A DNA stretch of 64,000 nt from Mesostigma viride (taxonomy: Eukaryota; Streptophyta; Mesostigmatophyceae; Mesostigmatales; Mesostigmataceae), in assembly GCA_009746045.1 (NCBI GenBank), contig RPFO01001490.1, positions 1 to 64,000 of the forward strand. The letters run 5' to 3'. Under the pieces are notes generated by a model. That model was not told where the DNA came from. It saw only the letters and a list, made by a program, of their open reading frames with translations, and did not search any database. Below, piece by piece: positions 1-64,000 of the stretch. The translations under genes were made by a program, and so were the position numbers. Position 1 is the first letter of the stretch, and each line of letters begins with the position of its first letter.

Positions 1-397
1 TCTCTCCCTCTCCCTCTCCCTCTCCTTCCCTCTCCTCTCCCTCTCCCTCTCCCTCTCCCTCCTCTCTCCCCTCCCCTCTCCCTCTCCCTCTCCCTCTCCC
101 CTCCTCCCCTCTCCCTCTCCCTCTCCCCTCTCCTCTCCCTCTCCCTCTCCCTCTCCCTCTCCCTCTCCTCTCCCTCTCCCTCTCCCTCTCCCTCTCCCTC
201 TCCCTTCCCTCTCCCTCTCCCTTCCCTCTCCCTCTCCCTCTCCCTCTCCCTCTCCCTCTCCTCTCCCTCTCCCTCTCCCTCTCCCTCTCCCTCTCCTCCT
301 CCCTCCCCCTCTCCCTCCCTCCCTCCTCCCTCTCCCTCCCTCCCTCCCTCCCTCCCTCTCCCTCCTCCCTCCCTCCCTCTCTCTCTCTTCTCTCTCT

Positions 398-489
<92 letters not shown>

Positions 490-556
490 CTCCCCCTCTC
501 TCTCTCTCTCCCTCCCTCTCTCTCTCCCTCTCTCTCTCCTCTCCCTCTTACCCCCC
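1..556. repeat. CT-rich microsatellite, (CCCTCT)n then (CT)n
   Basis: Uninterrupted pyrimidine tract. The first ~300 bases are mainly CCCTCT hexamers, followed by CCCT tetramers and then pure CT dinucleotides, ending in a poly-C run. No coding potential. The unit length drifts along the tract, as expected from slippage. Exact copy number in an assembly of such sequence is unreliable. Confidence 0.95.
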
Positions 557-611
557 CCCCTTTTACAAACACCATAATTCTGCCAACGTCACTCTTCCTG
601 GACCGTGTGAT

Positions 612-1015
612 AGTTACGCCCGCCGTCGTTTCTTGTCTTACTGGAAGAGCACATGACCAACATTGGTTGTGCTAGTTACGCCCGCCGTCGTTTCTTTTGC
701 CTTTTCGATGTCGAAATATATCTCGGAAAGATGCACCCCCGTCAGTTAACTTGTCATCTTGTAAGCTCAATCTTTCCATGATAGTTACGCCCGCCGTCGT
801 TTCTTTTGCATCTTCGATGTCGAAGTGTTTGTCGTGAAAGTTGCATCCCCGTCAGCTTCTTGTAAGATCAATGTTTCATGATAGTTACGCCCGCCGTCGT
901 TTCTTTTTTATTTTCGATGTCGAAGAATATGTCGTGAAAGTTGCAGCGCGTTCGTGTCCATTGTGATCTTGTGATATCAAAGTTTCCCATGATAGTTACG
1001 CCCGCCGTCGTTTCT
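612..1015 (+). repeat. Five GC-hairpin repeats in ~100-bp tandem units
   Basis: Five copies of the hairpin motif (starting 612, 674, 783, 883 and 994) read GTTACGCCCGCCGTCGTTTC. From the second copy on they sit in imperfect units of about 100 bp that also share a 'TTTTCGATGTCGAA' inverted repeat and a 'TTGCATCCCCGTCAG' segment. They lie upstream of the first gene remnant and are all in the plus orientation, like the genes that follow. No long ORF is supported here. Confidence 0.85.
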
Positions 1016-1134
1016 GTTGCTTCTCGTTCGTTTAAAATATCTAATGAAGTTTTTACCATCGTTCACCTAAAACAAATTACTTTAAATCTGCACCCGTTAA
1101 ACCACACCCCCCTCGAAATGACTCCATGGTTGCA

Positions 1135-1364
1135 GAACAAATGTCAGAAGAAGAACAAAAAAATGCTTCGGAAACCACAAGCGCAAAAGGAAAGCCGATG
1201 ACAATTTAGAGACCCTCTCGGAGGATGTGCCGGAGTTGGTTTCTTCGGATGACGAGTTTGAATACTCAAAAACATCAGGGGGACAAGTTCTTGAGAAAGC
1301 ATGGAAGGTGTTTGTGACAAACGCGTTTGTGGAATGGATAAAAAAAAACTATTCCGAGGAATAG
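1135..1364 (+). CDS. Possible C-terminal exon of an unrecognised protein
   Basis: An open frame runs from an AG acceptor-like site (GGTTGCAG ending at 1134) to TAG at 1362-1364. It has a basic start (KRKRK) followed by an acidic stretch (TLSEDVPELVSSDDEFE) and a hydrophobic/charged tail ending NYSEE. There is no in-frame ATG, so this could only be a downstream exon or a decayed gene. AT-rich sequence with AATAAA follows at 1380. The product is not recognised. Support is composition and the splice-like context only. Confidence 0.3.
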
Positions 1365-1432
1365 TAACTTGTTATTATAAAATAATAAATTAATGTTTAT
1401 GAATTTTTTTGTTCGTTTTTTCCCTGAAAAAG

Positions 1433-2113
1433 ATGGAGTCCGAGATCGTGAATGAAGTCTACGGAAGCGTCCTTCAAAACGTTTTCAAACAAGTTCGCTT
1501 TCTGTCGCGTGTCATATTCGAGGAAGTTCGAGTCGCGCAGGAGAGGACAGGCCGCCACTTGGCCGTTTTATTGGCGTTTGATTCGTTCAGCCAAATGGAG
1601 AGAATTATGTACGCCCAGCTAGCTGATATGAACTTCTGTATTCAAGAGGGTTTTTTCAGACCACAGATGGATCTAAGAGTGCCCATAGACCCAAGGACGG
1701 AGTTCCGCCTTTTGGTGTCGTTCATTACAAAGGGGCCAAAGATAGAGTTGGGGGAAGAGGAAGGGGCTCAGCTTGGGTGCACCTACGGGCGCGCATTTTA
1801 CCCGAATGTTACGCATTCTCTGCGCGTGAGGGCTGATGCATGTGTAGGGGCAGTACCCCTCAACATGAACTTTTTCTTGCTCTCTGACCCGATCGTGAGG
1901 GATGGGGATCGCATGCGTAGTACGCGAAAGTGCTCCAAGGAGGGGTGTGGGTGCGAAACAGGACCTCATATCAAGTGGTGTAGAGGATGTAGGGATGCCA
2001 GATATTGCAGTGAGGAGTGCCAGCGTGCGGACTGGAGTAGGCATAAGGATAGATGCGAACGTCTGAGGCAAGCGAGGGAGGTGCTGGCAGGGGTGAAGTG
2101 GGGGTTAACGTGA
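1433..2113 (+). CDS. MYND-type zinc-finger protein
   Basis: 226 residues, starting at the ATG at 1433, which directly follows a pyrimidine-rich stretch ending in AAAAG; an in-frame upstream extension has no ATG. Residues ~166-207 contain a MYND finger: Cys pairs (CSKEGCGC), then WCRGC, YCSEECQ and a final WSRHKDRC, the normal order of the seven Cys and one His. MYND fingers bind proline-rich partner peptides and occur in SET-domain, deubiquitinase and scaffold proteins; no second known domain is visible here. The N-terminal 160 residues are unrecognised but look like a folded mixed alpha/beta segment. Next gene starts 170 bp downstream on the same strand. The finger is well supported; the biological role is unknown. 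Confidence 0.8.
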   Translation: MESEIVNEVYGSVLQNVFKQVRFLSRVIFEEVRVAQERTGRHLAVLLAFDSFSQMERIMYAQLADMNFCIQEGFFRPQMDLRVPIDPRTEFRLLVSFITKGPKIELGEEEGAQLGCTYGRAFYPNVTHSLRVRADACVGAVPLNMNFFLLSDPIVRDGDRMRSTRKCSKEGCGCETGPHIKWCRGCRDARYCSEECQRADWSRHKDRCERLRQAREVLAGVKWGLT

Positions 2114-2287
2114 CGACGATACTGGATAAAACTATGGGGTCTGATGTCGACTTCTCCTTCAACTTCCACGACGGCTCTGCCTCTTAGAAAAACTTGAAAT
2201 GTAGAGTAATAACTTGTTTATATGATGTTATTTTAATGTTTAATGTTTAATGTTTATAACGTATCATTTTCCTCCTACGCGCAGGAA

Positions 2288-2488
2288 ATGGTGGAGGTTA
2301 AGGAGAGTTTGGCCAAAAGGCAAAGGACCGACACACTTCGACATAATGGAAGGAGTCTTCCATTGTACATCAAAAAAATAGTCGAGGATTACTGGCTCGC
2401 TTCCGACTCGACTCCTCGTCCGAGTCCGGTGATACCGGACAGTGTCAAAGTCTGGAAGGTTTCAGCACATCAATCGCACATTGAATAG
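2288..2488 (+). CDS. Small hypothetical protein
   Basis: 66-residue frame starting at the ATG three bases after a CGCAG acceptor-like site at 2280-2284; an extended in-frame start at 2243 is less likely because that part looks like a spacer. The protein is basic near the start (KRQRTDTLRHNGR), contains a central IKKIVEDYWLASD helix-like segment and a Ser/Pro-rich tail. No family recognised. It lies in line with its neighbours on the plus strand, with a hairpin repeat 33 bp after the stop. It could also be one exon of a longer gene. Confidence 0.4.
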   Translation: MVEVKESLAKRQRTDTLRHNGRSLPLYIKKIVEDYWLASDSTPRPSPVIPDSVKVWKVSAHQSHIE

Positions 2489-2520
2489 ATAATGTTTTAT
2501 CGCCATATTGCTGTTCGACA

Positions 2521-2542
2521 AGTTGCGCCTTGGGGCGTTTCT
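2521..2542 (+). repeat. GC-hairpin repeat between genes
   Basis: Variant GTTGCGCCTTGGGGCGTTTC. The arms pair as GCGCC/GGCGT around a TTGG-type loop. It is 33 bp past the stop of the upstream small ORF and 111 bp before the next ATG; AATAAA-type sequences follow it at ~2570-2590. Confidence 0.8.
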
Positions 2543-2627
2543 TTGCGCCAAATTTAAACCTTCGTATTAATAAACAAGTACAATAAAAAAATTTCAAAAC
2601 GTTTTTTGAATTTTATTTTCCGGGGCC

Positions 2628-2652
2628 GGTATGTTATCGTAACTTGTCGCAG
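2628..2652 (+). promoter_or_regulatory. Conserved pre-ATG signature ending in CAG
   Basis: GGCCGGTATGTT...GCAG directly abuts ATGTCC. The same block recurs before the next gene (3778-3799: GGCCGGTATGTTCTGG...CGCAG then ATGTCC). GGTATGTT resembles a 5' splice site and CGCAG a 3' splice site, but they are too close (about 20 bp) to bound an ordinary intron. A splice acceptor for a leader, or a start-site context element, are both possible. Confidence 0.5.
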
Positions 2653-3519
2653 ATGTCCGGTTCGACGGAAGATTCGTCCGATTCGTCTAGTCACCTCCTG
2701 ATGGAGGATTGGCAACGACTTCAACAACACCAAGCGGTTGCCACTGTCATTCAGAGTGTTGCTCGCTCAATAGGGGCGCCGCGCAAGTGTGATGTGTCCA
2801 CTTGCAAGAAAACCGCTCTCGGATTTGACTTGTATTGCCGAAAGCACGAAGAACATTCTCGTCACATCGAAAATGCCCTCAGTCGCGGACTTGGAATGGC
2901 GGGCGCCCTCGGACCTGGATTGGCGGGGGGGGCCCTGCGACTTCGCCTGGACATGACTGTCGGAGAGGTCGTGGGTGTAAATTTTGATTTCACCAGGGGA
3001 GACGAGTACTTCCTTGAAGATTGGATAGTCAAAGACTCCGCGACAGGTGCGGACTTGGCAAAGGGAGGCTACGTTGCCGGCGCCCAAGAAAATGGTTGGA
3101 GTAGCTTGAGATGCTTTTTGATGACGACACCTTTTGCCGACTCGCGTGACACGGATGTAAGCGAACTTTATCGGCGTATGTGTTTTGCACTCGCCGACAT
3201 TCCGCTGATAACTCAACGAGAGTTCGATTTTCGCGTGGAAACAAAAGCCAAAGCGATTGTATCCGGCGTGAAGGCGATTGTGGAGGAGGAGCAGGATTCT
3301 CTGTGTGCAGAGTATTTGGAGAGAGTGGCCCCGATGAAGACGAGGAGGTCCGAAATCTATCCTGACACCGGCAACAAGGAGGCAAAGTTGGTGGCCGCCA
3401 AAGAAGAGATGTTCGCTCGTGTCGATGAAATGGCGGCGAAAGAGGTTCCGAGAGTTCGCTCGATCGGTTGTTGCAAAACCTGCAGAGAGTGGAACGAGTC
3501 GCGGGACAGTCTATATTGA
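2653..3519 (+). CDS. Hypothetical protein with C-x4-C-x10-C-x2-H knuckle
   Basis: 288 residues, starting at the ATG that directly follows CGCAG. A Ser/Asp-rich N-terminus is followed at residues ~46-66 by CDVSTCKK...YCRKH, a C-x4-C-x10-C-x2-H putative zinc knuckle. This resembles in spacing the short C-x4-C-x-K-x(n)-C-x2-H fingers of WRKY19-like type. A Gly/Ala/Leu segment and a mixed domain follow, and the C-terminus has another Cys pair (CCKTC). The downstream gene at 3800 has the same knuckle near its N-terminus and similar length, so the two look like diverged tandem duplicates. No enzymatic motif was recognised; nucleic-acid or protein binding is inference only. Confidence 0.65.
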   Translation: MSGSTEDSSDSSSHLLMEDWQRLQQHQAVATVIQSVARSIGAPRKCDVSTCKKTALGFDLYCRKHEEHSRHIENALSRGLGMAGALGPGLAGGALRLRLDMTVGEVVGVNFDFTRGDEYFLEDWIVKDSATGADLAKGGYVAGAQENGWSSLRCFLMTTPFADSRDTDVSELYRRMCFALADIPLITQREFDFRVETKAKAIVSGVKAIVEEEQDSLCAEYLERVAPMKTRRSEIYPDTGNKEAKLVAAKEEMFARVDEMAAKEVPRVRSIGCCKTCREWNESRDSLY

Positions 3520-3523
3520 TATG

Positions 3524-3685
3524 AGTTGCGCCCGCCGGCGTTTCTCTGGTCTTGAATGCCCCCCCTCTACATACACATTATATTGTCTGGACATTCGTAT
3601 GTAGTGACAATCGTAGTCGATGTGATTGCCATTCGTTTGTACGTAGAAAGTGGTTGTTGAGGAAGTTGCGCCCCAGGGCGTTTCT
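3524..3685 (+). repeat. Two GC-hairpin repeats in the intergenic spacer
   Basis: Copies at 3524-3545 (GTTGCGCCCGCCGGCGTTTC) and 3664-3685 (GTTGCGCCCCAGGGCGTTTC). The first starts five bases after the upstream stop codon. In the second both arms differ from the first yet still pair (GCGCCC with GGGCGT). The rest of the spacer to 3799 is AT-rich with AATAAA at ~3738. Confidence 0.8.
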
Positions 3686-3777
3686 TTGTTGCATTTTCTT
3701 CAAATTTTAGCTCGCATAAATAGATGAAGATGACTTAATAAATGCCAGTTTTTTTTAATAATATAAACTACTCGCGG

Positions 3778-3799
3778 CCGGTATGTTCTGGTTTCGCAG
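3778..3799 (+). promoter_or_regulatory. Second copy of the pre-ATG signature
   Basis: GGCCGGTATGTTCTGG followed by TTTCGCAG immediately before ATGTCC. It repeats the block at 2628-2652, including the first two codons, consistent with duplication of the whole gene unit or with a conserved acceptor/start signal. Confidence 0.5.
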
Positions 3800-4492
3800 A
3801 TGTCCAGTCTGACGGTCGACATAAGGGGACGTCCATATCAGGACGCTGTTTTCCGGATTTTTGAGAAGGATCCCGAAAAGAAGTGCCGGGATAGGAAATG
3901 TAAAAAGCTGTCAATTACCGACATGGGTCTGTGTGGGGAACACATCGTAGCTTTTGGAAAGGACATGATTTCCCGTCATTTGCAACAATACGTTGACAAC
4001 AATTGTGTGGGAGGGGCGCAGATGGACGTCCTTCTTGAGGATGGAGTGGACGGAGCCAAAAGGGCTGTAATTCGGCTGTCGGAAATGGATGATGACAAAG
4101 AGGACGTGAACATTCGCCTTAAGAGGCACGACGATAACACGGCCGATTGTGTGTTTGGGTCTCGAGGAGTGGCGGATGAGAGGCAGGTCTTCCATGATGC
4201 CGCGGAGAAGGTGGTGGAATGGATGATGGGTTGGTCAAATCTTGACGTTCGCATATTCAACCGTCTGACGTCTGATTTCCTTCTCCGGGGAAGTTTCAAG
4301 ATGGTTGACCGTGCAAGGCAGTCCAGGAACCAGGTATCCGTTTCCATGGCCAGTCCGATCGCACGCATGATTGAGGGGGCCCTCTTCCGCGCAACCTTGC
4401 CTCGAGATTTCGAAAATACCGTGAAGGGCTCGACCGAAAATCAGCAGCGATTTCCCATTCGCGAACCACTTATGGGTCGACGGAGGTGGTAA
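3800..4492 (+). CDS. Hypothetical protein, paralogue-like C-x4-C...C-x2-H knuckle
   Basis: 230 residues from the ATG adjoining CGCAG to TAA. Residues ~29-49 hold CRDRKCKK...LCGEH, matching the knuckle of the upstream gene. The middle is rich in Asp/Val/Arg (ALLEDGVDGAKRAVIRLSEMDDD-like composition) and the C-terminus is basic, ending GRRRW. Not recognised beyond the knuckle. Similar start signal, order of parts and size argue for an old duplication with the 2653 gene, although overall similarity looks low by eye. A 260-bp spacer with two hairpins separates it from the next gene. Confidence 0.65.
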   Translation: MSSLTVDIRGRPYQDAVFRIFEKDPEKKCRDRKCKKLSITDMGLCGEHIVAFGKDMISRHLQQYVDNNCVGGAQMDVLLEDGVDGAKRAVIRLSEMDDDKEDVNIRLKRHDDNTADCVFGSRGVADERQVFHDAAEKVVEWMMGWSNLDVRIFNRLTSDFLLRGSFKMVDRARQSRNQVSVSMASPIARMIEGALFRATLPRDFENTVKGSTENQQRFPIREPLMGRRRW

Positions 4493-4572
4493 CGGAATTT
4501 TTTTGCATTTCCTTGCCAATTGATTCTTTATGAGGGACATAGAGTTGTTTGTATAGAGAGTGAATTGACGAA

Positions 4573-4707
4573 AGTTGCGACGGCGGTCGCATCTTTTAGT
4601 GCGTCGTTCTCTTGTTATGAATCTCTGTTCATTCTGAATTATAACGTTGTTTGTACCTTGACATAATGATGCATTTTTTGTATTGAGTTGCGACGTGGGG
4701 CGCATCT
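4573..4707 (+). repeat. Two variant GC-hairpin repeats
   Basis: 4573-4594 (GTTGCGACGGCGGTCGCATC) and 4686-4707 (GTTGCGACGTGGGGCGCATC). Both carry CGCATC instead of CGTTTC on the right arm, which turns the G.T pair at stem position 4/17 into G-C. In the first, A7-T14 replaces the C7-G14 pair of other copies. The spacer between them has no ORF. Confidence 0.75.
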
Positions 4708-4755
4708 TCCTGCTGACTCGTATGTTTTTTCCAATTTTTTTGTTTTGTGTTGCAG

Positions 4756-6443
4756 ATGGAAAAGGGCGGCCCTACATCGCAGGTGGTCGGCGACTCTCCC
4801 CCTAGGGGGGAAGGGTCAGAAGGGCAACCAGTTCAGGCCCAAGGCGCCTCCCCACAACAGCCTCCTCACAAGCGTGCAAGGGAGGGCACGCCGCCCCCAA
4901 TGGTGGAATCTGGTGTCAGCTTTGCCGCGGTCACTGGGAAGGATGAGTACCACGGTGGTCTTGAGATGGTGGACGATCCGGTTAAGCGGATTCAGATTGA
5001 GCGGTTTGAGCGACTCGCGAATGGCACTCGTGAACAGCAATTCGCGCTGTACCAAGACATCCTTAATGACAAACCTGAAGTCGCCAAGGTGCCTTATACC
5101 TCCAAGCGCACATTCATGCCTCGTTTCGAAACCCTGCTCCAGCAGGAGCTAAGGTTGCGTCGGTTGGCTCAGAATGCGCCAGAGACAGTAGCCGCCGCGC
5201 CCTCCCATGCCGCGCCTGCCGCAGTAGCCCAAAAGAGGGGGGAGAGTGTGCACGAGTCGGCCGCAGTGCCCTCAACCGCAAGGGATCCCCCCGCGACTTC
5301 CAAGCCGGTCGCGACGGGCGATATGCCCCCGCCGCGGCAGAGGGGAAGGGGGAAGGGGGTCGATGGAGGGGAAGTCCTCGATGTTTTCGATATGACGCTG
5401 GGCAATTTGGAAGGTGGCGGGCCGATCTTCGTAAGTCTCCGCCCATTAAATTGATGTCGTGAAATACAATACGCATTTTTTTGCAATATTCGCCAGACAT
5501 GTCATTTCCGACAACTAAGCGGATTTTTACTTTCCGTTGAAATGTTCGCAGGGCCGGCAAGAGGATGTTGGTGCAAGAGAAGCCCGCTCAATGGCGGGAA
5601 GCACCCAGGTACATGAGTGCGTCAGATTCCTCTCCGGTTTACTTGTATTGAAAAGGTTTGCGTGCGTATATCCTTGTTTATTTTTGTAGTAATTTTTTTC
5701 TTGTGAATGGACAATCGCGTTTGCTATTTTTACAGGGAAGTCCGTTCGAGCAGCAAGAGGGCGGTGACAGGAGGGGAAGTGGATCTTACGGTGGTTCCAC
5801 TGCAGAGGGGGGAAGGGTAAGTTACCGTTGACTTAAATTGAAAGTTTAGGTTCGTCCTCAATTGACAGAGTTACGACGGCCGGCGTTTCTCTACACTTTT
5901 CTTACATTAAAAATCTTCCGTTGATAATGTTCTTGCAGGAAGCCGGTCGTCAGGGTGGGGCAAATCTCCAGGGAGAGGGGGCTATCGCTGTCGGTGAGCC
6001 TGTGTCAGAGGGCGCGGGTGGAAGCGACGGCGATACTGCGAAAATGACACGCTTTAAGGAGCAAGCGGATGCTTATCAACTGAAGAAGTTGGCAAAGTGG
6101 GTTGTGGCCGAGGTGAGAACGGAAACAGCCCCACCTGAGGTACGGAACCAGATGATGACTCTCCATCAAGTCGCTGAGTTGATCGTGAAGAATGCGTGCC
6201 GGCCCGATGGCGCCACACAGCCTGAGGAGATCCCGAGCGCCAAGGCCTTGATAAAGTGGATGCAGGAGAACCTGTTCGAGGGCAAAGGGAAGGAGAGGAA
6301 GTGTAAACTGTTGACGGTGACGAGCGGACGCCAAGACTCTGATCAAGATGTTGAAGGAACACGATGCCCGCCGGGACAAGTCTCCGAAGATCGCGAAGGG
6401 GTCGAAGAAAGCGGCTGAAGCAGCAGCGGTTGAGGGGAATGAG
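4756..6443 (+). CDS. Large multi-exon hypothetical gene, exons 1-4
   Basis: The start ATG at 4756 follows a pyrimidine tract ending TTGCAG. Exons inferred by phase-0 GT-AG joins are 4756-5430, 5552-5608, 5736-5816 and 5939-6443. The N-terminus is Pro/Gln/Gly-rich and disordered (PPHKRAREGTPPP). Residues ~60-140 form a helical, charged segment (RIQIERFERLANGTREQQF), followed by Ala/Pro-rich linker. Exon 4 carries a helical domain (DAYQLKKLAKWVVAEVRTET). Near 6320-6400 the better reading frame changes (AKTLIKMLKEHDARRDKSPK in the other frame), so there is a one-base indel or an unrecognised intron. No known family. The model is inferred without transcripts. Confidence 0.55.
5869..5890 (+). repeat. 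GC-hairpin repeat inside an intron
   Basis: GTTACGACGGCCGGCGTTTC lies in the inferred intron 5817-5938, 52 bp after its GTAAGT donor and 48 bp before the TTGCAG acceptor. Confidence 0.8.
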
Positions 6444-6884
6444 GTAAGTCTACCTCTGTTGTGAGGGGGGCTTTGTTCTTGAGGTCCACGTTTCATGTAG
6501 GTTGCGACGGCCGGCGTTTCTAAGTGTGACACTTACTTCCTTTTGACTAACACTTACTTCCTTTCCTGATTTCGCATCGTTGAGGGAAATGAGCCAAGTG
6601 TACCTCTGTTGTGAGGGGGGCTCTGATCTTGAGGTTTAGGTTTCATCTAGGTTGCGACGGCCGGCGTTTCTCAAGTGTGACATTTACTTTATTCCTTTCG
6701 GTTATGCTTTCCTGATTTTTTCATATCATTGTTAAGGGGAACGAGGTAAGTATACCTCTGTTGTGAGGGGGGCTTTGATGTTGAGGTTCAGGTTTCATGT
6801 AGGTTGCGACGGCCGGCGTTTCTCAATCGGCATTTACTTTATTCCTTTTGGTTATGCTTTCCTGATTTTTTCGCATCACTGCAG
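6434..6884 (+). repeat. Intron triplicated in tandem, one hairpin per unit
   Basis: Three ~150-bp direct repeats (about 6434-6583, 6584-6736, 6737-6884). Each begins with the end of the exon (GGGGAAYGAG) and a GTAAGT-like donor; the middle copy has GCCAAGTG instead. Each carries TACCTCTGTTGTGAGGGGGG, then GTTGCGACGGCCGGCGTTTC (6500, 6650, 6802), then a pyrimidine-rich tail. Only the last unit ends in a good acceptor (CACTGCAG at 6884). The intron therefore probably runs 6444-6884 with repeated internal donors. Confidence 0.8.
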
Positions 6885-8071
6885 TACGTGCAGGCCGAGA
6901 GGGCGACCCACGCGGCCATCCTGTACTCAATCAGCCTCGACCAGCACGCGCGCCGCGAGAACATGAAAATAGATAGTACGTGGACTGCTGCCGTCGACGA
7001 ACACCAGAAGGGACTCTCCGAAGCACTTGCGACCTACAAGGGGAAGGCGCTGAAGGGAAAGGGGAAAGGAAAGGAGGTGGAGGTTGCGGATGCTCCCGTG
7101 TCTCTGCTTGAGAAATGGGAGAAGTCCCCGGTGTCGCAGGATGATGATGACATCCTGGATGTGAACGATGAGATCGCGAAGGGCAAACGGTTGCGGAAGC
7201 AGCTTGCCGTTCAGCCTCGGGACCTCGATGAGATGTCCAAAGCCTTGGTGCATCGAAATCGGGTGTGGACAAGGAACCTGTTCGTGGGGCCTCAGAAGCT
7301 CCTCGCACGAGACTTGCATCTGTCTAGAGCCGAGCAGAACGCCACCATTTTTGCAAACTCGGAGTCCGACTACGGCCACGACAAGCTGGTGATTCCTGTG
7401 TGGCGGTACTCGTTCCAGTTTTTGGCTGACCGGTGCCCCAACACTTTTCATGACTGGATGAAAAAGGAAGGCACCCAGCGTCAGCTCGCGCAACTCTTCG
7501 GGGAGATGGGGGGGCACGGACAATGAAGGCTGGCTACGCTCGCGCAATGACTGACAAAGAGATTGATATCTACCTGCGAACGAGCTCGGCCAAGGGAATG
7601 GCCGAAGCTGCTTCCACCGCGGTTCTGACAGGACGGGCCGATTTGCTGGACGATCTTAAGCCCGTGGACGTGAGAAAGGCCGCGCTTTTGGACAGTTTGT
7701 GCAAGTCCGCCTGGGAGATGGCTCCACTCGAGAAGAAGCCACCGTTGCCGCCAGCCATTTGCGGCTTTCTCGTGCTGGACGGGAACCACTTTACCACACT
7801 CATCAAATCGGTGAAATTCGAACTGGTCACCGACAATATGACGGTGGACCAAAGATCTGTGTGGTACCAGGCAATGCTGAATGGTTTCATGAAGGCGGAA
7901 AAGCTCAGGGTCGTTGCGCGGGGAGGGAAGGAGCAGGAGGTCACGAAGACCGTGGCCGCGGCGAAGCTGGAGGAGTGGGCAACTGATTGGACGAATTTCG
8001 GGGGGGTGGACGTGCAGATGCTCAAGGGTGAGACCATCCTGCCGACCTGGTGGCAGATCCGTGAACAGAAG
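6885..8071 (+). CDS. Large multi-exon gene, central exon (one frame break)
   Basis: Reads from the CACTGCAG acceptor to the donor GAACAGAAG/GTAAGC. First part (to 7526) includes a Lys/Gly linker (KALKGKGKGKE), an acidic patch and a well-packed domain (RDLHLSRAEQNATIF, VIPVWRYSFQFLADR). It stops at TGA 7524-7526, overlapping an ATG at 7523 from which the frame continues with a domain containing AAICGFLVLDGNHF-type hydrophobic segments and WATDWTNFGGVDVQ. The break follows a run of seven G at 7507-7514; one extra G would fuse the two frames. Sequencing/assembly slip, a real mutation, or two overlapping cistrons are all possible; a slip is likeliest because both halves are flanked by phase-0 introns of one gene. 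Function unknown. Confidence 0.55.
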
Positions 8072-8327
8072 GTAAGCCAGGTTGCGACCGCCGGCGTTTC
8101 TATAAGTGGTTTTCTTGTGTTAATTTCAGTATGCCATTAGTTCGGTCAAGATGCGACCGCCGGCGTTTCTATAAGGGGTTTTCATGTTCCACCTTAGCAT
8201 GCCATATTTTGGTCAAGATGCGACCGCCGGCGTTTCTGTCAGTCGTATTCTTGTTCTCAGTTGAGTTGTGCTTATTTGGGAGGACTGTCGATGTGTCTCT
8301 GCGCGTTGTTGCCCTACGGGGATGCAG
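8072..8327 (+). other. Intron with three hairpin repeats
   Basis: GTAAGC donor at 8072 and GGGATGCAG acceptor ending 8327, phase 0. Three ~68-bp tandem units each carry GATGCGACCGCCGGCGTTTC or GTTGCGACCGCCGGCGTTTC (8080, 8149, 8216). The first hairpin begins only eight bases after the donor. Unit ends contain TTTCAG-like sequences that could act as alternative acceptors. Confidence 0.75.
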
Positions 8328-10133
8328 GTTACCGAACAAGTCGGCAAGATGATCGAAGTTGTCAGGCAGCTCGGGAACGCCATGAACGCCGAGGACACAG
8401 CCCAAGCCAAGGCAACGTGGGGCTCAGCGCTGGGGGATGTGCACCGGGCCTACCAGGCATATGGACCCGTCAAGAGAGGGAAGGGCGTGTCTCTCCCAAC
8501 TCCTCTGTACGGCAAGATCTGGGCGATTGTGAAGCCCTTTTGGCAGAAAGGAGAGCAAGCCAAGGCCGAAGGGGACGGCGCAGGCGACAAGGCAGGAGGG
8601 GCTGAAGAGACGGACAAGTGGGGGCCGGACCAGAAGAACTTCATGCAGCGCTGGCTGTTCTGGTGTGAGGACCCTTTGAAGCCCGCTGTCGACGGCAAGC
8701 CGGCGATCGCACAGGATATCGCGGCTCGGCAAGACTTCCTTGACACGCGCCCTAAAGACAAGGCGCACGAACTGTCCATTTTCACCGCGCATCGGGAACT
8801 TGCGAGTTTCCAGTACTTCGACAGCCTGATCCAAGCGCCGATCATGTCCTGTGAGGCCCCTCCCAGCAACCTGATAAAAATAATGGAAGTCGCCAAGAAT
8901 TTGATAGAGGCGGCAAAGCAATTCGCCCACATCAAGTTCCTGGAGAACCCCGAGCTGATGGCCGCTTGCAAACAACTAAACGGGACTTTCGACCCCGTAT
9001 TGGTGAGGGAGCACGTGTTTGGCGTGAAGCTGAAGGGCACCTTCGCCACGGACCTCGACAAGTTCATCGCCGACTGCCGCCTGACCAGAGACTTTTGGCG
9101 GGTGGTCGTCACGGCCATGAGGGCGATCATTCTCACGCTGAGGGACCTTCCGCCGGCTAAAAGGAAAGTGGTCGACCAGAAGGACTGGAAGTTCCCGAGA
9201 GGGCTGCTCGCTTCCCACCCCCGTCATTTGTATGACGATTTGGGGGTGAAGACCAAACATCTGCTGGGTGTGCCACAGGAGGCGGCGGCGGAGGTCGAGA
9301 AGGAGGTCGAGGAGGCGGCGGAGGAGGGGACTACCAAGGCCAAGAAGGGGTGGAAGGAAAGGTTGGAAGCCTACAGCGATTGGAAGGGGGTGAGGATGGG
9401 ATCCGACTGGATCGCATACAGGACAATGACATGGAAGGAAAACGAAAAAAGAAAGGATCTGGTGGTGACGAAGGTGGTGGACGAGTTGTGCGCGGGGAAT
9501 TACAAAATTCCTCGGTCGCTGGAGGACCAGGCGTTTGCTGTGCTGGACCTGGCAGCTGACAGCAACGAGAAGTGGAGGAACCTGCGCAAGTGGGACGCAG
9601 ACTGCATTCCGGAGGAGAGCAACATTCCCAAACCCTCCTCGCATTTGAGCCCGGTCGTGTGGGATGTGGTTGACAAGATGACCAACGCCCTTTTTAGGGG
9701 ACCCTGCAGAGTTCTGCTGGTGTTCGGGGAGCCCGCCCATATCCGCCGGTGGAAGCGCCTGGTCCGCCTTATCAAATATTGGCTTGTTGAAGATGGGTGG
9801 GAAGGCCTCAAATACTTTTCCGACGACGATTCTTCGTCTGATGAGGATGATGATTCGGAGAAGGGGGAAGAGGGGGAGGCGGATGAGGATGAGAAGGAGG
9901 AGGATGAGGAGGAGGAGGATGAGGAGGAGGAGGAGGACGAGGAGGACGAGGAGGACGAGGAGGACGAGGAGGACGAGGAGGAGGATATTGCTGAGGGGCA
10001 CCCGCCCGGGATGGGTGAGGGGCAGGCGGAGGGGGAGAAAGGGGATGGGGATGGGGAGATGGGAGGAGGGGGAGGGGGGGGAGAGGGACGGGGGAGGAGA
10101 TGGAAGGGGAGGGAAAAAGCGCAGTCGGGGTGA
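8328..10133 (+). CDS. Large multi-exon gene, C-terminal exon with Glu/Asp tail
   Basis: About 600 codons open from the GATGCAG acceptor to TGA at 10131-10133. Residues ~1-480 of this exon look globular and helical, with no recognised catalytic motif (segments such as LTRDFWRVVVTAMRAIILTL and WKERLEAYSDWKGVRMGSDW). From ~9820 to 10000 it becomes an almost pure Asp/Glu tract encoded by GAGGAC/GAGGAG repeats, then Gly-rich and basic. Acidic tails of this sort occur in histone-binding and nucleolar proteins, but also arise simply from triplet expansion. The strand opposite contains only mirror low-complexity frames. Not recognised. Confidence 0.6.
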   Translation, partial: VTEQVGKMIEVVRQLGNAMNAEDTAQAKATWGSALGDVHRAYQAYGPVKRGKGVSLPTPLYGKIWAIVKPFWQKGEQAKAEGDGAGDKAGGAEETDKWGPDQKNFMQRWLFWCEDPLKPAVDGKPAIAQDIAARQDFLDTRPKDKAHELSIFTAHRELASFQYFDSLIQAPIMSCEAPPSNLIKIMEVAKNLIEAAKQFAHIKFLENPELMAACKQLNGTFDPVLVREHVFGVKLKGTFATDLDKFIADCRLTRDFWRVVVTAMRAIILTLRDLPPAKRKVVDQKDWKFPRGLLASHPRHLYDDLGVKTKHLLGVPQEAAAEVEKEVEEAAEEGTTKAKKGWKERLEAYSDWKGVRMGSDWIAYRTMTWKENEKRKDLVVTKVVDELCAGNYKIPRSLEDQAFAVLDLAADSNEKWRNLRKWDADCIPEESNIPKPSSHLSPVVWDVVDKMTNALFRGPCRVLLVFGEPAHIRRWKRLVRLIKYWLVEDGWEGLKYFSDDDSSSDEDDDSEKGEEGEADEDEKEEDEEEEDEEEEEDEEDEEDEEDEEDEEEDIAEGHPPGMGEGQAEGEKGDGDGEMGGGGGGGEGRGRRWKGREKAQSG

Positions 10134-10179
10134 TGGAGGCTTGCGTGATGAGACAATGGGGGGGATGAAGACAACAGGG

Positions 10180-10545
10180 GGGGAGGTAAGCGCCAGCGTG
10201 CTGGTGAAGGAGACTCGAGGCCTGTCGTTGGAAACGCCGGCGGGCGTATCTGTGACGAGGAGGGGGATCGCCAGCGGGAGGGAGGCTCGAGGCCTGTTAC
10301 TGGAAACGCCGGCGGGCGTATCTGTGATGAGGAGGGGGATCGCCAGCAGGAAGGAGGCTCGCGGCCTGTTACTGGAAACGCCGGCGGGCGTATCTGTGAT
10401 GAGGAGGGGGATCGCCAGCAGGAAGGAGGCTCGCAGCCTGTTACTGGAAACGCCGGCGGGCGTATCTGTGATGAGGATGGGGATCGCCAGCAGGAAGCAG
10501 GCTCGCGGCCTGTTACTGGTAGCGCCGGCGGGCGTTCCCGATTTA
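10180..10545 (+). repeat. Five 72-bp tandem repeats carrying antisense hairpins
   Basis: Units of exactly 72 bp hold the hairpin in the opposite orientation (GAAACGCCGGCGGGCGTATC; copies at 10230, 10302, 10374, 10446 and a degenerate one at 10518). A plus-strand frame is open through all units because 72 is a multiple of three, giving a 24-residue repeat containing LLLETPAGVSVMRRGIAS. GAGGTAAGC just before the array (10182-10190) looks like a donor, so the array may be intronic rather than coding. Confidence 0.8.
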
Positions 10546-10568
10546 CGGGAGGCGGTCGTGTCCGACAG

Positions 10569-11027
10569 ATGGGAATGAGGCCTCGTCAGGATTCATGGGG
10601 ACCCCCGGTTGAGGGGACCCCCGCCCTCGCCTCGGTTTCTTTGGGTCTGGGTGACGATCCCGTACCGTCGTCAGGAAGGACGGTTGTGATGACTTTGCCC
10701 CCCCGCTCGACGGGGATGGAGCAATGCCCGAACACGATACTGCTGAATGAGGATGACGATCCGGAGCCGTCGGCTGACACGGATTTTGTTGCGAGCACCC
10801 CACTGCAGAAGAGGGTATTGGAGGCTCGTAACGTGGAGGGTCCGCCGAAAGTCTCAGGTGGAGGGCCGGCGTTTGCCGGATTGATGCGCCCGACTGAGGT
10901 GGTCGATGTTGAGGCGCCGCCAGGGACATCGACCGCACCGTTAACATTTACGGATATCTTCGATCGACCAAGGATGCCCTTCCACGCTCCAACGGTACAT
11001 TCGGCCGGTAAATTTCATTTTCAATAA
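10569..11027 (+). CDS. Unrecognised ORF, Pro/Asp-rich
   Basis: 152-codon frame ending in TAA within CAATAAACG at 11022-11030, which could also serve as a polyadenylation signal. Composition is Pro/Thr/Val/Asp-rich with low structure (PPRSTGMEQCPNTILLNEDD). It directly follows the 72-bp repeat array in a different frame. Could be a disordered C-terminal exon, a separate small gene or chance. No homologue recognised. Confidence 0.3.
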   Translation: MGMRPRQDSWGPPVEGTPALASVSLGLGDDPVPSSGRTVVMTLPPRSTGMEQCPNTILLNEDDDPEPSADTDFVASTPLQKRVLEARNVEGPPKVSGGGPAFAGLMRPTEVVDVEAPPGTSTAPLTFTDIFDRPRMPFHAPTVHSAGKFHFQ

Positions 11028-11149
11028 ACGAGTTTTATAAGTACCTTAATATATTTCTACATAAGTTTTTTTGCATCAGTCCATGGCTTCATTGATTTCT
11101 CACACGACCCTTCCGTATTCATGTTAATTGGCATGTGCTTACGTGCAGG

Positions 11150-11843
11150 GAAAGGCGAAGAAGAAACTCCAGTTCGGTTTCCCCGTGGATCCGCGTCTGG
11201 GACTGTGTCCAGAGAGGCCGGCCGTGTTGTTGGCCAGGCCGCGGTCGGCGAACCAGTTGCACAACCGGGGGCGGGAGGGGACGAGCTCCCACCCAACGCA
11301 CCAGCTCACGCACCAGCCTTACCGTGCGGTCAGCCAGAAAAAACGTACGAAGAGTTGATGGCAGAGGCGGCGGCTGCGCAGGGGCAGAAGGCAAAACGTC
11401 GGGGAGGGGGCAGGCGAGGGGCGGGGCAGGAGACGGAGGGTGCCGACGAACCTGCACAGCCGCAGAAGGGTGGTGGTCAGGGCAGAGATGCGACGGCCGA
11501 AAACCGAATCAGGGACGTTCGGCCGGACGTCCGGATGCGCTTTATGGATGGCGCGAAACTGAGTCGCGGAGGTTGGAGTTCGAAATGGGTAGACGACGTG
11601 TGCATAAACTGGCAGCACAAGTACCCCAAGAAGGAAGATTTTCCGCTCTTTGGCACCCTCCTGGGCAAAGAGAGGGAGAAGGTGGTGTTCAGATGGTTTG
11701 ATGAAGGGCACGACCTCGGTTGGAGTAATGAGTGCGAGCAAAAGTTTCGTTTCCCTCTGAAGTTCGCTAGAGAACATGTTACTCTCCTGAAGGAAGGCGC
11801 CAGCTGGGACAACATTCCTTCATATCGACCTGGCAAGCGATGA
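11150..11843 (+). CDS. Unrecognised protein or last exon of the cluster
   Basis: Open from an ACGTGCAG acceptor-like site at 11149 to TGA 11841-11843 (~230 codons); an in-frame ATG exists at 11121 upstream of the acceptor. First half is disordered, Gly/Ala/Gln-rich with a basic KAKRRGGGRRGAG stretch. Second half is a compact domain with many aromatic residues (GGWSSKWVDDVCINWQHKYP, FPLFGTLLGKEREKVVFRWF, FPLKFAREHVTLLKEG). Same strand as the upstream cluster. Family not recognised. It may be the 3' exon of the large gene or its own gene. Confidence 0.45.
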
Positions 11844-12029
11844 TGGGCGAGGACTTTGCACGAAATCGCGTTTTGCACGTAATTGCCCACCGCAACGTGG
11901 AGAAATGCAGATGTACATAGTAGTTGGATCAGTTACCGTGACTTTGGGCAGTTTAGTAGTTGGGGTGACGTGTCCAATGTATATATGGTGGGGCGCGTCC
12001 AAGGGGGTCCACGCTGATTGAGCACTTGC

Positions 12030-12400
12030 ATGTGTTCTTTCAACATATTCGGACATGTATGAAATGAATAAATTGTTTGGACGATTGCAAATTGATTGAT
12101 TGAAGAATGAGATACCATTAATAATTGAAAAATGTAAAACCTCATTGTGAATTTGTACTTCAAACTTTCACATGCATGCCCCAAATTGTGCATTTGTGCA
12201 GGTTTTAATTATGAGAAGTAGCATTTCTCTACAAATATTGAGAAATTTAGGGGCACTTGGGGTTGTTGGCCATGTTCATTCATGATAAAATGGACTTTTT
12301 ATGCTGTAAAATCATATTCCACTAGTCCAAAACGCTGCTTTCATGACGTCAAAAGTACCAGCAATGGCCCTAGGTTGGAGCAGTAGATGTTGGGGACGCC
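12030..12400. repeat. Dispersed repeat shared with 49.4 kb and 57.3 kb
   Basis: Sequence around GAGATACCATT, TTTCACATGCATGCCC and TTTAGGGGCACTTGG recurs inverted at ~57340-57515. The adjoining segment (TCAAAAGTACC, then GGAGCAGTAGATGTTGGGG) recurs inverted at ~49466-49520. No ORF or terminal repeat defines the element. Confidence 0.6.
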
Positions 12401-12404
12401 CGGG

Positions 12405-12540
12405 GGGGGTCACTATATGGACCGTACCCCATGTGGACCGTACCCGGCATGATGTACCCGACCCGTGGTACCGGCACATGGTACCCGGATTCCGTACCCG
12501 GGTACCGGGTATAATGGCGGGAAAGTAGGTACCTCGACCA
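12405..12540. repeat. GTACC-rich short palindrome cluster
   Basis: About a dozen GTACC/GGTAC words in ~130 bp, including ACCCGGGTACCGGGT. Such clusters can be subterminal binding repeats of a DNA transposon, but no matching partner cluster or TIR was found nearby. Confidence 0.5.
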
Positions 12541-14097
12541 AAAATATAACCGATTTTGGAGCGAAAAAGTGGGTGCGGGAATGAAGTGAGGTGGATATGG
12601 CGACCTGACAATCGTGGCCGGCGTTTTCACGTGCGTTTATCATTTCGGGCGCCCAGTAGCAAAAACGAAAGGTTGTTAGTTATGCTTAAAGGCTGTGAAT
12701 ATTTTCTGCGCAAGTTTTTATGTGTAGCGCTGTATCACAGCGGCACAACACAAATGGGTCGCAGATCGCCTGCTCGCGGAGGGTCGATTTTGGCACAAAC
12801 ATGTTAGTGTATTAGCAATGGTGGTGCGAATCAAGCCAGGAAATTTTTGTGGACGATTTTTATTATAGTCTGGAGTTTAGAAACGGAGTATTTGACATGG
12901 GAGCGCCTGGGCCGTGATATTCTTGCCCGATTTCCATTGTCGACCATGTTTTAGGGACGTTCAGGCTGGGCAGCGAGCGCACCTTATAGGTCTTCACTTT
13001 CGGTATTTCTTGGACCTAGAACGCAGCACAAGCGTGGTTTATATCATTTTCGAACCGGTTGGCCAGCTTTGGTGCGCTCAGCTCTCGGAAAGCTGACCTC
13101 GCTGCGGATTTCAGCGACTTTTTTGCAACCATCTGGAATGAGGCGACGTAAGTAGCAGGTAAGTGCCGGGTTGTCCTAGATCATGAGTGTAACTGGCAAC
13201 GCTGTCGTGGTGTTTTGAGTCAGCCAGCTATGCCTAAAAAGAGGGGACGCTCTCTGTGCACATAACTGTCACACATAGTTGGTTTACGTCATACAATTTT
13301 TTACGTCTCTATCTTCGTCGTCCGCTGCAGCTAAAACACACATGCGTAAGAGCAGTTTTACTCATGTGTATGTTATAAACCATGGTCCTATGGCCTGCAG
13401 TCGTTCAGGGTGTTCTCAGACAGTATATACAGTATGGTTTACGTGTTACATGCACCCTGAATTCGCTCACAAAGCGTTGCATGTTAGCACAACGTTGTTT
13501 TGTAACTTGATTTGGCTGCATTCATGTGTTAGTTGCAAAGCAAATGCAATGTTTTTTCATCGCTGGGTGGTGGCCAGCATGTCCGTGATGTCAAAGAAGG
13601 TTTGGCATGTGCTTAGAGAAAGTTTACCGCAAGGGGTGGGCCATGTTCAAGCCGGGCAACCTCAGCAACCATGCAACCCTATATTGCATTACCTGCACCA
13701 TCTGTGACACCGTTAATCACGCGTATATATAGAGGCAGCCACAGCAGGGTATGGCCTTGTTATACTCTGCCCCGCCATCCCAAGGCCTCGTAGGGTCCCC
13801 TAGCGCTTGTAAGATGCTCAAGGGACCGTGTGGATAGCATGGTCATGCGTTGACAATAATTGGTCCTAATGGTCCTAAAACCCACATTTTGGCCAAATTC
13901 GCGCTTTGAGGTCTGGCAGGTGGCAGGGCCCATTCATGCACTAAATGTAATTATTTGACCCCAGGTTTTTGATAGAAACTAAAAAAGTGTGTTATCTGTC
14001 ATGGGCACGAATGCCAGGGTCAAATTTTAATGTTTGCATATATATTTTTTAATTCCACTTGGTCCTAAATTTAGGACTTTTACTGGGAAGATGGACA
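12541..14097. other. Non-coding, nothing recognised
   Basis: No ORF above ~140 codons with plausible composition, no hairpin copies and no RNA gene seen. Mixed GC content with a few short direct repeats (for example GGTCCTAA near 13860 and 14060). Confidence 0.6.
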
Positions 14098-14246
14098 TTA
14101 GCTATCTAGTCTAGAAAATCCTAACTACACTACTCAGCAAAACGCCCCTTCCTCTTGGGGGGGGGTGGCTTGCCCACAGGGGCTGGCGTGTGAGCCTGGA
14201 CAATCTTCTGCCACCGCGTCTTGTTCTGCATGGCAGTCCAAACAAC
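14098..14246 (-). mobile_element. 3' fragment of the APE-type LINE
   Basis: Matches ~19588-19735 almost base for base: the segment with TAACTACACTACTCAGCAAAACG and the Pro/Lys-rich ORF2 C-terminus, ending abruptly at GCAGTCCAAAC. It is a severely 5'-truncated minus-strand copy that lacks the AT-rich tail. Confidence 0.75.
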
Positions 14247-14574
14247 ATGGCAGCCCTCAACCGTCTTTGACTCGTGACTAAAATGAGTCACGAGTTGCAC
14301 AGTATGCCACAGGTGCCCCCATTCAGCCTAATTATTTTTTCTAGACCATACTAGGAACCAAGCATAACCATATTAGGGCCCACCTGGGGGTATAGTGGGT
14401 GGTCCCAGTGCTAGCCCCCCCTGCTCTATAAATACCCCCCCCCTCAGGGGGGTACGGTGAGTGTGCGCGGTGACACCCTTATAATGGATGATAGACCCCT
14501 TTCCTCCATGAGTTGACCCTGGGGTTGGTTTTGTAGATAGATTTTTTAGTTAGGATGGGATACAAACACTAAAA

Positions 14575-15135
14575 ATTGTAACTCCCCCAGGGACCCATCA
14601 GCTGGTGCTAAAAATAACTGGTGACTATTTTGAGTCGCGAGTTTTTGGGGGGCTAAAATAGGCATCCTAGTGCAGTTTTGAACATGGAAACGATAGGTAA
14701 GCATGGAGTATGGGCAAACATGCATGCTAACACTTATTCCAACCTGTGTGCCACCAATATCTGCCATAACCACTGCAGGTCCCTGCCGGATATGATTGGA
14801 GACGACTACGCGCGGGCCGCGAGTACGGGGTTCACAACCTTATCATGCATGATGGAGCACGTATACCTTGGATTTCACCCTAGTATTTCAGGGGGGACTG
14901 CAACTGTACCCAAGCACTACATCCAAACACTTACATGTCTTGTTTCACCCAGGGACCCACAAGATAATGCTAAAAATAGCTGGTGACTATTTTGAGTCAC
15001 CAGTTTGGGGGGGCTAGAATAAACATCCTAGTGCAGTTTTGAACATGGAAATGATAGGTAAGCATGAAACATGCATGATTATGTTTATTCCAGCCTATGT
15101 GGCACAAATATATGCCACAATAAGCGTAAATGCTT
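14575..15135. repeat. ~360-bp direct duplication
   Basis: Copy 1 (~14575-14780) and copy 2 (~14940-15130) share GGTGACTATTTTGAGTC, CATCCTAGTGCAGTTTTGAA and GATAGGTAAGCATG in the same order, with ~15% differences by eye. Flanking 14247-14574 and 15136-15530 contain no recognisable gene; CATGAAACAATAAC repeats occur at 15350-15440. Confidence 0.65.
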
Positions 15136-15536
15136 GCAGACCCACTCATACTGTGGTCCTTATTTTTACATGCATGATGGACCTTGCACACAAAGTCAAA
15201 ACATCCCAGCACTCCTAGATAAATTAGTGACCAAGGGACCATGCATGCAGTAACACTGAAAATTGCCAACTAGAAATAGGTGGCACTGTGACCATCACGG
15301 AGCAGATTTTCAAACTGCACAAGTTATGCATAAACATGAAAGCTAATAAGACATGACCATGAAACAATAACCCATGCAGGCTAACAACATGAAACCAAAT
15401 AACACATGCACAGGTGGGTCCATGAAACAATAACACACACTTCAAACCATGCCGGCCCATGGTGATACACGGCGCGCATGAGCGCGGGCAGGAAAGGCCA
15501 AATGCCATGCCACTTAGGCAACAAATGCTAGCATTC

Positions 15537-16927
15537 TTAGTCAGCCTCCGTAGGACTATATCCCAGGCGGACATGCTCCGCCCTGAGATGGCGGCGCCGC
15601 GCCACCCCCTCGAGCTTCCGGGTGGTGGCTGCTGCCCCCCTCGTGGTAGTGGCGCCCTTGAAATTCTTGGCGCATTCGCCACGCTGGGAGAGGCGCTGCC
15701 ATACCCGCTGCTTCGTCACGTTGAAGTCCAGCCCCTCCACCTGCCCGGAGTGGAAGAGGCCGAAGCAGTTCCGCTCGCTGTTGCTGCAGAACGCCATGTC
15801 ACAGTGCTCGCACATGACCGAGGTCTTGTGCTTCCTGCCTTGCGCGCAGCACAGTTGGCACAGCACTTGCTCCACCCAGATATTTGCCCATCTCATGCAT
15901 TGTTAAGGGGTGCCACTCACGCTCACCTGGCTTGCCCGCCCCCTTGAGCTCAGCATTATTAGTCGTTGGTCTCCTTGACAATCTTGGCCACGACATCACA
16001 TTGGGACCAGAAAAGGGAGACAAGCCCGAGGGGCCCAAACTTGAGCTGGGCAGGGGAAATGTTTTGATAGCAGGCGGTACCCGTCATCGGCGACAGCACC
16101 GGAGTATCGGGAAAAGGAAACACACCTGGCTTGCCGAAACCAGATCTCCAGACAGTCTCGGCTGGCTCCTCAGTGGCAGGAGTGTCGTTAGGAAAAAACG
16201 AATCATCGAGCTCAGCCTCACCGCTCGGCACCGGACCCTCCGCACCCTTCTGGTAAACAAAGTCGTCATCGGAAGCGTCCGAGACAACGCTCTCGCTGGC
16301 CGCCGCCTTGGTCTGACGGCGCCTTTTCGGGGCGTGGCTGATGGCTGGGTTCTTCTTCGGGTTGCCGACAGCGCGCTTCCCCGGCTCGCGTCGCTTGACC
16401 GGTGTGGGCAGCTCGATATCCTCGGATTTGTCGTCGTCGTCCTCACCGGCGTCAGAATCGCTATCCTGGCCCTGCTCGCTATCATCGTCACTGCTACCTG
16501 CCGTTGGGACCTTCCTGGCTGCGCATTCTTTCACTAGAGCTTCGTACTCATCTGAGCTGCACGAATATATGAAAATCTGCTCACGGGTGAATGGGTACGT
16601 GAGCTTGTCGTCCGGGAAATAGCACCGTGCACCATCTCCGGACCTGTTCACTGTCACTACCTTGCCCGGCAAACGTACCTCGCTGTGTTTTTCCCCATAC
16701 TGCTCTATCGCCCAGTCTAGTCCGAATTTTTCCACAGGCACTGCCATGAAAATGCCCTTCTTTACCTTGAAAGTCCGTATATCTGCCTGCATTTCGTCCG
16801 CCATGTCTACGTCCGCGCTCCCCCCTTTTTTTCGCATCCTTCGTTTTCGTACGTTTTTGTCAATTTTTTTTACCGCCCAAACCTGCATGCACCAGGGTAC
16901 CCTGTTGACTTTGACCAGGGTTTCCAC
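15537..16927 (-). pseudogene. piggyBac-like transposase remnant, core deleted
   Basis: On the minus strand a 322-codon frame (16927-15959) starts METLVKVNRVPWC. It includes a YG...GKVVTVN...YFPDD segment of the small N-terminal beta domain seen in some protist piggyBac proteins, then a long acidic Ser/Asp linker. A second frame (15896-15537) carries CQLCC..GRK..T..MCEHCDMAFC...CFGLFHS, the Cys/His-rich C-terminal finger typical of piggyBac transposases. The ~350-residue DDD catalytic core expected between them is missing, so the element is an internal-deletion derivative. Minus-strand reading outward of the gene start meets TTAACCCCTAAACC at ~17130-17117, compatible with a piggyBac end at TTAA, but no partner end was located. 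The finger is the strong evidence. Confidence 0.55.
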
Positions 16928-17356
16928 CCTGATACGGTGGTCAAATACGGTCAGACAAGTGTCCTACGGATAGAGTGAATCTAGATCTTTTCGGTGGTCT
17001 AGTTGGTTCCCGCCAAAACCTTCCCGCCAAATCCCTACAGGGCGCACAAACTCATGCCGAATGTGAGGCATGAGAAAAACTCGCAGTCGAAAATCGGCAC
17101 GAGGACGGTTTAGGGGTTAATAACTCCTCTAATTAACTACTCTACTGTTAATTAACAGTGTCCGTGGCGTCGCGCCACGTACTTTATGGCTTGGACTAGT
17201 ACTTTGACCGTAGGTGGTCTGGACTAGCCGTCATACGTCACTGGCACAAGTGACAGTCTTTAACCCTGGGTAGATCCCTGTGATCGGGTAGATACCTGTG
17301 ATCGGTACGGGCGAGGGCCATGTTTGGCCTGACCACGCACGAAGACATTGATCATT
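16928..17356. other. Non-coding flank with possible piggyBac end
   Basis: Contains the AGGGGTTAA site at ~17120-17130, an inverted repeat TTAATTAAC...GTTAATTAAC at ~17135-17160, and a segment (GCGAGGGCCATGT...GATCATTTAT) resembling 23527-23582, so part is a dispersed repeat. No ORF. Confidence 0.5.
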
Positions 17357-19345
17357 TATTGAATTGAATTGAATTGAATTGTAACATAACTCCGTTGGGA
17401 GTATATGTAGCACATAGCCCTTGAGAGGGGGCATATGGCCTATCATACATCCTAAGCTACTTCCTGCAAGGGTGGGGATGTAAAGGACCCTTGCTCTAGG
17501 TGCACCAGGGCACTTGCATCCCCATGATCTTCAAGCTATGCCCAGCGAAGGGGGAGCCTGTCATGGGGGGGAAGATCAGCAGAGCTATACAAAAAGGCTA
17601 GGGCATGGCGTCTCAGCAGAGAGTTACTCCCTGCATGGGCACAACATAGCTAAATAAAGCTAGGCATCATCTGGAGTGTGGCACATCATAGGCACACATG
17701 TACATGATTAAATAAAGCGTGTGGCTTAGCTAGGATAGTGCCTCTAGGAGGCGTACATGTACATGGCCACGGTCTATCTATTCTACACTACTACTGCTGT
17801 ATTCCCCTAAGCTGGGGCGTCTGGAGTCGTTGGGGCCGCGGGGGTCGCCTGCCAGGGCTTGTGGCCGACGTAGATGGCCGCCCCCTTCCAGTACACCGGC
17901 TGCCCCGCCTTGGTCTTCCGGAGCTGGAGGTAGGTGGGCCATAGCTCCCGTCGCCGTTGTTGCTGCGCCAGGGTCAAGTCGTCGTCAAGGGTGAAGAGAG
18001 TCTTCTCGAGCCGCTTGCGGCGTCGGAGAAAAGAAATCTTGTCCGCCGGGGTCTTAAAGGTGAGAAGGAGCGGGGGCGGCCCTGCCTTACCCCGCGCGCG
18101 GGGAAGGCGGTGGGCGACCAGGTCGATCTCACCAGTAAGGCCCATGCGACTAAGAATTTCTCTCTCAAACGCACGTGCAAGCTTCTCGGAATTCTCACCT
18201 TCCTCCATGTCGAGGTTCTTGACAATGACGTTAAGGCTGCGCTTGGCAAGCTCGGCCTCCTCGCGGAGGTCAAGCGTCTGCCGCTGGAGCTGGGCTGCGA
18301 CGGCGGAGGTGGTGGAGGTGGTGTGCTGCTTAAGCATGTCCGCCCAGGTCGTGATGGGAGGAGCATCGCCGGCCAGGCCAGCAGAGGTTGGCTTGGCGGC
18401 AATGTCCTTCACCGCCTGGGCGGTGAGGCCCGCGGTGTTCTGCAGGACCTCGATAGCGATGGCATTATCCTTAAGACGTTGGTCAATGTCGCGGAGCTGG
18501 GCGGTGATGGAGTCGGTGGAGGCGGAGGGGGGGGGTGGAGGCGAGGAGGGTGGCGGTGGCGGTGGGGATGGTGGGGAGCTCAGCAGCCAGCGTGCGACCC
18601 ACAGCTGCCACATCTGCAGCTAGGGGCGTCACGTGCTGTGAGATGGTTTCTTGGAGGTGGAGGAGGAAGGTGGATTCGGTCAAGGGGGAGGGGGTCCAGA
18701 GGTCCGTGACAGAGCGGTCAAGGATGGAAAAGAGGGCGGCGAGCTGAAGACGGGGGCGAGACCAGCGGGCCAGGTTCTCAGGTCGGTGAGTAAACCGGCC
18801 GTCAGGTCCAGGGCGGAGGCGGTAATGGCTGTGAAGGCGCTGGCACAGGTCGAGAATGGAGGCGTATGACCCATAAAACACGAGCTCCAGTATCTTGATG
18901 GGTGGCATGTCGAAAAAGCCGGGTCTGGCACCGTCGAAGGTGGAAAATAACCCGTCAACGTCAAAGTCGCGCTCAGACCAGCTTGGTTCGGTTGGGCGGC
19001 TGCGTTTTGGCTCGGGCGAGGCTGAGGGCGAGGCAGGAAGCCCGGGAGGGTGCTGGGCGACAACCAGTGCATGCGCGACTAGGGTCACCACCGCCTTCCG
19101 GCCCTGATGGCGAAGCTGCAGCCGGAGCTGCAGACGTATTTTCATTGCCGAGCGCAGCCGTCAGGCTGCGTTGCGTCGATGGGCGTTTGCTCATCGTATA
19201 TTGCGTAATAGCGTCGGAAAATTATATCAGCATGTGCGTCGTAGAAAGACGCGTCGATTGTGATATTCACGGCTAAATTCGGTGCTCAAACGTGAAAGTT
19301 ATGAGCTCCGCCGTCAGCCATGGCTACCTCGTGGCTCGTGGCTCG
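17357..19345 (-). mobile_element. Half-LINE (ORF1-only) copy A
   Basis: Minus-strand unit: 5' UTR (19345-19195, shared with copy B at ~37465-37322), ORF1, a ~430-bp 3' UTR and an (AATTC)n tail at 17357-17382. No reverse transcriptase or endonuclease lies between ORF1 and the tail. The 3' end (CCCAACGGAG..ATGTTA then AATTC repeats) matches the 3' end of the APE-type LINE at 34180-34245, implying mobilisation in trans by that LINE. Confidence 0.7.
17807..19194 (-). pseudogene. L1-type ORF1 protein gene, frame-broken (copy A)
   Basis: Starts MSKRPSTQRSL on the minus strand at 19194. The coding sense moves through three frames (19194-~19000, 19145-18483, 18613-17807), so at least two indels are present. 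The last part shows the LINE ORF1 signature: a helical/coiled segment (QLQRQTLDLREEAELAKRS), then an RRM-like fold (NVIVKNLDMEEGEN, LVAHRLPR, PLLLTFKTPADKISFLRRRK) and a C-terminal domain (LTLAQQQRRRELWPTYLQLR). Such proteins trimerise and chaperone the element RNA. The middle is Pro-rich low-complexity, where the frame shift falls. Confidence 0.7.
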
Positions 19346-20497
19346 TGGCTCGTTCGGCTTAATTTGATCATTTATGCTTCTCCTCATTATAATTATACCG
19401 TTTGTTGCAATAGCTTTCAGCTTGCGTTGTGGTTTTATAACCTCGTTGGGCTCATGTGAGTTTTAACCCAATTAAATTAAATTATAACATGCCTCTGTGG
19501 GGAGATCATGTAGCACATATTCCTTGATGATGGGGGGTGGAGGTGCAGGGGGAAGCCCCGTAATCGAGCTAACCTAACTCTATTAGCTATCTAGTCTAGA
19601 AAATCCTAACTACACTACTCAGCAAAACGCCCCTTCCTCTTGGGGGGGGGTGGCTTGCCCACAGGGGCTGGCGTGTGAGCCTGGACAATCTTCTGCCACC
19701 GCTTCTTGTTCTGCATGGCAGTCCAAACAAAGAAGGGAGAGGGAATGGATGCGGTGTTCAAAATGAGCTGGGACCACTAGGTCGGCCAGCAACATCTGGG
19801 TGTAGTTCATGGCAGGTTTACCTAGCTTCCTGGGAATGCCCTTGGGGCCAGGCCAGGTCAAAATATGCCGCCCTGGCTGGCCAAGCCGCTGGGGGCCGGC
19901 CAGACCAAGGGCAGTGTCGACCTGGCTGGTGCGAGCAAGATGTCCTACAAAGGCTATCCTACGCTGCCTATAATCTCGTCCGAAATACGAGGCATACCAT
20001 GATACAAAGACTCTAATGACTGCTTGGAAAACCCTACATTCAGGACCTGTCGGAGCATCCTGTAAACCGTGCCGTCTAGCTTAGCTGCATGCCAGTGTGT
20101 CCGTGAGTGTCCACGCCTCGGCGCCATACGTAAGCACCGTGAGGACGAGGACCTTGAAGAGCATGCGCTTGCGGTGCTCGCCCAGGCCCTTCGAGCGCCA
20201 GTAGGTGTTGAGCGAACGGAGCCGGGCCCAGGCCAGGCCGATGCGGATGTCCACATCGTCGGCGGTGTCAGAGAGCATGCTCCCCAGCAATTTGAAGCGG
20301 TCACGGAACGGGACCTCCGTCCCGTCGAGCAGGCGCGGCAGCGGGGGGCGACTGGAGGCCCCAATGACCATTGCCTCAGTTTTGACACTAATCTCCAACC
20401 CCACCGCCCTCGCCTCCAAGCCCAGACAGTCCAGCCAGGTCTGAATGTGCTCGGGGCGCGCGATGAGGGTGGTGTCATCCGCATATATATTAAAAAT

Positions 20498-20725
20498 AGG
20501 CGTTTCCATTGGTCTTATCGTAGTATAGAGCTTTGACATGGCTCTGTATATAGGTTTATAGCTGGGCGTTTGCTTTGGTTTGAGTGATTTCACTCTGTTG
20601 TAAGTAATTATATTTTTTATATATATATTAAAAATATAATTACTTACAACAGAGTGAAATCACTCAAACCAAAGCAAACGCCCAGCTATAAACCTATATA
20701 CAGAGGCCGCATATATATTAAAAAT
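20498..20725. repeat. Two short 3'-end fragments of the second LINE class, inverted
   Basis: A plus-oriented ~115-bp fragment (20498-20612) and a minus-oriented ~78-bp fragment (20628-20705) of the LINE 3' UTR meet at an AT tract, forming a long imperfect palindrome. CCGCATATATATTAAAAATA occurs on both outer sides (20479-20498 and 20707-20726), so this pair inserted into the tail of the copy that follows. Confidence 0.75.
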
Positions 20726-22675
20726 ATAATTACTTACAGCAGAGTGAAATCACTCAAACCAAAGCAAACGCCCAGCTATAAACCTATATACAGAGCCATG
20801 TCAAAGCTCTATACTACGATAAGACCAATGGAAACGCCTAACGGGAGGAACCTAATAGCCCTGCTGCACCGCAAAATCAGCCCGCGTACGGCGGAGCATG
20901 ATGTCAGCCATGGCCCGAGTCAGCGCCACCGACAAGCGCTGACGCCAATATGACGTCCAGGTCCGCGCCGACCATGGGGCCCGCTGGCCCTCCAGGTCCA
21001 GCCGGTCCTCCCGGAGCCGGCAACACTCCTTGAAGAAGGCGGAGGTCAGGGGCCCCATGGCCCCAAACTCCTCCAGGACAAAGGGCACCACACGATGGTG
21101 CCCGACGTCGCCGTAGGCCAGGAGCTTGGCCCGCTCCGCCCGGTCCGCCGTGTAACCTGCCGTGAGGGAGGCCCCAGCCACGTGGCTAAGAGCCAAGGGC
21201 CGCGCCACCGAAACGTCAATAAGCAGATGCCGGCCACCCCCCTCAAAGTCCAGCACCACGATGTCAGGCCGGTGGTTGGGGGAATAGAAGGCAGCGCCAT
21301 CCGCATCCTCGGACCGGATGTTCGCGTGGGGGAAAACCGACCGGATCATGGCGAGCACCACCGTCAGGAGGACAGTGTGCAAATACAAATACCAATTCTG
21401 ATTCTGTTGGCCCCCCATGCAGGCAAGGTAGTGAGTCCCCGTGGGATCCAGCGGCTGCCCACAGCTACCACAAGGCCGCCCGGCCGGAACAAGAGGCTGC
21501 GGGGCAAATAGCTGGTGCCGGAGCGCCACCGAGTAGTGGCTGCATGGGAGCCAAGGCGAATGGGGGGGCCATGGGAAGAGCACGAAGGTACGCCGAGCCC
21601 ACACTCCGCAAGGAAAGCGAGAACAGCCACGCACGTCCCTGGGCGTTGAGGTCCGCGAAAAGAGCAATCCAATCAGCCGTGTGCAGAATACCCGCGTAGG
21701 TTTTCTGGTGTTTATCGATGACGCGAGCAGGGAATGCAGCGGGAGTCTGATTGAACGGAGGCGACCGAGGGAGTGCCGCGAGGGAGGTGGCGCTGTACCG
21801 CCTGAGCGGCACGGACGGGAGAACAGGCCTGCTGGATCTCAGCATAGGCCTCCTGGATGGCGGTGACGAAGGGCAAAGGGCTGCTGGGGTCCAGGAGGTC
21901 AGGCGCTGCTGTTGCCAAAAGGGGCAGGAGCCGGCAGCTTTCCGCCCACGACTGAGCGACGGAGCCCAAAAATGCTGCTGGGGCCAGCCGGGCGGCACGA
22001 GTCAGACCGCAGCCACCCATCCGTGCAGGCAGGGAGGCAATGCGAATAGCATGTGGCGGGAGGTCGGGGCCCGGGACCAGCTGCGCCAAGGCCGACTGGA
22101 TGCGTTCGTCGTGGCCCTCGGCGGCCAGCCGGACCTGAGCCGGAAGAGCGCCCCGGAGCCAGTGAACGACGCGAGGGTGAGCGCAAAACCACAGAAGCAG
22201 ACCCTTGGTCTGCGAATCATGAAGGCGCGCAATCAAGGGCAGTACCTCAGTGCGTGCCTCGAGGGCGGCCCGCAGAGCATGGATGACAAACGCGGGGTCG
22301 CCAACCGGAACGCCGAGGACATCCAACCCATGGAGGCGCTCGTCCCGGCCCAAGAGCTGGGGCGGAAAGCCGGAGCAATCACCTTGGGGCGAGTACACCG
22401 CGCACTTGGCCAGGGTCAACTGGAGGTTGATGTCGGCCACCGCGGTCTGCAGTGCCAGCAGAGCCGCGGTGGTGTCCGGCACAGGGCCCAGAAGGTAGAT
22501 ATCATCCAAGTAGGCCTGAATAGCGACCGCCGGGTGGGCAGCATGGACCGCTTGGAGGCAACCCTGGAGGGGGGCGGCAAAGTACAGGGGTCCCAGGGGG
22601 GGGTCCCCTTGCTGGGTGCCCGACCGCGACAGCAGGCCGCCGCGAGTGCCGTCCTCCATGATGTGAACCAGTTGG
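20726..22675 (-). mobile_element. LINE with restriction-like endonuclease, copy 1
   Basis: Minus strand, 5'-truncated inside RT. Readable parts: RT motifs SGTQQGDPPLGPLYFA and AYLDDIYLLG (frame 22659-21712), a thumb/linker, then in another frame (21667-20852) a CGSCGQPLD..GTHYLAC zinc knuckle. A PDIVVLDFEGGGRHLLIDVSV restriction-like nuclease core (PD..D-x-V type, as in R2/R4-like LINEs) follows, and the end is QQGY. The 3' UTR ends in GTAAGTAATTATATTTTTA plus TA repeats. Flanked by a 12-bp duplication CCGCATATATAT (20479-20490, 22676-22687). A dual-nuclease (Dualen/RandI) element cannot be excluded because the 5' half is missing. Confidence 0.8.
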
Positions 22676-23240
22676 CCGCATATATATAAATCAGGTCAGC
22701 CAGGCGGTAGCCAGGGCTAACCCCGCCGTGCTCGCGCTCGGATGTTCAAGCCTGGCTCGAACCCCTTAACAGCAGTAAAGCGCGCACGTGCCCGGCGCAT
22801 GACGTGATCCACGGCAATAATGAACAGGTATGGGGACAGGACACAACCTTGCCACACCCCGTGGTGAAGGGGGAATGGTGGGGTGGTGCCTTCCGCAGTC
22901 CGCACTACTGCCTGTGAGCCCTCATACAGTCGACGAATGGCAGCAATAAACGCTGGTGGTACTCGATCCAGAGCTAGGATGGCCCAAAGAGCCTCCCAGA
23001 GGACCGTCATCAAAGGCCTTGATATAGTCAACAAAAATGAAGACCAGTGGCAAACTATCAGGGCAAAGGCGACGCACCTCCTCCATTGACCGCGCGACAA
23101 ATACAGCCATGACAGTGTTACGACCACGGCGAAAACCCATCTGAGACTCATCCAAGTGTGGGTCCAGCGCGGCGCGGAGCCGGTGCAGCATCATGCGCAT
23201 GAAAACCTTCAGCGCGGCGCTCTGGAGGCAGACACCCCGT

Positions 23241-24887
23241 CCCTGGCCTCAGGAACCCCCCCCCAGGTTCAAGGACATTGCCCACTTGTGTAGTGATCCT
23301 GCAAGTGTTATGTCGCGTAACAATCCGTTATAGTTACGGACGTAAATTAGGTCCTTTGCCTCAGTCGTTCCTAGGTTTCCGTGTAGCTCGTACCGGTGGG
23401 CAATGTTGATTATGTGCCCCGGTACCTCGGTGCATAGGTGGATTCGGCGCCGCGCCGCGTACTTTAGTAGTAGTGGTCCTTATCCTTCGTGTAGAATGTA
23501 GTGGACCAGCGTGCATCTGTATGCATCTGTCATGTGCGAGGGCCATGTCGGCCCGAGCATGCTTGACCGTTGGTGATCATTTATGCACGTCCTACCCCTC
23601 GGGTTGGCACTCGGCGTGTATTATGAATTGTAACACATTTAGCTAGGGTCATGGCAGTTTAGGTGTTACCTTTGTGATCCTGGAGTAAACTGGTCTTGGC
23701 TTGAATGGCTAATGGCATATTATAATAAACATACACATGTTAATCATTGAGATCAGGTTCGTCACGACCGTCTTTCGCCCAAGGTGTAGTTAGAAACGGC
23801 CTCACTAACTTAGGTACTCGGTTAGACGCGGGTTAGGTAGAGGAGGCGGTAGAGGACCGAGCCGCAACAATGGACTCGTAGCACTACAATACGCTTCCGC
23901 GGACACCTTTTTCAGCGGGGAAAGTGCCCCCGGGCTTCCGGGGCAAATTCAGAAAGCGATGCGGAACTTAGATACTAAAATTTCGTTTTTGGTTTGTACC
24001 GTAAAGCCAATCATTTTGCGCCCGGATCAAATTGTGATCTGGGCACTGAACGCGAAAATTTCAGCGGAACGTACGAAACACCAACGCAACTAGAGAAAAT
24101 TTTCAGGGACGAAACTGTAGTACCGTGTACCCAAGCAAAATGTAGTAGGACTTCGCTAAAGTCACGTTCGGAATTTTCCCCCGCAAGATTCCCCCGCAAG
24201 ATCCCCCCGCATGATTCCCCCCGCTAGGTTCAGGTCCAGTCGATGCTCGCCAAATGGCGCAAAGAAAAGAAACATGTGTTAAATCAACGGTGCGAATCCT
24301 CGTTACCGCTCGGGTAACATTCTCACTCATTTCGCGTCTCCTAGGAACCGTATTGTAGTGGTTTAGGTAGGGATCGTGACGACAATGATGATGATCCTTT
24401 GCTGCAGAACCCATTCTTACCACTGACCTTCCGCGGTCGGGATCGCGAAGACGACACATTCTTGCCAGGTAATGGGCGGGTCCGTCGCCGGCAAGCTAGC
24501 AGAGTACTCATTAGCTCCTCAAAAATTTTCTTCGCGCCGCCCGAAAAATTTCGACAGGAGTACACTCCGTCGCCAAAATTCTGCCGCCGGACACATTTTT
24601 TCCCGTTTTGGATCGAGTCCGCTCCACGTCCGGAGGTGCCGCGCCGGACACACGACTGTGTGCTGTTTTGGCTGGATGTCCCCCCTCCTGCGCGAAGACG
24701 GCCAACGGACTGTTACCGTTGGCAACGGTACCTTACCGGCAGCAAGATCTTGATCTTACAATTGGAACCCAGTTTAGTTGAGCCGAGTTTATTCCCGCGC
24801 CATAGTCGTTGGATCCACTATAAATTGGAAACCTTAACCCCGGAATGGAAATAAACAACACCCATTTCCCCGGATAATTGGAAACTA
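23241..24887. other. Non-coding, no feature identified
   Basis: No convincing ORF. 23400-23640 resembles the 17160-17390 flank (GGGCCATGT, TTGGTGATCATTTAT), so it is part of a dispersed repeat. 24040-24660 is rich in AAAATTTC/GAAAATTTT words and CCCCGC repeats (24175-24225). Could be the promoter region of the following ORF. Confidence 0.5.
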
Positions 24888-25433
24888 GTGCGGCGTTGGT
24901 ACCGACGACAAGTCAACAACAACAACACTCATTGGAAACCAGGAGCTTGCCTACCTGCAGCTAACCTGCGCATGCAGGTAACGTCCGCTATGCCGGATCA
25001 GGACCCTGCGGACACTTCTCAAAACGCCGGTAACACACCGGCTAAGGCACCGGCACCGGCTAAGTCATCATCTGGCGACGCGGATACCGTTATTGACATT
25101 CTCGAGCCTTTTAAAAAGATGAAGGCAGAGGCGGATGAAGAGACTGCCAAGTACCTCCTGAAGAAACAAACGAGCAATTTCAACCATATGTGCGCAGCAG
25201 AAGTCTGGTGGTACCGCGTAGGTACACTTTGTAACAGCTTGGGCGAATTCTGTTTATGTGTAGCGCCTATTATTACTTTCACGTCAAGTATGGTGTCAGA
25301 AGACAACCAGCGCTACCCCAACTTTGTGGGAGGGGCATTCGGCGTGTTGGGGTTGGGCTTTAAAAAGTTTGCCTCGAAGGCTAAGATGTTTCAAAGAGAA
25401 CGAAACACCGAAATTATTGCTTCGGTCAATTGA
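24888..25433 (+). CDS. Small protein with two predicted membrane segments
   Basis: 181-codon frame; internal Met codons at 24972 and 24990 are better candidate starts because the first 28 residues look like spacer. After a Pro/Ala-rich disordered stretch comes a charged helix (DILEPFKKMKAEADEETAKY). Two hydrophobic segments follow, near residues 118-135 (GEFCLCVAPIITFTSSMV) and 144-160 (NFVGGAFGVLGLGFKKF), and a charged tail. The helix plus two short TM segments is the layout of SLATT/DUF4231-like small membrane domains; that assignment is weak and based only on layout. It is the only non-TE-looking ORF between 17 and 42 kb. Confidence 0.4.
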   Translation: MRRWYRRQVNNNNTHWKPGACLPAANLRMQVTSAMPDQDPADTSQNAGNTPAKAPAPAKSSSGDADTVIDILEPFKKMKAEADEETAKYLLKKQTSNFNHMCAAEVWWYRVGTLCNSLGEFCLCVAPIITFTSSMVSEDNQRYPNFVGGAFGVLGLGFKKFASKAKMFQRERNTEIIASVN

Positions 25434-25809
25434 TAATCGACAAAAGATATTTTTGAAGATTTGCAATGGATCACAAGCCACGAAGGGGCCACTCGCTCCC
25501 GGCGCTCCTCCACCGCGGGGGAATCACGGGTAATTAAATGATCCAGTGGGTTAACTGACAGTCGCCCCGTATCCTCGTATTGACTGAAGATCCCAGCCTG
25601 GGGCATATTTGCTGGTGTGGTCAGCAGCGGTTGATTGCCCTTCTTTATTGGGAAGGGCTGAAAAACATCGTCAAGAACGCTCCGTGCACGTGGCTCTCAC
25701 CACGGTCAGGCACGTGTTACTTACTTTGTAATAAGCAATTTCTTACGTCCTCCCCAGGACCGCAGGAGACCTTCAGTACCCGGCGCCAGGACTTGGCGCC
25801 AACTGGCAC
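25434..25809. other. Non-coding spacer
   Basis: No gene seen. Contains GCGCCAGGACTTGGCGCC (inverted GGCGCC words) just before the foldback element, ending in TGGCAC, which may be part of the element's target duplication. Confidence 0.5.
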
Positions 25810-26847
25810 AGTTATTATAAATAGTGACGGAACCTTTTTGCCACTTGGGCAATTAGGTCCGTCACTATTTATCCGGCGAAAACCACTCGCCGGCATCTAT
25901 TCCGCGTTAAGTTCACGTGAACGTGGCGCGGAATTGATGCCGGCGAGTGGTTTTCGCCGGATAAATAGTGACGGACCTAATTGCCCAAGTGGCAAAAAGG
26001 TTCCGTCACTATTTATAATAACTAAAACGTCGTAGTGTGGGGGCCGATATCTATCGTACCGCTAATGCCTACTGCAGTACCGAATCTCGCCTTAACGATA
26101 TTCCAACCGGGCATATTTTCCCTTCTGGCACTTTCGTTTGGCCTTCTGGTATCAATTCCTTCCGGTATTCGGAAATACCCGTGTCACCACAGGGATTCGA
26201 ACCCCCGACTTACGAGGTCTTAGTTATTATAAATAGTGACGGAACCTTTTTGCCACTTGGGCAATTAGGTCCGTCACTATTTATCCGGCGAAAACCACTC
26301 GCCGGCATCAATTCCGCGCCACGTTCACGTGAACTTAACGCGGAATAGATGCCGGCGAGTGGTTTTCGCCGGATAAATAGTGACGGACCTAATTGCCCAA
26401 GTGGCAAAAAGGTTCCGTCACTATTTATAATAACTAAGACCTCGTAAGTCGGGGGTTCGAATCCCTGTGGTGACACGGGTATTTCCGAATACCGGAAGGA
26501 ATTGATACCAGAAGGCCAAACGAAAGTGCCAGAAGGGAAAATATGCCCGGTTGGAATATCGTTAAGGCGAGATTCGGTACTGCAGTAGGCATTAGCGGTA
26601 CGATAGATATCGGCCCCCACACTACGACGTTTTAGTTATTATAAATAGTGACGGAACCTTTTTGCCACTTGGGCAATTAGGTCCGTCACTATTTATCCGG
26701 CGAAAACCACTCGCCGGCATCAATTCCGCGCCACGTTCACGTGAACTTAACGCGGAATAGATGCCGGCGAGTGGTTTTCGCCGGATAAATAGTGACGGAC
26801 CTAATTGCCCAAGTGGCAAAAAGGTTCCGTCACTATTTATAATAACT
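25810..26847. mobile_element. Composite foldback element, 1,038-bp palindrome
   Basis: Five blocks: three 214-bp hairpins (25810-26023, 26222-26435, 26634-26847) alternating with two 198-bp spacers (26024-26221, 26436-26633) that are inverted copies of each other. Each hairpin has ends AGTTATTATAAATAG/CTATTTATAATAACT and pairs nearly perfectly along its length around a TTCACGTGAA centre. GGCAC flanks both sides (25805-25809, 26848-26852), a probable 5-bp target duplication. All ORFs inside are mirror reads and not genes. Confidence 0.85.
26436..26500 (+). other. tRNA T-arm-like segment in the foldback spacer
   Basis: GGGGGTTCGAATCCC with a following TGGTGAC 7-mer looks like a tRNA T-arm (pol III B-box GGTTCGAATCC) plus the 3' acceptor strand. 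No 5' half or D-arm is present because the hairpin adjoins directly. The inverted spacer carries the same on the minus strand (~26170-26221). Confidence 0.4.
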
Positions 26848-27737
26848 GGCACCCCCGCCAAAAGTGAACCCGGGCCAGCCAAGAAGCCAGACTTCAAGCC
26901 CAATGGTGGGGGGGCACCCCCCAACCTAGCCATGGCCACAAAACAAGGCTTCAAAAGCTGGACCTTTGCGGCCAACTAGGTACGCTAGGTCGCCAACAGC
27001 GAGTTACCCTGTTTAGTCAGCAATACTCTGTGACTCCCCGTGGGAGCAGGAGTTGAATTCATGCATTGATTGGTGATAAGATAATAATGTTGTCTCATGG
27101 ATAAGATAATAATGTCCACCATTCACCAAGGGAAGCTGACATGTACACGACGGGGAAATGCATGGCAGCACTTGTCTCCCCTGGTCCAAAACAGGTTCAC
27201 ATTATACCCTCCGGGAAAAATTATCCATGCACGGGAGCCAATTAAGCTATCGCTGACTAGCACAATGCCTACAACTGCCCATGTCTTATATCAAGTACGG
27301 AGACTCCCCAACGGGAGTACAAGTCTGATTCATTCTATTAATTAATTTACATGTGACTGCGTCACGTGAGCATAAGTCCTCAGCGGGGTGGGAATGGGAT
27401 GGAATGGATGAGGCTAGCTATCTAGTTCCAAGTTAAATACAGGGGTGTGGGCACCACGGCCCAAATCGCTATGAATGCCACACTGCGTCACACTCTCCCG
27501 GAGCCCCCACTGACTTGCAGGTGGTCTCCTTCGTCACTACCTGCCACCTATCCTTGCGAGCCATCTGCAGCGATTAGTAAATTTATTTAACTCGTGCTCC
27601 CGTTGGGGAATCGCGGAGCATTAGCCCAGGGCGCTTTGCTGAGTAGAATAGGTAGGGTTTTCTAGATTAGATTAGGTTAGAGTTAGATTAGTTCGGTTTC
27701 GCGGCTTTGTCCTCCCCTCCATCCATCCACGGGAATA
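26848..27737. other. Non-coding
   Basis: A short minus-strand frame (MAAKVQLLKPCFVAMARLGG, 26975 leftwards) runs into the foldback element and is not convincing. GTGACTGCGTCACGTG at ~27353 recurs at ~35394 inside the hAT-like insert. TTAATTAAT and GATTAGATTAGG tracts mark TE debris. Confidence 0.5.
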
Positions 27738-28000
27738 TTGAATTGAATTGAATTGTAACATAACTCCGTTGGGAGTATATGCCTTAGCTGGGTGTTGCCT
27801 GAAACTCTGGGTGTTGCAGGTGCCCTAGTGCACCTAGAGCAAGTGTTGTTTACATTCCCACCCTTGCAGGAAGTAGCTTAGAATGTATGATCGGCCATAT
27901 GCCCCTTCTCTGGGCTATATGTGCTACAGGAATATGTGCTACATGATTTCCCAACGGAGTCATGTTATAATTTAATTTAATTTAATTTAATTACCCCGAT
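27738..28000. mobile_element. Opposed LINE-tail fragments
   Basis: Left, (AATTG)n-GTAACATAACTCCGTTGG at ~27738-27780 is a minus-strand 3' end. Right, CCCAACGGAGTCATGTTATAA followed by TTTAATTTAA at ~27946-27992 is a plus-strand 3' end. The segment between carries the shared LINE/half-LINE 3' UTR (CCTTGCAGGAAGTAGCTTAG). Confidence 0.7.
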
Positions 28001-28225
28001 GGGGTCGATGGATGGATGGGTACACGCAATCCTACCGGTCTATTCTATTTTGGTACAAAAGCAATCCTACTAAGTATCTATCCTAGTTATTCTGATCAGG
28101 CACTCCGCAAAGGTGAAAACCTAGTTATATCTATTGTGCCCTAGACCCTACGGGTCTTGCCTAGCATGCTTATTGCTTCTCGCGTTTGCAAACACGTGGC
28201 TTCCCTACTGGAGGGGGGTCGTGGT

Positions 28226-28845
28226 CCTCTATTAATTAATTAATTAGGAACATAACTCCATTGGGAGTATATTAATTAATTAATTAATTAGGAACATCAC
28301 TCCGTTGGGAGTCAATGTAGCACATATCCCTGAGAAGGGGCATATGGCTTTTAATACATCCTAGGCTACTTCATGCAAGGGTGGGAATGTAAGCTACCCT
28401 TGCTCTAGGTGCACCAGGGCACCGGCACCACCATGCTGTCTCAGGTTCAACCCGCCTAGGGGGGGGATCCTGGCACGGGGGAGGAAGATCATCATGGCTA
28501 TACAAGGGCTAGGGCATGGCTTCTCGACAGAGAGCATCTCTCTGCATAGGCATTAATTAATTAATTAATTAGGAACAGCACTCCGTTGGGAGTCAATGTA
28601 GCACATATCCGGCTGAGAAGGGGCATATGGCTTTTAATACATTCTAGGCTACTTCCTGCAAGGGTGGGAATGTAAGTGACCCTTGCTCTAGGTGCACCAG
28701 GGCACCTGCACCCTCATAATCTTCACACTATGCCCAGCTAAGGGGGGGTATGTTATGTGGGGGAAGATCATCATGGCTATACAAGAGCTAGGACATGGCT
28801 TCTCGACAGAGAGCATCTCTCTGCATGGCATAGCATCAAGGAGAC
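28226..28845 (-). mobile_element. Tandem nested 3'-UTR fragments with TTAA tails
   Basis: Three minus-strand 3' ends start at (TTAA)n tracts (28226, 28270, 28553), each followed by GGAACA..ACTCC..TTGGGAGT. The last two are ~300-bp copies of the shared 3' UTR (CATATGGCTTTTAATACAT, CTTGCTCTAGGTGCACCAGG, ACAGAGAGCATCTCTCTGCA). One element lies head-to-tail against the next element's tail, suggesting insertion into an existing TTAA tract. Confidence 0.7.
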
Positions 28846-28957
28846 AACCAGCGCAGGCCAGAAATCGGGAGAATCCGGACCATGGTAGCTCGAGCCTGCC
28901 GTTATCTTGTCCGCGTGTTCGAGTCGTTCAGGATGATGAATATGAATGGTGATGGAA
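28845..28957. repeat. ~110-bp repeat shared with 43.53-43.65 kb
   Basis: CAAGGAGACAACCAGCGCAG through AATATGAATGG is ~95% identical to 43531-43645. It includes GTTCGAGTCG, faintly B-box-like, but no folded tRNA or SINE tail is evident. The function is unknown. Confidence 0.6.
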
Positions 28958-29386
28958 AGCATGGCTAAATTCTTAATGCGACATGATCCATGGGGGTACC
29001 ATTATAGGCAGGGCGTGGCTGAATGCTAAAGGCATCATCCATGGGGGCCATTATGGGCGCACATGCGCAGGGGCCACATGCTAGGCTAAGCCTATCTAAT
29101 CGGCGTGCATCTATGAATTTACGGTGCGCCGAGCTATGGATGCCGAGAATGCTCATAACTTTTGATTCCGGGCATGAAATTTGGTCGGGTAAATTGCTAC
29201 AGACTCGCTTTTTGATGACGAACACGCTGATCTAATTTTTGGCAGCCATCGCCCCGGATTTCGAAAGTTATCGCCGGCGGCCTGCCCAGCAGATATCGCT
29301 ATTTTTCTGCACGTTATGGCGGCACCACGCACGTGAGCCGTGCGCCTGCGCCCCCTGCCATCGTCTAGGTGCTATTAAACGTAGCC

Positions 29387-30562
29387 ATGGAGGCCCCCGC
29401 ATCGTCTTCAGTTCTTGCTGCCGAGTCTCTCGAGGACAAACTTGCTGCAAACAAAATCGCCACCGACATTGCCGCGGCCAAGAAAGCCGCTAACAAGCGC
29501 ACCAAGACTTCGGCAGCGACTTCGGAAGCAACTCCGATAGCGGTTGAAACCTCCTTGCCGGACTCCATTTCTTCCTCATTCTACATGCCAGTCGCACGTT
29601 TGAGCCTGGACGACATCGCTGCCTTCCTTGGCTTCAGCGACGCCGAGGTGCGACGCGTGCTGCAGCTCCGCTACGAACACAACGCCCCGATTCGCCACCC
29701 TCGCACCGGCCAGGTTATGGACGCTCCTTCGGATACCATTGATGCTTTGGAGCCCAAGGATTGCCGTCTTGCATGTCTTATTTCGTGCTGCTCTGAACTT
29801 GTCGAGCTGCCGGCGACACCCATCGCCAGGCCAGCCCCCGCGACCGACACTACCGTGCCGCTGCAGGACCTCGCACAGTCTTTTACGACCGTGCAGGGCG
29901 ACATTAAGGTCCTGAAGGAGACGATGCTGGAGCTGAAGAAAGCCATGGCAGCCCCTGCCAAAACTACCACGTTTGCCGATGTCACCGGCAAGCAATTGAC
30001 CACCATTGTTCAACAGGCGGCCAAGTCTGCAGCTACCGCTGCGGTCACCCAGAATGCAGTGCAGCAACGCCAACGCAATATGGTAATCAAAGGCTTCCAG
30101 AAAGGCGCGGCAGCACAGGAGACAGCACACTCACTTGCCGAGGAGCTGCGCGGCCCAGCGTTTCTGGGGAAGCTGCAGCTCCAGAACCGTGTTGCCATTG
30201 AACGTGCCATTCGGCTGCCAGGCCCTCTGGGCCTGGTCGTCGTCACCATGGCCTCCATGCACGACAAACGCCTCGTGCTGGGAGCACGTCGTCTGCTCCA
30301 ACGCGATGACTTCAGCCTCGACGAGGACTACACGACGGCTCAACTGAAGGCGAGGAGCGCGGTGTGGAACAGCACCATCGTCCAGGAGACCAAGAAGCAA
30401 GAGACCAAGGGTAAGCGCATTAAGTTGCGTCTGCTTCAGGATGGCTCCTTTGCAGCATTCTTTGATGGGCACAGGATTACAGGTGTTCCGCTTAACACCC
30501 CCGGAGCGGAGTCTCGTCAGGCGTCTAGCCAGAAGGGTGCTGCCTCTGTTGGTAGACAGTAG
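29387..30562 (+). CDS. LINE ORF1 protein (RNA-binding chaperone type)
   Basis: 391 residues from ATG 29387 (CCATGG context) to TAG. Layout: an Ala/Lys/Thr-rich N-terminus; a helical segment with VRRVLQLRYEHNAP; a coiled-coil-like stretch (GDIKVLKETMLELKKAMAAP); and an RRM-like domain beginning RNMVIKGFQKG. The last continues through VAIERAIRLPGPLGLVVVTM and RRLLQRDDFSLDEDYT to a C-terminal domain ending near the stop. This order matches L1-type ORF1 proteins, which bind element RNA as trimers. It is open throughout. It is related in fold to, but clearly different in sequence from, the half-LINE ORF1 at 17.8, 34.3 and 39.4 kb. Confidence 0.75.
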   Translation: MEAPASSSVLAAESLEDKLAANKIATDIAAAKKAANKRTKTSAATSEATPIAVETSLPDSISSSFYMPVARLSLDDIAAFLGFSDAEVRRVLQLRYEHNAPIRHPRTGQVMDAPSDTIDALEPKDCRLACLISCCSELVELPATPIARPAPATDTTVPLQDLAQSFTTVQGDIKVLKETMLELKKAMAAPAKTTTFADVTGKQLTTIVQQAAKSAATAAVTQNAVQQRQRNMVIKGFQKGAAAQETAHSLAEELRGPAFLGKLQLQNRVAIERAIRLPGPLGLVVVTMASMHDKRLVLGARRLLQRDDFSLDEDYTTAQLKARSAVWNSTIVQETKKQETKGKRIKLRLLQDGSFAAFFDGHRITGVPLNTPGAESRQASSQKGAASVGRQ

Positions 30563-30636
30563 GTAGACAACCTTCCTCGTCGGCTCGCGGCTAACAGGCT
30601 TCGGGGACAGCCTCTAAATAGTCCCGTTCCACTACC

Positions 30637-33600
30637 ATGCATCGACCTAACAGTCGACTGAGACACATGGTGGTGCCGGTATCTCGGGCCAGAACGACAG
30701 CTCTCAGCAGCAAGATTAGCAACACCCAACGCATGCTAGATTTCCTACGCCTCTGCGTTGCGCAAGCATCCCCGAATACCCAGAGCAGGCGGCAGGCTCG
30801 CATCCTACGCTTGCAGGACAAAATAAATGCGATGAAAAGCACTATTTCTACCGCTTCCCTTCCCCCCTCCGTTTCACCCCCACCTCCACCCCCCGCCGCA
30901 CCCACCCCCATCACCCATCGTCGTCCTCCCCTGGTGGGCCAGCAGGCATCCTTGGCCCTTGCCACTTTTAACACCCGCACATTGCTAGATGACGACCATA
31001 GCTGCCGGGTAGAGGAGCTAGTCGCATTCTGCATTGAGCATCGTGTGTCTATATTAGGCGTCCAGGAACACCGCCGCACGGTGCCACTTGGCATGGTGAG
31101 CACTGATCGCTTGGCGGGTGGCTGGCGGTTTTTCTTCGCTGGCAGCGGTACGTCTGGCCAAGGTGGTGTTGGTCTTTTGTGTTCGCCGCTGGCAGTTGCT
31201 AGCCTCAGCACGCTTAAGTTTCTAACGCCACGCCTTATGGTAGCACACTTCACCTCCGTCGAGGGGCGGTCTAAACACCACCTCACGGTGGGGGTGGGCT
31301 ACGCACCCCATAGTGGTCTACCTGCGTTGGAACGCCAGAAGTTCTTCGAGGACTTGCATAGCCTTGAGGGGGCCACCCCGGCCCGCCACTTTTTGGTTAT
31401 GCTGCTAGACGCCAATGCCACGCTCCCCGTGGGTACTGCTGGCAGTCGCTTTGCGCCTGCTGACACTGCTGCTAATGACAACACTCCCCTGTTTTCTGCC
31501 TTTTTGCGGGATAGCGGGATGGTTGCTGTCAACTGCCACTTCCAACGTCCCTCCCAGGACTTGGTCACTTTTCGTGGCCCTAACGGCCGTCAGGCCTGTC
31601 TGGACTACGTGGTGGTACGGCAGCCCAGGTGTACCTCGGTTCTGGACACCCGAGTGTTTGACACGCCCACGGTGTGCTCTGACCACCGGTTGGTGCGCGC
31701 GACCCTTCGGCTCCGGTTCCACGTCCCCGCGCGCCGCGCCCCAGTGGTCCGCCCTGACTGGTCTGCTCTACGTCCGGTCAAGGGAGATCCTGAGGACTGG
31801 ACGGACGCCGAGCACGAGCGGAACTGGTGCCGACGGAAGTACCTGTCGGCACTGGACGCCCGGGCGGACGTCGACGAGCTGGACAAGGGTGCCCCCAACG
31901 CAGCCATTTTTGCGGGCTTTGCGGCCCGTGCCCCGTTGCTGGCGGCCCGGCACCTGCCGGTCATGCCCCGCCGCCGCCCCGGCCCGCTCTACCGCCAGGA
32001 CCCCAAGGTCTTGGCCGCCCGGCACCGCCTCAAGCGTAACCGGGACCCGCTGCAGAAACCATTGCTCAAGGCCGCCCTTGTGGAGGCCTACGAGCATGCT
32101 CAGGACGCGGAGGCGGCCCAGTGCATCGCGGATGCCAAGGCCTGCCAGGCTCGCAACCAGGGCAAGGACATGTGGTACCACCTCGACCGGCTCGGCGGCC
32201 GGCGGCAGCGCACCCCGGTGGAGCACACGGGGGACGGCACGGCGCCGGTAAGCCTTGACCGCTGGTTGGCCCACAATGTTTCCTTGACCGGTGGGGCTCG
32301 CGCCCCCCCCCGCCGCTTCACCCCGAGACGGCCGCCCGCCTCGGGGTCGCCGGACCCCCGCCGCCGCCAGCGCCCCCCTCCTCGGCCGCGGACTACCAAG
32401 TCCCCGCCTTGAAGGAGGGCTGCCTTGCCACCAACGACGTCGTCCACCCCTTCACTTTGGAGGAATTGGACGGCGCCCTTGCTCGCCTGCGGTACGATGC
32501 GGCGGTCGGGGCCGACCACCTTTCTGCTGAGCTGCTGAAGACCCCTGATCTGGCGGTTAGGGATCTTCTGCTGGCGTTCTGCAACCGTGTCCTGCTCTCT
32601 GACGAGCCTCCGCCTGCTGAGTGGCAGACGGCCATCCGCGTCATGCTGTACAAGAAGGGCTCTGCTGCTGACCCCGGTAACTACCGGGGTGTCTGCCTCC
32701 AGAGCGCCGCGCTGAAGGTCTTCATGCGCATGATGCTGCACAGGCTCCGCGCCGCGCTGGACCCACACCTGGGTGAGTCTCAGATGGGTTTCCGTAGTGG
32801 TCGTAACACTGTCATGGCTGTGTTTGTCGCGCGCCGGTTGATGGAGGAGGTGCGTCGCCTTCCCCCTGACAGTTTGCCGCTGGTCCTCATTTTTGTTGAC
32901 TATATCAAGGCCTTTGACACGGTCCTCTGGGAGGCTCTTTGGGCCATCCTAGCTCTGGACCGCGTGCCACCAGCGTTTATTGCTGCCATTCGCCGACTGT
33001 ATGAGGGCTCACAGGCAGTAGTGCGGACTGCGGAAGGCACCACCCCACCATTCCCCCTTCACCACGGGGTGTGGCAAGGTTGTGTCCTGTCTCCATACCT
33101 GTTCATTATTGTCGTGGACCACGTCATGCGCCAGGCACGTGCGCGCTTTACTGCTCTTAAGGGGTTCGAGCCAGGCTTGGACATCCTTAACGAGCGTGGG
33201 CACGGCGGGGTTAGCACGGGTTACCGCCTGGCTGACCTGATTTACGCGGACGACACCACCCTCATCGCGCGCCCCGAGCACATTCAGACCTGGCTGGACT
33301 GTCTGGGCCTGGAGGCGAGGGCGGTGGGGTTGGAGATTAGTGTCAAAACTGAGGCGATGGTGATTGGGGCCTCCAGTCGCCCACCGCTGCCGCGCCTGCT
33401 AGACGGGACGGAGGTCCCACTCCGCGACCGCTTCAAGCTGTTGGGGAGTTGGCTTCCGGACACTGCCGACGATGTGGACACCCGCATCGGCCTTTCCTGG
33501 GCCAAGCTCCGTTCGCTCAACACCTACTGGCGCTCCAAGGGCCTGGACGAGCACCGCAAGCGCATGCTCTTCAAGGTCCTCGTCCTCACGGTGCTCACGT

Positions 33601-34106
33601 ATGGCGCCGAGGCATGGACACTCACGGCAACACTGGCAGCCAAGCTAGACGGCACGGTAACCCGGATGCTCCGACAGGTCCTGAATGTCGGGTTTTCTCA
33701 GCGTAGGTCCTTAGAGTCTTTGTATCACGGTATGCCGCGTATTTCGGACGAGATTAGACAGCGTAGGATAGCATTTGTAGGACATCTTGCTCGCACCAGC
33801 CAGGTCGACACCGCCCTTGGTCTGGCCGGTCCCCAGCGGCTCGGCCAACCGGGGCGGCACATTTTGACCTGGCCTGGCCCCAAGAACATTCCTAAAAAGG
33901 TAGGGAAACATGCCATGACCTATACCCAGATGTTGCTGGACGACCTAGTGGTCCCAGCCCAGTTTGAGTACCGCATCCACTCTCTCTCCCGTCTTTGGAC
34001 TGCCATGCAGGACAAGGAGCGGTGGAAGAAGATTGTCAAGGCACACACGCCCGACCCTGTGGGCAAGCCACCTCCCCCCAAGCGGAGGAGGCGTTTTGAT
34101 GAGTAG
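30637..34106 (+). CDS. LINE ORF2: AP endonuclease and reverse transcriptase (one frameshift)
   Basis: Starts MHRPNSRLRHM, 74 bp after ORF1. An AP-endonuclease domain at residues ~108-355 shows TFNTRTL, LGVQEHRR and the C-terminal SDHRLVRATL motif. The RT domain follows with GNYRGVCL, VDYIKAFDTVLWEALW, GVWQGCVLSPYLF and YADD (33243-33254). The C-terminus carries RQRRIAFVGHLAR and ends basic (PPPKRRRRFDE). The frame shifts by one base between ~32300 and 32412, most likely at the nine-C run 32303-32311; either side is otherwise fully open. No RNase H was seen. This is the reverse-transcribing, target-nicking enzyme for target-primed insertion. Confidence 0.88.
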
Positions 34107-34266
34107 TGTAGTTAGGCTTTTCTAGATAGAGTCAGGATAGTTCGATCACGCGGCTTCCTCCACCCCATCCATCATGAAATATGTGCTACATGACCTCCCC
34201 ACGGAGGCATGTTATAATTTAATTTAATTTAATTTAATCTAATCTACACTACTGGTATATATATTC

Positions 34267-37200
34267 CTAGTCTGAGGTGGCAGAAGGGGGCTGCCAGGGC
34301 TTGTGGTCAACGTGGATGACCGCCCCCCTCCAGTATACCGGCTTCCCCCTTGCGCTCTGCCGGAGCTGAAGGTAGCCGGTCGGCCATAGCTCGCGTCGCC
34401 GCTGTTGCTGGGCCAGGGTCAAGTCGTCGTCCAGCGTGAAGCGAGTCTCCGAGAGCTTCTAATTGCGGCATTTAAGGAACGCCAGCTTGTCCGCCATGTA
34501 CTTCAAGGTGATGAGCACGGGTGCCGGGCCAGCCTTCCCCCGCGCGCGGGGGAGGCGGACAGCCGACATGTCCAGCTCACCAGTGAGTAACATGGGGGCA
34601 AGAATGGCGCGCTTAAATGCCTCAAGAAGGCTCGTGGAGGTCTCACCTGCCTGCTGGTCGAAATGCTTGACGATGACATTGTGGCTGCGCCGGGCGATGT
34701 CGGCTTCCTCGCGAAGGTCGAGGGCTTGTTGCTTGAGTTGTGCCGAGATGGTGGAGGTGGTGGAGGTGGTGTGCTGCTTAAGCAAGTCCGCCCAGGTGGA
34801 GGGAGCATCGCCGGCCGGGCCAGCAGGCGCCGGCTGGGCGGCGATGTCCTTCACCGCCTGGGCGGTGAGGCCGGCGGTGTCATGCAAGCTCTCAAGGGCG
34901 TTGGCGGTGGCTTGAAGGCGTTGGTCGATGTCGAGGAGCTGGGCTTTGATGTCGGCAGTGGAGGCGGAAATGGCAGTGGAGGTGGAGGCGGCGGCGGTGG
35001 AAATGTGAGGAAGTTCAGCAGTCAGCGTGCCACCCATTGCTGCGACGTCGGCGGCAAGGGGGGTCACGTGCAGTGTGAGCCAGTACGGCAATACGGCAAT
35101 ACGGCAAAACCTCGGCGTATTGCGTATTGCCGTATTATACGCGTATTATACGCGTATTATACGCCAAAAAAAAAAAAGTGGTTTTTTGACCGGAAAAGTG
35201 GATTTTCAATTAGGATAAAATATTCTAAGGTGTTTATCCCATGGGCGTGCCTCTCAAAAACTCTAGCTAATGTCTCAATCTTGATGAAAAACAATACAAT
35301 GCACGTAGAGGTCGCCGGTAGCCGTTTGACACTCACTTGGTTGTCTCATCAATTGTATGAAGTGTAATTAATTAATTAATTAGTTAATTATCACGTGACT
35401 GCGTCACGTGGGTGCCAATACAAAGTAGAGGAACCTTCAACCCCTGTACACAATGAGAGGGAGGGAGGGCGCCCTAGCTTCTCTCACTGCCACCGCCCAC
35501 CAGTCGGTGGGCAGGCCACATCGAGCGCTCTATCCACATCACGGGGCCGGGGCGCATCACTGTGGGACAACCATTATTAACGATACCAGAGGTAGGCTGA
35601 AGCATAGCTGATGCTGTACAAGAAAGGTGAAGTGGGCTCAACGGGCGTCTGCTAAGGCATAAGCAAATGGCCACGCTGAGCCATGGCTGGGCTAATGTGA
35701 TTGCGTTCATGCCACTCTAAACCGTTGGGGCTACTCTAAGCCGTTGGGGCTAGATCAGTATACTATGCTCGAGAAATACATGGCAAGTCATGCTATAATG
35801 TAAAAGCTATGTCGATTGCCCTCTTCTAGACAGCTGGCTAGAATCTATTCTGGGGGAGCCCTAGGGGGTGTCGACAGTTTGTTGTTTACATAAAGGTCAT
35901 GAAGTGTGATACTCATCCACTGCATGGTATATAGATTGCTAATTGAACTAATTCCTTATTACAACCATGAACTTATTGATAGGTATACGATTCGACCCAA
36001 AACCTTGATACAGTATGCAATAAAACGTGAACAGGATAGCACATACCAGATCAAAACCGCAGATTAATTACCTTCCTTGCTGGAGCTAGCCGGATGCCCA
36101 CCTCATCGATGTAGCTGCGAGCCGCTTTCCTGGCCGTCGTCGCCAATAAAACATGTCAGCGATATATTTTACACATCTATCCGCGTACAAACGTATCGAC
36201 TTATTTCCCGCCTAGTAACAGTTAGCACATGCACGGCGACCGACCTGGTCGCTGATCAAACGAGGTTGCTGCACCGAGCATAGGGTCGAGACATATCTGC
36301 GGACACCCAGGCGTTGCCTGCCAATGATATACGCTGTTTAGGACCTATGGATCATGCCTGCAAAATTGCAGTTCAAAATGTCAAGCCATGCTCCCATACC
36401 AGTCAGATTTCTGCACCTCCATGGCCGCGGAGGTCAACTATCATATTTATGCAAGTCGGTCTCGTTTTGCCATCGTTTACCCACGCCGTCAACTGGCAGA
36501 GATGAAAAGCGGGACCAACCGTAGGCCCGTACTCCCCAAGTACGGTTCAGGCTGCGTACCTGCCTAGGTCAGCAACGCCAAAACTAGCTCTGGCGCCAAA
36601 TTCCGGAGCCGGGCGCCGTATAATACGCGAAAAATACGTATTATGCGCCGTATTGGCGTTGAGAACGCAATACGCCGTATTTCTAGTACGTTAGTACGCC
36701 AAACCCCGCCGTATTGTATAATACGGCGTATTTACCGTATTATACGGCGTATTGGCGTTCACTCACGTGCTGCTGAAAGGCTTCCATGAGGATGGAACGG
36801 AGGGTGGGGGCGGAGATGGATGGAGCCCAGATCTCGCCGTCAGAGCGCTGGAGAAGGGAGTTGAGGATGGCGTGCTGGAGACGGGGGCGTGCGGAGCCGA
36901 AAACCATGCTGACGTTCATGTGCCAGCGGTTGCCGTCAGTGCAGAGGAGGCGGCCGGTGGCGTGGAGATGGAGGCACAGGTCGTAAAGCGAGGCGTAGTC
37001 CCCATAGAAGATGCAGTGCATGGCAGCGTCCGGGGACATGTTGGTCCAGTCGTGATCATCGACCTGGAAAGGTTGGAGCCGAAAGCGCGGTTCCGAGGGG
37101 CGTGACGACCCTCCTGTTTTGTCGGCGGAGCGCGCGCGTTTAGGGTCAGGCGATGCCGATGGCGAGGCATTGAGCCCGGGAGGGTTCGGGGCGAGCACCA

Positions 37201-37321
37201 GTGCGCGACTAGTGTCACCGCTGCCTTCCGGATCTGGCGAGGCTGCAGCCGCAGCTGCCGCATTTTCGTGGGCGAGCGCATCCGCCAAACTGCGTTGCGT
37301 CGACAGGCGTTTGCTCGTCAT
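34267..37321 (-). pseudogene. Half-LINE ORF1 copy B (interrupted)
   Basis: N-terminal part: Ser/Pro/Ala-rich then a folded segment (LYDLCLHLHATGRLLC) ending near SILMEAFQQHV. C-terminal part resumes HVTPLAADVAAMGG, a helical stretch (ISAQLKQQALDLREEADIAR), and the RRM-like domain (NVIVKHFDQQAGE, MSAVRLPRARGKAGP). The coding frame on the N-terminal side is open; the gene is broken by the 1.7 kb insertion and a downstream stop. Confidence 0.75.
35072..36762. mobile_element. hAT-like non-autonomous transposon, 1,691 bp
   Basis: Flanked by an exact 8-bp duplication TCACGTGC (35064-35071 and 36763-36770). Copy C of the host half-LINE has the uninterrupted site (TCACGTGC once, ~40208), proving insertion. 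Ends are imperfect inverted repeats starting AGTGTGAGCC and, on the other side, GTGAACGCC. Both are followed by arrays of TACGGCAATACGG/ATACGGCGTATT words typical of subterminal transposase sites. The interior has no transposase ORF. Confidence 0.8.
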
Positions 37322-37593
37322 ATATTGCGTGTTAGATTCGGAAAATTATATCAGCATGTGCGTCTTAGAAAGACGAAGCGATAGTGATATTCACGGCTAA
37401 ATTCGGTGCTCAAACGTGAAAGTTATGAGCTCCGACAGCCATGGCTACCTCGTGGCCGGGCCGTGGCTCCTGGCTCGTGGCTCGTGGCTTAGCATGACAT
37501 AGCATGGCTAAATTCTTAATGCAACATCCATGGGGGTCCCATTATAGACATAGCGTGGCTAAATGTTGAAGGCATCATCCATGGGGGCCATCG

Positions 37594-38098
37594 CAACAAG
37601 CCCTCGACCTTCGCGAGGAGGCCGAGATCGACAAGCGCCACAACGTCATCGTCAAGCACCTCGACCAGCCGGCAGGTGAGACCCCGACGAGCCTTCTCAC
37701 GGCACTTAACTCGAGTTAAGCGCGACATTCTTGCCCCCATGCAACTCACTGGTGAGCTGGACATATACATGTCGACTCGGCTAGCTGTCCGCCTCGTAAG
37801 GTAAGGCTGGCCCGGCACCCGTGCTTTTCACCTTTAAGTCCATGGGGGACAAGCTGGCGTTCCGCAAGAAGCTCTCGGAGACTCGCTTCACGCTGGACGA
37901 CGACTTGACCCTGGCCCATGCAGCAACAACGGCGACGCGAGCTATGGCCGACCTACCTTCAGCTCCCGCAGCGCGCAGGGGGGAAGCCGGTGTACTGGAG
38001 GGGGGCGGTCATCCACGTTGACCACAAGCCATGGCAGGCCCCCCCTGCCACCTCAGAGGCTCAGACTAGGGAACCTATACCAGTAGTGTAGATTAGAT
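37594..38098 (+). mobile_element. Half-LINE fragment copy D
   Basis: Plus-strand, 5'-truncated ORF1 C-terminal region (CAAGCCCTCGACCTTCGCGAG onward in meaning; RRM-like and LTLAHAATT segments) to the 3' end GTAGTGTAGATTAG. Several frame breaks. Preceded at 37490-37593 by a dispersed repeat (CATCCATGGGGGCCAT) also at 28970-29060. Confidence 0.7.
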
Positions 38099-38099
38099 A

Positions 38100-38640
38100 G
38101 GCTTAGCCTAGCACGTGGCCCACGCGCATGTGCGCCCATAATGGCCCCCATGGATGATGCTTTCAGTATTTAGCCGCGCCCAGCCTACTACAATGGGACC
38201 TCCCATGGATGATGCATTTAGCCATGAATTTAGCCATGCTATGCCTATGCAGGGAGTTACTCTCTGCTGAGATGCCATGTGTCCACCATGGCTATAGCTG
38301 CAGCTATAGCCTATAGCCACATAGTGTACCTTCCACCCCATATGTCATGCAGGCCTTCTAGGCCCTCTCCTCAAGCCCCCCCTGGGTGCCTGTGCTTGAT
38401 AAGGAGGCATGAACCATCAAGGCGGTGCAGGTGCACCTTGTGCACCCAGAGCAGGTGATAGTTGTACATCCTCCACCTGCAGGTTGTAGCCCTGATTGTA
38501 TTACAAACCCATAGATGACCCTTTCTCAGGGCTATGTGTTACATATGCTCCCAACGGAGCTATGATTTTAATTAATTAATTAATTAATGGGGGCCATTAT
38601 GGGCGCACATGCGCGGGGGCCACATGCTAGGCTAAGCCTT
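38100..38640. repeat. TE debris: dispersed CATGGATGATGC repeats and a LINE tail
   Basis: 38100-38240 is the inverse of the 28970-29095 repeat (CCCATAATGGCCCCCATGG). 38340-38590 is a plus-strand shared 3' UTR ending GCTCCCAACGGAGCTATG then (TTAA)n. 38590-38640 repeats 29045-29095 in direct orientation. No genes. Confidence 0.65.
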
Positions 38641-38673
38641 ACTAATCTACACTACTGGTATATATATTCCTAG

Positions 38674-39396
38674 AGCTTTGACATGGCTCTGTATATAGGT
38701 TTATAGCTGGTTTTATATTATAGGTTTTTAATATATATTAATAATATAATTACTTACAGCAGAGTGAAATCACTCAAACCAAAGCAAACGCCCAGCTATA
38801 AACCTATATACAGAGCCATGTCAAAGCTCTATACTACGATAAGACCAATGGAAACGCCTAACGGAGGAACCTAATAGCCCTGCTGCACCGCAAAATCAGC
38901 CCGCGTACGGCGGAGCATGATGTCAGCCATGGCCCGAGTCAGCGCCACCGACAAGCGCTGACGCCAATATGACGTCCAGGTCCGCGCCGACCATGGGGCC
39001 CGCTGGCCCTCCAGGTCCAGCCGGTCCTCCCGGAGCCGGCAACACTCCTTGAAGAAGGCGGAGGTCAGGGGCCCCATGGCCCCAAACTCCTCCAGGACAA
39101 AGGGCACCACACGATGGTGCCCGACGTCGCCGTAGGCCAGGAGCTTGGCCCGCTCCGCCCGGTCCGCCGTGTAACCTGCCGTGAGGGAGGCCCCAGCCAC
39201 GTGGCTAAGAGCCAAGGGCCGCGCCACCGAAACGTCAATAAGCAGATGCCGGCCACCCCCCTCAAAGTCCAGCACCACGATGTCAGGCCGGTGGTTGGGG
39301 GAATAGAAGGCAGCGCCATCCGCATCCTCGGACCGGATGTTCGCGTGGGGGAAAACCGACCGAATCATGGCGAGCACCACCGTCAGGAGGGATTAA
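38674..39396 (-). mobile_element. Restriction-like-endonuclease LINE, copy 2
   Basis: Main part (~38745-39390) is the 3' portion of the LINE: nuclease core to QQGY plus 3' UTR, nearly identical to copy 1. A small plus-oriented 3'-UTR piece precedes it (38674-38745), joined at an AT tract. The whole insert is flanked by a 15-bp duplication TATATATATTCCTAG (38659-38673, 39397-39411) inside the 3' UTR of half-LINE copy C. Confidence 0.85.
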
Positions 39397-39411
39397 TATA
39401 TATATTCCTAG

Positions 39412-40425
39412 TCTGAGGTGGCAGGAGGGGGCGGCTGCCAGGGCTTGTGGTCAACGTGGATGACCGCCCCCCTCCAGTATACCGGCTTCCCCCTTGCGCT
39501 CTGCCGGAGCTGAAGGTAGCCGGTCGGCCATAGCTCGCGTCGCCGCTGTTGCTGGGCCAGGGTCAAGTCGTCGTCCAGCGTGAAGCGAGTCTCCGAGAGC
39601 TTCTTGCGGCATTTAAGGAACGCCAGCTTGTCCGCCATATACTTAAAGGTGATGAGCACGGGTGCCGGGCCAGCCTTCCCCCGCGCGCGGGGGAGGCGGA
39701 CAGCCGACATGTCCAGCTCACCAGTGAGTAACATGGGGGCAAAAATGGCGCGCTTAAATGCCTCAAGAAGGCTCGTGGAGGTCTCACCTGCCTGCTGGTC
39801 GAAGTGCTTGACGATGACATTGTGGCTGCGCCGGGCGATGTCGGCTTCCTCGCGAAGGTCGAGGGCTTGTTGCTTGAGTTGTGCCGAGATGGTGGAGGTG
39901 GTGGAGGTGGTGTGCTGCTTAAGCAAGTCCGCCCAGGTGGAGGGAGCATCGCCGGCCGGGCCAGCAGGCGCCGGCTGGGCGGCGATGTCCTTCACCGCCT
40001 GGGCGGTGAGGCCGGCGGTGTCATGCAAGCTCTCAAGGGCGGTGCATGGCGGTGGCTTGAAGGCGTTGGTTGATGTCGAGGAGCTGGGCTTTGATGTCGG
40101 CAGTGGAGGCGGAAATGGCAGTGGAGGTGGAGGCGGCGGCGGTGGAAATGTGAGGAAGTTCAGCAGTCAGCGTGCCACCCATTGCTGCAACGTCGGCAGC
40201 AAGGGGGGTCACGTGCTGCTGAAAGGCTTCCCTGAGGATGGAACGGAGGGTGGGGGCGGAGATGGATGGAGCCCAGATCTCGCCGTCAGAGCGCTGGAGA
40301 AGGGAGTTGAGGATGGTATGCTGGATTTGAGGGTGAGCGCACCCGAACAGCAGGCGTTGGGAGTATATGTAGCGCATAGCCCAGAGAAGGGGCATATGGC
40401 CTATAATACATTCTAACTAAGCTAC
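39412..40425 (-). pseudogene. Half-LINE ORF1 copy C, 5'-truncated
   Basis: ORF1 C-terminal two-thirds: readable 40395-40033 then 40028-39408 in another frame, with an extra ~7 bp near 40040 relative to copy B. RRM-like domain intact (NVIVKHFDQQAGE, LSETRFTLDDDLTLAQQQRR, ending KPWQPPPPATSD). At ~40330 it joins a fragment of the shared 3' UTR (GGGAGTATATGTAGCGCATAG). The site occupied by the hAT-like element in copy B is empty here. Confidence 0.75.
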
Positions 40426-42316
40426 TTGTCGCGTCTGCGTGTCACAATCTCTGCATGGCGCCACCATGGCAGCTGGCCGGACTCAGCTTTGGTAACACCG
40501 AAATGAGCTGAGCTGACGTGCCTGCCTTTACTGCATGCCCTGTGGGGTGGGCGAGGACCTGTCCCATGATTCAACGAAAGGAGGCTCTCAGCCGAGGACA
40601 AGGAACTGTCCCTCGTGCCTGATGACCACCTTATTGATCCCCTTGTGTACCGTCGCGTGCCGCGTTTGACTATCCTTGCTGGGGCGTTAGCTAGACGCTC
40701 CAACTAATCTGATTGCGACAATGATGATGGTGCAAGATGATGCTTTTGTTTAGTAGCTCCCCTGCTATAGAACAAAGCTTTCACAACACACACTTTGCAC
40801 AATCTGATGATGAAGCCGCAAATGCGTAATTTATTGAGGAAGTTAATACAATTACAACACGTCGTTGATAGTCTCAATATCGATGCACTCCATGCTCACG
40901 AGCCCGCAGTTAGGCACTGAGCGCTCCATGACATGCTACCAGCCTTGCTCCCAAGGAAAGGGAGAAACACGAAGGCCACTAACGAGAAACTCGAAGAGAC
41001 TACACGATACGTGAGAGTCAGTCTTGGACTATGAACCAAACCATTCGTCATGCCACACGCATGACACACGCCACACTTGTCAGTCCAGCCAGGAATGCTA
41101 AAACTATCTTGCTGCCTGAACCATATGCAAACAGAAACCGCATTCCGGTTGCCGTCCTGGCTTTCTACCACACATGCCAACAAAAGCAGGAAGGCATCCC
41201 GACAAATCTAAATTGCTAGTACCCTGCTGCCGATCTCATCTCCTAGAGGCTCCGGCATTTCTATCCCTGGGAATGTCCGGCATTGAGTCACGACCCGTAC
41301 CAAGGTCGAAGCATAATATCCTTCAAACAATCTGCACGCTCACACCTTGCGTGTGAGTGGCCCAGCAAACATTGCTTCTAATCTTTCCTTTCCAGAAGAA
41401 ATCCCTTTGTAGGGCTGCCAGTGATTTCGCATTCATTCCAGCGATCTGGCCGGCTCCGCTCCGCAAATTGTCCTTTTCCATTTTCTGTCCAGTCCTCATA
41501 ACGTTGACCTGCTATTCTACACCACAAAGACACCTGGCCTGTCAATAGCCTCGGCGCTGTTGAAGTCCAGCAGTCCAGCTCCAGCTCCAGCTCCAGCTTC
41601 AGCTCCAGCTCCAGCTGTCCACTAACTCGCGTATGAGATGAATCTCCTCTCGACGCTGCGCACTTGTGCTGCCGTCCGCTCAATTCAGTGCTGCGCGCCC
41701 AGCTGTGCCTGGCCCGGCGCGCGCGCACGTACACTTTCATCCGCTCAGTTGTGCTGCGCGCCCGACTGTGCCTGGCCCGCCGCGCCTGCCCCTGCCCCTA
41801 TGCTGCAAGTGCTAGTGTCCCCCCCCCGGTCACTAGCCTTTGTCGAAAATGCGCAGAAAACAAATTCCTTGCGCACGTCACCGGTCTTGTGCATCGTGGG
41901 CGCCCGGATGACATAGCTCGCGTCCGTGACAGCTGTCGCGTCTGCGTGTCACAATCTCCGGCGCCACCATGCATGGCGGCTGGCCACTCAGCTTTGGTAA
42001 CACCCAAATGAGCTGAGCTGACGTGCCTGCCTTAACTGCATGCCCTGTGGGGTGGACGAGCCGGACCTGTCCCATGATTCCCCCCCCTCGCTGGCTCTCA
42101 TGGTCCCTCACATGGCCAGCCAGCGACCGTGCCAACACCACAGCGGCTAAGGAAATGGTGACGCTACTGGTTGCGAAACGGGCAGCGACACAAACTGGGC
42201 AAAACTGGCCCGGCGCTGGCACGGTGACCAGTGAGTGCTGCATGCATGCATGGCTGCAAGCAGTGCATGTGCCACCCACAATTACAGTGATCACACAGCA
42301 ACATGGTATCCCCCTG
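40426..42316. other. Non-coding with one duplicated segment
   Basis: 40432-40575 and 41932-42085 are copies of one another (TGTCGCGTCTGCGTGTCACAA, CTCAGCTTTGGTAACACC, ATGAGCTGAGCTGACGTGCC, GCCCTGTGGGGTGG). A short (AGCTCC)n tract lies at 41570-41620 and a ~60-bp duplication (CTGTGCCTGGCCCG) at 41690-41790. No supported ORF. Confidence 0.6.
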
Positions 42317-42329
42317 CACTAGGAACTCG

Positions 42330-42660
42330 GCTTTGAGAATGGGTGAGAAATGGTGAGAAAAAGGGTGAGAAAGGTGAGAAAAAGGGTGAGAAATGGGTGA
42401 GAATGGGTGAGAAAGGTGAGAAAAAAGGGTGAGAATGGGGTGAGAATGGGTGAGAAAACACGTTTCTCACCCGGGTGAGATTGCCCCAAAAAGGTGAAAA
42501 AAGGGGAAAAACGTGAGAAAAATCTCAAAAAACAGGACGTGAGATAAGTGAGAAAAACGGGAGGTGTGAAACGTGAGAAAAGTGAGAAAATCAGGACGTG
42601 AGAAAAGTGAGAAAAGTGAGAAAAACAGGACGTGAGAAAAGTGAGAAAACACAGCGCTGA
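42330..42660 (+). repeat. GTGAGAAA subterminal repeat array (left)
   Basis: About 25 GTGAGAA words, irregularly spaced, including GGGTGAGAATGGGTGAGAAA and CAGGACGTGAGAAAAGTGAG. Antisense ORFs through it (Phe/Leu/Ser-rich) are compositional artefacts. Confidence 0.85.
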
Positions 42661-42819
42661 AAAACACACCCATAATGCAATATGCTGGCAGCAGACACAT
42701 GCATGCAGTGCCAGTAACAACCGCTGTTCAAAACAGCACGAACAATAATGATTTTTTCATTAAATGTTTGAATAATTTTAATGTTTACAGCTGCAAGAAC
42801 CCATTGATTCAACTATTCA

Positions 42820-42962
42820 ACACTGTTATGGCGTTATGTACATCTTCGGCATTCAAATATGCCTTTTCAACACAGTCTGTTATGGCGTTATGACATCTTC
42901 GGCATTCAATGCCTGTTCAACACAGTCTGTTATGGCGTTATGACATCTTCCGCATTCAATGC
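42820..42962. repeat. Three ~50-bp tandem repeats
   Basis: TGTTATGGCGTTATG..ACATCTTC.GCATTCAA recurs three times (from ~42826, 42880, 42928) with the linker TTCAACACAGTC. Confidence 0.8.
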
Positions 42963-44639
42963 CTATCATCAAATACTATATGGTAGCTAGCTAACAAAGC
43001 GGGCCGGTCGACAGGGCGTCACATGCTGACTTGAAAGTGGAACCGCTTGCATTTTACTCTCGTGGTCCCTGCAAGAAATAAAGCAAACCGACACAATATA
43101 CGCAAGAGGAAAAGAAATCAGATCCTTGACATAGATGTAAGCGTTCTACAAGGAAGAGCTCACCAGCACCTAACGGTCCATGCAGCAAATGTGTAGAACC
43201 CAACACTCACTCTTATGGCAAAGCAGCCCCATGTGGCAAGGCAGCACCATACACATGAATCACACCATGCGCCAGATGTCACACGAGCAAGGCACAACGT
43301 TGTCGTCGGATCAGAAAGCAACAAGCGTGAAAACGCTAGCGGCCCAAATCTGAGATTCCGCGGAACACAGAAAATAAGAAAGCTCAGAAGCTACCAGCAA
43401 GGGATCGAACATATGACCTTTGGCATGATTTCGCGGCTGTGTGAGTCTCCTGATCCGAAGGCATCTCACGTAATGAACGTTTCGAAACAGCCAAACTGCG
43501 GAAAATCTCTTACCGGAGAGAGTTGCCAATATCAAGGAGACAACCAGCGCAGGCCAGAAATCGGGAGAATCCGGACCATGGTAGCTCGAGCCTGCCGTTA
43601 TCTTGTCCGCGTTTTCGAGTCGTGCAGGATTATGAATATGAATGGAGATGGAAATGTGTAGCCTTGTGCATTGAAATTACGGCTGGCTGACGTGAAGAGC
43701 GACTACATGACCTACACGGTGGGTCCGGAAACGGCTTGCTTGATTGTGTTTCATCGTGGGCAACGAGTCCAACAACTACTTTCTCTGGGCGGCAAACTGC
43801 GGCAAATTGAACGCAAACCTCATCATGAAATCTTGACCGTCGAAATGTAACAATCCGACGACTTATGCAGTATGCCGCGTAATTTTCTGTTGCGGGAGAG
43901 CCGTTGGGCCGGTTCCCGACGCGGGCGACCAGTGGTTTGCGTTAAGTTAACTTAGCTGAAGTTCCCCAAGCCGCATGATGGCTCTCATCGACGGCCTCAG
44001 TCTATTGACGCGTCGGCCCGATTTTGGCGGCACCCAATTTGACCCCAACGGCACCTACCGACAAAGGGCATACGTACGTTTCACGCGCACCACGACCTTC
44101 GAGCTCTGCTATGGCGGTGGTGCCGTGGGGCCCGCATCAGACTGCGGGCCCTTATCTGCTTTGGCGGTGCTGCCGTTGGGCCCGCATCAGAATTCAGGCC
44201 CTTTATGCATGCGGGCCATTAATGCATGTTACTTTTTTAGTCTTCTGCATACAAATATGAAGCAATGAGGTCGTGTCCTCTGGATTTTTGCACTGCAAAT
44301 GGCATTTGCACCGTGTGCAGTTCCTGGACGTTTGGAAACATGCATGATGGCATGTGGCTAATGTAATGACTGACTAGCTAGACCGTTTCAGTGGTTTTTC
44401 ATTTGCGGGTATTTCCTCGTAAATGGTGGGAAAGCGATCGCAGCAATGGTTCTCACCACTAGACACTCCCGGCCAGTGAAGCTCGAAAAACACGCCCTGA
44501 TCAAGCAAGCTGTTTCCGGCCCCACTGTATAGGTCATCTTACAGTCGCTCTTTGCGTAAGCCAGCCATAATTTCAATGAACAAGGCTACACATTTGCATA
44601 CTCTTTGCTTGGTTATCGGTGTGCCTTTGTTTGGATGCA
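42963..44639. other. CACTA interior without clear genes
   Basis: Holds the ~110-bp repeat shared with 28.85 kb (43531-43645) and a duplicated GGTGCCGTGGGCCCGCATCAGA segment around 44120-44210 (quoted in part). A 148-codon frame at 43215-43661 lacks any recognisable domain and crosses the shared repeat, so it is not called. Confidence 0.5.
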
Positions 44640-45967
44640 GGGGGGATCGCTGTGCTGACACAACGCGCCGCAAGGGATTTGCTGGTAGAAGATGCCCTTC
44701 CCAAGGCTGATTACAGCGACCCTGCGAATGGCGACGAGGCCTACTGGTGAGCCTTGTTTTTTGCAAATGCTACTTACGCCGTCTGCTTTGGTTATTTTAA
44801 TTCAGTCCTATTGAAAGGCGCCTTGGGATTAGCCATGCAATCATGTTTTACTGTCACAAAGCCAGCCCTAGTAATTAATATCTAGTTTGTTTGGTTTTAC
44901 CCATCCGGGTGCCATGATCTTGCCGCCAGTAAAAGCGTCCTGTGTTGTATCGTTCTATTTTTTTTAATAACCAATACTTAATAATAATACTCTTTGCTGG
45001 GTTATGGGTGCGTTTGTTTGAATGCAGGCGAGATCGCTGTGCTGACACAACGTTCAACGTGATTGCATGGGCATCATTAAACCTGACGCCGCTTGTGCCG
45101 CAAGGCATTGTAGCGGCGTGTGGGGGCGTGAAGCGCTACGCGGATTCTTTCCACAAAGTCAGGATACACGGGTTCAACTACCGCACAGAGGCTGCGGACC
45201 AATCCCTGGGAAAGCGGCACAAGAATGCGGGAGTTGCGGTGCATGGCCCGGGCGGTGTAGACTTTGGTTTCATCACACACATTCTGAAGGCCAGGTTAGA
45301 GTACCCACGAGGGGGCTGGGAATGGCAGCTGTTGTTGAAGGTGGAGCTTTTTGATCGCCTTCATGTCGCTCACCTGCCCCACGAGAGGTTGGTGGTCATC
45401 AGCAGCGCACAGGCCCCCAGGTCGTCGCGCCTTGTGTTGCCAGGTGCAGTGAGCTCAGTTGGGTATGTCGTCGATGAATGCTATGCTCCCGAAATGGTGG
45501 TAATCCCTGCCAAACTGCCATGGAGCATGGCACACCAGGCGCAATCTTCCCTCAGTAACCATGTGTATCACAGCGTGGCAGCAGATTTCCCCACCATGCC
45601 GCAGTTTGAAGTGATTGAGGAGGGTGAGCCGATGCCACCGCCTAGTGGCAAGAAGAAAGGCAAGAAGAAGGGGTCCAAGAAGAAGAAGAAGGTGGCAGCG
45701 GCAGACGTAGGTGATGGCGACGTGGTGCGCCGCGCTGGCAAGGCACCTGCTCGAGGGCGCAGCCGCAAGCGTGGTGCTCCCACAGATGCTGGACCTAGCC
45801 AGCCCACCGTTGTAATTGAGGAGGTCCCTATGGCAAAGAGGGCCAGTGGAAGGCAGCGTAAAGCTGTGAACTATTGCGACACTAGTGGGGATGACACTAT
45901 GTCATCAGAAGATGATGTTGATGCAAGCAACCCCTCGGACAGCAGTTCTGAAGAAGATGACTTTTGA
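44640..45967 (+). CDS. CACTA-associated protein, transposase C-terminal part (candidate)
   Basis: Main frame open from an AATGCAG acceptor (~45026) to TGA 45965-45967, ~310 residues. A domain with KNAGVAVHG, ITHILKARLEYPRGGWEWQL, LLKVELFDR and VGYVVDECYAPEMVVI resembles the beta-rich C-terminal domain (DUF4216-like) that follows CACTA transposases. Then come a Lys-rich nuclear-localisation stretch (KKKGKKKGSKKKKK), a second basic cluster (RGRSRKRG) and an acidic Ser tail (SSEEDDF). An upstream exon-like segment 44640-44748 (IAVLTQRAARDLLVEDAL, donor CTG/GTGAGC) begins with sequence duplicated at 45027. The catalytic DDE part is absent, so the element is probably defective. Domain assignment is tentative. 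Confidence 0.5.
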
Positions 45968-46139
45968 TTTAATTTGGGCATGACAGCATTGTTTATGGAA
46001 TGATGTGCTGTTTTATATTGTATGACAACCCTATATTGCACCTTTGTGCACCCTACAATGCATATCAAAGTGGTGTTGAGTTTTTTTTTCACGTTAAGGA
46101 CTTAATGAAATAAAGCTCATGATTTTTCTCGTGTTACAC

Positions 46140-46461
46140 TCTTGGTGAGAAATTTCTCACCACGTTGACTTGTGATTTTTCTCGTGTTAGTGATTTTTCT
46201 CGTGTTGGTGAGAAACTTCTCAATTTTCTCAATTTTCTCAATCTTTCTGCCTTTTTCTCACCCATTCTCACCTTTTTTCTCACTTTAGGGTTTTTTCTCA
46301 CCCCAATCTCACCAAAACGCCCTTTTTCTCACCAAAATCTCACCCTGGTGAGATTTTTTGCCTAGCGTTTGCGGAAAAAAATTGAGATTTTTCTCAATTT
46401 TCTCAAAAAATTCTCACAAAAGGTGAGAAAATTGAGGGTTTTGAGAATTTTCTCAGAAATT
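46140..46461 (-). repeat. GTGAGAAA subterminal repeat array (right, inverted)
   Basis: TTTCTCAC words in the reverse orientation to the left array, including GGTGAGAAATTTCTCACC and stretches of TTTTCTCAATTTTCTC. Mirrors 42330-42660 as expected of transposon subterminal regions. Confidence 0.85.
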
Positions 46462-46488
46462 GAGTTCCTAGTGTGGTCTATATATATA

Positions 46489-47858
46489 TTGTAAAAATAT
46501 AATTACTTACAGCAGAGTGAAATCACTCAAACCAAAGCAAACGCCTAGCTATATAAACCTATATACAGAGCCATGTCAAAGCTCTATCCTACGATAAGAC
46601 CAATGGGAACGCCTAACGGGAGGAACCTAATAGCCCTGCTGCACCGCAAAATCAGCCCGCGTACGGCGGAGCATGATATCAGCCATGGCCCGGGTCAGCG
46701 CCACCGACAAGCGCTGACGCCAATATGACGTCCAGGTCCGCGCCGACCATGGGGCCCGCTGGCCCTCCAGGTCCAGCCGGTCCTCCCGGAGCCGGCAACA
46801 CTCCTTGAAGAAGGCGGAGGTCAGGGGCCCCATGGCCCCAAACTCCTCCAGGACAAAGGGCACCACACGATGGTGCCCGACGTCGCCGTAGGCCAGGAGC
46901 TTGGCCCGCTCCGCCCGGTCCGCCGTGTAACCCGCCGTGAGGGAGGCCCCAGCCACGTGGCTAAGAGCCAAGGGCCGCGCCACCGAAACGTCAATAAGCA
47001 GATGCCGGCCACCCCCCTCAAAGTCCAGCACCACGATGTCAGGCCGGTGGTTGGGGGAATAGAAGGCAGCGCCATCCGCATCCTCGGACCGGATGTTCGC
47101 GTGGGGGAAAACCGACCGAATCATGGCGAGCACCACCGTCAGGAGGACAGTGTGCAAATACAAATACCAATTCTGATTCTGTTAGCCCCCCATGCAGGCA
47201 AGGTAGTGAGTCCCCGTGGGATCCAGCGGCTGCCCACAGCTACCACAAGGCCGCCCGGCCGGAACAAGAGGCTGCGGGGCAAATAGCTGGTGCCGGAGCG
47301 CCACCGAGTAGTGGCTGGGAGCCAAGGCGAATGGGGGGGCCATGGGAAGAGCACGAAGGTACGCCGAGCCCACACTCCGCAAGGAAAGCGAGAACAGCCA
47401 CGCACGTCCCTGGGCGTTGAGGTCCGCGAAAAGAGCAATCCAATCAGCCGTGTGCAGAATACCCGCGTAGGTTTTCTGGTGTTTATCGATGACGCGAGCA
47501 GGGAATGCAGCGGGAGTCTGATTGAACGGAGGCGACCGAGGGAGTGCCGCGAGGGAGGTGGCGCTGTACCGCCTGAGCGGCACGGACGGGAGAACAGGCC
47601 TGCTGGATCTCAGCATAGGCCTCCTGGATGGCGGTGACGAAGGGCAAAGAGCTGCTGGGGTCCAGGAGGTCAGGCGCTGCCGTTGCCAAAAGGGGCAGGA
47701 GCCGGCAGCTTTCCGCCCACGACTGAGCGACAGAGCCCAAAAAGGCTGCTGGGGCCAGCCGGGCGGCACGAGTCAGACCGCAGCCACCCATCCGTGCAGG
47801 CAGGGAGGCAATGCGAATAGCATGTGGCGGGAGGTCGGGGCCCGGGACCAGCTGCGCC
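46489..47858 (-). mobile_element. Restriction-like-endonuclease LINE, copy 3
   Basis: 5'-truncated minus-strand copy (thumb/linker, zinc knuckle, nuclease core, 3' UTR) nearly identical to copy 1; frames 47769-47182 and 47163-46627. Flanked by a 15-bp duplication TGGTCTATATATATA (46474-46488, 47859-47873). Confidence 0.87.
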
Positions 47859-47873
47859 TGGTCTATATATATA

Positions 47874-49433
47874 AGGTACTGCCCTTGATTGCGCGCCTTC
47901 ATGATTCGCAGACCAAGGGTCTGCTTCTGTGGTTTTGCGCTCACCCTCGCGTCGTTCACTGGCTCCGGGGCGCTCTTCCGGCTCAGGTCCGGCTGGCCGC
48001 CGAGGGCCACGATGAACGCATCCAGTCGGCCTTGGCGCAGCTGGTCCCGGGCCCCGACCTCCCGCCACATGCTATTCGCATTGCCTCCCTGCCTGCACGG
48101 ATGGGTGGCTGTGGTCTGACTCGTGCCGCCCGGCTGGCCCCAGCAGCATTTTTGGGCTCCGTCGCTCAGTCGTGGGCGGAAAGCTGCCGGCTCCTGCCCC
48201 TTTTGGCAACGTACGGCAGCCCTACGGCAGTGCCCGACCTCCTGGACCCCAGCAGCCCTCTGCCCTTTACCCTTCGTCACCGCCATCCAGGAGGCCTATG
48301 CTGAGATCCAGCAGGCCTGTTCTCCCGTCCGTGCCGCTCAGGCGGTACAGCGCCCGCCACCTCCCTCGCGGCACTCCCTTGGTCGCCTCCGTTCAATCTC
48401 CCGCCGCATTCCCTGCTCGCGTCATCGATAAACACCAGAAAACCTACGCGGGTATTCTGCACACGGCTGATTGGATGGCTCTTTTCGCGGACCTCAACGC
48501 CCAGGGACGTGCGTGGCTGTTCTCGCTTTCCTTGCGGAGTGTGGGCTCGGCGTACCTTCGTGCTCTTCCCATGGCCCCCCATTCGCCTTAGCTCCCAGCC
48601 ACTAGTACTCGGTGGCGCTCCGGCACCAGCTATTTGCCCCGCAGCCTCTTGTTCCGGCTGGGCGGCCTTGTGGTAGCTGTGGGCAGCCGCTGGATCCCAC
48701 GGGGACTCACTACCTTGCCTGCATGGGGGGCCAATGCAGAATCAGAATTGGTATTTGTATTTGCACACTGTCCTCCTGACGGTGGTGCTCGCCATGGTTC
48801 GGTCGGTTTTCCCCCACGCGAACATCCGGTCCGAGGATGCGGATGGCGCTGCCTTCTATTCCCCCAACCACCGGCCTGACATCGTGGTGCTGGACTTTGA
48901 GGGGGGTGGCCAGCATCTGCTTATTGACGTTTCGGTGGCGCGGCCCTTGGCTCTTAGCCACGTGGCTGGGGCCTCGATCCTCACGGCAGGTTACACGGCG
49001 GACCGGGCGGAGCGGGCCAAGCTCCTGGCCTACAGCGACGTCGGGCACCATCGTGTGGTGCCCTTTGTCCTGGAGGAGTTTGGGGCCATGGGGCCCCTGA
49101 CCTCTGCTTTCTTCAAGGAGTGTTGCCGGCTCCGGGAGGACCGGCTGGACCTGGAGGGCCAGCGGGCCCCATGGTCGGCGCGGACCTGGACGTCATATTG
49201 GCGTCAGCGCCTGTCGGTGGCGCTGACTCGGGCCATGGCTGACATCATGCTCCGCCGTACGCGGGCTGATTTTGCGGTGCAGCAGGGCTATTAGGTTCCT
49301 CCCGTTAGGCGTTCCCATTGGTCTTATCGTAGTATAGAGCTTTGACATGGCTCTGTATATAGGTTTATAGCTGGGCGTTTGCTTTGGTTTGAGTGATTTC
49401 ACTCTGCTGTAAGTAATAATATTTTAAGATCAC
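47874..49433 (+). mobile_element. Restriction-like-endonuclease LINE, copy 4
   Basis: Plus-strand copy beginning within the RT thumb (TACTGCCCTTGATTGCGCGCC) and running to the 3' UTR. The last frame (48734-49294) has the nuclease core and ends QQGY. More indels than copy 3 (for example an added ACGTACGGCAGCCCTACGG stretch near 48210). With copy 3 it forms a ~1.4 kb head-to-head inverted pair. Confidence 0.85.
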
Positions 49434-50121
49434 TCAGCTCCCAAGAAGACCAGCATTTGATTGAAGGGCGTCCCCAACATCTACTGCTCCAATTTTGGTA
49501 CTTTTGAAATTCCATGCCTGGAGCGCAAAGTTTGCAATATATGTGCCGTTTGTAGCTCTAGCTCTATAATAACCTGACCAACCCCGCATTCCTCAAAGTA
49601 CTTAGCACTTGTTGCCTATTCTCATTATGCGAATCACATGATTAGGATGTGCTTCATGATTGCTATTGCTCGAGATTCAATTAAGAATGATTGACATCAA
49701 TAAATGATGAACCAAATAAACCAAATTAGGCCACTTGACAAGTTCATGATCCATTTAAATTGTACAATTAAGCGATTAATTAATTCATAAATCATACATT
49801 ACATGGGATACCCCCGTCGACGAGCTAGTGGTACGTACAATGAAACATTTGAGTTTGTAACATGTCTCCATGGATATATACATGTATGCTGGACCTCGCG
49901 CATCTCAGCCCTCTAAGAAATGTTATTTGAACTCAGGTCTAGATCTAAATATATACATGATCTGGATAATATTATACACTTCCTTAAAAGAGCATGAATC
50001 GAGCTTTACAATTCAGGACAAGGAACTCGTTTGCAAATCACGGCTGAAAGGCAAGTGCTCACAACGAAGCACGTGCTCTCAAGGCTGTCCACCTCGTCCA
50101 ACCAAGCCCGGGCGAGCTGGC
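49434..50121. other. Non-coding AT-rich spacer
   Basis: 49466-49520 is an inverted match to 12350-12400 (CCCCAACATCTACTGCTCC). The remainder has no ORF or recognised element. Confidence 0.55.
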
Positions 50122-53100
50122 CTACTCAACAGGTCTCTTCTTGGCCAAGTTCGTGAGCCGTTTCTCGACGTCTGTCGGAATGGTCAAGATGGCCTGGCGA
50201 TTGTTAGCTGGGTTGACAACAATGGTGTGTTCGAACCCCGCGTCCATGCACAGGTAGCAATTGACCAAGTTTGGCTGTTCAGCTTGCGCATCGGCGTCCA
50301 TTTTGAACATCGTCGCCATACCCGGAAATCTGTCCCAGTAGCGCACCCCCACCACCCATTGTCCCTTACGGAACAACTCCCTATCGACCTTGCCGTTTCT
50401 GTCGGCCACTCGCCTCACGAAAGTAGCGGCCACCTGATAAGGCTCCTGCAAGACTTCCGCTAGCCAATATGGATGATCTGGATCGTGGGACTCATCACCA
50501 GAGTAGGACTCGACGGCAAAAATGTCTCGCAGCTTCAGTCTCCTTCCCATCATCGTCCTCTCTGCCTGTAGTCTGTTCAGTCGCGTCCCTGCGTGCCCCC
50601 CTTGTCCGTTTGGGTTCCTTTGCACTGGCTCCCCCAGTTTGTGGAGCTTCATCCGAGCACCTCCCACATTCCAGCCGTCCATGTCGGTCCACTCCTTTCG
50701 ACAATCCCACCACCTTTCCTCGGCGCACGCACCGCCACAATAGCAGGAATACTGGCGCAGCATTAAGCGCGTCACATTCGACTTGTCCATGCGCCACCAG
50801 TGCGCCTTCTTCACTCCTTTGATTTCGCCGCGCCCTGGGCTGTAAGGAAGCACCTGCGCGTCGAAGACAAGATTTGCACAAGGGAAAGTTGAAGTTACGA
50901 GACCATCGAGCTAGTTGTGTTTTATTAAGCACTCCTGATCGCCAGGACTCCAAGAACGCCCTAGAAACGACGGCCGGCGTAACTATTCCCTGAACGAGGA
51001 CTGTACACTTAATTACCTCGGGGAACTCGAAGAAGTTACGCCTGGTCGTTGTGGTCCCGCCCACCGCCCCCGACGCCAGATTCTCCACCAACTGGGCGGC
51101 CGTCTGTTTGTCCTGGTTCTCTTCCCTGATGTGCCACCTCCTCAACATGCACTTCACAGTCCCACCAGCTCCATCCACCTCCCCCTTTCCGTGCTGCTCC
51201 CCAAAGTAATTCCACTCAAATGACTCCAGGTGCGGATCCTCCGTCAGCAGCCGGGCCACTTCCGCGATCACATTCCTTGACTTGAACTGCATGGAGCAAT
51301 TGTCCGACCACCCAATGAAGCGCTTCACCTCTACCCCTTCTGACCGTAGTGTCGCCAGGATTTTGAGGATAGCAAAACGGAGGGCCCGCCCGTCCCTTTT
51401 CATTCCGCCCTGTCCGATGAAGTGAAACTCCCTTCTCACGACCTTTCCCGACGCTGGATCCAAGTAGCGCACGATCCAGGGCATAAGGACGAATGTGACT
51501 GGATGCCAATACTGTGCTTGGAGATTGTGATAGGTGTAAGACTGGTAGTTCTCGGCGTAATCTGTGTGGCATACAAGGTCCCCCACCCGCATCCTTGAGA
51601 GACATTCCTTGGAGGCGTCCGCTTGCCACCACGCGTTGAAGCAATGCTGGATGAAGTCCGGCCACTTGTCCACAATTGCCTCCTTTAGCTCCGTTGGTGT
51701 GGACTTGACGTCGACTTGCGTCAATCGCTGCCCACCAGCCTTTGCGATCTCGTCACAGTCGTCCTGCATATGCGCAGTGTGCACATACAGAAAAGACATC
51801 AACTTCGACCCACCAATGACCTGTAGAAAGAAAAAAGACAGGACCTCAGGAAAAATTGAAAAAGAAACGCCTTGGGGCGCAACCACTCCACTAAAAATTA
51901 CCTCTGGCCCAAGAACTTCAGGAAACATTGCAAAAGAAACGCCTTGGGGCGCAACCACTCCACTAAAAATTACCTCTGGCCCAAGAACCGCACCCGGCGG
52001 CACATCCTGCATCTCGTATCTGGTCCATGAAATCAGGTGGTTGGAAGCCTCCTCCCGTTCGCATAACATGAAGTTCCGAATTCCACACTTGGGAGCCAGG
52101 CAAGTGCCCAACACACAAGCCTTACGCCGGATCGAGCAAACCCCCAACTCCTCGCCCAGGTCATGATCGGGCACCCCTTCCTCGTCGTCCAGCACCCTCC
52201 CATGCATGGGCAGATCCTCAAGTTCGCCCTGAAAAGGCTGAACCTGCGGCCGCGACGACCCCACAGACGACCTCGAACCTCCCCCCTCCCTCATCCCCTC
52301 CACCTCACAAGTAAACTTGTTCACCCACTCTGTCGTGTGAGTGGCTTTGAAAATGGAACATGTGGGCACGGACGACCCCACGTCGAGCTGGCTACCATGA
52401 TCGCACGCGTGGCATTCAGGTCCGCACTCGCATCTGGCATGAAAAGTTGCACGAAATTTGGCCAACCCCCCAACCATGGACTGCATGGTAGTGTGGTGCT
52501 GGCATGCGCACAAGTTCCGCATTTTCCACCGCCCCTTGACGCATGCGGGCATATGCTTGCAAAAAGTAGTGTATCCCACATGAACTGTGCTCTTCTGATT
52601 CGTGCGTAGCATTGACATCCCTGCCTCCGTCTCCAAAATCACCTGATTTCCCCCCCTCACACCCTCCTCTCCCTCCCCCCCCCCCCTCCCTACTGTCCAT
52701 CCGCCGCGGTGGCTTCAACTCCGGATGGCGGGAAATGAACACTTCGTAAATCTTCGACTTGGAGACAGTATAGTAGCGCGCACCCTCCGAAAACGCTAGT
52801 GTATGTTTGTAATCCTTTCTGGTCCATTCACAATGAACATCCTTCATGTTCGGAGACGCCCGCGTCAAGTTATCATCCCTCCAGCACGCTTGTATCAGGG
52901 CAATGACTTCCGTCGGAAGCTCGTCTTTCCTCCTCCTCCTCTCTGGCGCACTCATCAAAAGGTCGTCCTCCCCTTCTTCCATTCCATCCCTGTGACCCCG
53001 AACAGTTGCGACAAAGCGCCTGTCAATCCCGAACGCGCGCTCCACAATCCTGTCCGGGACGCCCTCCATTGCCTTCGTAACAAGTCCACACAAGGCCCAC

Positions 53101-53606
53101 CTAAGCCCACGATCCTTCTCAGATGTTCCCAAGTCGCCAAAAGCCTTCTTGATGTTATCCCGAAGAGATTCCGCCCAATTTTCAGGAAGCCCGCCGTCAC
53201 AGTTCTTCCTCTTCTTAATGCCGTTGCTCTCCGCCACCATGGCATTTAGTCTTGAAGCTGCGCAAGACAGAACCTCCGCGCTCATCTCTGGCGTCCTGTG
53301 GTTGTTTGCTTTCACGCGTTCCGCCATGATAGGAAAGATGTCATTGGCAATTTTGTACCCCTTGTTCTCGATGTACTTGTCGCTCCAGAGACCGCGAAGT
53401 GCAGGCTCCCGGTCGTCATTGGACAAGGGACGCGAACCGTCGGAAACGGCCCCCCGCCCCGATCGCGCCATCAGACTTTGGTCAGACGGCAGCTGATTTT
53501 TTTCGCCTCTTAATCCCGCGGCACCGAAAGCCCTGAGGATGAGTAATGATAAATAATCACCATTAAAGACACGACGAAAACGATGGGCATCAAACAAGAA
53601 CGACAA
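50122..53606 (-). CDS. DDE-type transposase-like protein, four exons
   Basis: Minus strand; exons ~53606-52694, 52620-51974, 51820-51017 and 50853-50122 join in phase, giving ~1,030 residues. The true 5' end is uncertain: CATCCTCAG at ~53536 could be an acceptor. N-terminus: charged, with an HTH-like region (YYTVSKSKIYEVFISRHPEL). Exon 2: Cys/His-rich zinc region (FCKHMPACVKG, CACQHH, CECGPECHAC). Exon 3: catalytic-type motifs TDYAENY, WSDNCSMQFKSR and HGKGEVDGAGGTVK, which match in order and spacing the D/D/E(D) motifs of a transposase-like family seen in many animals and protists. Exon 4: WLAEVLQEPYQV...GVRYWDRFPG domain ending RPVE. No stops or shifts, so probably intact. Hairpin repeats lie in introns 2 and 3. 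Confidence 0.75.
50963..50984 (-). repeat. GC-hairpin repeat in intron 3 of the transposase-like gene
   Basis: Minus-strand GTTACGCCGGCCGTCGTTTC within the intron 50854-51016 (donor GAG/GTAATT, acceptor CGCGCAG), 33 bp after the donor. Sense with respect to the gene. Confidence 0.8.
51821..51973 (-). repeat. Duplicated intron donor segment with two hairpins
   Basis: A 72-bp tandem duplication contains the exon end and donor (CCAGAG/GTAATTTTT) and hairpin GTTGCGCCCCAAGGCGTTTC (51935-51956, 51863-51884). Two equivalent donors (after 51974 or 51902) both keep the reading frame because 72 is divisible by three, so a 24-residue insertion isoform is possible. Acceptor TTTCTACAG at 51821. Confidence 0.8.
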
Positions 53607-53614
53607 GCGTCATT

Positions 53615-54171
53615 AATAACGCCGGCCGGCGCAACTGGATACATGTAAACCATACAAAAGTGATTTTATGAAACACATACAGTTTGTCATTAATAACGAC
53701 GGCCGGCGTAACTCGGGCGCAATTAAAAACCATTAAGAAGCAACTCAGGATATGCAGGCAGAAATCCTTCAGGTGTAAAAAAGATGTACAAACACACTTT
53801 TGGTAATGGGGCCTGATTGCGCAACTGCAAGATACCATTGGAAACGCCGGCCGGCGCAACTGGATGCATGTACATAAACCATACAAAAGTGATTTGCACA
53901 AAACCCCTACAATTTGTCATGAGTAACGACGGCCGGCGTAACTCGGTTGCATTTGAAAACCACAAAGAAGCAACTCAGGTAGTGAAGGCGGAAATCCCAG
54001 AGGTGATAAAATGTTTACCAACACAAAATGTTGATAAGCGTGCAAGCTTTTGCAAGTGCGCGCAAGATACCATTGGAAACGCCGGCCGGCGCAACTGGAA
54101 CACCAAAACAAAAAACTTGATTTGCACGAAACCCATTCAGTTCGTCATGGATAACGACGGCCGGCGCAACT
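53615..54171 (-). repeat. Dimeric hairpin array upstream of the transposase-like gene
   Basis: Six hairpins at 53615, 53692, 53840, 53922, 54075 and 54150 form ~230-bp units, each with one GTTGCGCCGGCCGGCGTT-type and one GTTACGCCGGCCGTCGTT-type copy. Shared sequence includes CATACAAAAGTGATTT and AAGAAGCAACTCAGG. All in the minus (gene) orientation. Units differ by point changes outside the hairpins more than within them. Confidence 0.85.
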
Positions 54172-56474
54172 TCATGGCACTCACCACTTTCACCAAATGC
54201 CATGTCGCCATTATATTGAGGAAAGCGAAGTATGCCCACTTGAAGCTGTGGTCTGCAGAACATTGACACAAAATATGCATGGTATTTCAAGCAATGAATG
54301 CTATGTGTCAGGCATCAATGTCTTTATTGTATCCAAATGTGGTTAGGACGGAGGTTTACATTGGTTGCTATTTTAAGACAATGGCGTATAACCAAACATT
54401 GCACACACTCAAGAGTGTACTTATGCTGAACTGGAAAGGAACATTAAACCCCAATAAGGTAGATATTTTTCTTTTACATTTTAATTTTTTATATACTACT
54501 TTATATAATATTATATTATATTATATTATATTATGCTATATTATGTTATATGAAATAACATTAAAATTAACATAAAATTAAAATTATATATTAATTATAG
54601 TATATTATATAATTTATATTATATATTATATTCACGATGCTCTGTGTATTAATGACATATCAGACACACCTACATCACATCGCCTTGATGTTTCCGTTGT
54701 ATGGGTCCGGTCGGGCGTTGGTAGCTGGTCGACAACAATTCTACATTTCCTAAAAAAAAATGCGACCGTGCCTACATTCGAAGGCGCGCTGTGGCTGACC
54801 TGAACTATCGGTGAACACCTCGGCGTCACTTGACCGGCCTAGGTTGACATTTCGGCAGAGTAACGCTGCTTAAAGGATCCTTGCGTAGTTCGCGCGATTT
54901 GGCTCTTTATATATGTTTTTGGAGACGACGAGCAAGCATCCGATTGGTCAGCCAATTCCTGTCCAGTCCTCGGACAGTGTCCAATCCGGTGCTTGGGATC
55001 CAGAAAACGTGCTCGAGCCTGGCCACTCTGTCGCGGGCGCCGCGCTAGTGGCGTCGCGCCCAAACCTGACCAGGCCATAGGAAAGGGCGGGGGCGAATGC
55101 AAGAATTATTGTTATATCCTGACCTGTCCTGGGGAAGGTCCGGGGCGAATGCAAGAATTAATATACCTGCGTATGCAACCAACACGGCCGATCCACATAC
55201 ATAATCCGACTGAGCTGGACGGTACGGACCAAATTTCGGTGCAAATTGAGGCCCAAAAGCTATGTCGGCATGGTGCGCGCACCCCTTGCGGTAGGGGCCA
55301 TGGCGACTGCCTTTAGACGAAACGTGACAAATCTGGCACGCGGAAAGCAGAAATGCTCGATTGTTGGAGAAAATTAGTTACTGATTCTAATTTATGGCGG
55401 GATGGTTGCGATCTATAATGTCGCGGGCTTTTTTTCTTTGCCATCGGCAGGGGGGGTCCGGCCTGAATTTCTGTCGGGATGAATAAAGTATATTGGATGC
55501 CTGCCGGGTTGATTGTCGATTGTTGCCAGTTTTGATGGTCGTAAGGAAAGCTAGTTTAATGATGTTTCTAAAGCCGTAAAAATTCCCGCTGCTATCTTTA
55601 CCTTTCCCGTCATTTTGCGGTAAGATAACATTAGCCCTGCGCGATGCGTACTGCCCAACCACTCCATGAAAGGGTGGACTTTCTTGTGCGCCTGGGCACG
55701 AATAAATGCCCGTTATGGTACGTTCTTGTGTTAAACGTCTTAAGCTTGCGTTTTCCTGCTTTCTTACCTCGTTGAGCGTAAGCTTTTTGCCTTCTTTCCG
55801 GCCAGATGCAGCCAGAAAGTTGCGGGTCCTGGCGCTGCATCGCTGGATTCCTGGGTGTCTTTTAGCTAGTTAATCGTCTGTGACGTGGCTGGCTTTCTGC
55901 AGCGCGTGGCCCGCAACCTGTCGGGAAGGTGTAATGCTTTTATTTCCATGCTTCTCTGAAATTTCTTTTGCTTTATAGACAGTTGTGTTCGAGGAAATTC
56001 ACGCGGTCTTCCTAAGCAGCGGCATCATTTTCCCCAGACACTGACGAGCTGGCACCTGTCTCCTAAAGAGAGCGGCTCGTGCTTGTTAGAAAGGAGGCAG
56101 TGTGCATTTTGCGGGACACAATGCTTTGGTGGCACATGCGTCAGGTAGGCTGTTCCAATGGTCTCTTCACCTTTCCCACTGAGTAAATGTTAGCATTTGT
56201 CATGCTAACCAGAGCAGCTAGCCACAGGTTGGCTGGATAAAAAGTCAGCTTATTTTCTCTTTATATACTGCGTGTGTGGTCCTCCACGTGTCCGGCTTGT
56301 TGGGCATTTTGGAAGAGGGTTTATAATGTGTTGTTGGGTGGAACAACTTGGTTGTTGGCACAAAATCACACATTATTAGCCTGAGATAGGCATGACATAT
56401 GCTGCTCAGGCGTGTCGTCCTACCAGCCTTGTTGTTAAGGGTAGACTCACAAGGCTGGCTGTGCCGATGGAGGG
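54172..56474. other. Non-coding region with an AT-rich tract
   Basis: 54470-54640 is >85% A+T (TTATATTATATTATATTATG). A small duplication GGGGCGAATGCAAGAATTA lies at 55090-55160. No ORF, RNA gene or TE protein was recognised in the rest. Confidence 0.55.
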
Positions 56475-56489
56475 GTGGGGCGTGCTAGC

Positions 56490-57250
56490 CCCCCCCACAC
56501 CCACGCATGCATGCTAGCCCACCCCCACACCCACGCATGCATGCTAGCCCCGGCCCCGGCCCCCCCACACCCACGCATGCATGCTAGCCCCCCCCACACC
56601 CACGCATGCATGCTAGCCCACACTCACACCCACGCATGCATGCTAGCCCACCCCCACACCCACGCATGCATGCTAGCCCCCCACACACCCACGCATGCAT
56701 GCCAGCCCCCCCACACACCCACGCATGCATGACCGCCCCCCCCACACCCACGCATGCATGCTAGCCCACCCCCACACCCACGCATGCATGCTAGCCCCCC
56801 CACACACCCACGCATGGATGCCAGCCCCCACACACACCCACGCATGCATGACAGCCCCCCCACACACCCACGCATGCATGCTAGCCCCCCACACACACCC
56901 ACGCATGCATGCCAGCCCCCATACACACCCACGCATGCATGCCAGCCCCCCCCACACTTACGCATGCATGCTAGCCCCCCACACACACCCACGCATGCAT
57001 GCCAGCCCCCCCCACACCCACGCATGCATGCCAGCCCCCCCCACACTTACGCATGCATGCTAGCCCCCCACACACACCCACGCATGCATGCCAGCCCCCC
57101 CCACACCCACGCATGCAGGCTAGCCCAACCCCACACCCACGCATGCATGCCAGCCCACCCCCACACCCACACGTGCATGCCAGCCCACCCCCACACCCAC
57201 GCATGCATGCCAGCCCACCCCCACACCCACGCGTGCATGCCAGCCCACCC
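56490..57250. repeat. Minisatellite, ~26-28-bp unit
   Basis: About 28 units of CCCACACCCACGCATGCATG followed by CTAGCC or CCAGCC and a variable C-run. Each unit contains the palindrome GCATGC. Long frames on both strands (His/Pro/Ala/Cys or Trp/Gly/Met repeats) exist only because no stop word occurs in the unit. Confidence 0.95.
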
Positions 57251-57279
57251 CTAGCTTGAGCGTGCTTGTAAAGTTTTTG

Positions 57280-57520
57280 CATGGTTTATTAAAATGAGTG
57301 GAATATGTATTTATTGCATTAAATGTTAATTTTATTGATCATGAATGAAAATGGTCAACATTGCCGAAGTGCCCCTAAATTGCTCAATATTGTGTGCTCA
57401 AGAATTCAATGAGGATTGTCATCATGGAAACCCGCACAAATTCACGATTCCGGGCATGCATGTGAAAGTATCAAGAACAATTTTCAATTAAGAATGGTAT
57501 CTCATTGTTCCATGAATCAA
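57280..57520. repeat. Inverted copy of the 12.1 kb repeat
   Basis: AAGTGCCCCTAAATTGCTCAA, GGGCATGCATGTGAAAG and GAATGGTATCTCATT match the reverse complement of 12110-12290. It separates the minisatellite from the satellite. Confidence 0.6.
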
Positions 57521-57522
57521 TA

Positions 57523-60500
57523 TGACTCCATGTACGTAGACAAGCCATGATGACCCCATGGGAGCCTGAATCCTCATCATTAAATACATAAATGCCACCC
57601 ATGTACGTAGACGGGCCATGATGACACCAATGGAGCCTGAATCCTCATCATTAATTACATAAATGCCAACCATGTACATACACGGGCAATGATGACACCA
57701 TGGGAGCCTGAATCCTCATCATTAATTACATAAATGCCAACCATGTACGTAGGCCAGCCATGATGACACTGTGGGAGCCTGAATCCTCATCATTAATTTC
57801 ATACATGCCAACAACACGTAGACGGGCCATAATGACACCACGGGAGCCTGAATCCTGATCATTTTTTTTCTTTGACATCCATGTACGTAGGCCAGCCATG
57901 ATGACACCATGGGAGCCTGAATCCTCATCATTTTTTTTCTGAGACATCCATGTACGTAGGCCAGCCATGATGACACCATGGGAGCCTGAATCCTCATCAT
58001 TTTTTTTCTGAGACATCCATGTACGTAGGCCAGCCATGATGACACCATGGGAGCCTGAATCCTCATCATTAAATACATACATGCCATCCATGTACGTAGA
58101 CAGGCCATGACATCTGACACCATGGGAGCCTGAATCCTCATCATTTACTATTCCTTGACATCCATGTACGTAGACGGGCCATGATGACACCATGGGAGCC
58201 TGAATCCTCTTCATTTTTTTTCTTTGACATCCATGTACATACGTAGGCCAGCCATGATGACACCAATGGAGCCTGAATCCTCATCATTAATTACATACAT
58301 AAATGCCATGATCATCAATGACCCCATGGGAGCCTGAATCCTCATCATTAAATACATAAATGCCACGGTCCATGTACGTAGACGGGCCATGATGACACCA
58401 ATGGAGCCTGAATCCTCATCATTAATTACATAAATGCCAACCATGTACATACACGGGCAATGATGACACCATGGGAGCCTGAATCCTCATCATTAATTAC
58501 ATAAATGCCAACCATGTACGTAGGCCAGCCATGATGACACTATGGGAGCCTGAATCCTCATCATTCATTTCATACATGCCAACAACACGTAGACGGGCCA
58601 TAATGACACCACGGGAGCCTGAATCCTCATCATTTTTTTTTCTTTGACATCCATGTACGTAGGCCAGCCATGATGACACCATGGGAGCCTGAATCCTCAT
58701 CATTTTTTTTTGAGACATCCATGTACGTAGGCCAGCCATGATGACACCATGGGAGCCTGAATCCTCATCATTAAATACATACATGCCATCCATGTACGTA
58801 GACAGGCCATGATGACACCATGGGAGCCTGAATCCTCATCATTTACTATTCCTTGACATCCATGTACGTAGACGGGCCATGATGACACCATGGGAGCCTG
58901 AATCCTCATCATTTTTTTTTCTTTGACATCCATGTACATACGTAGGCCAGCCATGATGACACCAATGGAGCCTGAATTCTCATCATTAATTACATACATG
59001 CCATCCATGTACGTAGACAGGCCATGACATCTGACACCATGGGAGCCTGAATCCTCATCATTTACTATTCCTTGACATCCATGTACGTAGACGGGCCATG
59101 ATGACACCATGGGAGCCTGAATCCTCATCATTTTTTTTTCTTTGACATCCATGTACATACGTAGGCCAGCCATGATGACACCAATGGAGCCTGAATCCTC
59201 ATCATTAATTACATACATAAATGCCAACCATGTACATACACGGGCAATGATGACACCAATGGAGCCTGAATCCTCATCATTAATTACATAAATGGCAACC
59301 ATGTACATACACGGGCAATGATGACACCATGGGAGCCTGAATCCTCATCATTTTTTTTTTCTTTGACATCCATGTACATACGTAGGCCAGCCATGATGAC
59401 ACCAATGGAGCCTGAATCCTCATCATTAATTACATACATGCCATCCATGTACGTAGACAAGCCATGATGACCCCATGGGAGCCTGAATCCTCATCATTAA
59501 TTACATACATGCCATCCATGTACGTAGACAGGCCATGATGACACCATGGGAGCCTGAATCCTCATCATTTACTATTCCTTGACATCCATGTACGTAGGCC
59601 AGCCATGGAGACACCATGGGAGCCTGAATCCTCCTCATTAATTACATAAATGCCAACCATGTACGTAGACAAGCCATGATGACCCCATGGGAGCCTGAAT
59701 CCTCATCATTAATTACATAAATGCCATCCATGTACGTAGACGGGCCATGATGACACCATGGGAGCCTGAATCCTCATCATTTACTATTCCTTGACATCCA
59801 TGTACGTAGGCCAGCCATGGAGACACCATGGGAGCCTGAATCCTCCTCATTAATTACATAAATGCCAACCATGTACGTAGACAAGCCATGATGACCCATG
59901 GGAGCCTGAATCCTCATCATTAATTACATAAATGCCATCCATGTAAGTAGACGGGCCATGATGACACCATGGGAGCCTGAATCCTCCTCATTAATTACAT
60001 AAATGCCAACCATGTACGTAGACAAGCCATGATGACACCATGGGAGCCTGAATCCTCATCATTAATTACATAAATGCCATCCATGTACGTAGACGGGCCA
60101 TGATGACACCATGGGAGCCTGAATCCTCATCATTAATTACATAAATGCCAACCATGTACGTAGGCCAGCCATGGAGACACCATGGGAGCCTGAATCCTCA
60201 TCATTAATTACATACATGCCAACAATGTAGGTAGACAAGCCATGATGACACCATGGGAGCCTGAATCCTCATCATTTATTTTATGAGACATCCATGTACG
60301 TAGGCCAGCCATGATGACACCATGGGAGCCTGAATCCTCATCATTTCTTTTTCTTTGACATCCATGTACGTAGGCCAGCCATGATGACACCATGGGAGCC
60401 TGAATCCTCCTCATTAATTACATACATGCCATCCATGTACGTAGACGGGCCATGATGACACCATGGGAGCCTGAATCCTCATCATTTACTATTCCTTGAC

Positions 60501-63500
60501 ATCCATGTACGTAGGCCAGCCATGGAGACACCATGGGAGCCTGAATCCTCATCATTAATTACATAAATGCCAACCATGTACGTAGACAAGCCATGATGAC
60601 ACCATGGGAGCCTGAATCCTCCTCATTAATTACATAAATGCCAACCATGTACGTAGACAAGCCATGATGACACCATGGGAGCCTGAATCCTCATCATTAA
60701 TTACATACATGCCATCCATGTACGTAGACAGCCATGATGACACCATGGGAGCCTGAATCCTCATCATTTACTATTCCTTGACATCCATGTACGTAGGCCA
60801 GCCATGGAGACACCATGGGAGCCTGAATCCTCCTCATTAATTACATAAATGCCAACCATGTACGTAGACAAGCCATGATGACCCCATGGGAGCCTGAATC
60901 CTCATCATTAATTACATAAATGCCATCCATGTACGTAGACGGGCCATGATGACACCATGGGAGCCTGAATCCTTATCATTTACTATTCCTTGACATCCAT
61001 GTACGTAGGCCAGCCATGGAGACACCATGGGAGCCTGAATCCTCATCATTAATTACATAAATGCCAACCATGTACGTAGACAAGCCATGATGACACCATG
61101 GGAGCCTGAATCCTCCTCATTAATTACATAAATGCCAACCATGTACGTAGACAAGCCATGATGACACCATGGGAGCCTGAATCCTCATCATTAATTACAT
61201 ACATGCCATCCATGTACGTAGACAGGCCATGATGACACCATGGGAGCCTGAATCCTCATCATTTACTATTCCTTGACATCCATGTACGTAGGCCAGCCAT
61301 GGAGACACCATGGGAGCCTGAATCCTCCTCATTAATACATAAATGCCAACCATGTACGTAGACAAGCCATGATGACACCATGGGAGCCTGAATCCTCATC
61401 ATTTACTATTCCTTGACATCCATGTACGTAGGCCAGCCATGATGACACCAATGGAGCCTGAATCCTCCTCGTTAATTACATAAATGCCAACCATGTACGT
61501 AGACAAGCCATGATGACCCCATGGGAGCCTGAATCCTCATCATTTACTATTCCTTGACATCCATGTACGTAGACGGGCCATGATGACACCATGGGAGCCT
61601 GAATCCTCATCATTTACTATTCCTTGACATCCATGTACGTAGGCCAGCCATGATGACACCAATGGAGCCTGAATCCTCTTCATTTTCTTAATGAGAGGAT
61701 TCAGGTTACATAAATGCCAACCATGTAGGTAGACAAGCCATGATGACACCATGGGAGCCTGAATCCTCATCATTTACTATTCCTTGACATCCATGTACGT
61801 AGGCCAGCCATGGAGACACCATGGGAGCCTGAATCCTCCTCATTAATTACATAAATGCCAACCATGTACGTAGACAAGCCATGATGACCCATGGGAGCCT
61901 GAATCCTCATCATTAATTACATAAATGCCATCCATGTAAGTAGACGGGCCATGATGACACCATGGGAGCCTGAATCCTCCTCATTAATTACATAAATGCC
62001 AACCATGTACGTAGACAAGCCATGATGACACCATGGGAGCCTGAATCCTCATCATTAATTACATAAATGCCATCCATGTACGTAGACGGGCCATGATGAC
62101 ACCATGGGAGCCTGAATCCTCATCATTAATTACATAAATGCCATTCATGTACGTAGGCCAGCCATGGAGACACCATGGGAGCCTGAATCCTCATCATTAA
62201 TTACATACATGCCAACAATGTAGGTAGACAAGCCATGATGACACCATGGGAGCCTGAATCCTCATCATTTATTTTATGAGACATCCATGTACGTAGGCCA
62301 GCCATGATGACACCATGGGAGCCTGAATCCTCATCATTTTTTTTCTTGACATCCATGTACGTAGAGCCATGATGACACCATGGGAGCCTGAATCCTCCTC
62401 ATTAATTACATACATGCCATCCATGTACGTACACGGGCCATGATGACACCATGGGAGCCTGAATCCTCCTCATTTACTATTCCTTGACATCCATGTACGT
62501 AGACGGGCCATGATGACACCATGGGAGCCTGAATCCTCATCATTTTTTTTCTTGACATCCATGTACGTAGGCCAGCCATGATGACACCATGGAGCCTGAA
62601 TCCTCATCATTAATTACATAAATGCCATATGTATCATCCATGATGACACCATGGGAGCCTGAATCCTCATCATTAAATACATAAATGCCACCATGTACGT
62701 AGACGGGCCATGATGACACCAATGGAGCCTGAATCCTCATCATTAATTACATAAATGCCAACCATGTACATACCGCATGATGACACCATGGGAGCCTGAA
62801 TCCTCATCATTAATTACATAAATGCCAACCATGTACGTAGGCCAGCCATGATGACACTATGGGAGCCTGAATCCTCATCATTAATTCATTACATCCAACG
62901 TAGACGGGCCATAATGACACCACGGGAGCCTGAATCCTCATCATTTTTTTTTCTTTGACATCCATGTACGTAGGCCAGCCATGATGACACCATGGGAGCC
63001 TGAATCCTCATCATTTTTACTGAACATCCATGTACGTACCAGCCATGATGACACCATGGGAGCCTGAATCCTCATCATTAAATACATACATGCCATCCAT
63101 GTACGTAGACAGGCCATGATGACACCATGGGAGCCTGAATCCTCATCATTTACTATTCCTACATCCATGTACGTAGACGGGCCATGATGACACCATGGGA
63201 GCCTGAATCCTCATCATTTTTTTTCTTGCCATCCATGTACGTAGGCCAGCCATGATGACACCATGGAGCCTGAATCCTCATCATTAATTACATACATGCC
63301 ATCCAACGTAGACAGGCCATGACATGACACCATGGGAGCCTGAATCCTCATCATTTTTTCCTTGACATCCATGTACGTAGACGCCATGATGACACCATGG
63401 GAGCCTGAATCCTCATCATTTTTTTTCTGACATCCATGTACGTAGGCCAGCCATGATGACACCATGGGCCTGAATCCTCATCATTAATACATACATGCCA

Positions 63501-64000
63501 ACCATGTACGTAGACGGCCATGATGACACCATGGGAGCCTGAATCCTCATCATTACTATTCTACATCCATGCATACGTAGACGGGCATGATGACACCATG
63601 GGAGCCTGAATCCTCATCATTTTTTTTTCTTTGACATCCATGTACATACGTAGGCCAGCCATGATGACACCAATGGAGCCTGAATCCTCATCATTAATTA
63701 CATACATGCCATCCATGTACGTAGACAGCCATGATGACACCATGGGAGCCTGAATCCTCATCATTTACTTTCATTGCATCCATGTACGTAGACGGCCATG
63801 ATGACACCATGGGAGCCTGAATCCTCATCATTTTTTCTTGACATCCATGTACGTAGGCCAGCCATGATGACACCATGGGAGCCTGAATCCTCATCATTAA
63901 TTACATACAATGCCAACCATGTACGTAGACGCCATGATGACACCATGGGAGCCTGAATCCTCATCATTAATTACATAAATGCCATCCATGTACGTAGACG
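57523..64000. repeat. ~71-bp satellite array, about 90 units, open at window end
   Basis: Core CATGATGACACCATGGGAGC then CTGAATCCTCATCATT is followed by one of three spacers: TAATTACATAAATGCCAACC, TACTATTCCTTGACATCC or TTTTTTTCTTTGACATCC. The unit closes with ATGTACGTAGACAAGC or ATGTACGTAGGCCAGC. Spacer types recur in ordered blocks (higher-order structure). Minus-strand frames with NDEDSGSHGVIMA repeats are by-products, broken everywhere by length changes. Confidence 0.95.

Follow-up and report, generated by a model that had tools for sequence, protein, structure and literature searches.

Repeated 8-4-8 dyads in introns and spacers of a giant Mesostigma viride DNA transposon: a predicted family-specific protein site

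Does a 20-bp motif that recurs in two separate gene blocks of Mesostigma viride act as RNA, as DNA or as a small mobile sequence? We analyzed the 64,000 nucleotides of contig RPFO01001490.1 from position 1 to 64,000, here called the window. In total, 31 copies were present, 22 at 613-10538 (block 1) and nine at 50964-54170 (block 2), as described in the first-pass annotation apart from positions that were off by one base. The motif was best written as the dyad GWWRCGMC-N4-GKCGYWWC. This dyad occurred 27 times exactly, against a mean of 0.02 across 100 Markov shuffles; a chance origin is excluded and the family is non-random, as had been claimed. A text match of motif pieces against the literature, judged by title, gave no relevant published use, in line with the earlier remark that no named family carries this sequence. 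Two single matches in a viral collection, with one dyad each, were judged to be chance.

The 20-mer consists of two degenerate 8-bp half-sites and is not a perfect hairpin. Both halves varied independently and drew on one common half-site alphabet. Inverted half-site pairs were found 27 times at a spacer of 4 bp. The only others were nine pairs at 66-86 bp, a distance that corresponds to the step from one array member to the next; no other pairs below 60 bp were detected. A fixed spacing between inverted half-sites that share one consensus is the mark of a DNA dyad read by a dimer, and two further families described below show the same arrangement. Between the blocks, the consensus of the first-pass annotation gave six matches with 4-5 mismatches each. 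The looser dyad was found there with two mismatches at 19170, 37294 and 38851 and with three mismatches at 29513, 30145 and 44932, as well as at 10911 within the block-1 half. Apart from the motif the two blocks had little in common (blastn matches of 21-41 bp).

Many copies lie in tandem arrays with units of ~62-111, 150, 67, 72, 72 and 230 bp. Since these copies arose by local tandem duplication, the 31 copies represent about 14-15 independent places. Block 1 starts with an array of five plus-strand dyads (613, 675, 784, 884 and 995; 613..1014) of the form GTTACGCC-cgcc-GTCGTTTC; this array precedes the first gene of the block. An ORF with a MYND zinc finger according to the Pfam scan is located at 1433..2113 (+). 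The dyad GTTGCGCC-ttgg-GGCGTTTC (2522..2541, +) occupies the spacer ahead of the ORF 2653..3519 (+), which carries a Cys/His cluster and had no Pfam match. GTTGCGCC-cgcc-GGCGTTTC (3525..3544, +) begins 5 bp past the stop codon of this ORF, and GTTGCGCC-ccag-GGCGTTTC (3665..3684, +) lies in the spacer ahead of the ORF 3800..4492 (+), whose Cys/His cluster resembles that of ORF 2653-3519 and was likewise without a Pfam match. Two dyads (4574 and 4687; 4574..4706, +) fill the spacer ahead of the multi-exon gene E (4756..11843, +, ATG at 4756); with its part 8265-10130 as query, 41 protein clusters were listed, all named Mesvir1. Within gene E, one dyad (5870..5889, +) was located in an intron of ~5818-5938, for which the splice signals were read by eye. 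Three dyads (6501, 6651 and 6803; 6501..6822, +) were found one per 150-bp tandem unit in the intron 6444-6881, and another three (8081, 8150 and 8217; 8081..8236, +) one per 67-bp tandem unit in the intron ~8081-8324. Five minus-strand dyads form a near-symmetric 72-bp tandem array at 10231..10538, in an open frame uncovered by the aligned stretches of the protein models.

Block 2 contains a transposase-like gene (50125..53532, -) with exons 52618-51974, 51766-51011 and 50874-50125 taken from a published model and an N-terminal part that is predicted. All dyads of this block are on the minus strand. One (50964..50983) lies in the intron 50875-51010, two (51864 and 51936; 51864..51955) are placed one per 72-bp tandem unit in the intron 51767-51973, and six (53616, 53693, 53841, 53923, 54076 and 54151; 53616..54170) belong to ~230-bp repeats ahead of the transposase-like ORF. 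Judged from its sequence, the latter region may perhaps be a leading intron of the gene; this stays a guess, because the candidate GT-AG pair found by eye (~54184 to 53533) is out of frame with the downstream ORF in the window copy. Nine copies thus fall into stretches that published protein models skip (three in 6444-6881, three in ~8081-8324, two in 51767-51973 and one in 50875-51010), and the copies outside such stretches are found in spacers or upstream. The earlier placement in introns or just after stop codons was correct for introns, spacers and the copy at 3525, with the addition that some copies lie upstream of genes.

Gene-sense orientation was found for 26 of the 31 copies, the exceptions being the five of the 10231-10538 array, as first described; the near symmetry of this array leaves its direction weakly defined. 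For a plain DNA dyad such a bias is unexpected, though some of it can be put down to tandem duplication in direct orientation. Within the window the bias is genuine. Together with the copies in modelled introns, which are transcribed non-coding sequence, it would suit a motif working in the pre-mRNA, be it in splicing, export, 3'-end formation or as the target of an RNA-binding protein that the element encodes. Of 14 RNA folds, two were better than their shuffles (4574, z -3.1; 51864, z -2.2). The other 12 z-scores were above -1.3, which is ordinary. Pairing across the would-be stem was seen in 73.7% of cells compared with a shuffled mean of 75.1% (19 distinct copies), without covariation, and the stem positions 2, 3 and 7 were mostly unpaired. 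The independent variation of the half-sites also argues against a stem, as does a change seen in copy R3 (3525, C to A), which breaks a pair and keeps the half-site. No match at the Rfam gathering score was obtained in the whole window. Furthermore, three of the seven gene-E introns, with splice signals read by eye and edges from protein models, lacked the motif, which makes a splicing signal unlikely from the sequence. The RNA hairpin proposed in the first-pass annotation is not supported by these results, and we consider any action at the RNA level fairly unlikely.

Both blocks are halves of a single giant multi-gene DNA transposon with terminal inverted repeats (TIRs). A 27-bp TIR match closes block 1 at 12375..12401 (-), and the same repeat at 49466..49492 (+) bounds block 2, most simply as the end of another copy; the 37 kb separating these facing ends are outside the giant transposon. 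The TIR, GGGCGTCCCCAACATCTACTGCTCCAA, was recovered at 11 of the 14 ends sought (all eight of a first set and three further ones) and was absent from the predicted place at three. Target site duplications (TSDs) of 4 bp (AGAT, AACA and CGAT) flanked three of the four copies with both ends recovered, where the third TIR pair is 110 kb apart and was taken as one insertion; the mismatch occurred in copy R2, which carries a 19-kb run of N. With a TSD of fixed length and matching repeats in inverted orientation at its two ends, the element has these features of a cut-and-paste transposon. One copy measured 34.2 kb, including an internal 71-bp satellite, and the 71-bp satellite array at 57527..63999 of the window is such an internal part.

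In block 2 the nearest dyad lies ~1.5 kb from the transposon end, in block 1 ~1.9 kb, and the TIR differs from the dyads in sequence, which rules out the motif as the terminal repeat of the element. With no dyad near the TIRs, they are not classical end-binding sites either. Of the idea of a tiny mobile insertion, membership in a mobile element holds; the motif is not the terminal repeat of that element, and a tiny insertion by itself is improbable. Polinton/Maverick elements and Starships are giant multi-gene eukaryotic transposons, mobile and tens of kb long. The Mesostigma element resembles them in size, gene number and mobility but has a satellite array, and Pfam detected no polymerase, capsid, tyrosine recombinase or nuclease domain in ten window ORFs and six relatives. 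The transposase-binding repeats of En/Spm and Ac are subterminal, crowded into the few hundred bp next to the ends. Many short, family-specific sites per transposon are found here too, with binding predicted, yet the Mesostigma dyads keep away from the ends and occur in introns and spacers and upstream of genes. The P element of Drosophila is 2.9 kb long with one 10-bp transposase site near each end, an 8-bp TSD and regulated introns (PMC7776569). Both elements have TIRs, internal sequence-specific sites (transposase-bound in the P element, predicted here) and an intron-containing transposase gene (PMC7776569). Unlike the P element, the Mesostigma element spreads ~30 dyads over the introns and spacers of 34 kb, none of them near the ends, and has a 4-bp TSD.

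The transposase-like region reads HxDxAENY ... SDN ... QFKS ... HGKGE.DG, with motifs conserved in three families. DUF7869 (PF25273) matched weakly (E 0.12; 12.3 bits, below the cut-off of 26 bits). This domain is linked to DDE-type transposases. A structure model of low confidence (mean pLDDT 35.8), used solely for the order of strands and helices, gave an order like that of the RNase H core. The protein may thus resemble DUF7869 and DDE-type transposases in its HxDxAENY-type region and its RNase H-like layout, whereas it differs from DUF7869 members in scoring under the Pfam cut-off (12.3 vs 26 bits). No solved relative was found in the PDB by sequence profile.

In a full-genome scan, as suggested in the first-pass annotation, near matches numbered 6136 (2976+3160), compared with 71 (35+36) for the reversed control. 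On contigs C1 and C2, 99 of the 100 exact places listed belonged to block-1 or block-2 type clusters by order and spacing, or to opened fragments; the remaining one was C2:6066316. All copies that were opened are part of the element. The motif is under strong constraint: substitutions were 2/1115 and indels 0, against 198/7434 and 107 in other non-coding sequence (p = 4e-10 and 6e-7). Three distinct motif changes were seen: one lay in the spacer, and the other two (C to A at M, A to T at W) stayed inside the half-site alphabet. The window-family copies compared share ancestry and were chosen via motif hits, so that the counts are biased to copies in which one or more motifs are intact. The comparison left out R2, nearly identical to the window with four flank differences, the C1:2256k and C1:2822k copies, whose aligned flanks were without differences, C1:2901k, with 47 aligned flank bases and no motif, and the 10231-10538 array, whose coding status is unclear.

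This constraint bears on two further explanations. Many copies in tandem arrays, and the small amount of flanking sequence common to copies of different introns and spacers, would be expected of a tiny mobile palindrome (a GC-cluster-like mini-insertion) or of a neutral repeat that multiplied through tandem duplication and gene conversion. The same places were retained across different element copies, however, and changed far more slowly than their flanks, making this account very improbable. Alternatively, a nuclease or recombinase encoded by the element could recognize the dyad, a pseudo-palindrome with a 4-bp centre, and the arrays could be scars of repair; the 8-4-8 geometry fits, and each tandem unit carries one site or one site pair. 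A cut site in the element's own genes should be lost instead of conserved, and the domain scan mentioned above revealed no nuclease; we regard this explanation as the most improbable.

Two related transposase families, represented by one copy each, lacked the window motif and carried other 8-4-8 dyads in introns of their transposase genes. These were GGTCGCGC-TGCA-GCGCGACC-like in the P0044-type copy and GGTCTCGC-TGCA-GCTAGACC-like in the P0002-type copy, where the half-site pattern of each family was derived from the same sequences later counted. The exact window dyad was absent from all six stretches of these two copies, and their dyads were absent from the window and three fetched window-family regions. 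This result speaks against the capture of a host regulator's site by the elements, for example that of a transcription, silencing or chromatin factor. Promoter-like and intron-like positions under constraint would fit such a factor equally well, but one copy each of two related families in this genome has different dyads in its transposase-gene introns, and those exact places that were traced belong to the element. A host regulator is therefore unlikely.

We favour, as somewhat better than an even chance, that the motif is a family-specific double-stranded DNA site, read by a dimeric protein that the element itself probably encodes and that acts on the genes of the element. A symmetric dimer would read the two inverted half-sites (GWWRCGMC) across the fixed 4-bp spacer. 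This protein could be the transposase or an accessory Cys/His protein. By binding along the transcription units of its own family, in introns and spacers and upstream of genes, it would regulate them, as self-marking or autoregulation. Sites would be added when short segments duplicate in tandem, and related families would use other dyads of the same layout. The different dyads suggest that each transposon labels the genes it carries for a protein of its own. More tentatively, each giant family in this alga might possess a private 8-4-8 DNA code that runs through introns and spacers and has a reader of its own, a dimeric protein that evolves fast. With this code the element would distinguish its genes from those belonging to rivals or to the host (for self-activation, anti-silencing or copy counting), and code and reader would change together between families. 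Studies of transposon regulation usually deal with end-binding sites and with silencing by the host. If the proposal is true, a dyad code of one geometry swapped between families would be a natural series for the joint change of protein and site specificity. Since the elements exist in many nearly identical copies, in an alga that branches at the base of the lineage of land plants, the predicted dyad-specific binding by an element protein is directly testable.

Some sites count against the favoured reading: the P0044-type intron L059 had no dyad by the family pattern and only a weak relative, L058:1480 failed this pattern as well, and L062 had one good half only. In three more P0002-type copies (eight stretches), picked by protein match and hence free of selection by motif hits, the sites were unchanged (0/460 vs 41/1888, p = 2e-4; L069, of which only 37 bp align, was left out).

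In total, all 31 copies of the motif proposed in the first-pass annotation were present in the window, 22 at 613-10538 and nine at 50964-54170. Local tandem copying accounts for many of these, leaving approximately 14-15 independent places. The exact dyad GWWRCGMC-N4-GKCGYWWC, two inverted 8-bp half-sites with a 4-bp spacer, occurred 27 times, whereas 100 shuffles averaged 0.02. The remaining four copies (10519, 53616, 53693 and 54151) were one-mismatch dyads according to a degenerate dyad scan. At distances below 100 bp, half-sites in inverted orientation were paired 27 times at spacer 4 and nine times at 66–86 bp, the step between array neighbours, and at no other distance. Between the two gene blocks, where the motif had been reported absent, the same scan indeed yielded neither exact nor one-mismatch dyads. 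Three two-mismatch dyads were located there (19170, 37294 and 38851). Those at 19170 (GTTGCGTCGATGGGCGTTTG) and 37294 (GTTGCGTCGACAGGCGTTTG) are similar to each other, each with two mismatches to the dyad.

Nine copies lie inside stretches skipped by the published models (6444-6881, ~8081-8324, 51767-51973 and 50875-51010). Within the arrays at 613-1014, 6429-6877, 8083-8256, 10206-10535, 51846-51988 and 53616-54170, each tandem unit holds one dyad or one pair, as would be seen if additional sites were favoured or if the dyad itself promoted duplication. Additionally, several block-1 ORFs (2653, 3800 and 4756) carry a CAG directly before the ATG, resembling a 3' splice acceptor, as though every gene began with a leading intron or all were spliced out of a longer transcript.

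The earlier view of the motif as non-random holds; its proposed role as an RNA hairpin is not supported. Both arms are drawn from the same half-site alphabet, with M (A or C) varying independently per arm. Among 19 distinct copies 73.7% of cells were paired in the would-be stem (75.1% on average after shuffling), and none of the covariation measures exceeded its shuffles. Pairing became worse when the partner was slid, as expected of any palindrome. Of 14 copies folded as RNA with 30-base flanks, those at 4574 (z -3.1) and 51864 (z -2.2) stood out; the twelve others were ordinary (-1.2 to 1.0). The pairing, covariation and fold results thus favour a double-stranded DNA dyad over an RNA hairpin. 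Since the arms are not identical, with GTT at the left and GAAA as read from the right, the dyad has a direction. As proposed, copies point with the gene (26/31), and this sense bias is real within the window, direct tandem duplication accounting for part of it only.

The dyad is rigid and constrained. Compared to four other copies or part-copies, 2 of 1115 non-coding motif positions were changed, without indels, versus 198 of 7434 remaining non-coding positions, among which indels took up 107 more (p = 4e-10 and 6e-7; indicative values, because the copies were picked by motif hits, which favours intact sites, and share ancestry). Two genome copies, R1 and R3, were both unchanged in 18 of 20 motif windows versus 1089 of 2085 other non-coding 20-base windows. 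Of three distinct motif changes, two stayed within the half-site alphabet and one fell in the spacer.

The dyad belongs to a giant transposon. The alga that hosts it (window at C1889:1-64000) is identified as Mesostigma viride by published protein models: the block-2 protein matched eukprot jgi/Mesvir1/28411 at 99% over the best stretch, and 41 protein clusters, all named Mesvir1, were listed when part of gene E, a multi-exon block-1 gene (4756..11843), served as query. Genome copies revealed that the two blocks are halves of a single element. Both halves are transcribed outwards in R1, R2 and R3, from a centre that contains a 71-bp satellite or, in R2, partly a run of N. An identical 27-bp sequence is found inverted at the ends of both halves in these copies and the window. 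Two-ended copies are flanked by 4-bp duplications: AGAT (R1), AACA (R3) and CGAT (a further copy with ends 110 kb apart, treated as one insertion). R2, with a 19-kb gap, showed no such duplication, and two further copies lacked one or both ends at the predicted places. R1 is 34.2 kb in length. In the window, the element ends at 12401 and 49466 point towards each other over 37 kb; the simplest reading is therefore that one half from each of two copies is present and that the motif-free stretch is external to the element. The satellite forms an array of several kb inside the transposon (window 57527-63999; R1 26395-34191, L035-L036), bounded in R1 by ~1.3-kb inverted repeats of 95% identity (25078-26395 and 34819-36135). 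The contig starts with a (CTCTCC)n tract (1-548) that also occurs in the element centre (R1 20079-20950) and may have caused the contig break.

Allowing ≤2 mismatches, GTTRCGMCSGCCGKCGTTTC was found at 2976 + 3160 places of the 440-Mb assembly, compared to 35 + 36 for the reversed control. Location was judged on the first 100 places listed, which all match exactly and lie on contig C1 (69) or C2 (31). By order and spacing, 95 lie within block-1 or block-2 type clusters, most assigned from spacing alone and sequence being read for R1-R3 and selected loci. Of the five isolated places, the four whose sequence was read, C1:2901077 and three within C1:2907513-2907751, proved to be pieces of this element; the fifth is C2:6066316.

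Two divergent transposase families coexist in this genome: for P0044-type, 45 scored candidates gave 130 exon matches, and for P0002-type, 57 gave 89. In one copy of each, ~2 kb were read, covering both internal introns and the upstream part, which includes the leading intron. Published models back the leading introns, their proteins continuing as MSREA|RERV over each intron (joined by eye). The exact window dyad was absent from all six stretches of these copies; at best, three and four mismatches were seen in the P0044-type copy. Each copy carries a different dyad of the same geometry. The P0044-type leading intron contains GGTCGCGC-TGCA-GCGCGACC and GGTCGCGC-TGCA-GAGCTACC, together with GGTCATTT-CGCG-GAGTGACC, which departs from the pattern; the first internal intron holds a weak relative only, and the second GGTATCTC-TGCA-GAGTGACC twice. 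For P0002-type, the corresponding introns contain four GGTCTMKC-TGCA-type dyads, one half-degenerate dyad and four dyads, three of them tandem. GGTMNNKC half-sites at spacer 4 form 4 (P0044-type) and 8 (P0002-type) dyads (500-shuffle means 0.0 and 0.002). These counts describe the sequences and do not test them independently, since the half-site was derived from the sequences counted. In aligned stretches of three further P0002-type copies, which were selected through protein matches and gave 8 stretches once a ninth had been discarded, 0 of 460 site positions were changed versus 41 of 1888 flanking positions (p = 2e-4). The likeness of two P0044-type copies ends at GGCCGGGCCCACTTCG (one end read), in contrast to GGGCGTCCCCAACATC of the window family, so that the families differ in both end and dyads. 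Furthermore, both related transposase genes carry a TATA-like box, GCAGGTATAAAAAG, followed ~90 bp on by a tRNA B-box-like GGTTCGATTCY (L058:427-530 and L061:685-795). A P0002-type copy at C2105:49293-51695 shares 100% identity with P0002 in the first exon and 73% in the second, which suggests exchange between subfamilies.

Internal binding sites occur in the transposons En/Spm and Ac. They are likewise known from the P element, as covered in a review (PMC7776569). Literature listings gave no description of the motif or of these Mesostigma elements, and neither is described in repeat-related passages of the M. viride genome paper (PMC6947507). The dyad would be read by a dimeric protein. Because element families that share one nucleus use different dyad codes, this protein is more likely encoded by the element than by the host. 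Positioned in introns, spacers and upstream regions, the putative reader would most likely regulate or mark the transcription units of its own element. It may be one of two block-1 Cys/His proteins (ORFs 2653-3519 and 3800-4492) or the transposase-like protein of block 2 (50125..53532, minus strand). The latter carries the motifs HxDxAENY ... SDN ... HGKGE.DG and a weak match to DUF7869, and shows the RNase H core strand order in a low-confidence structure model.
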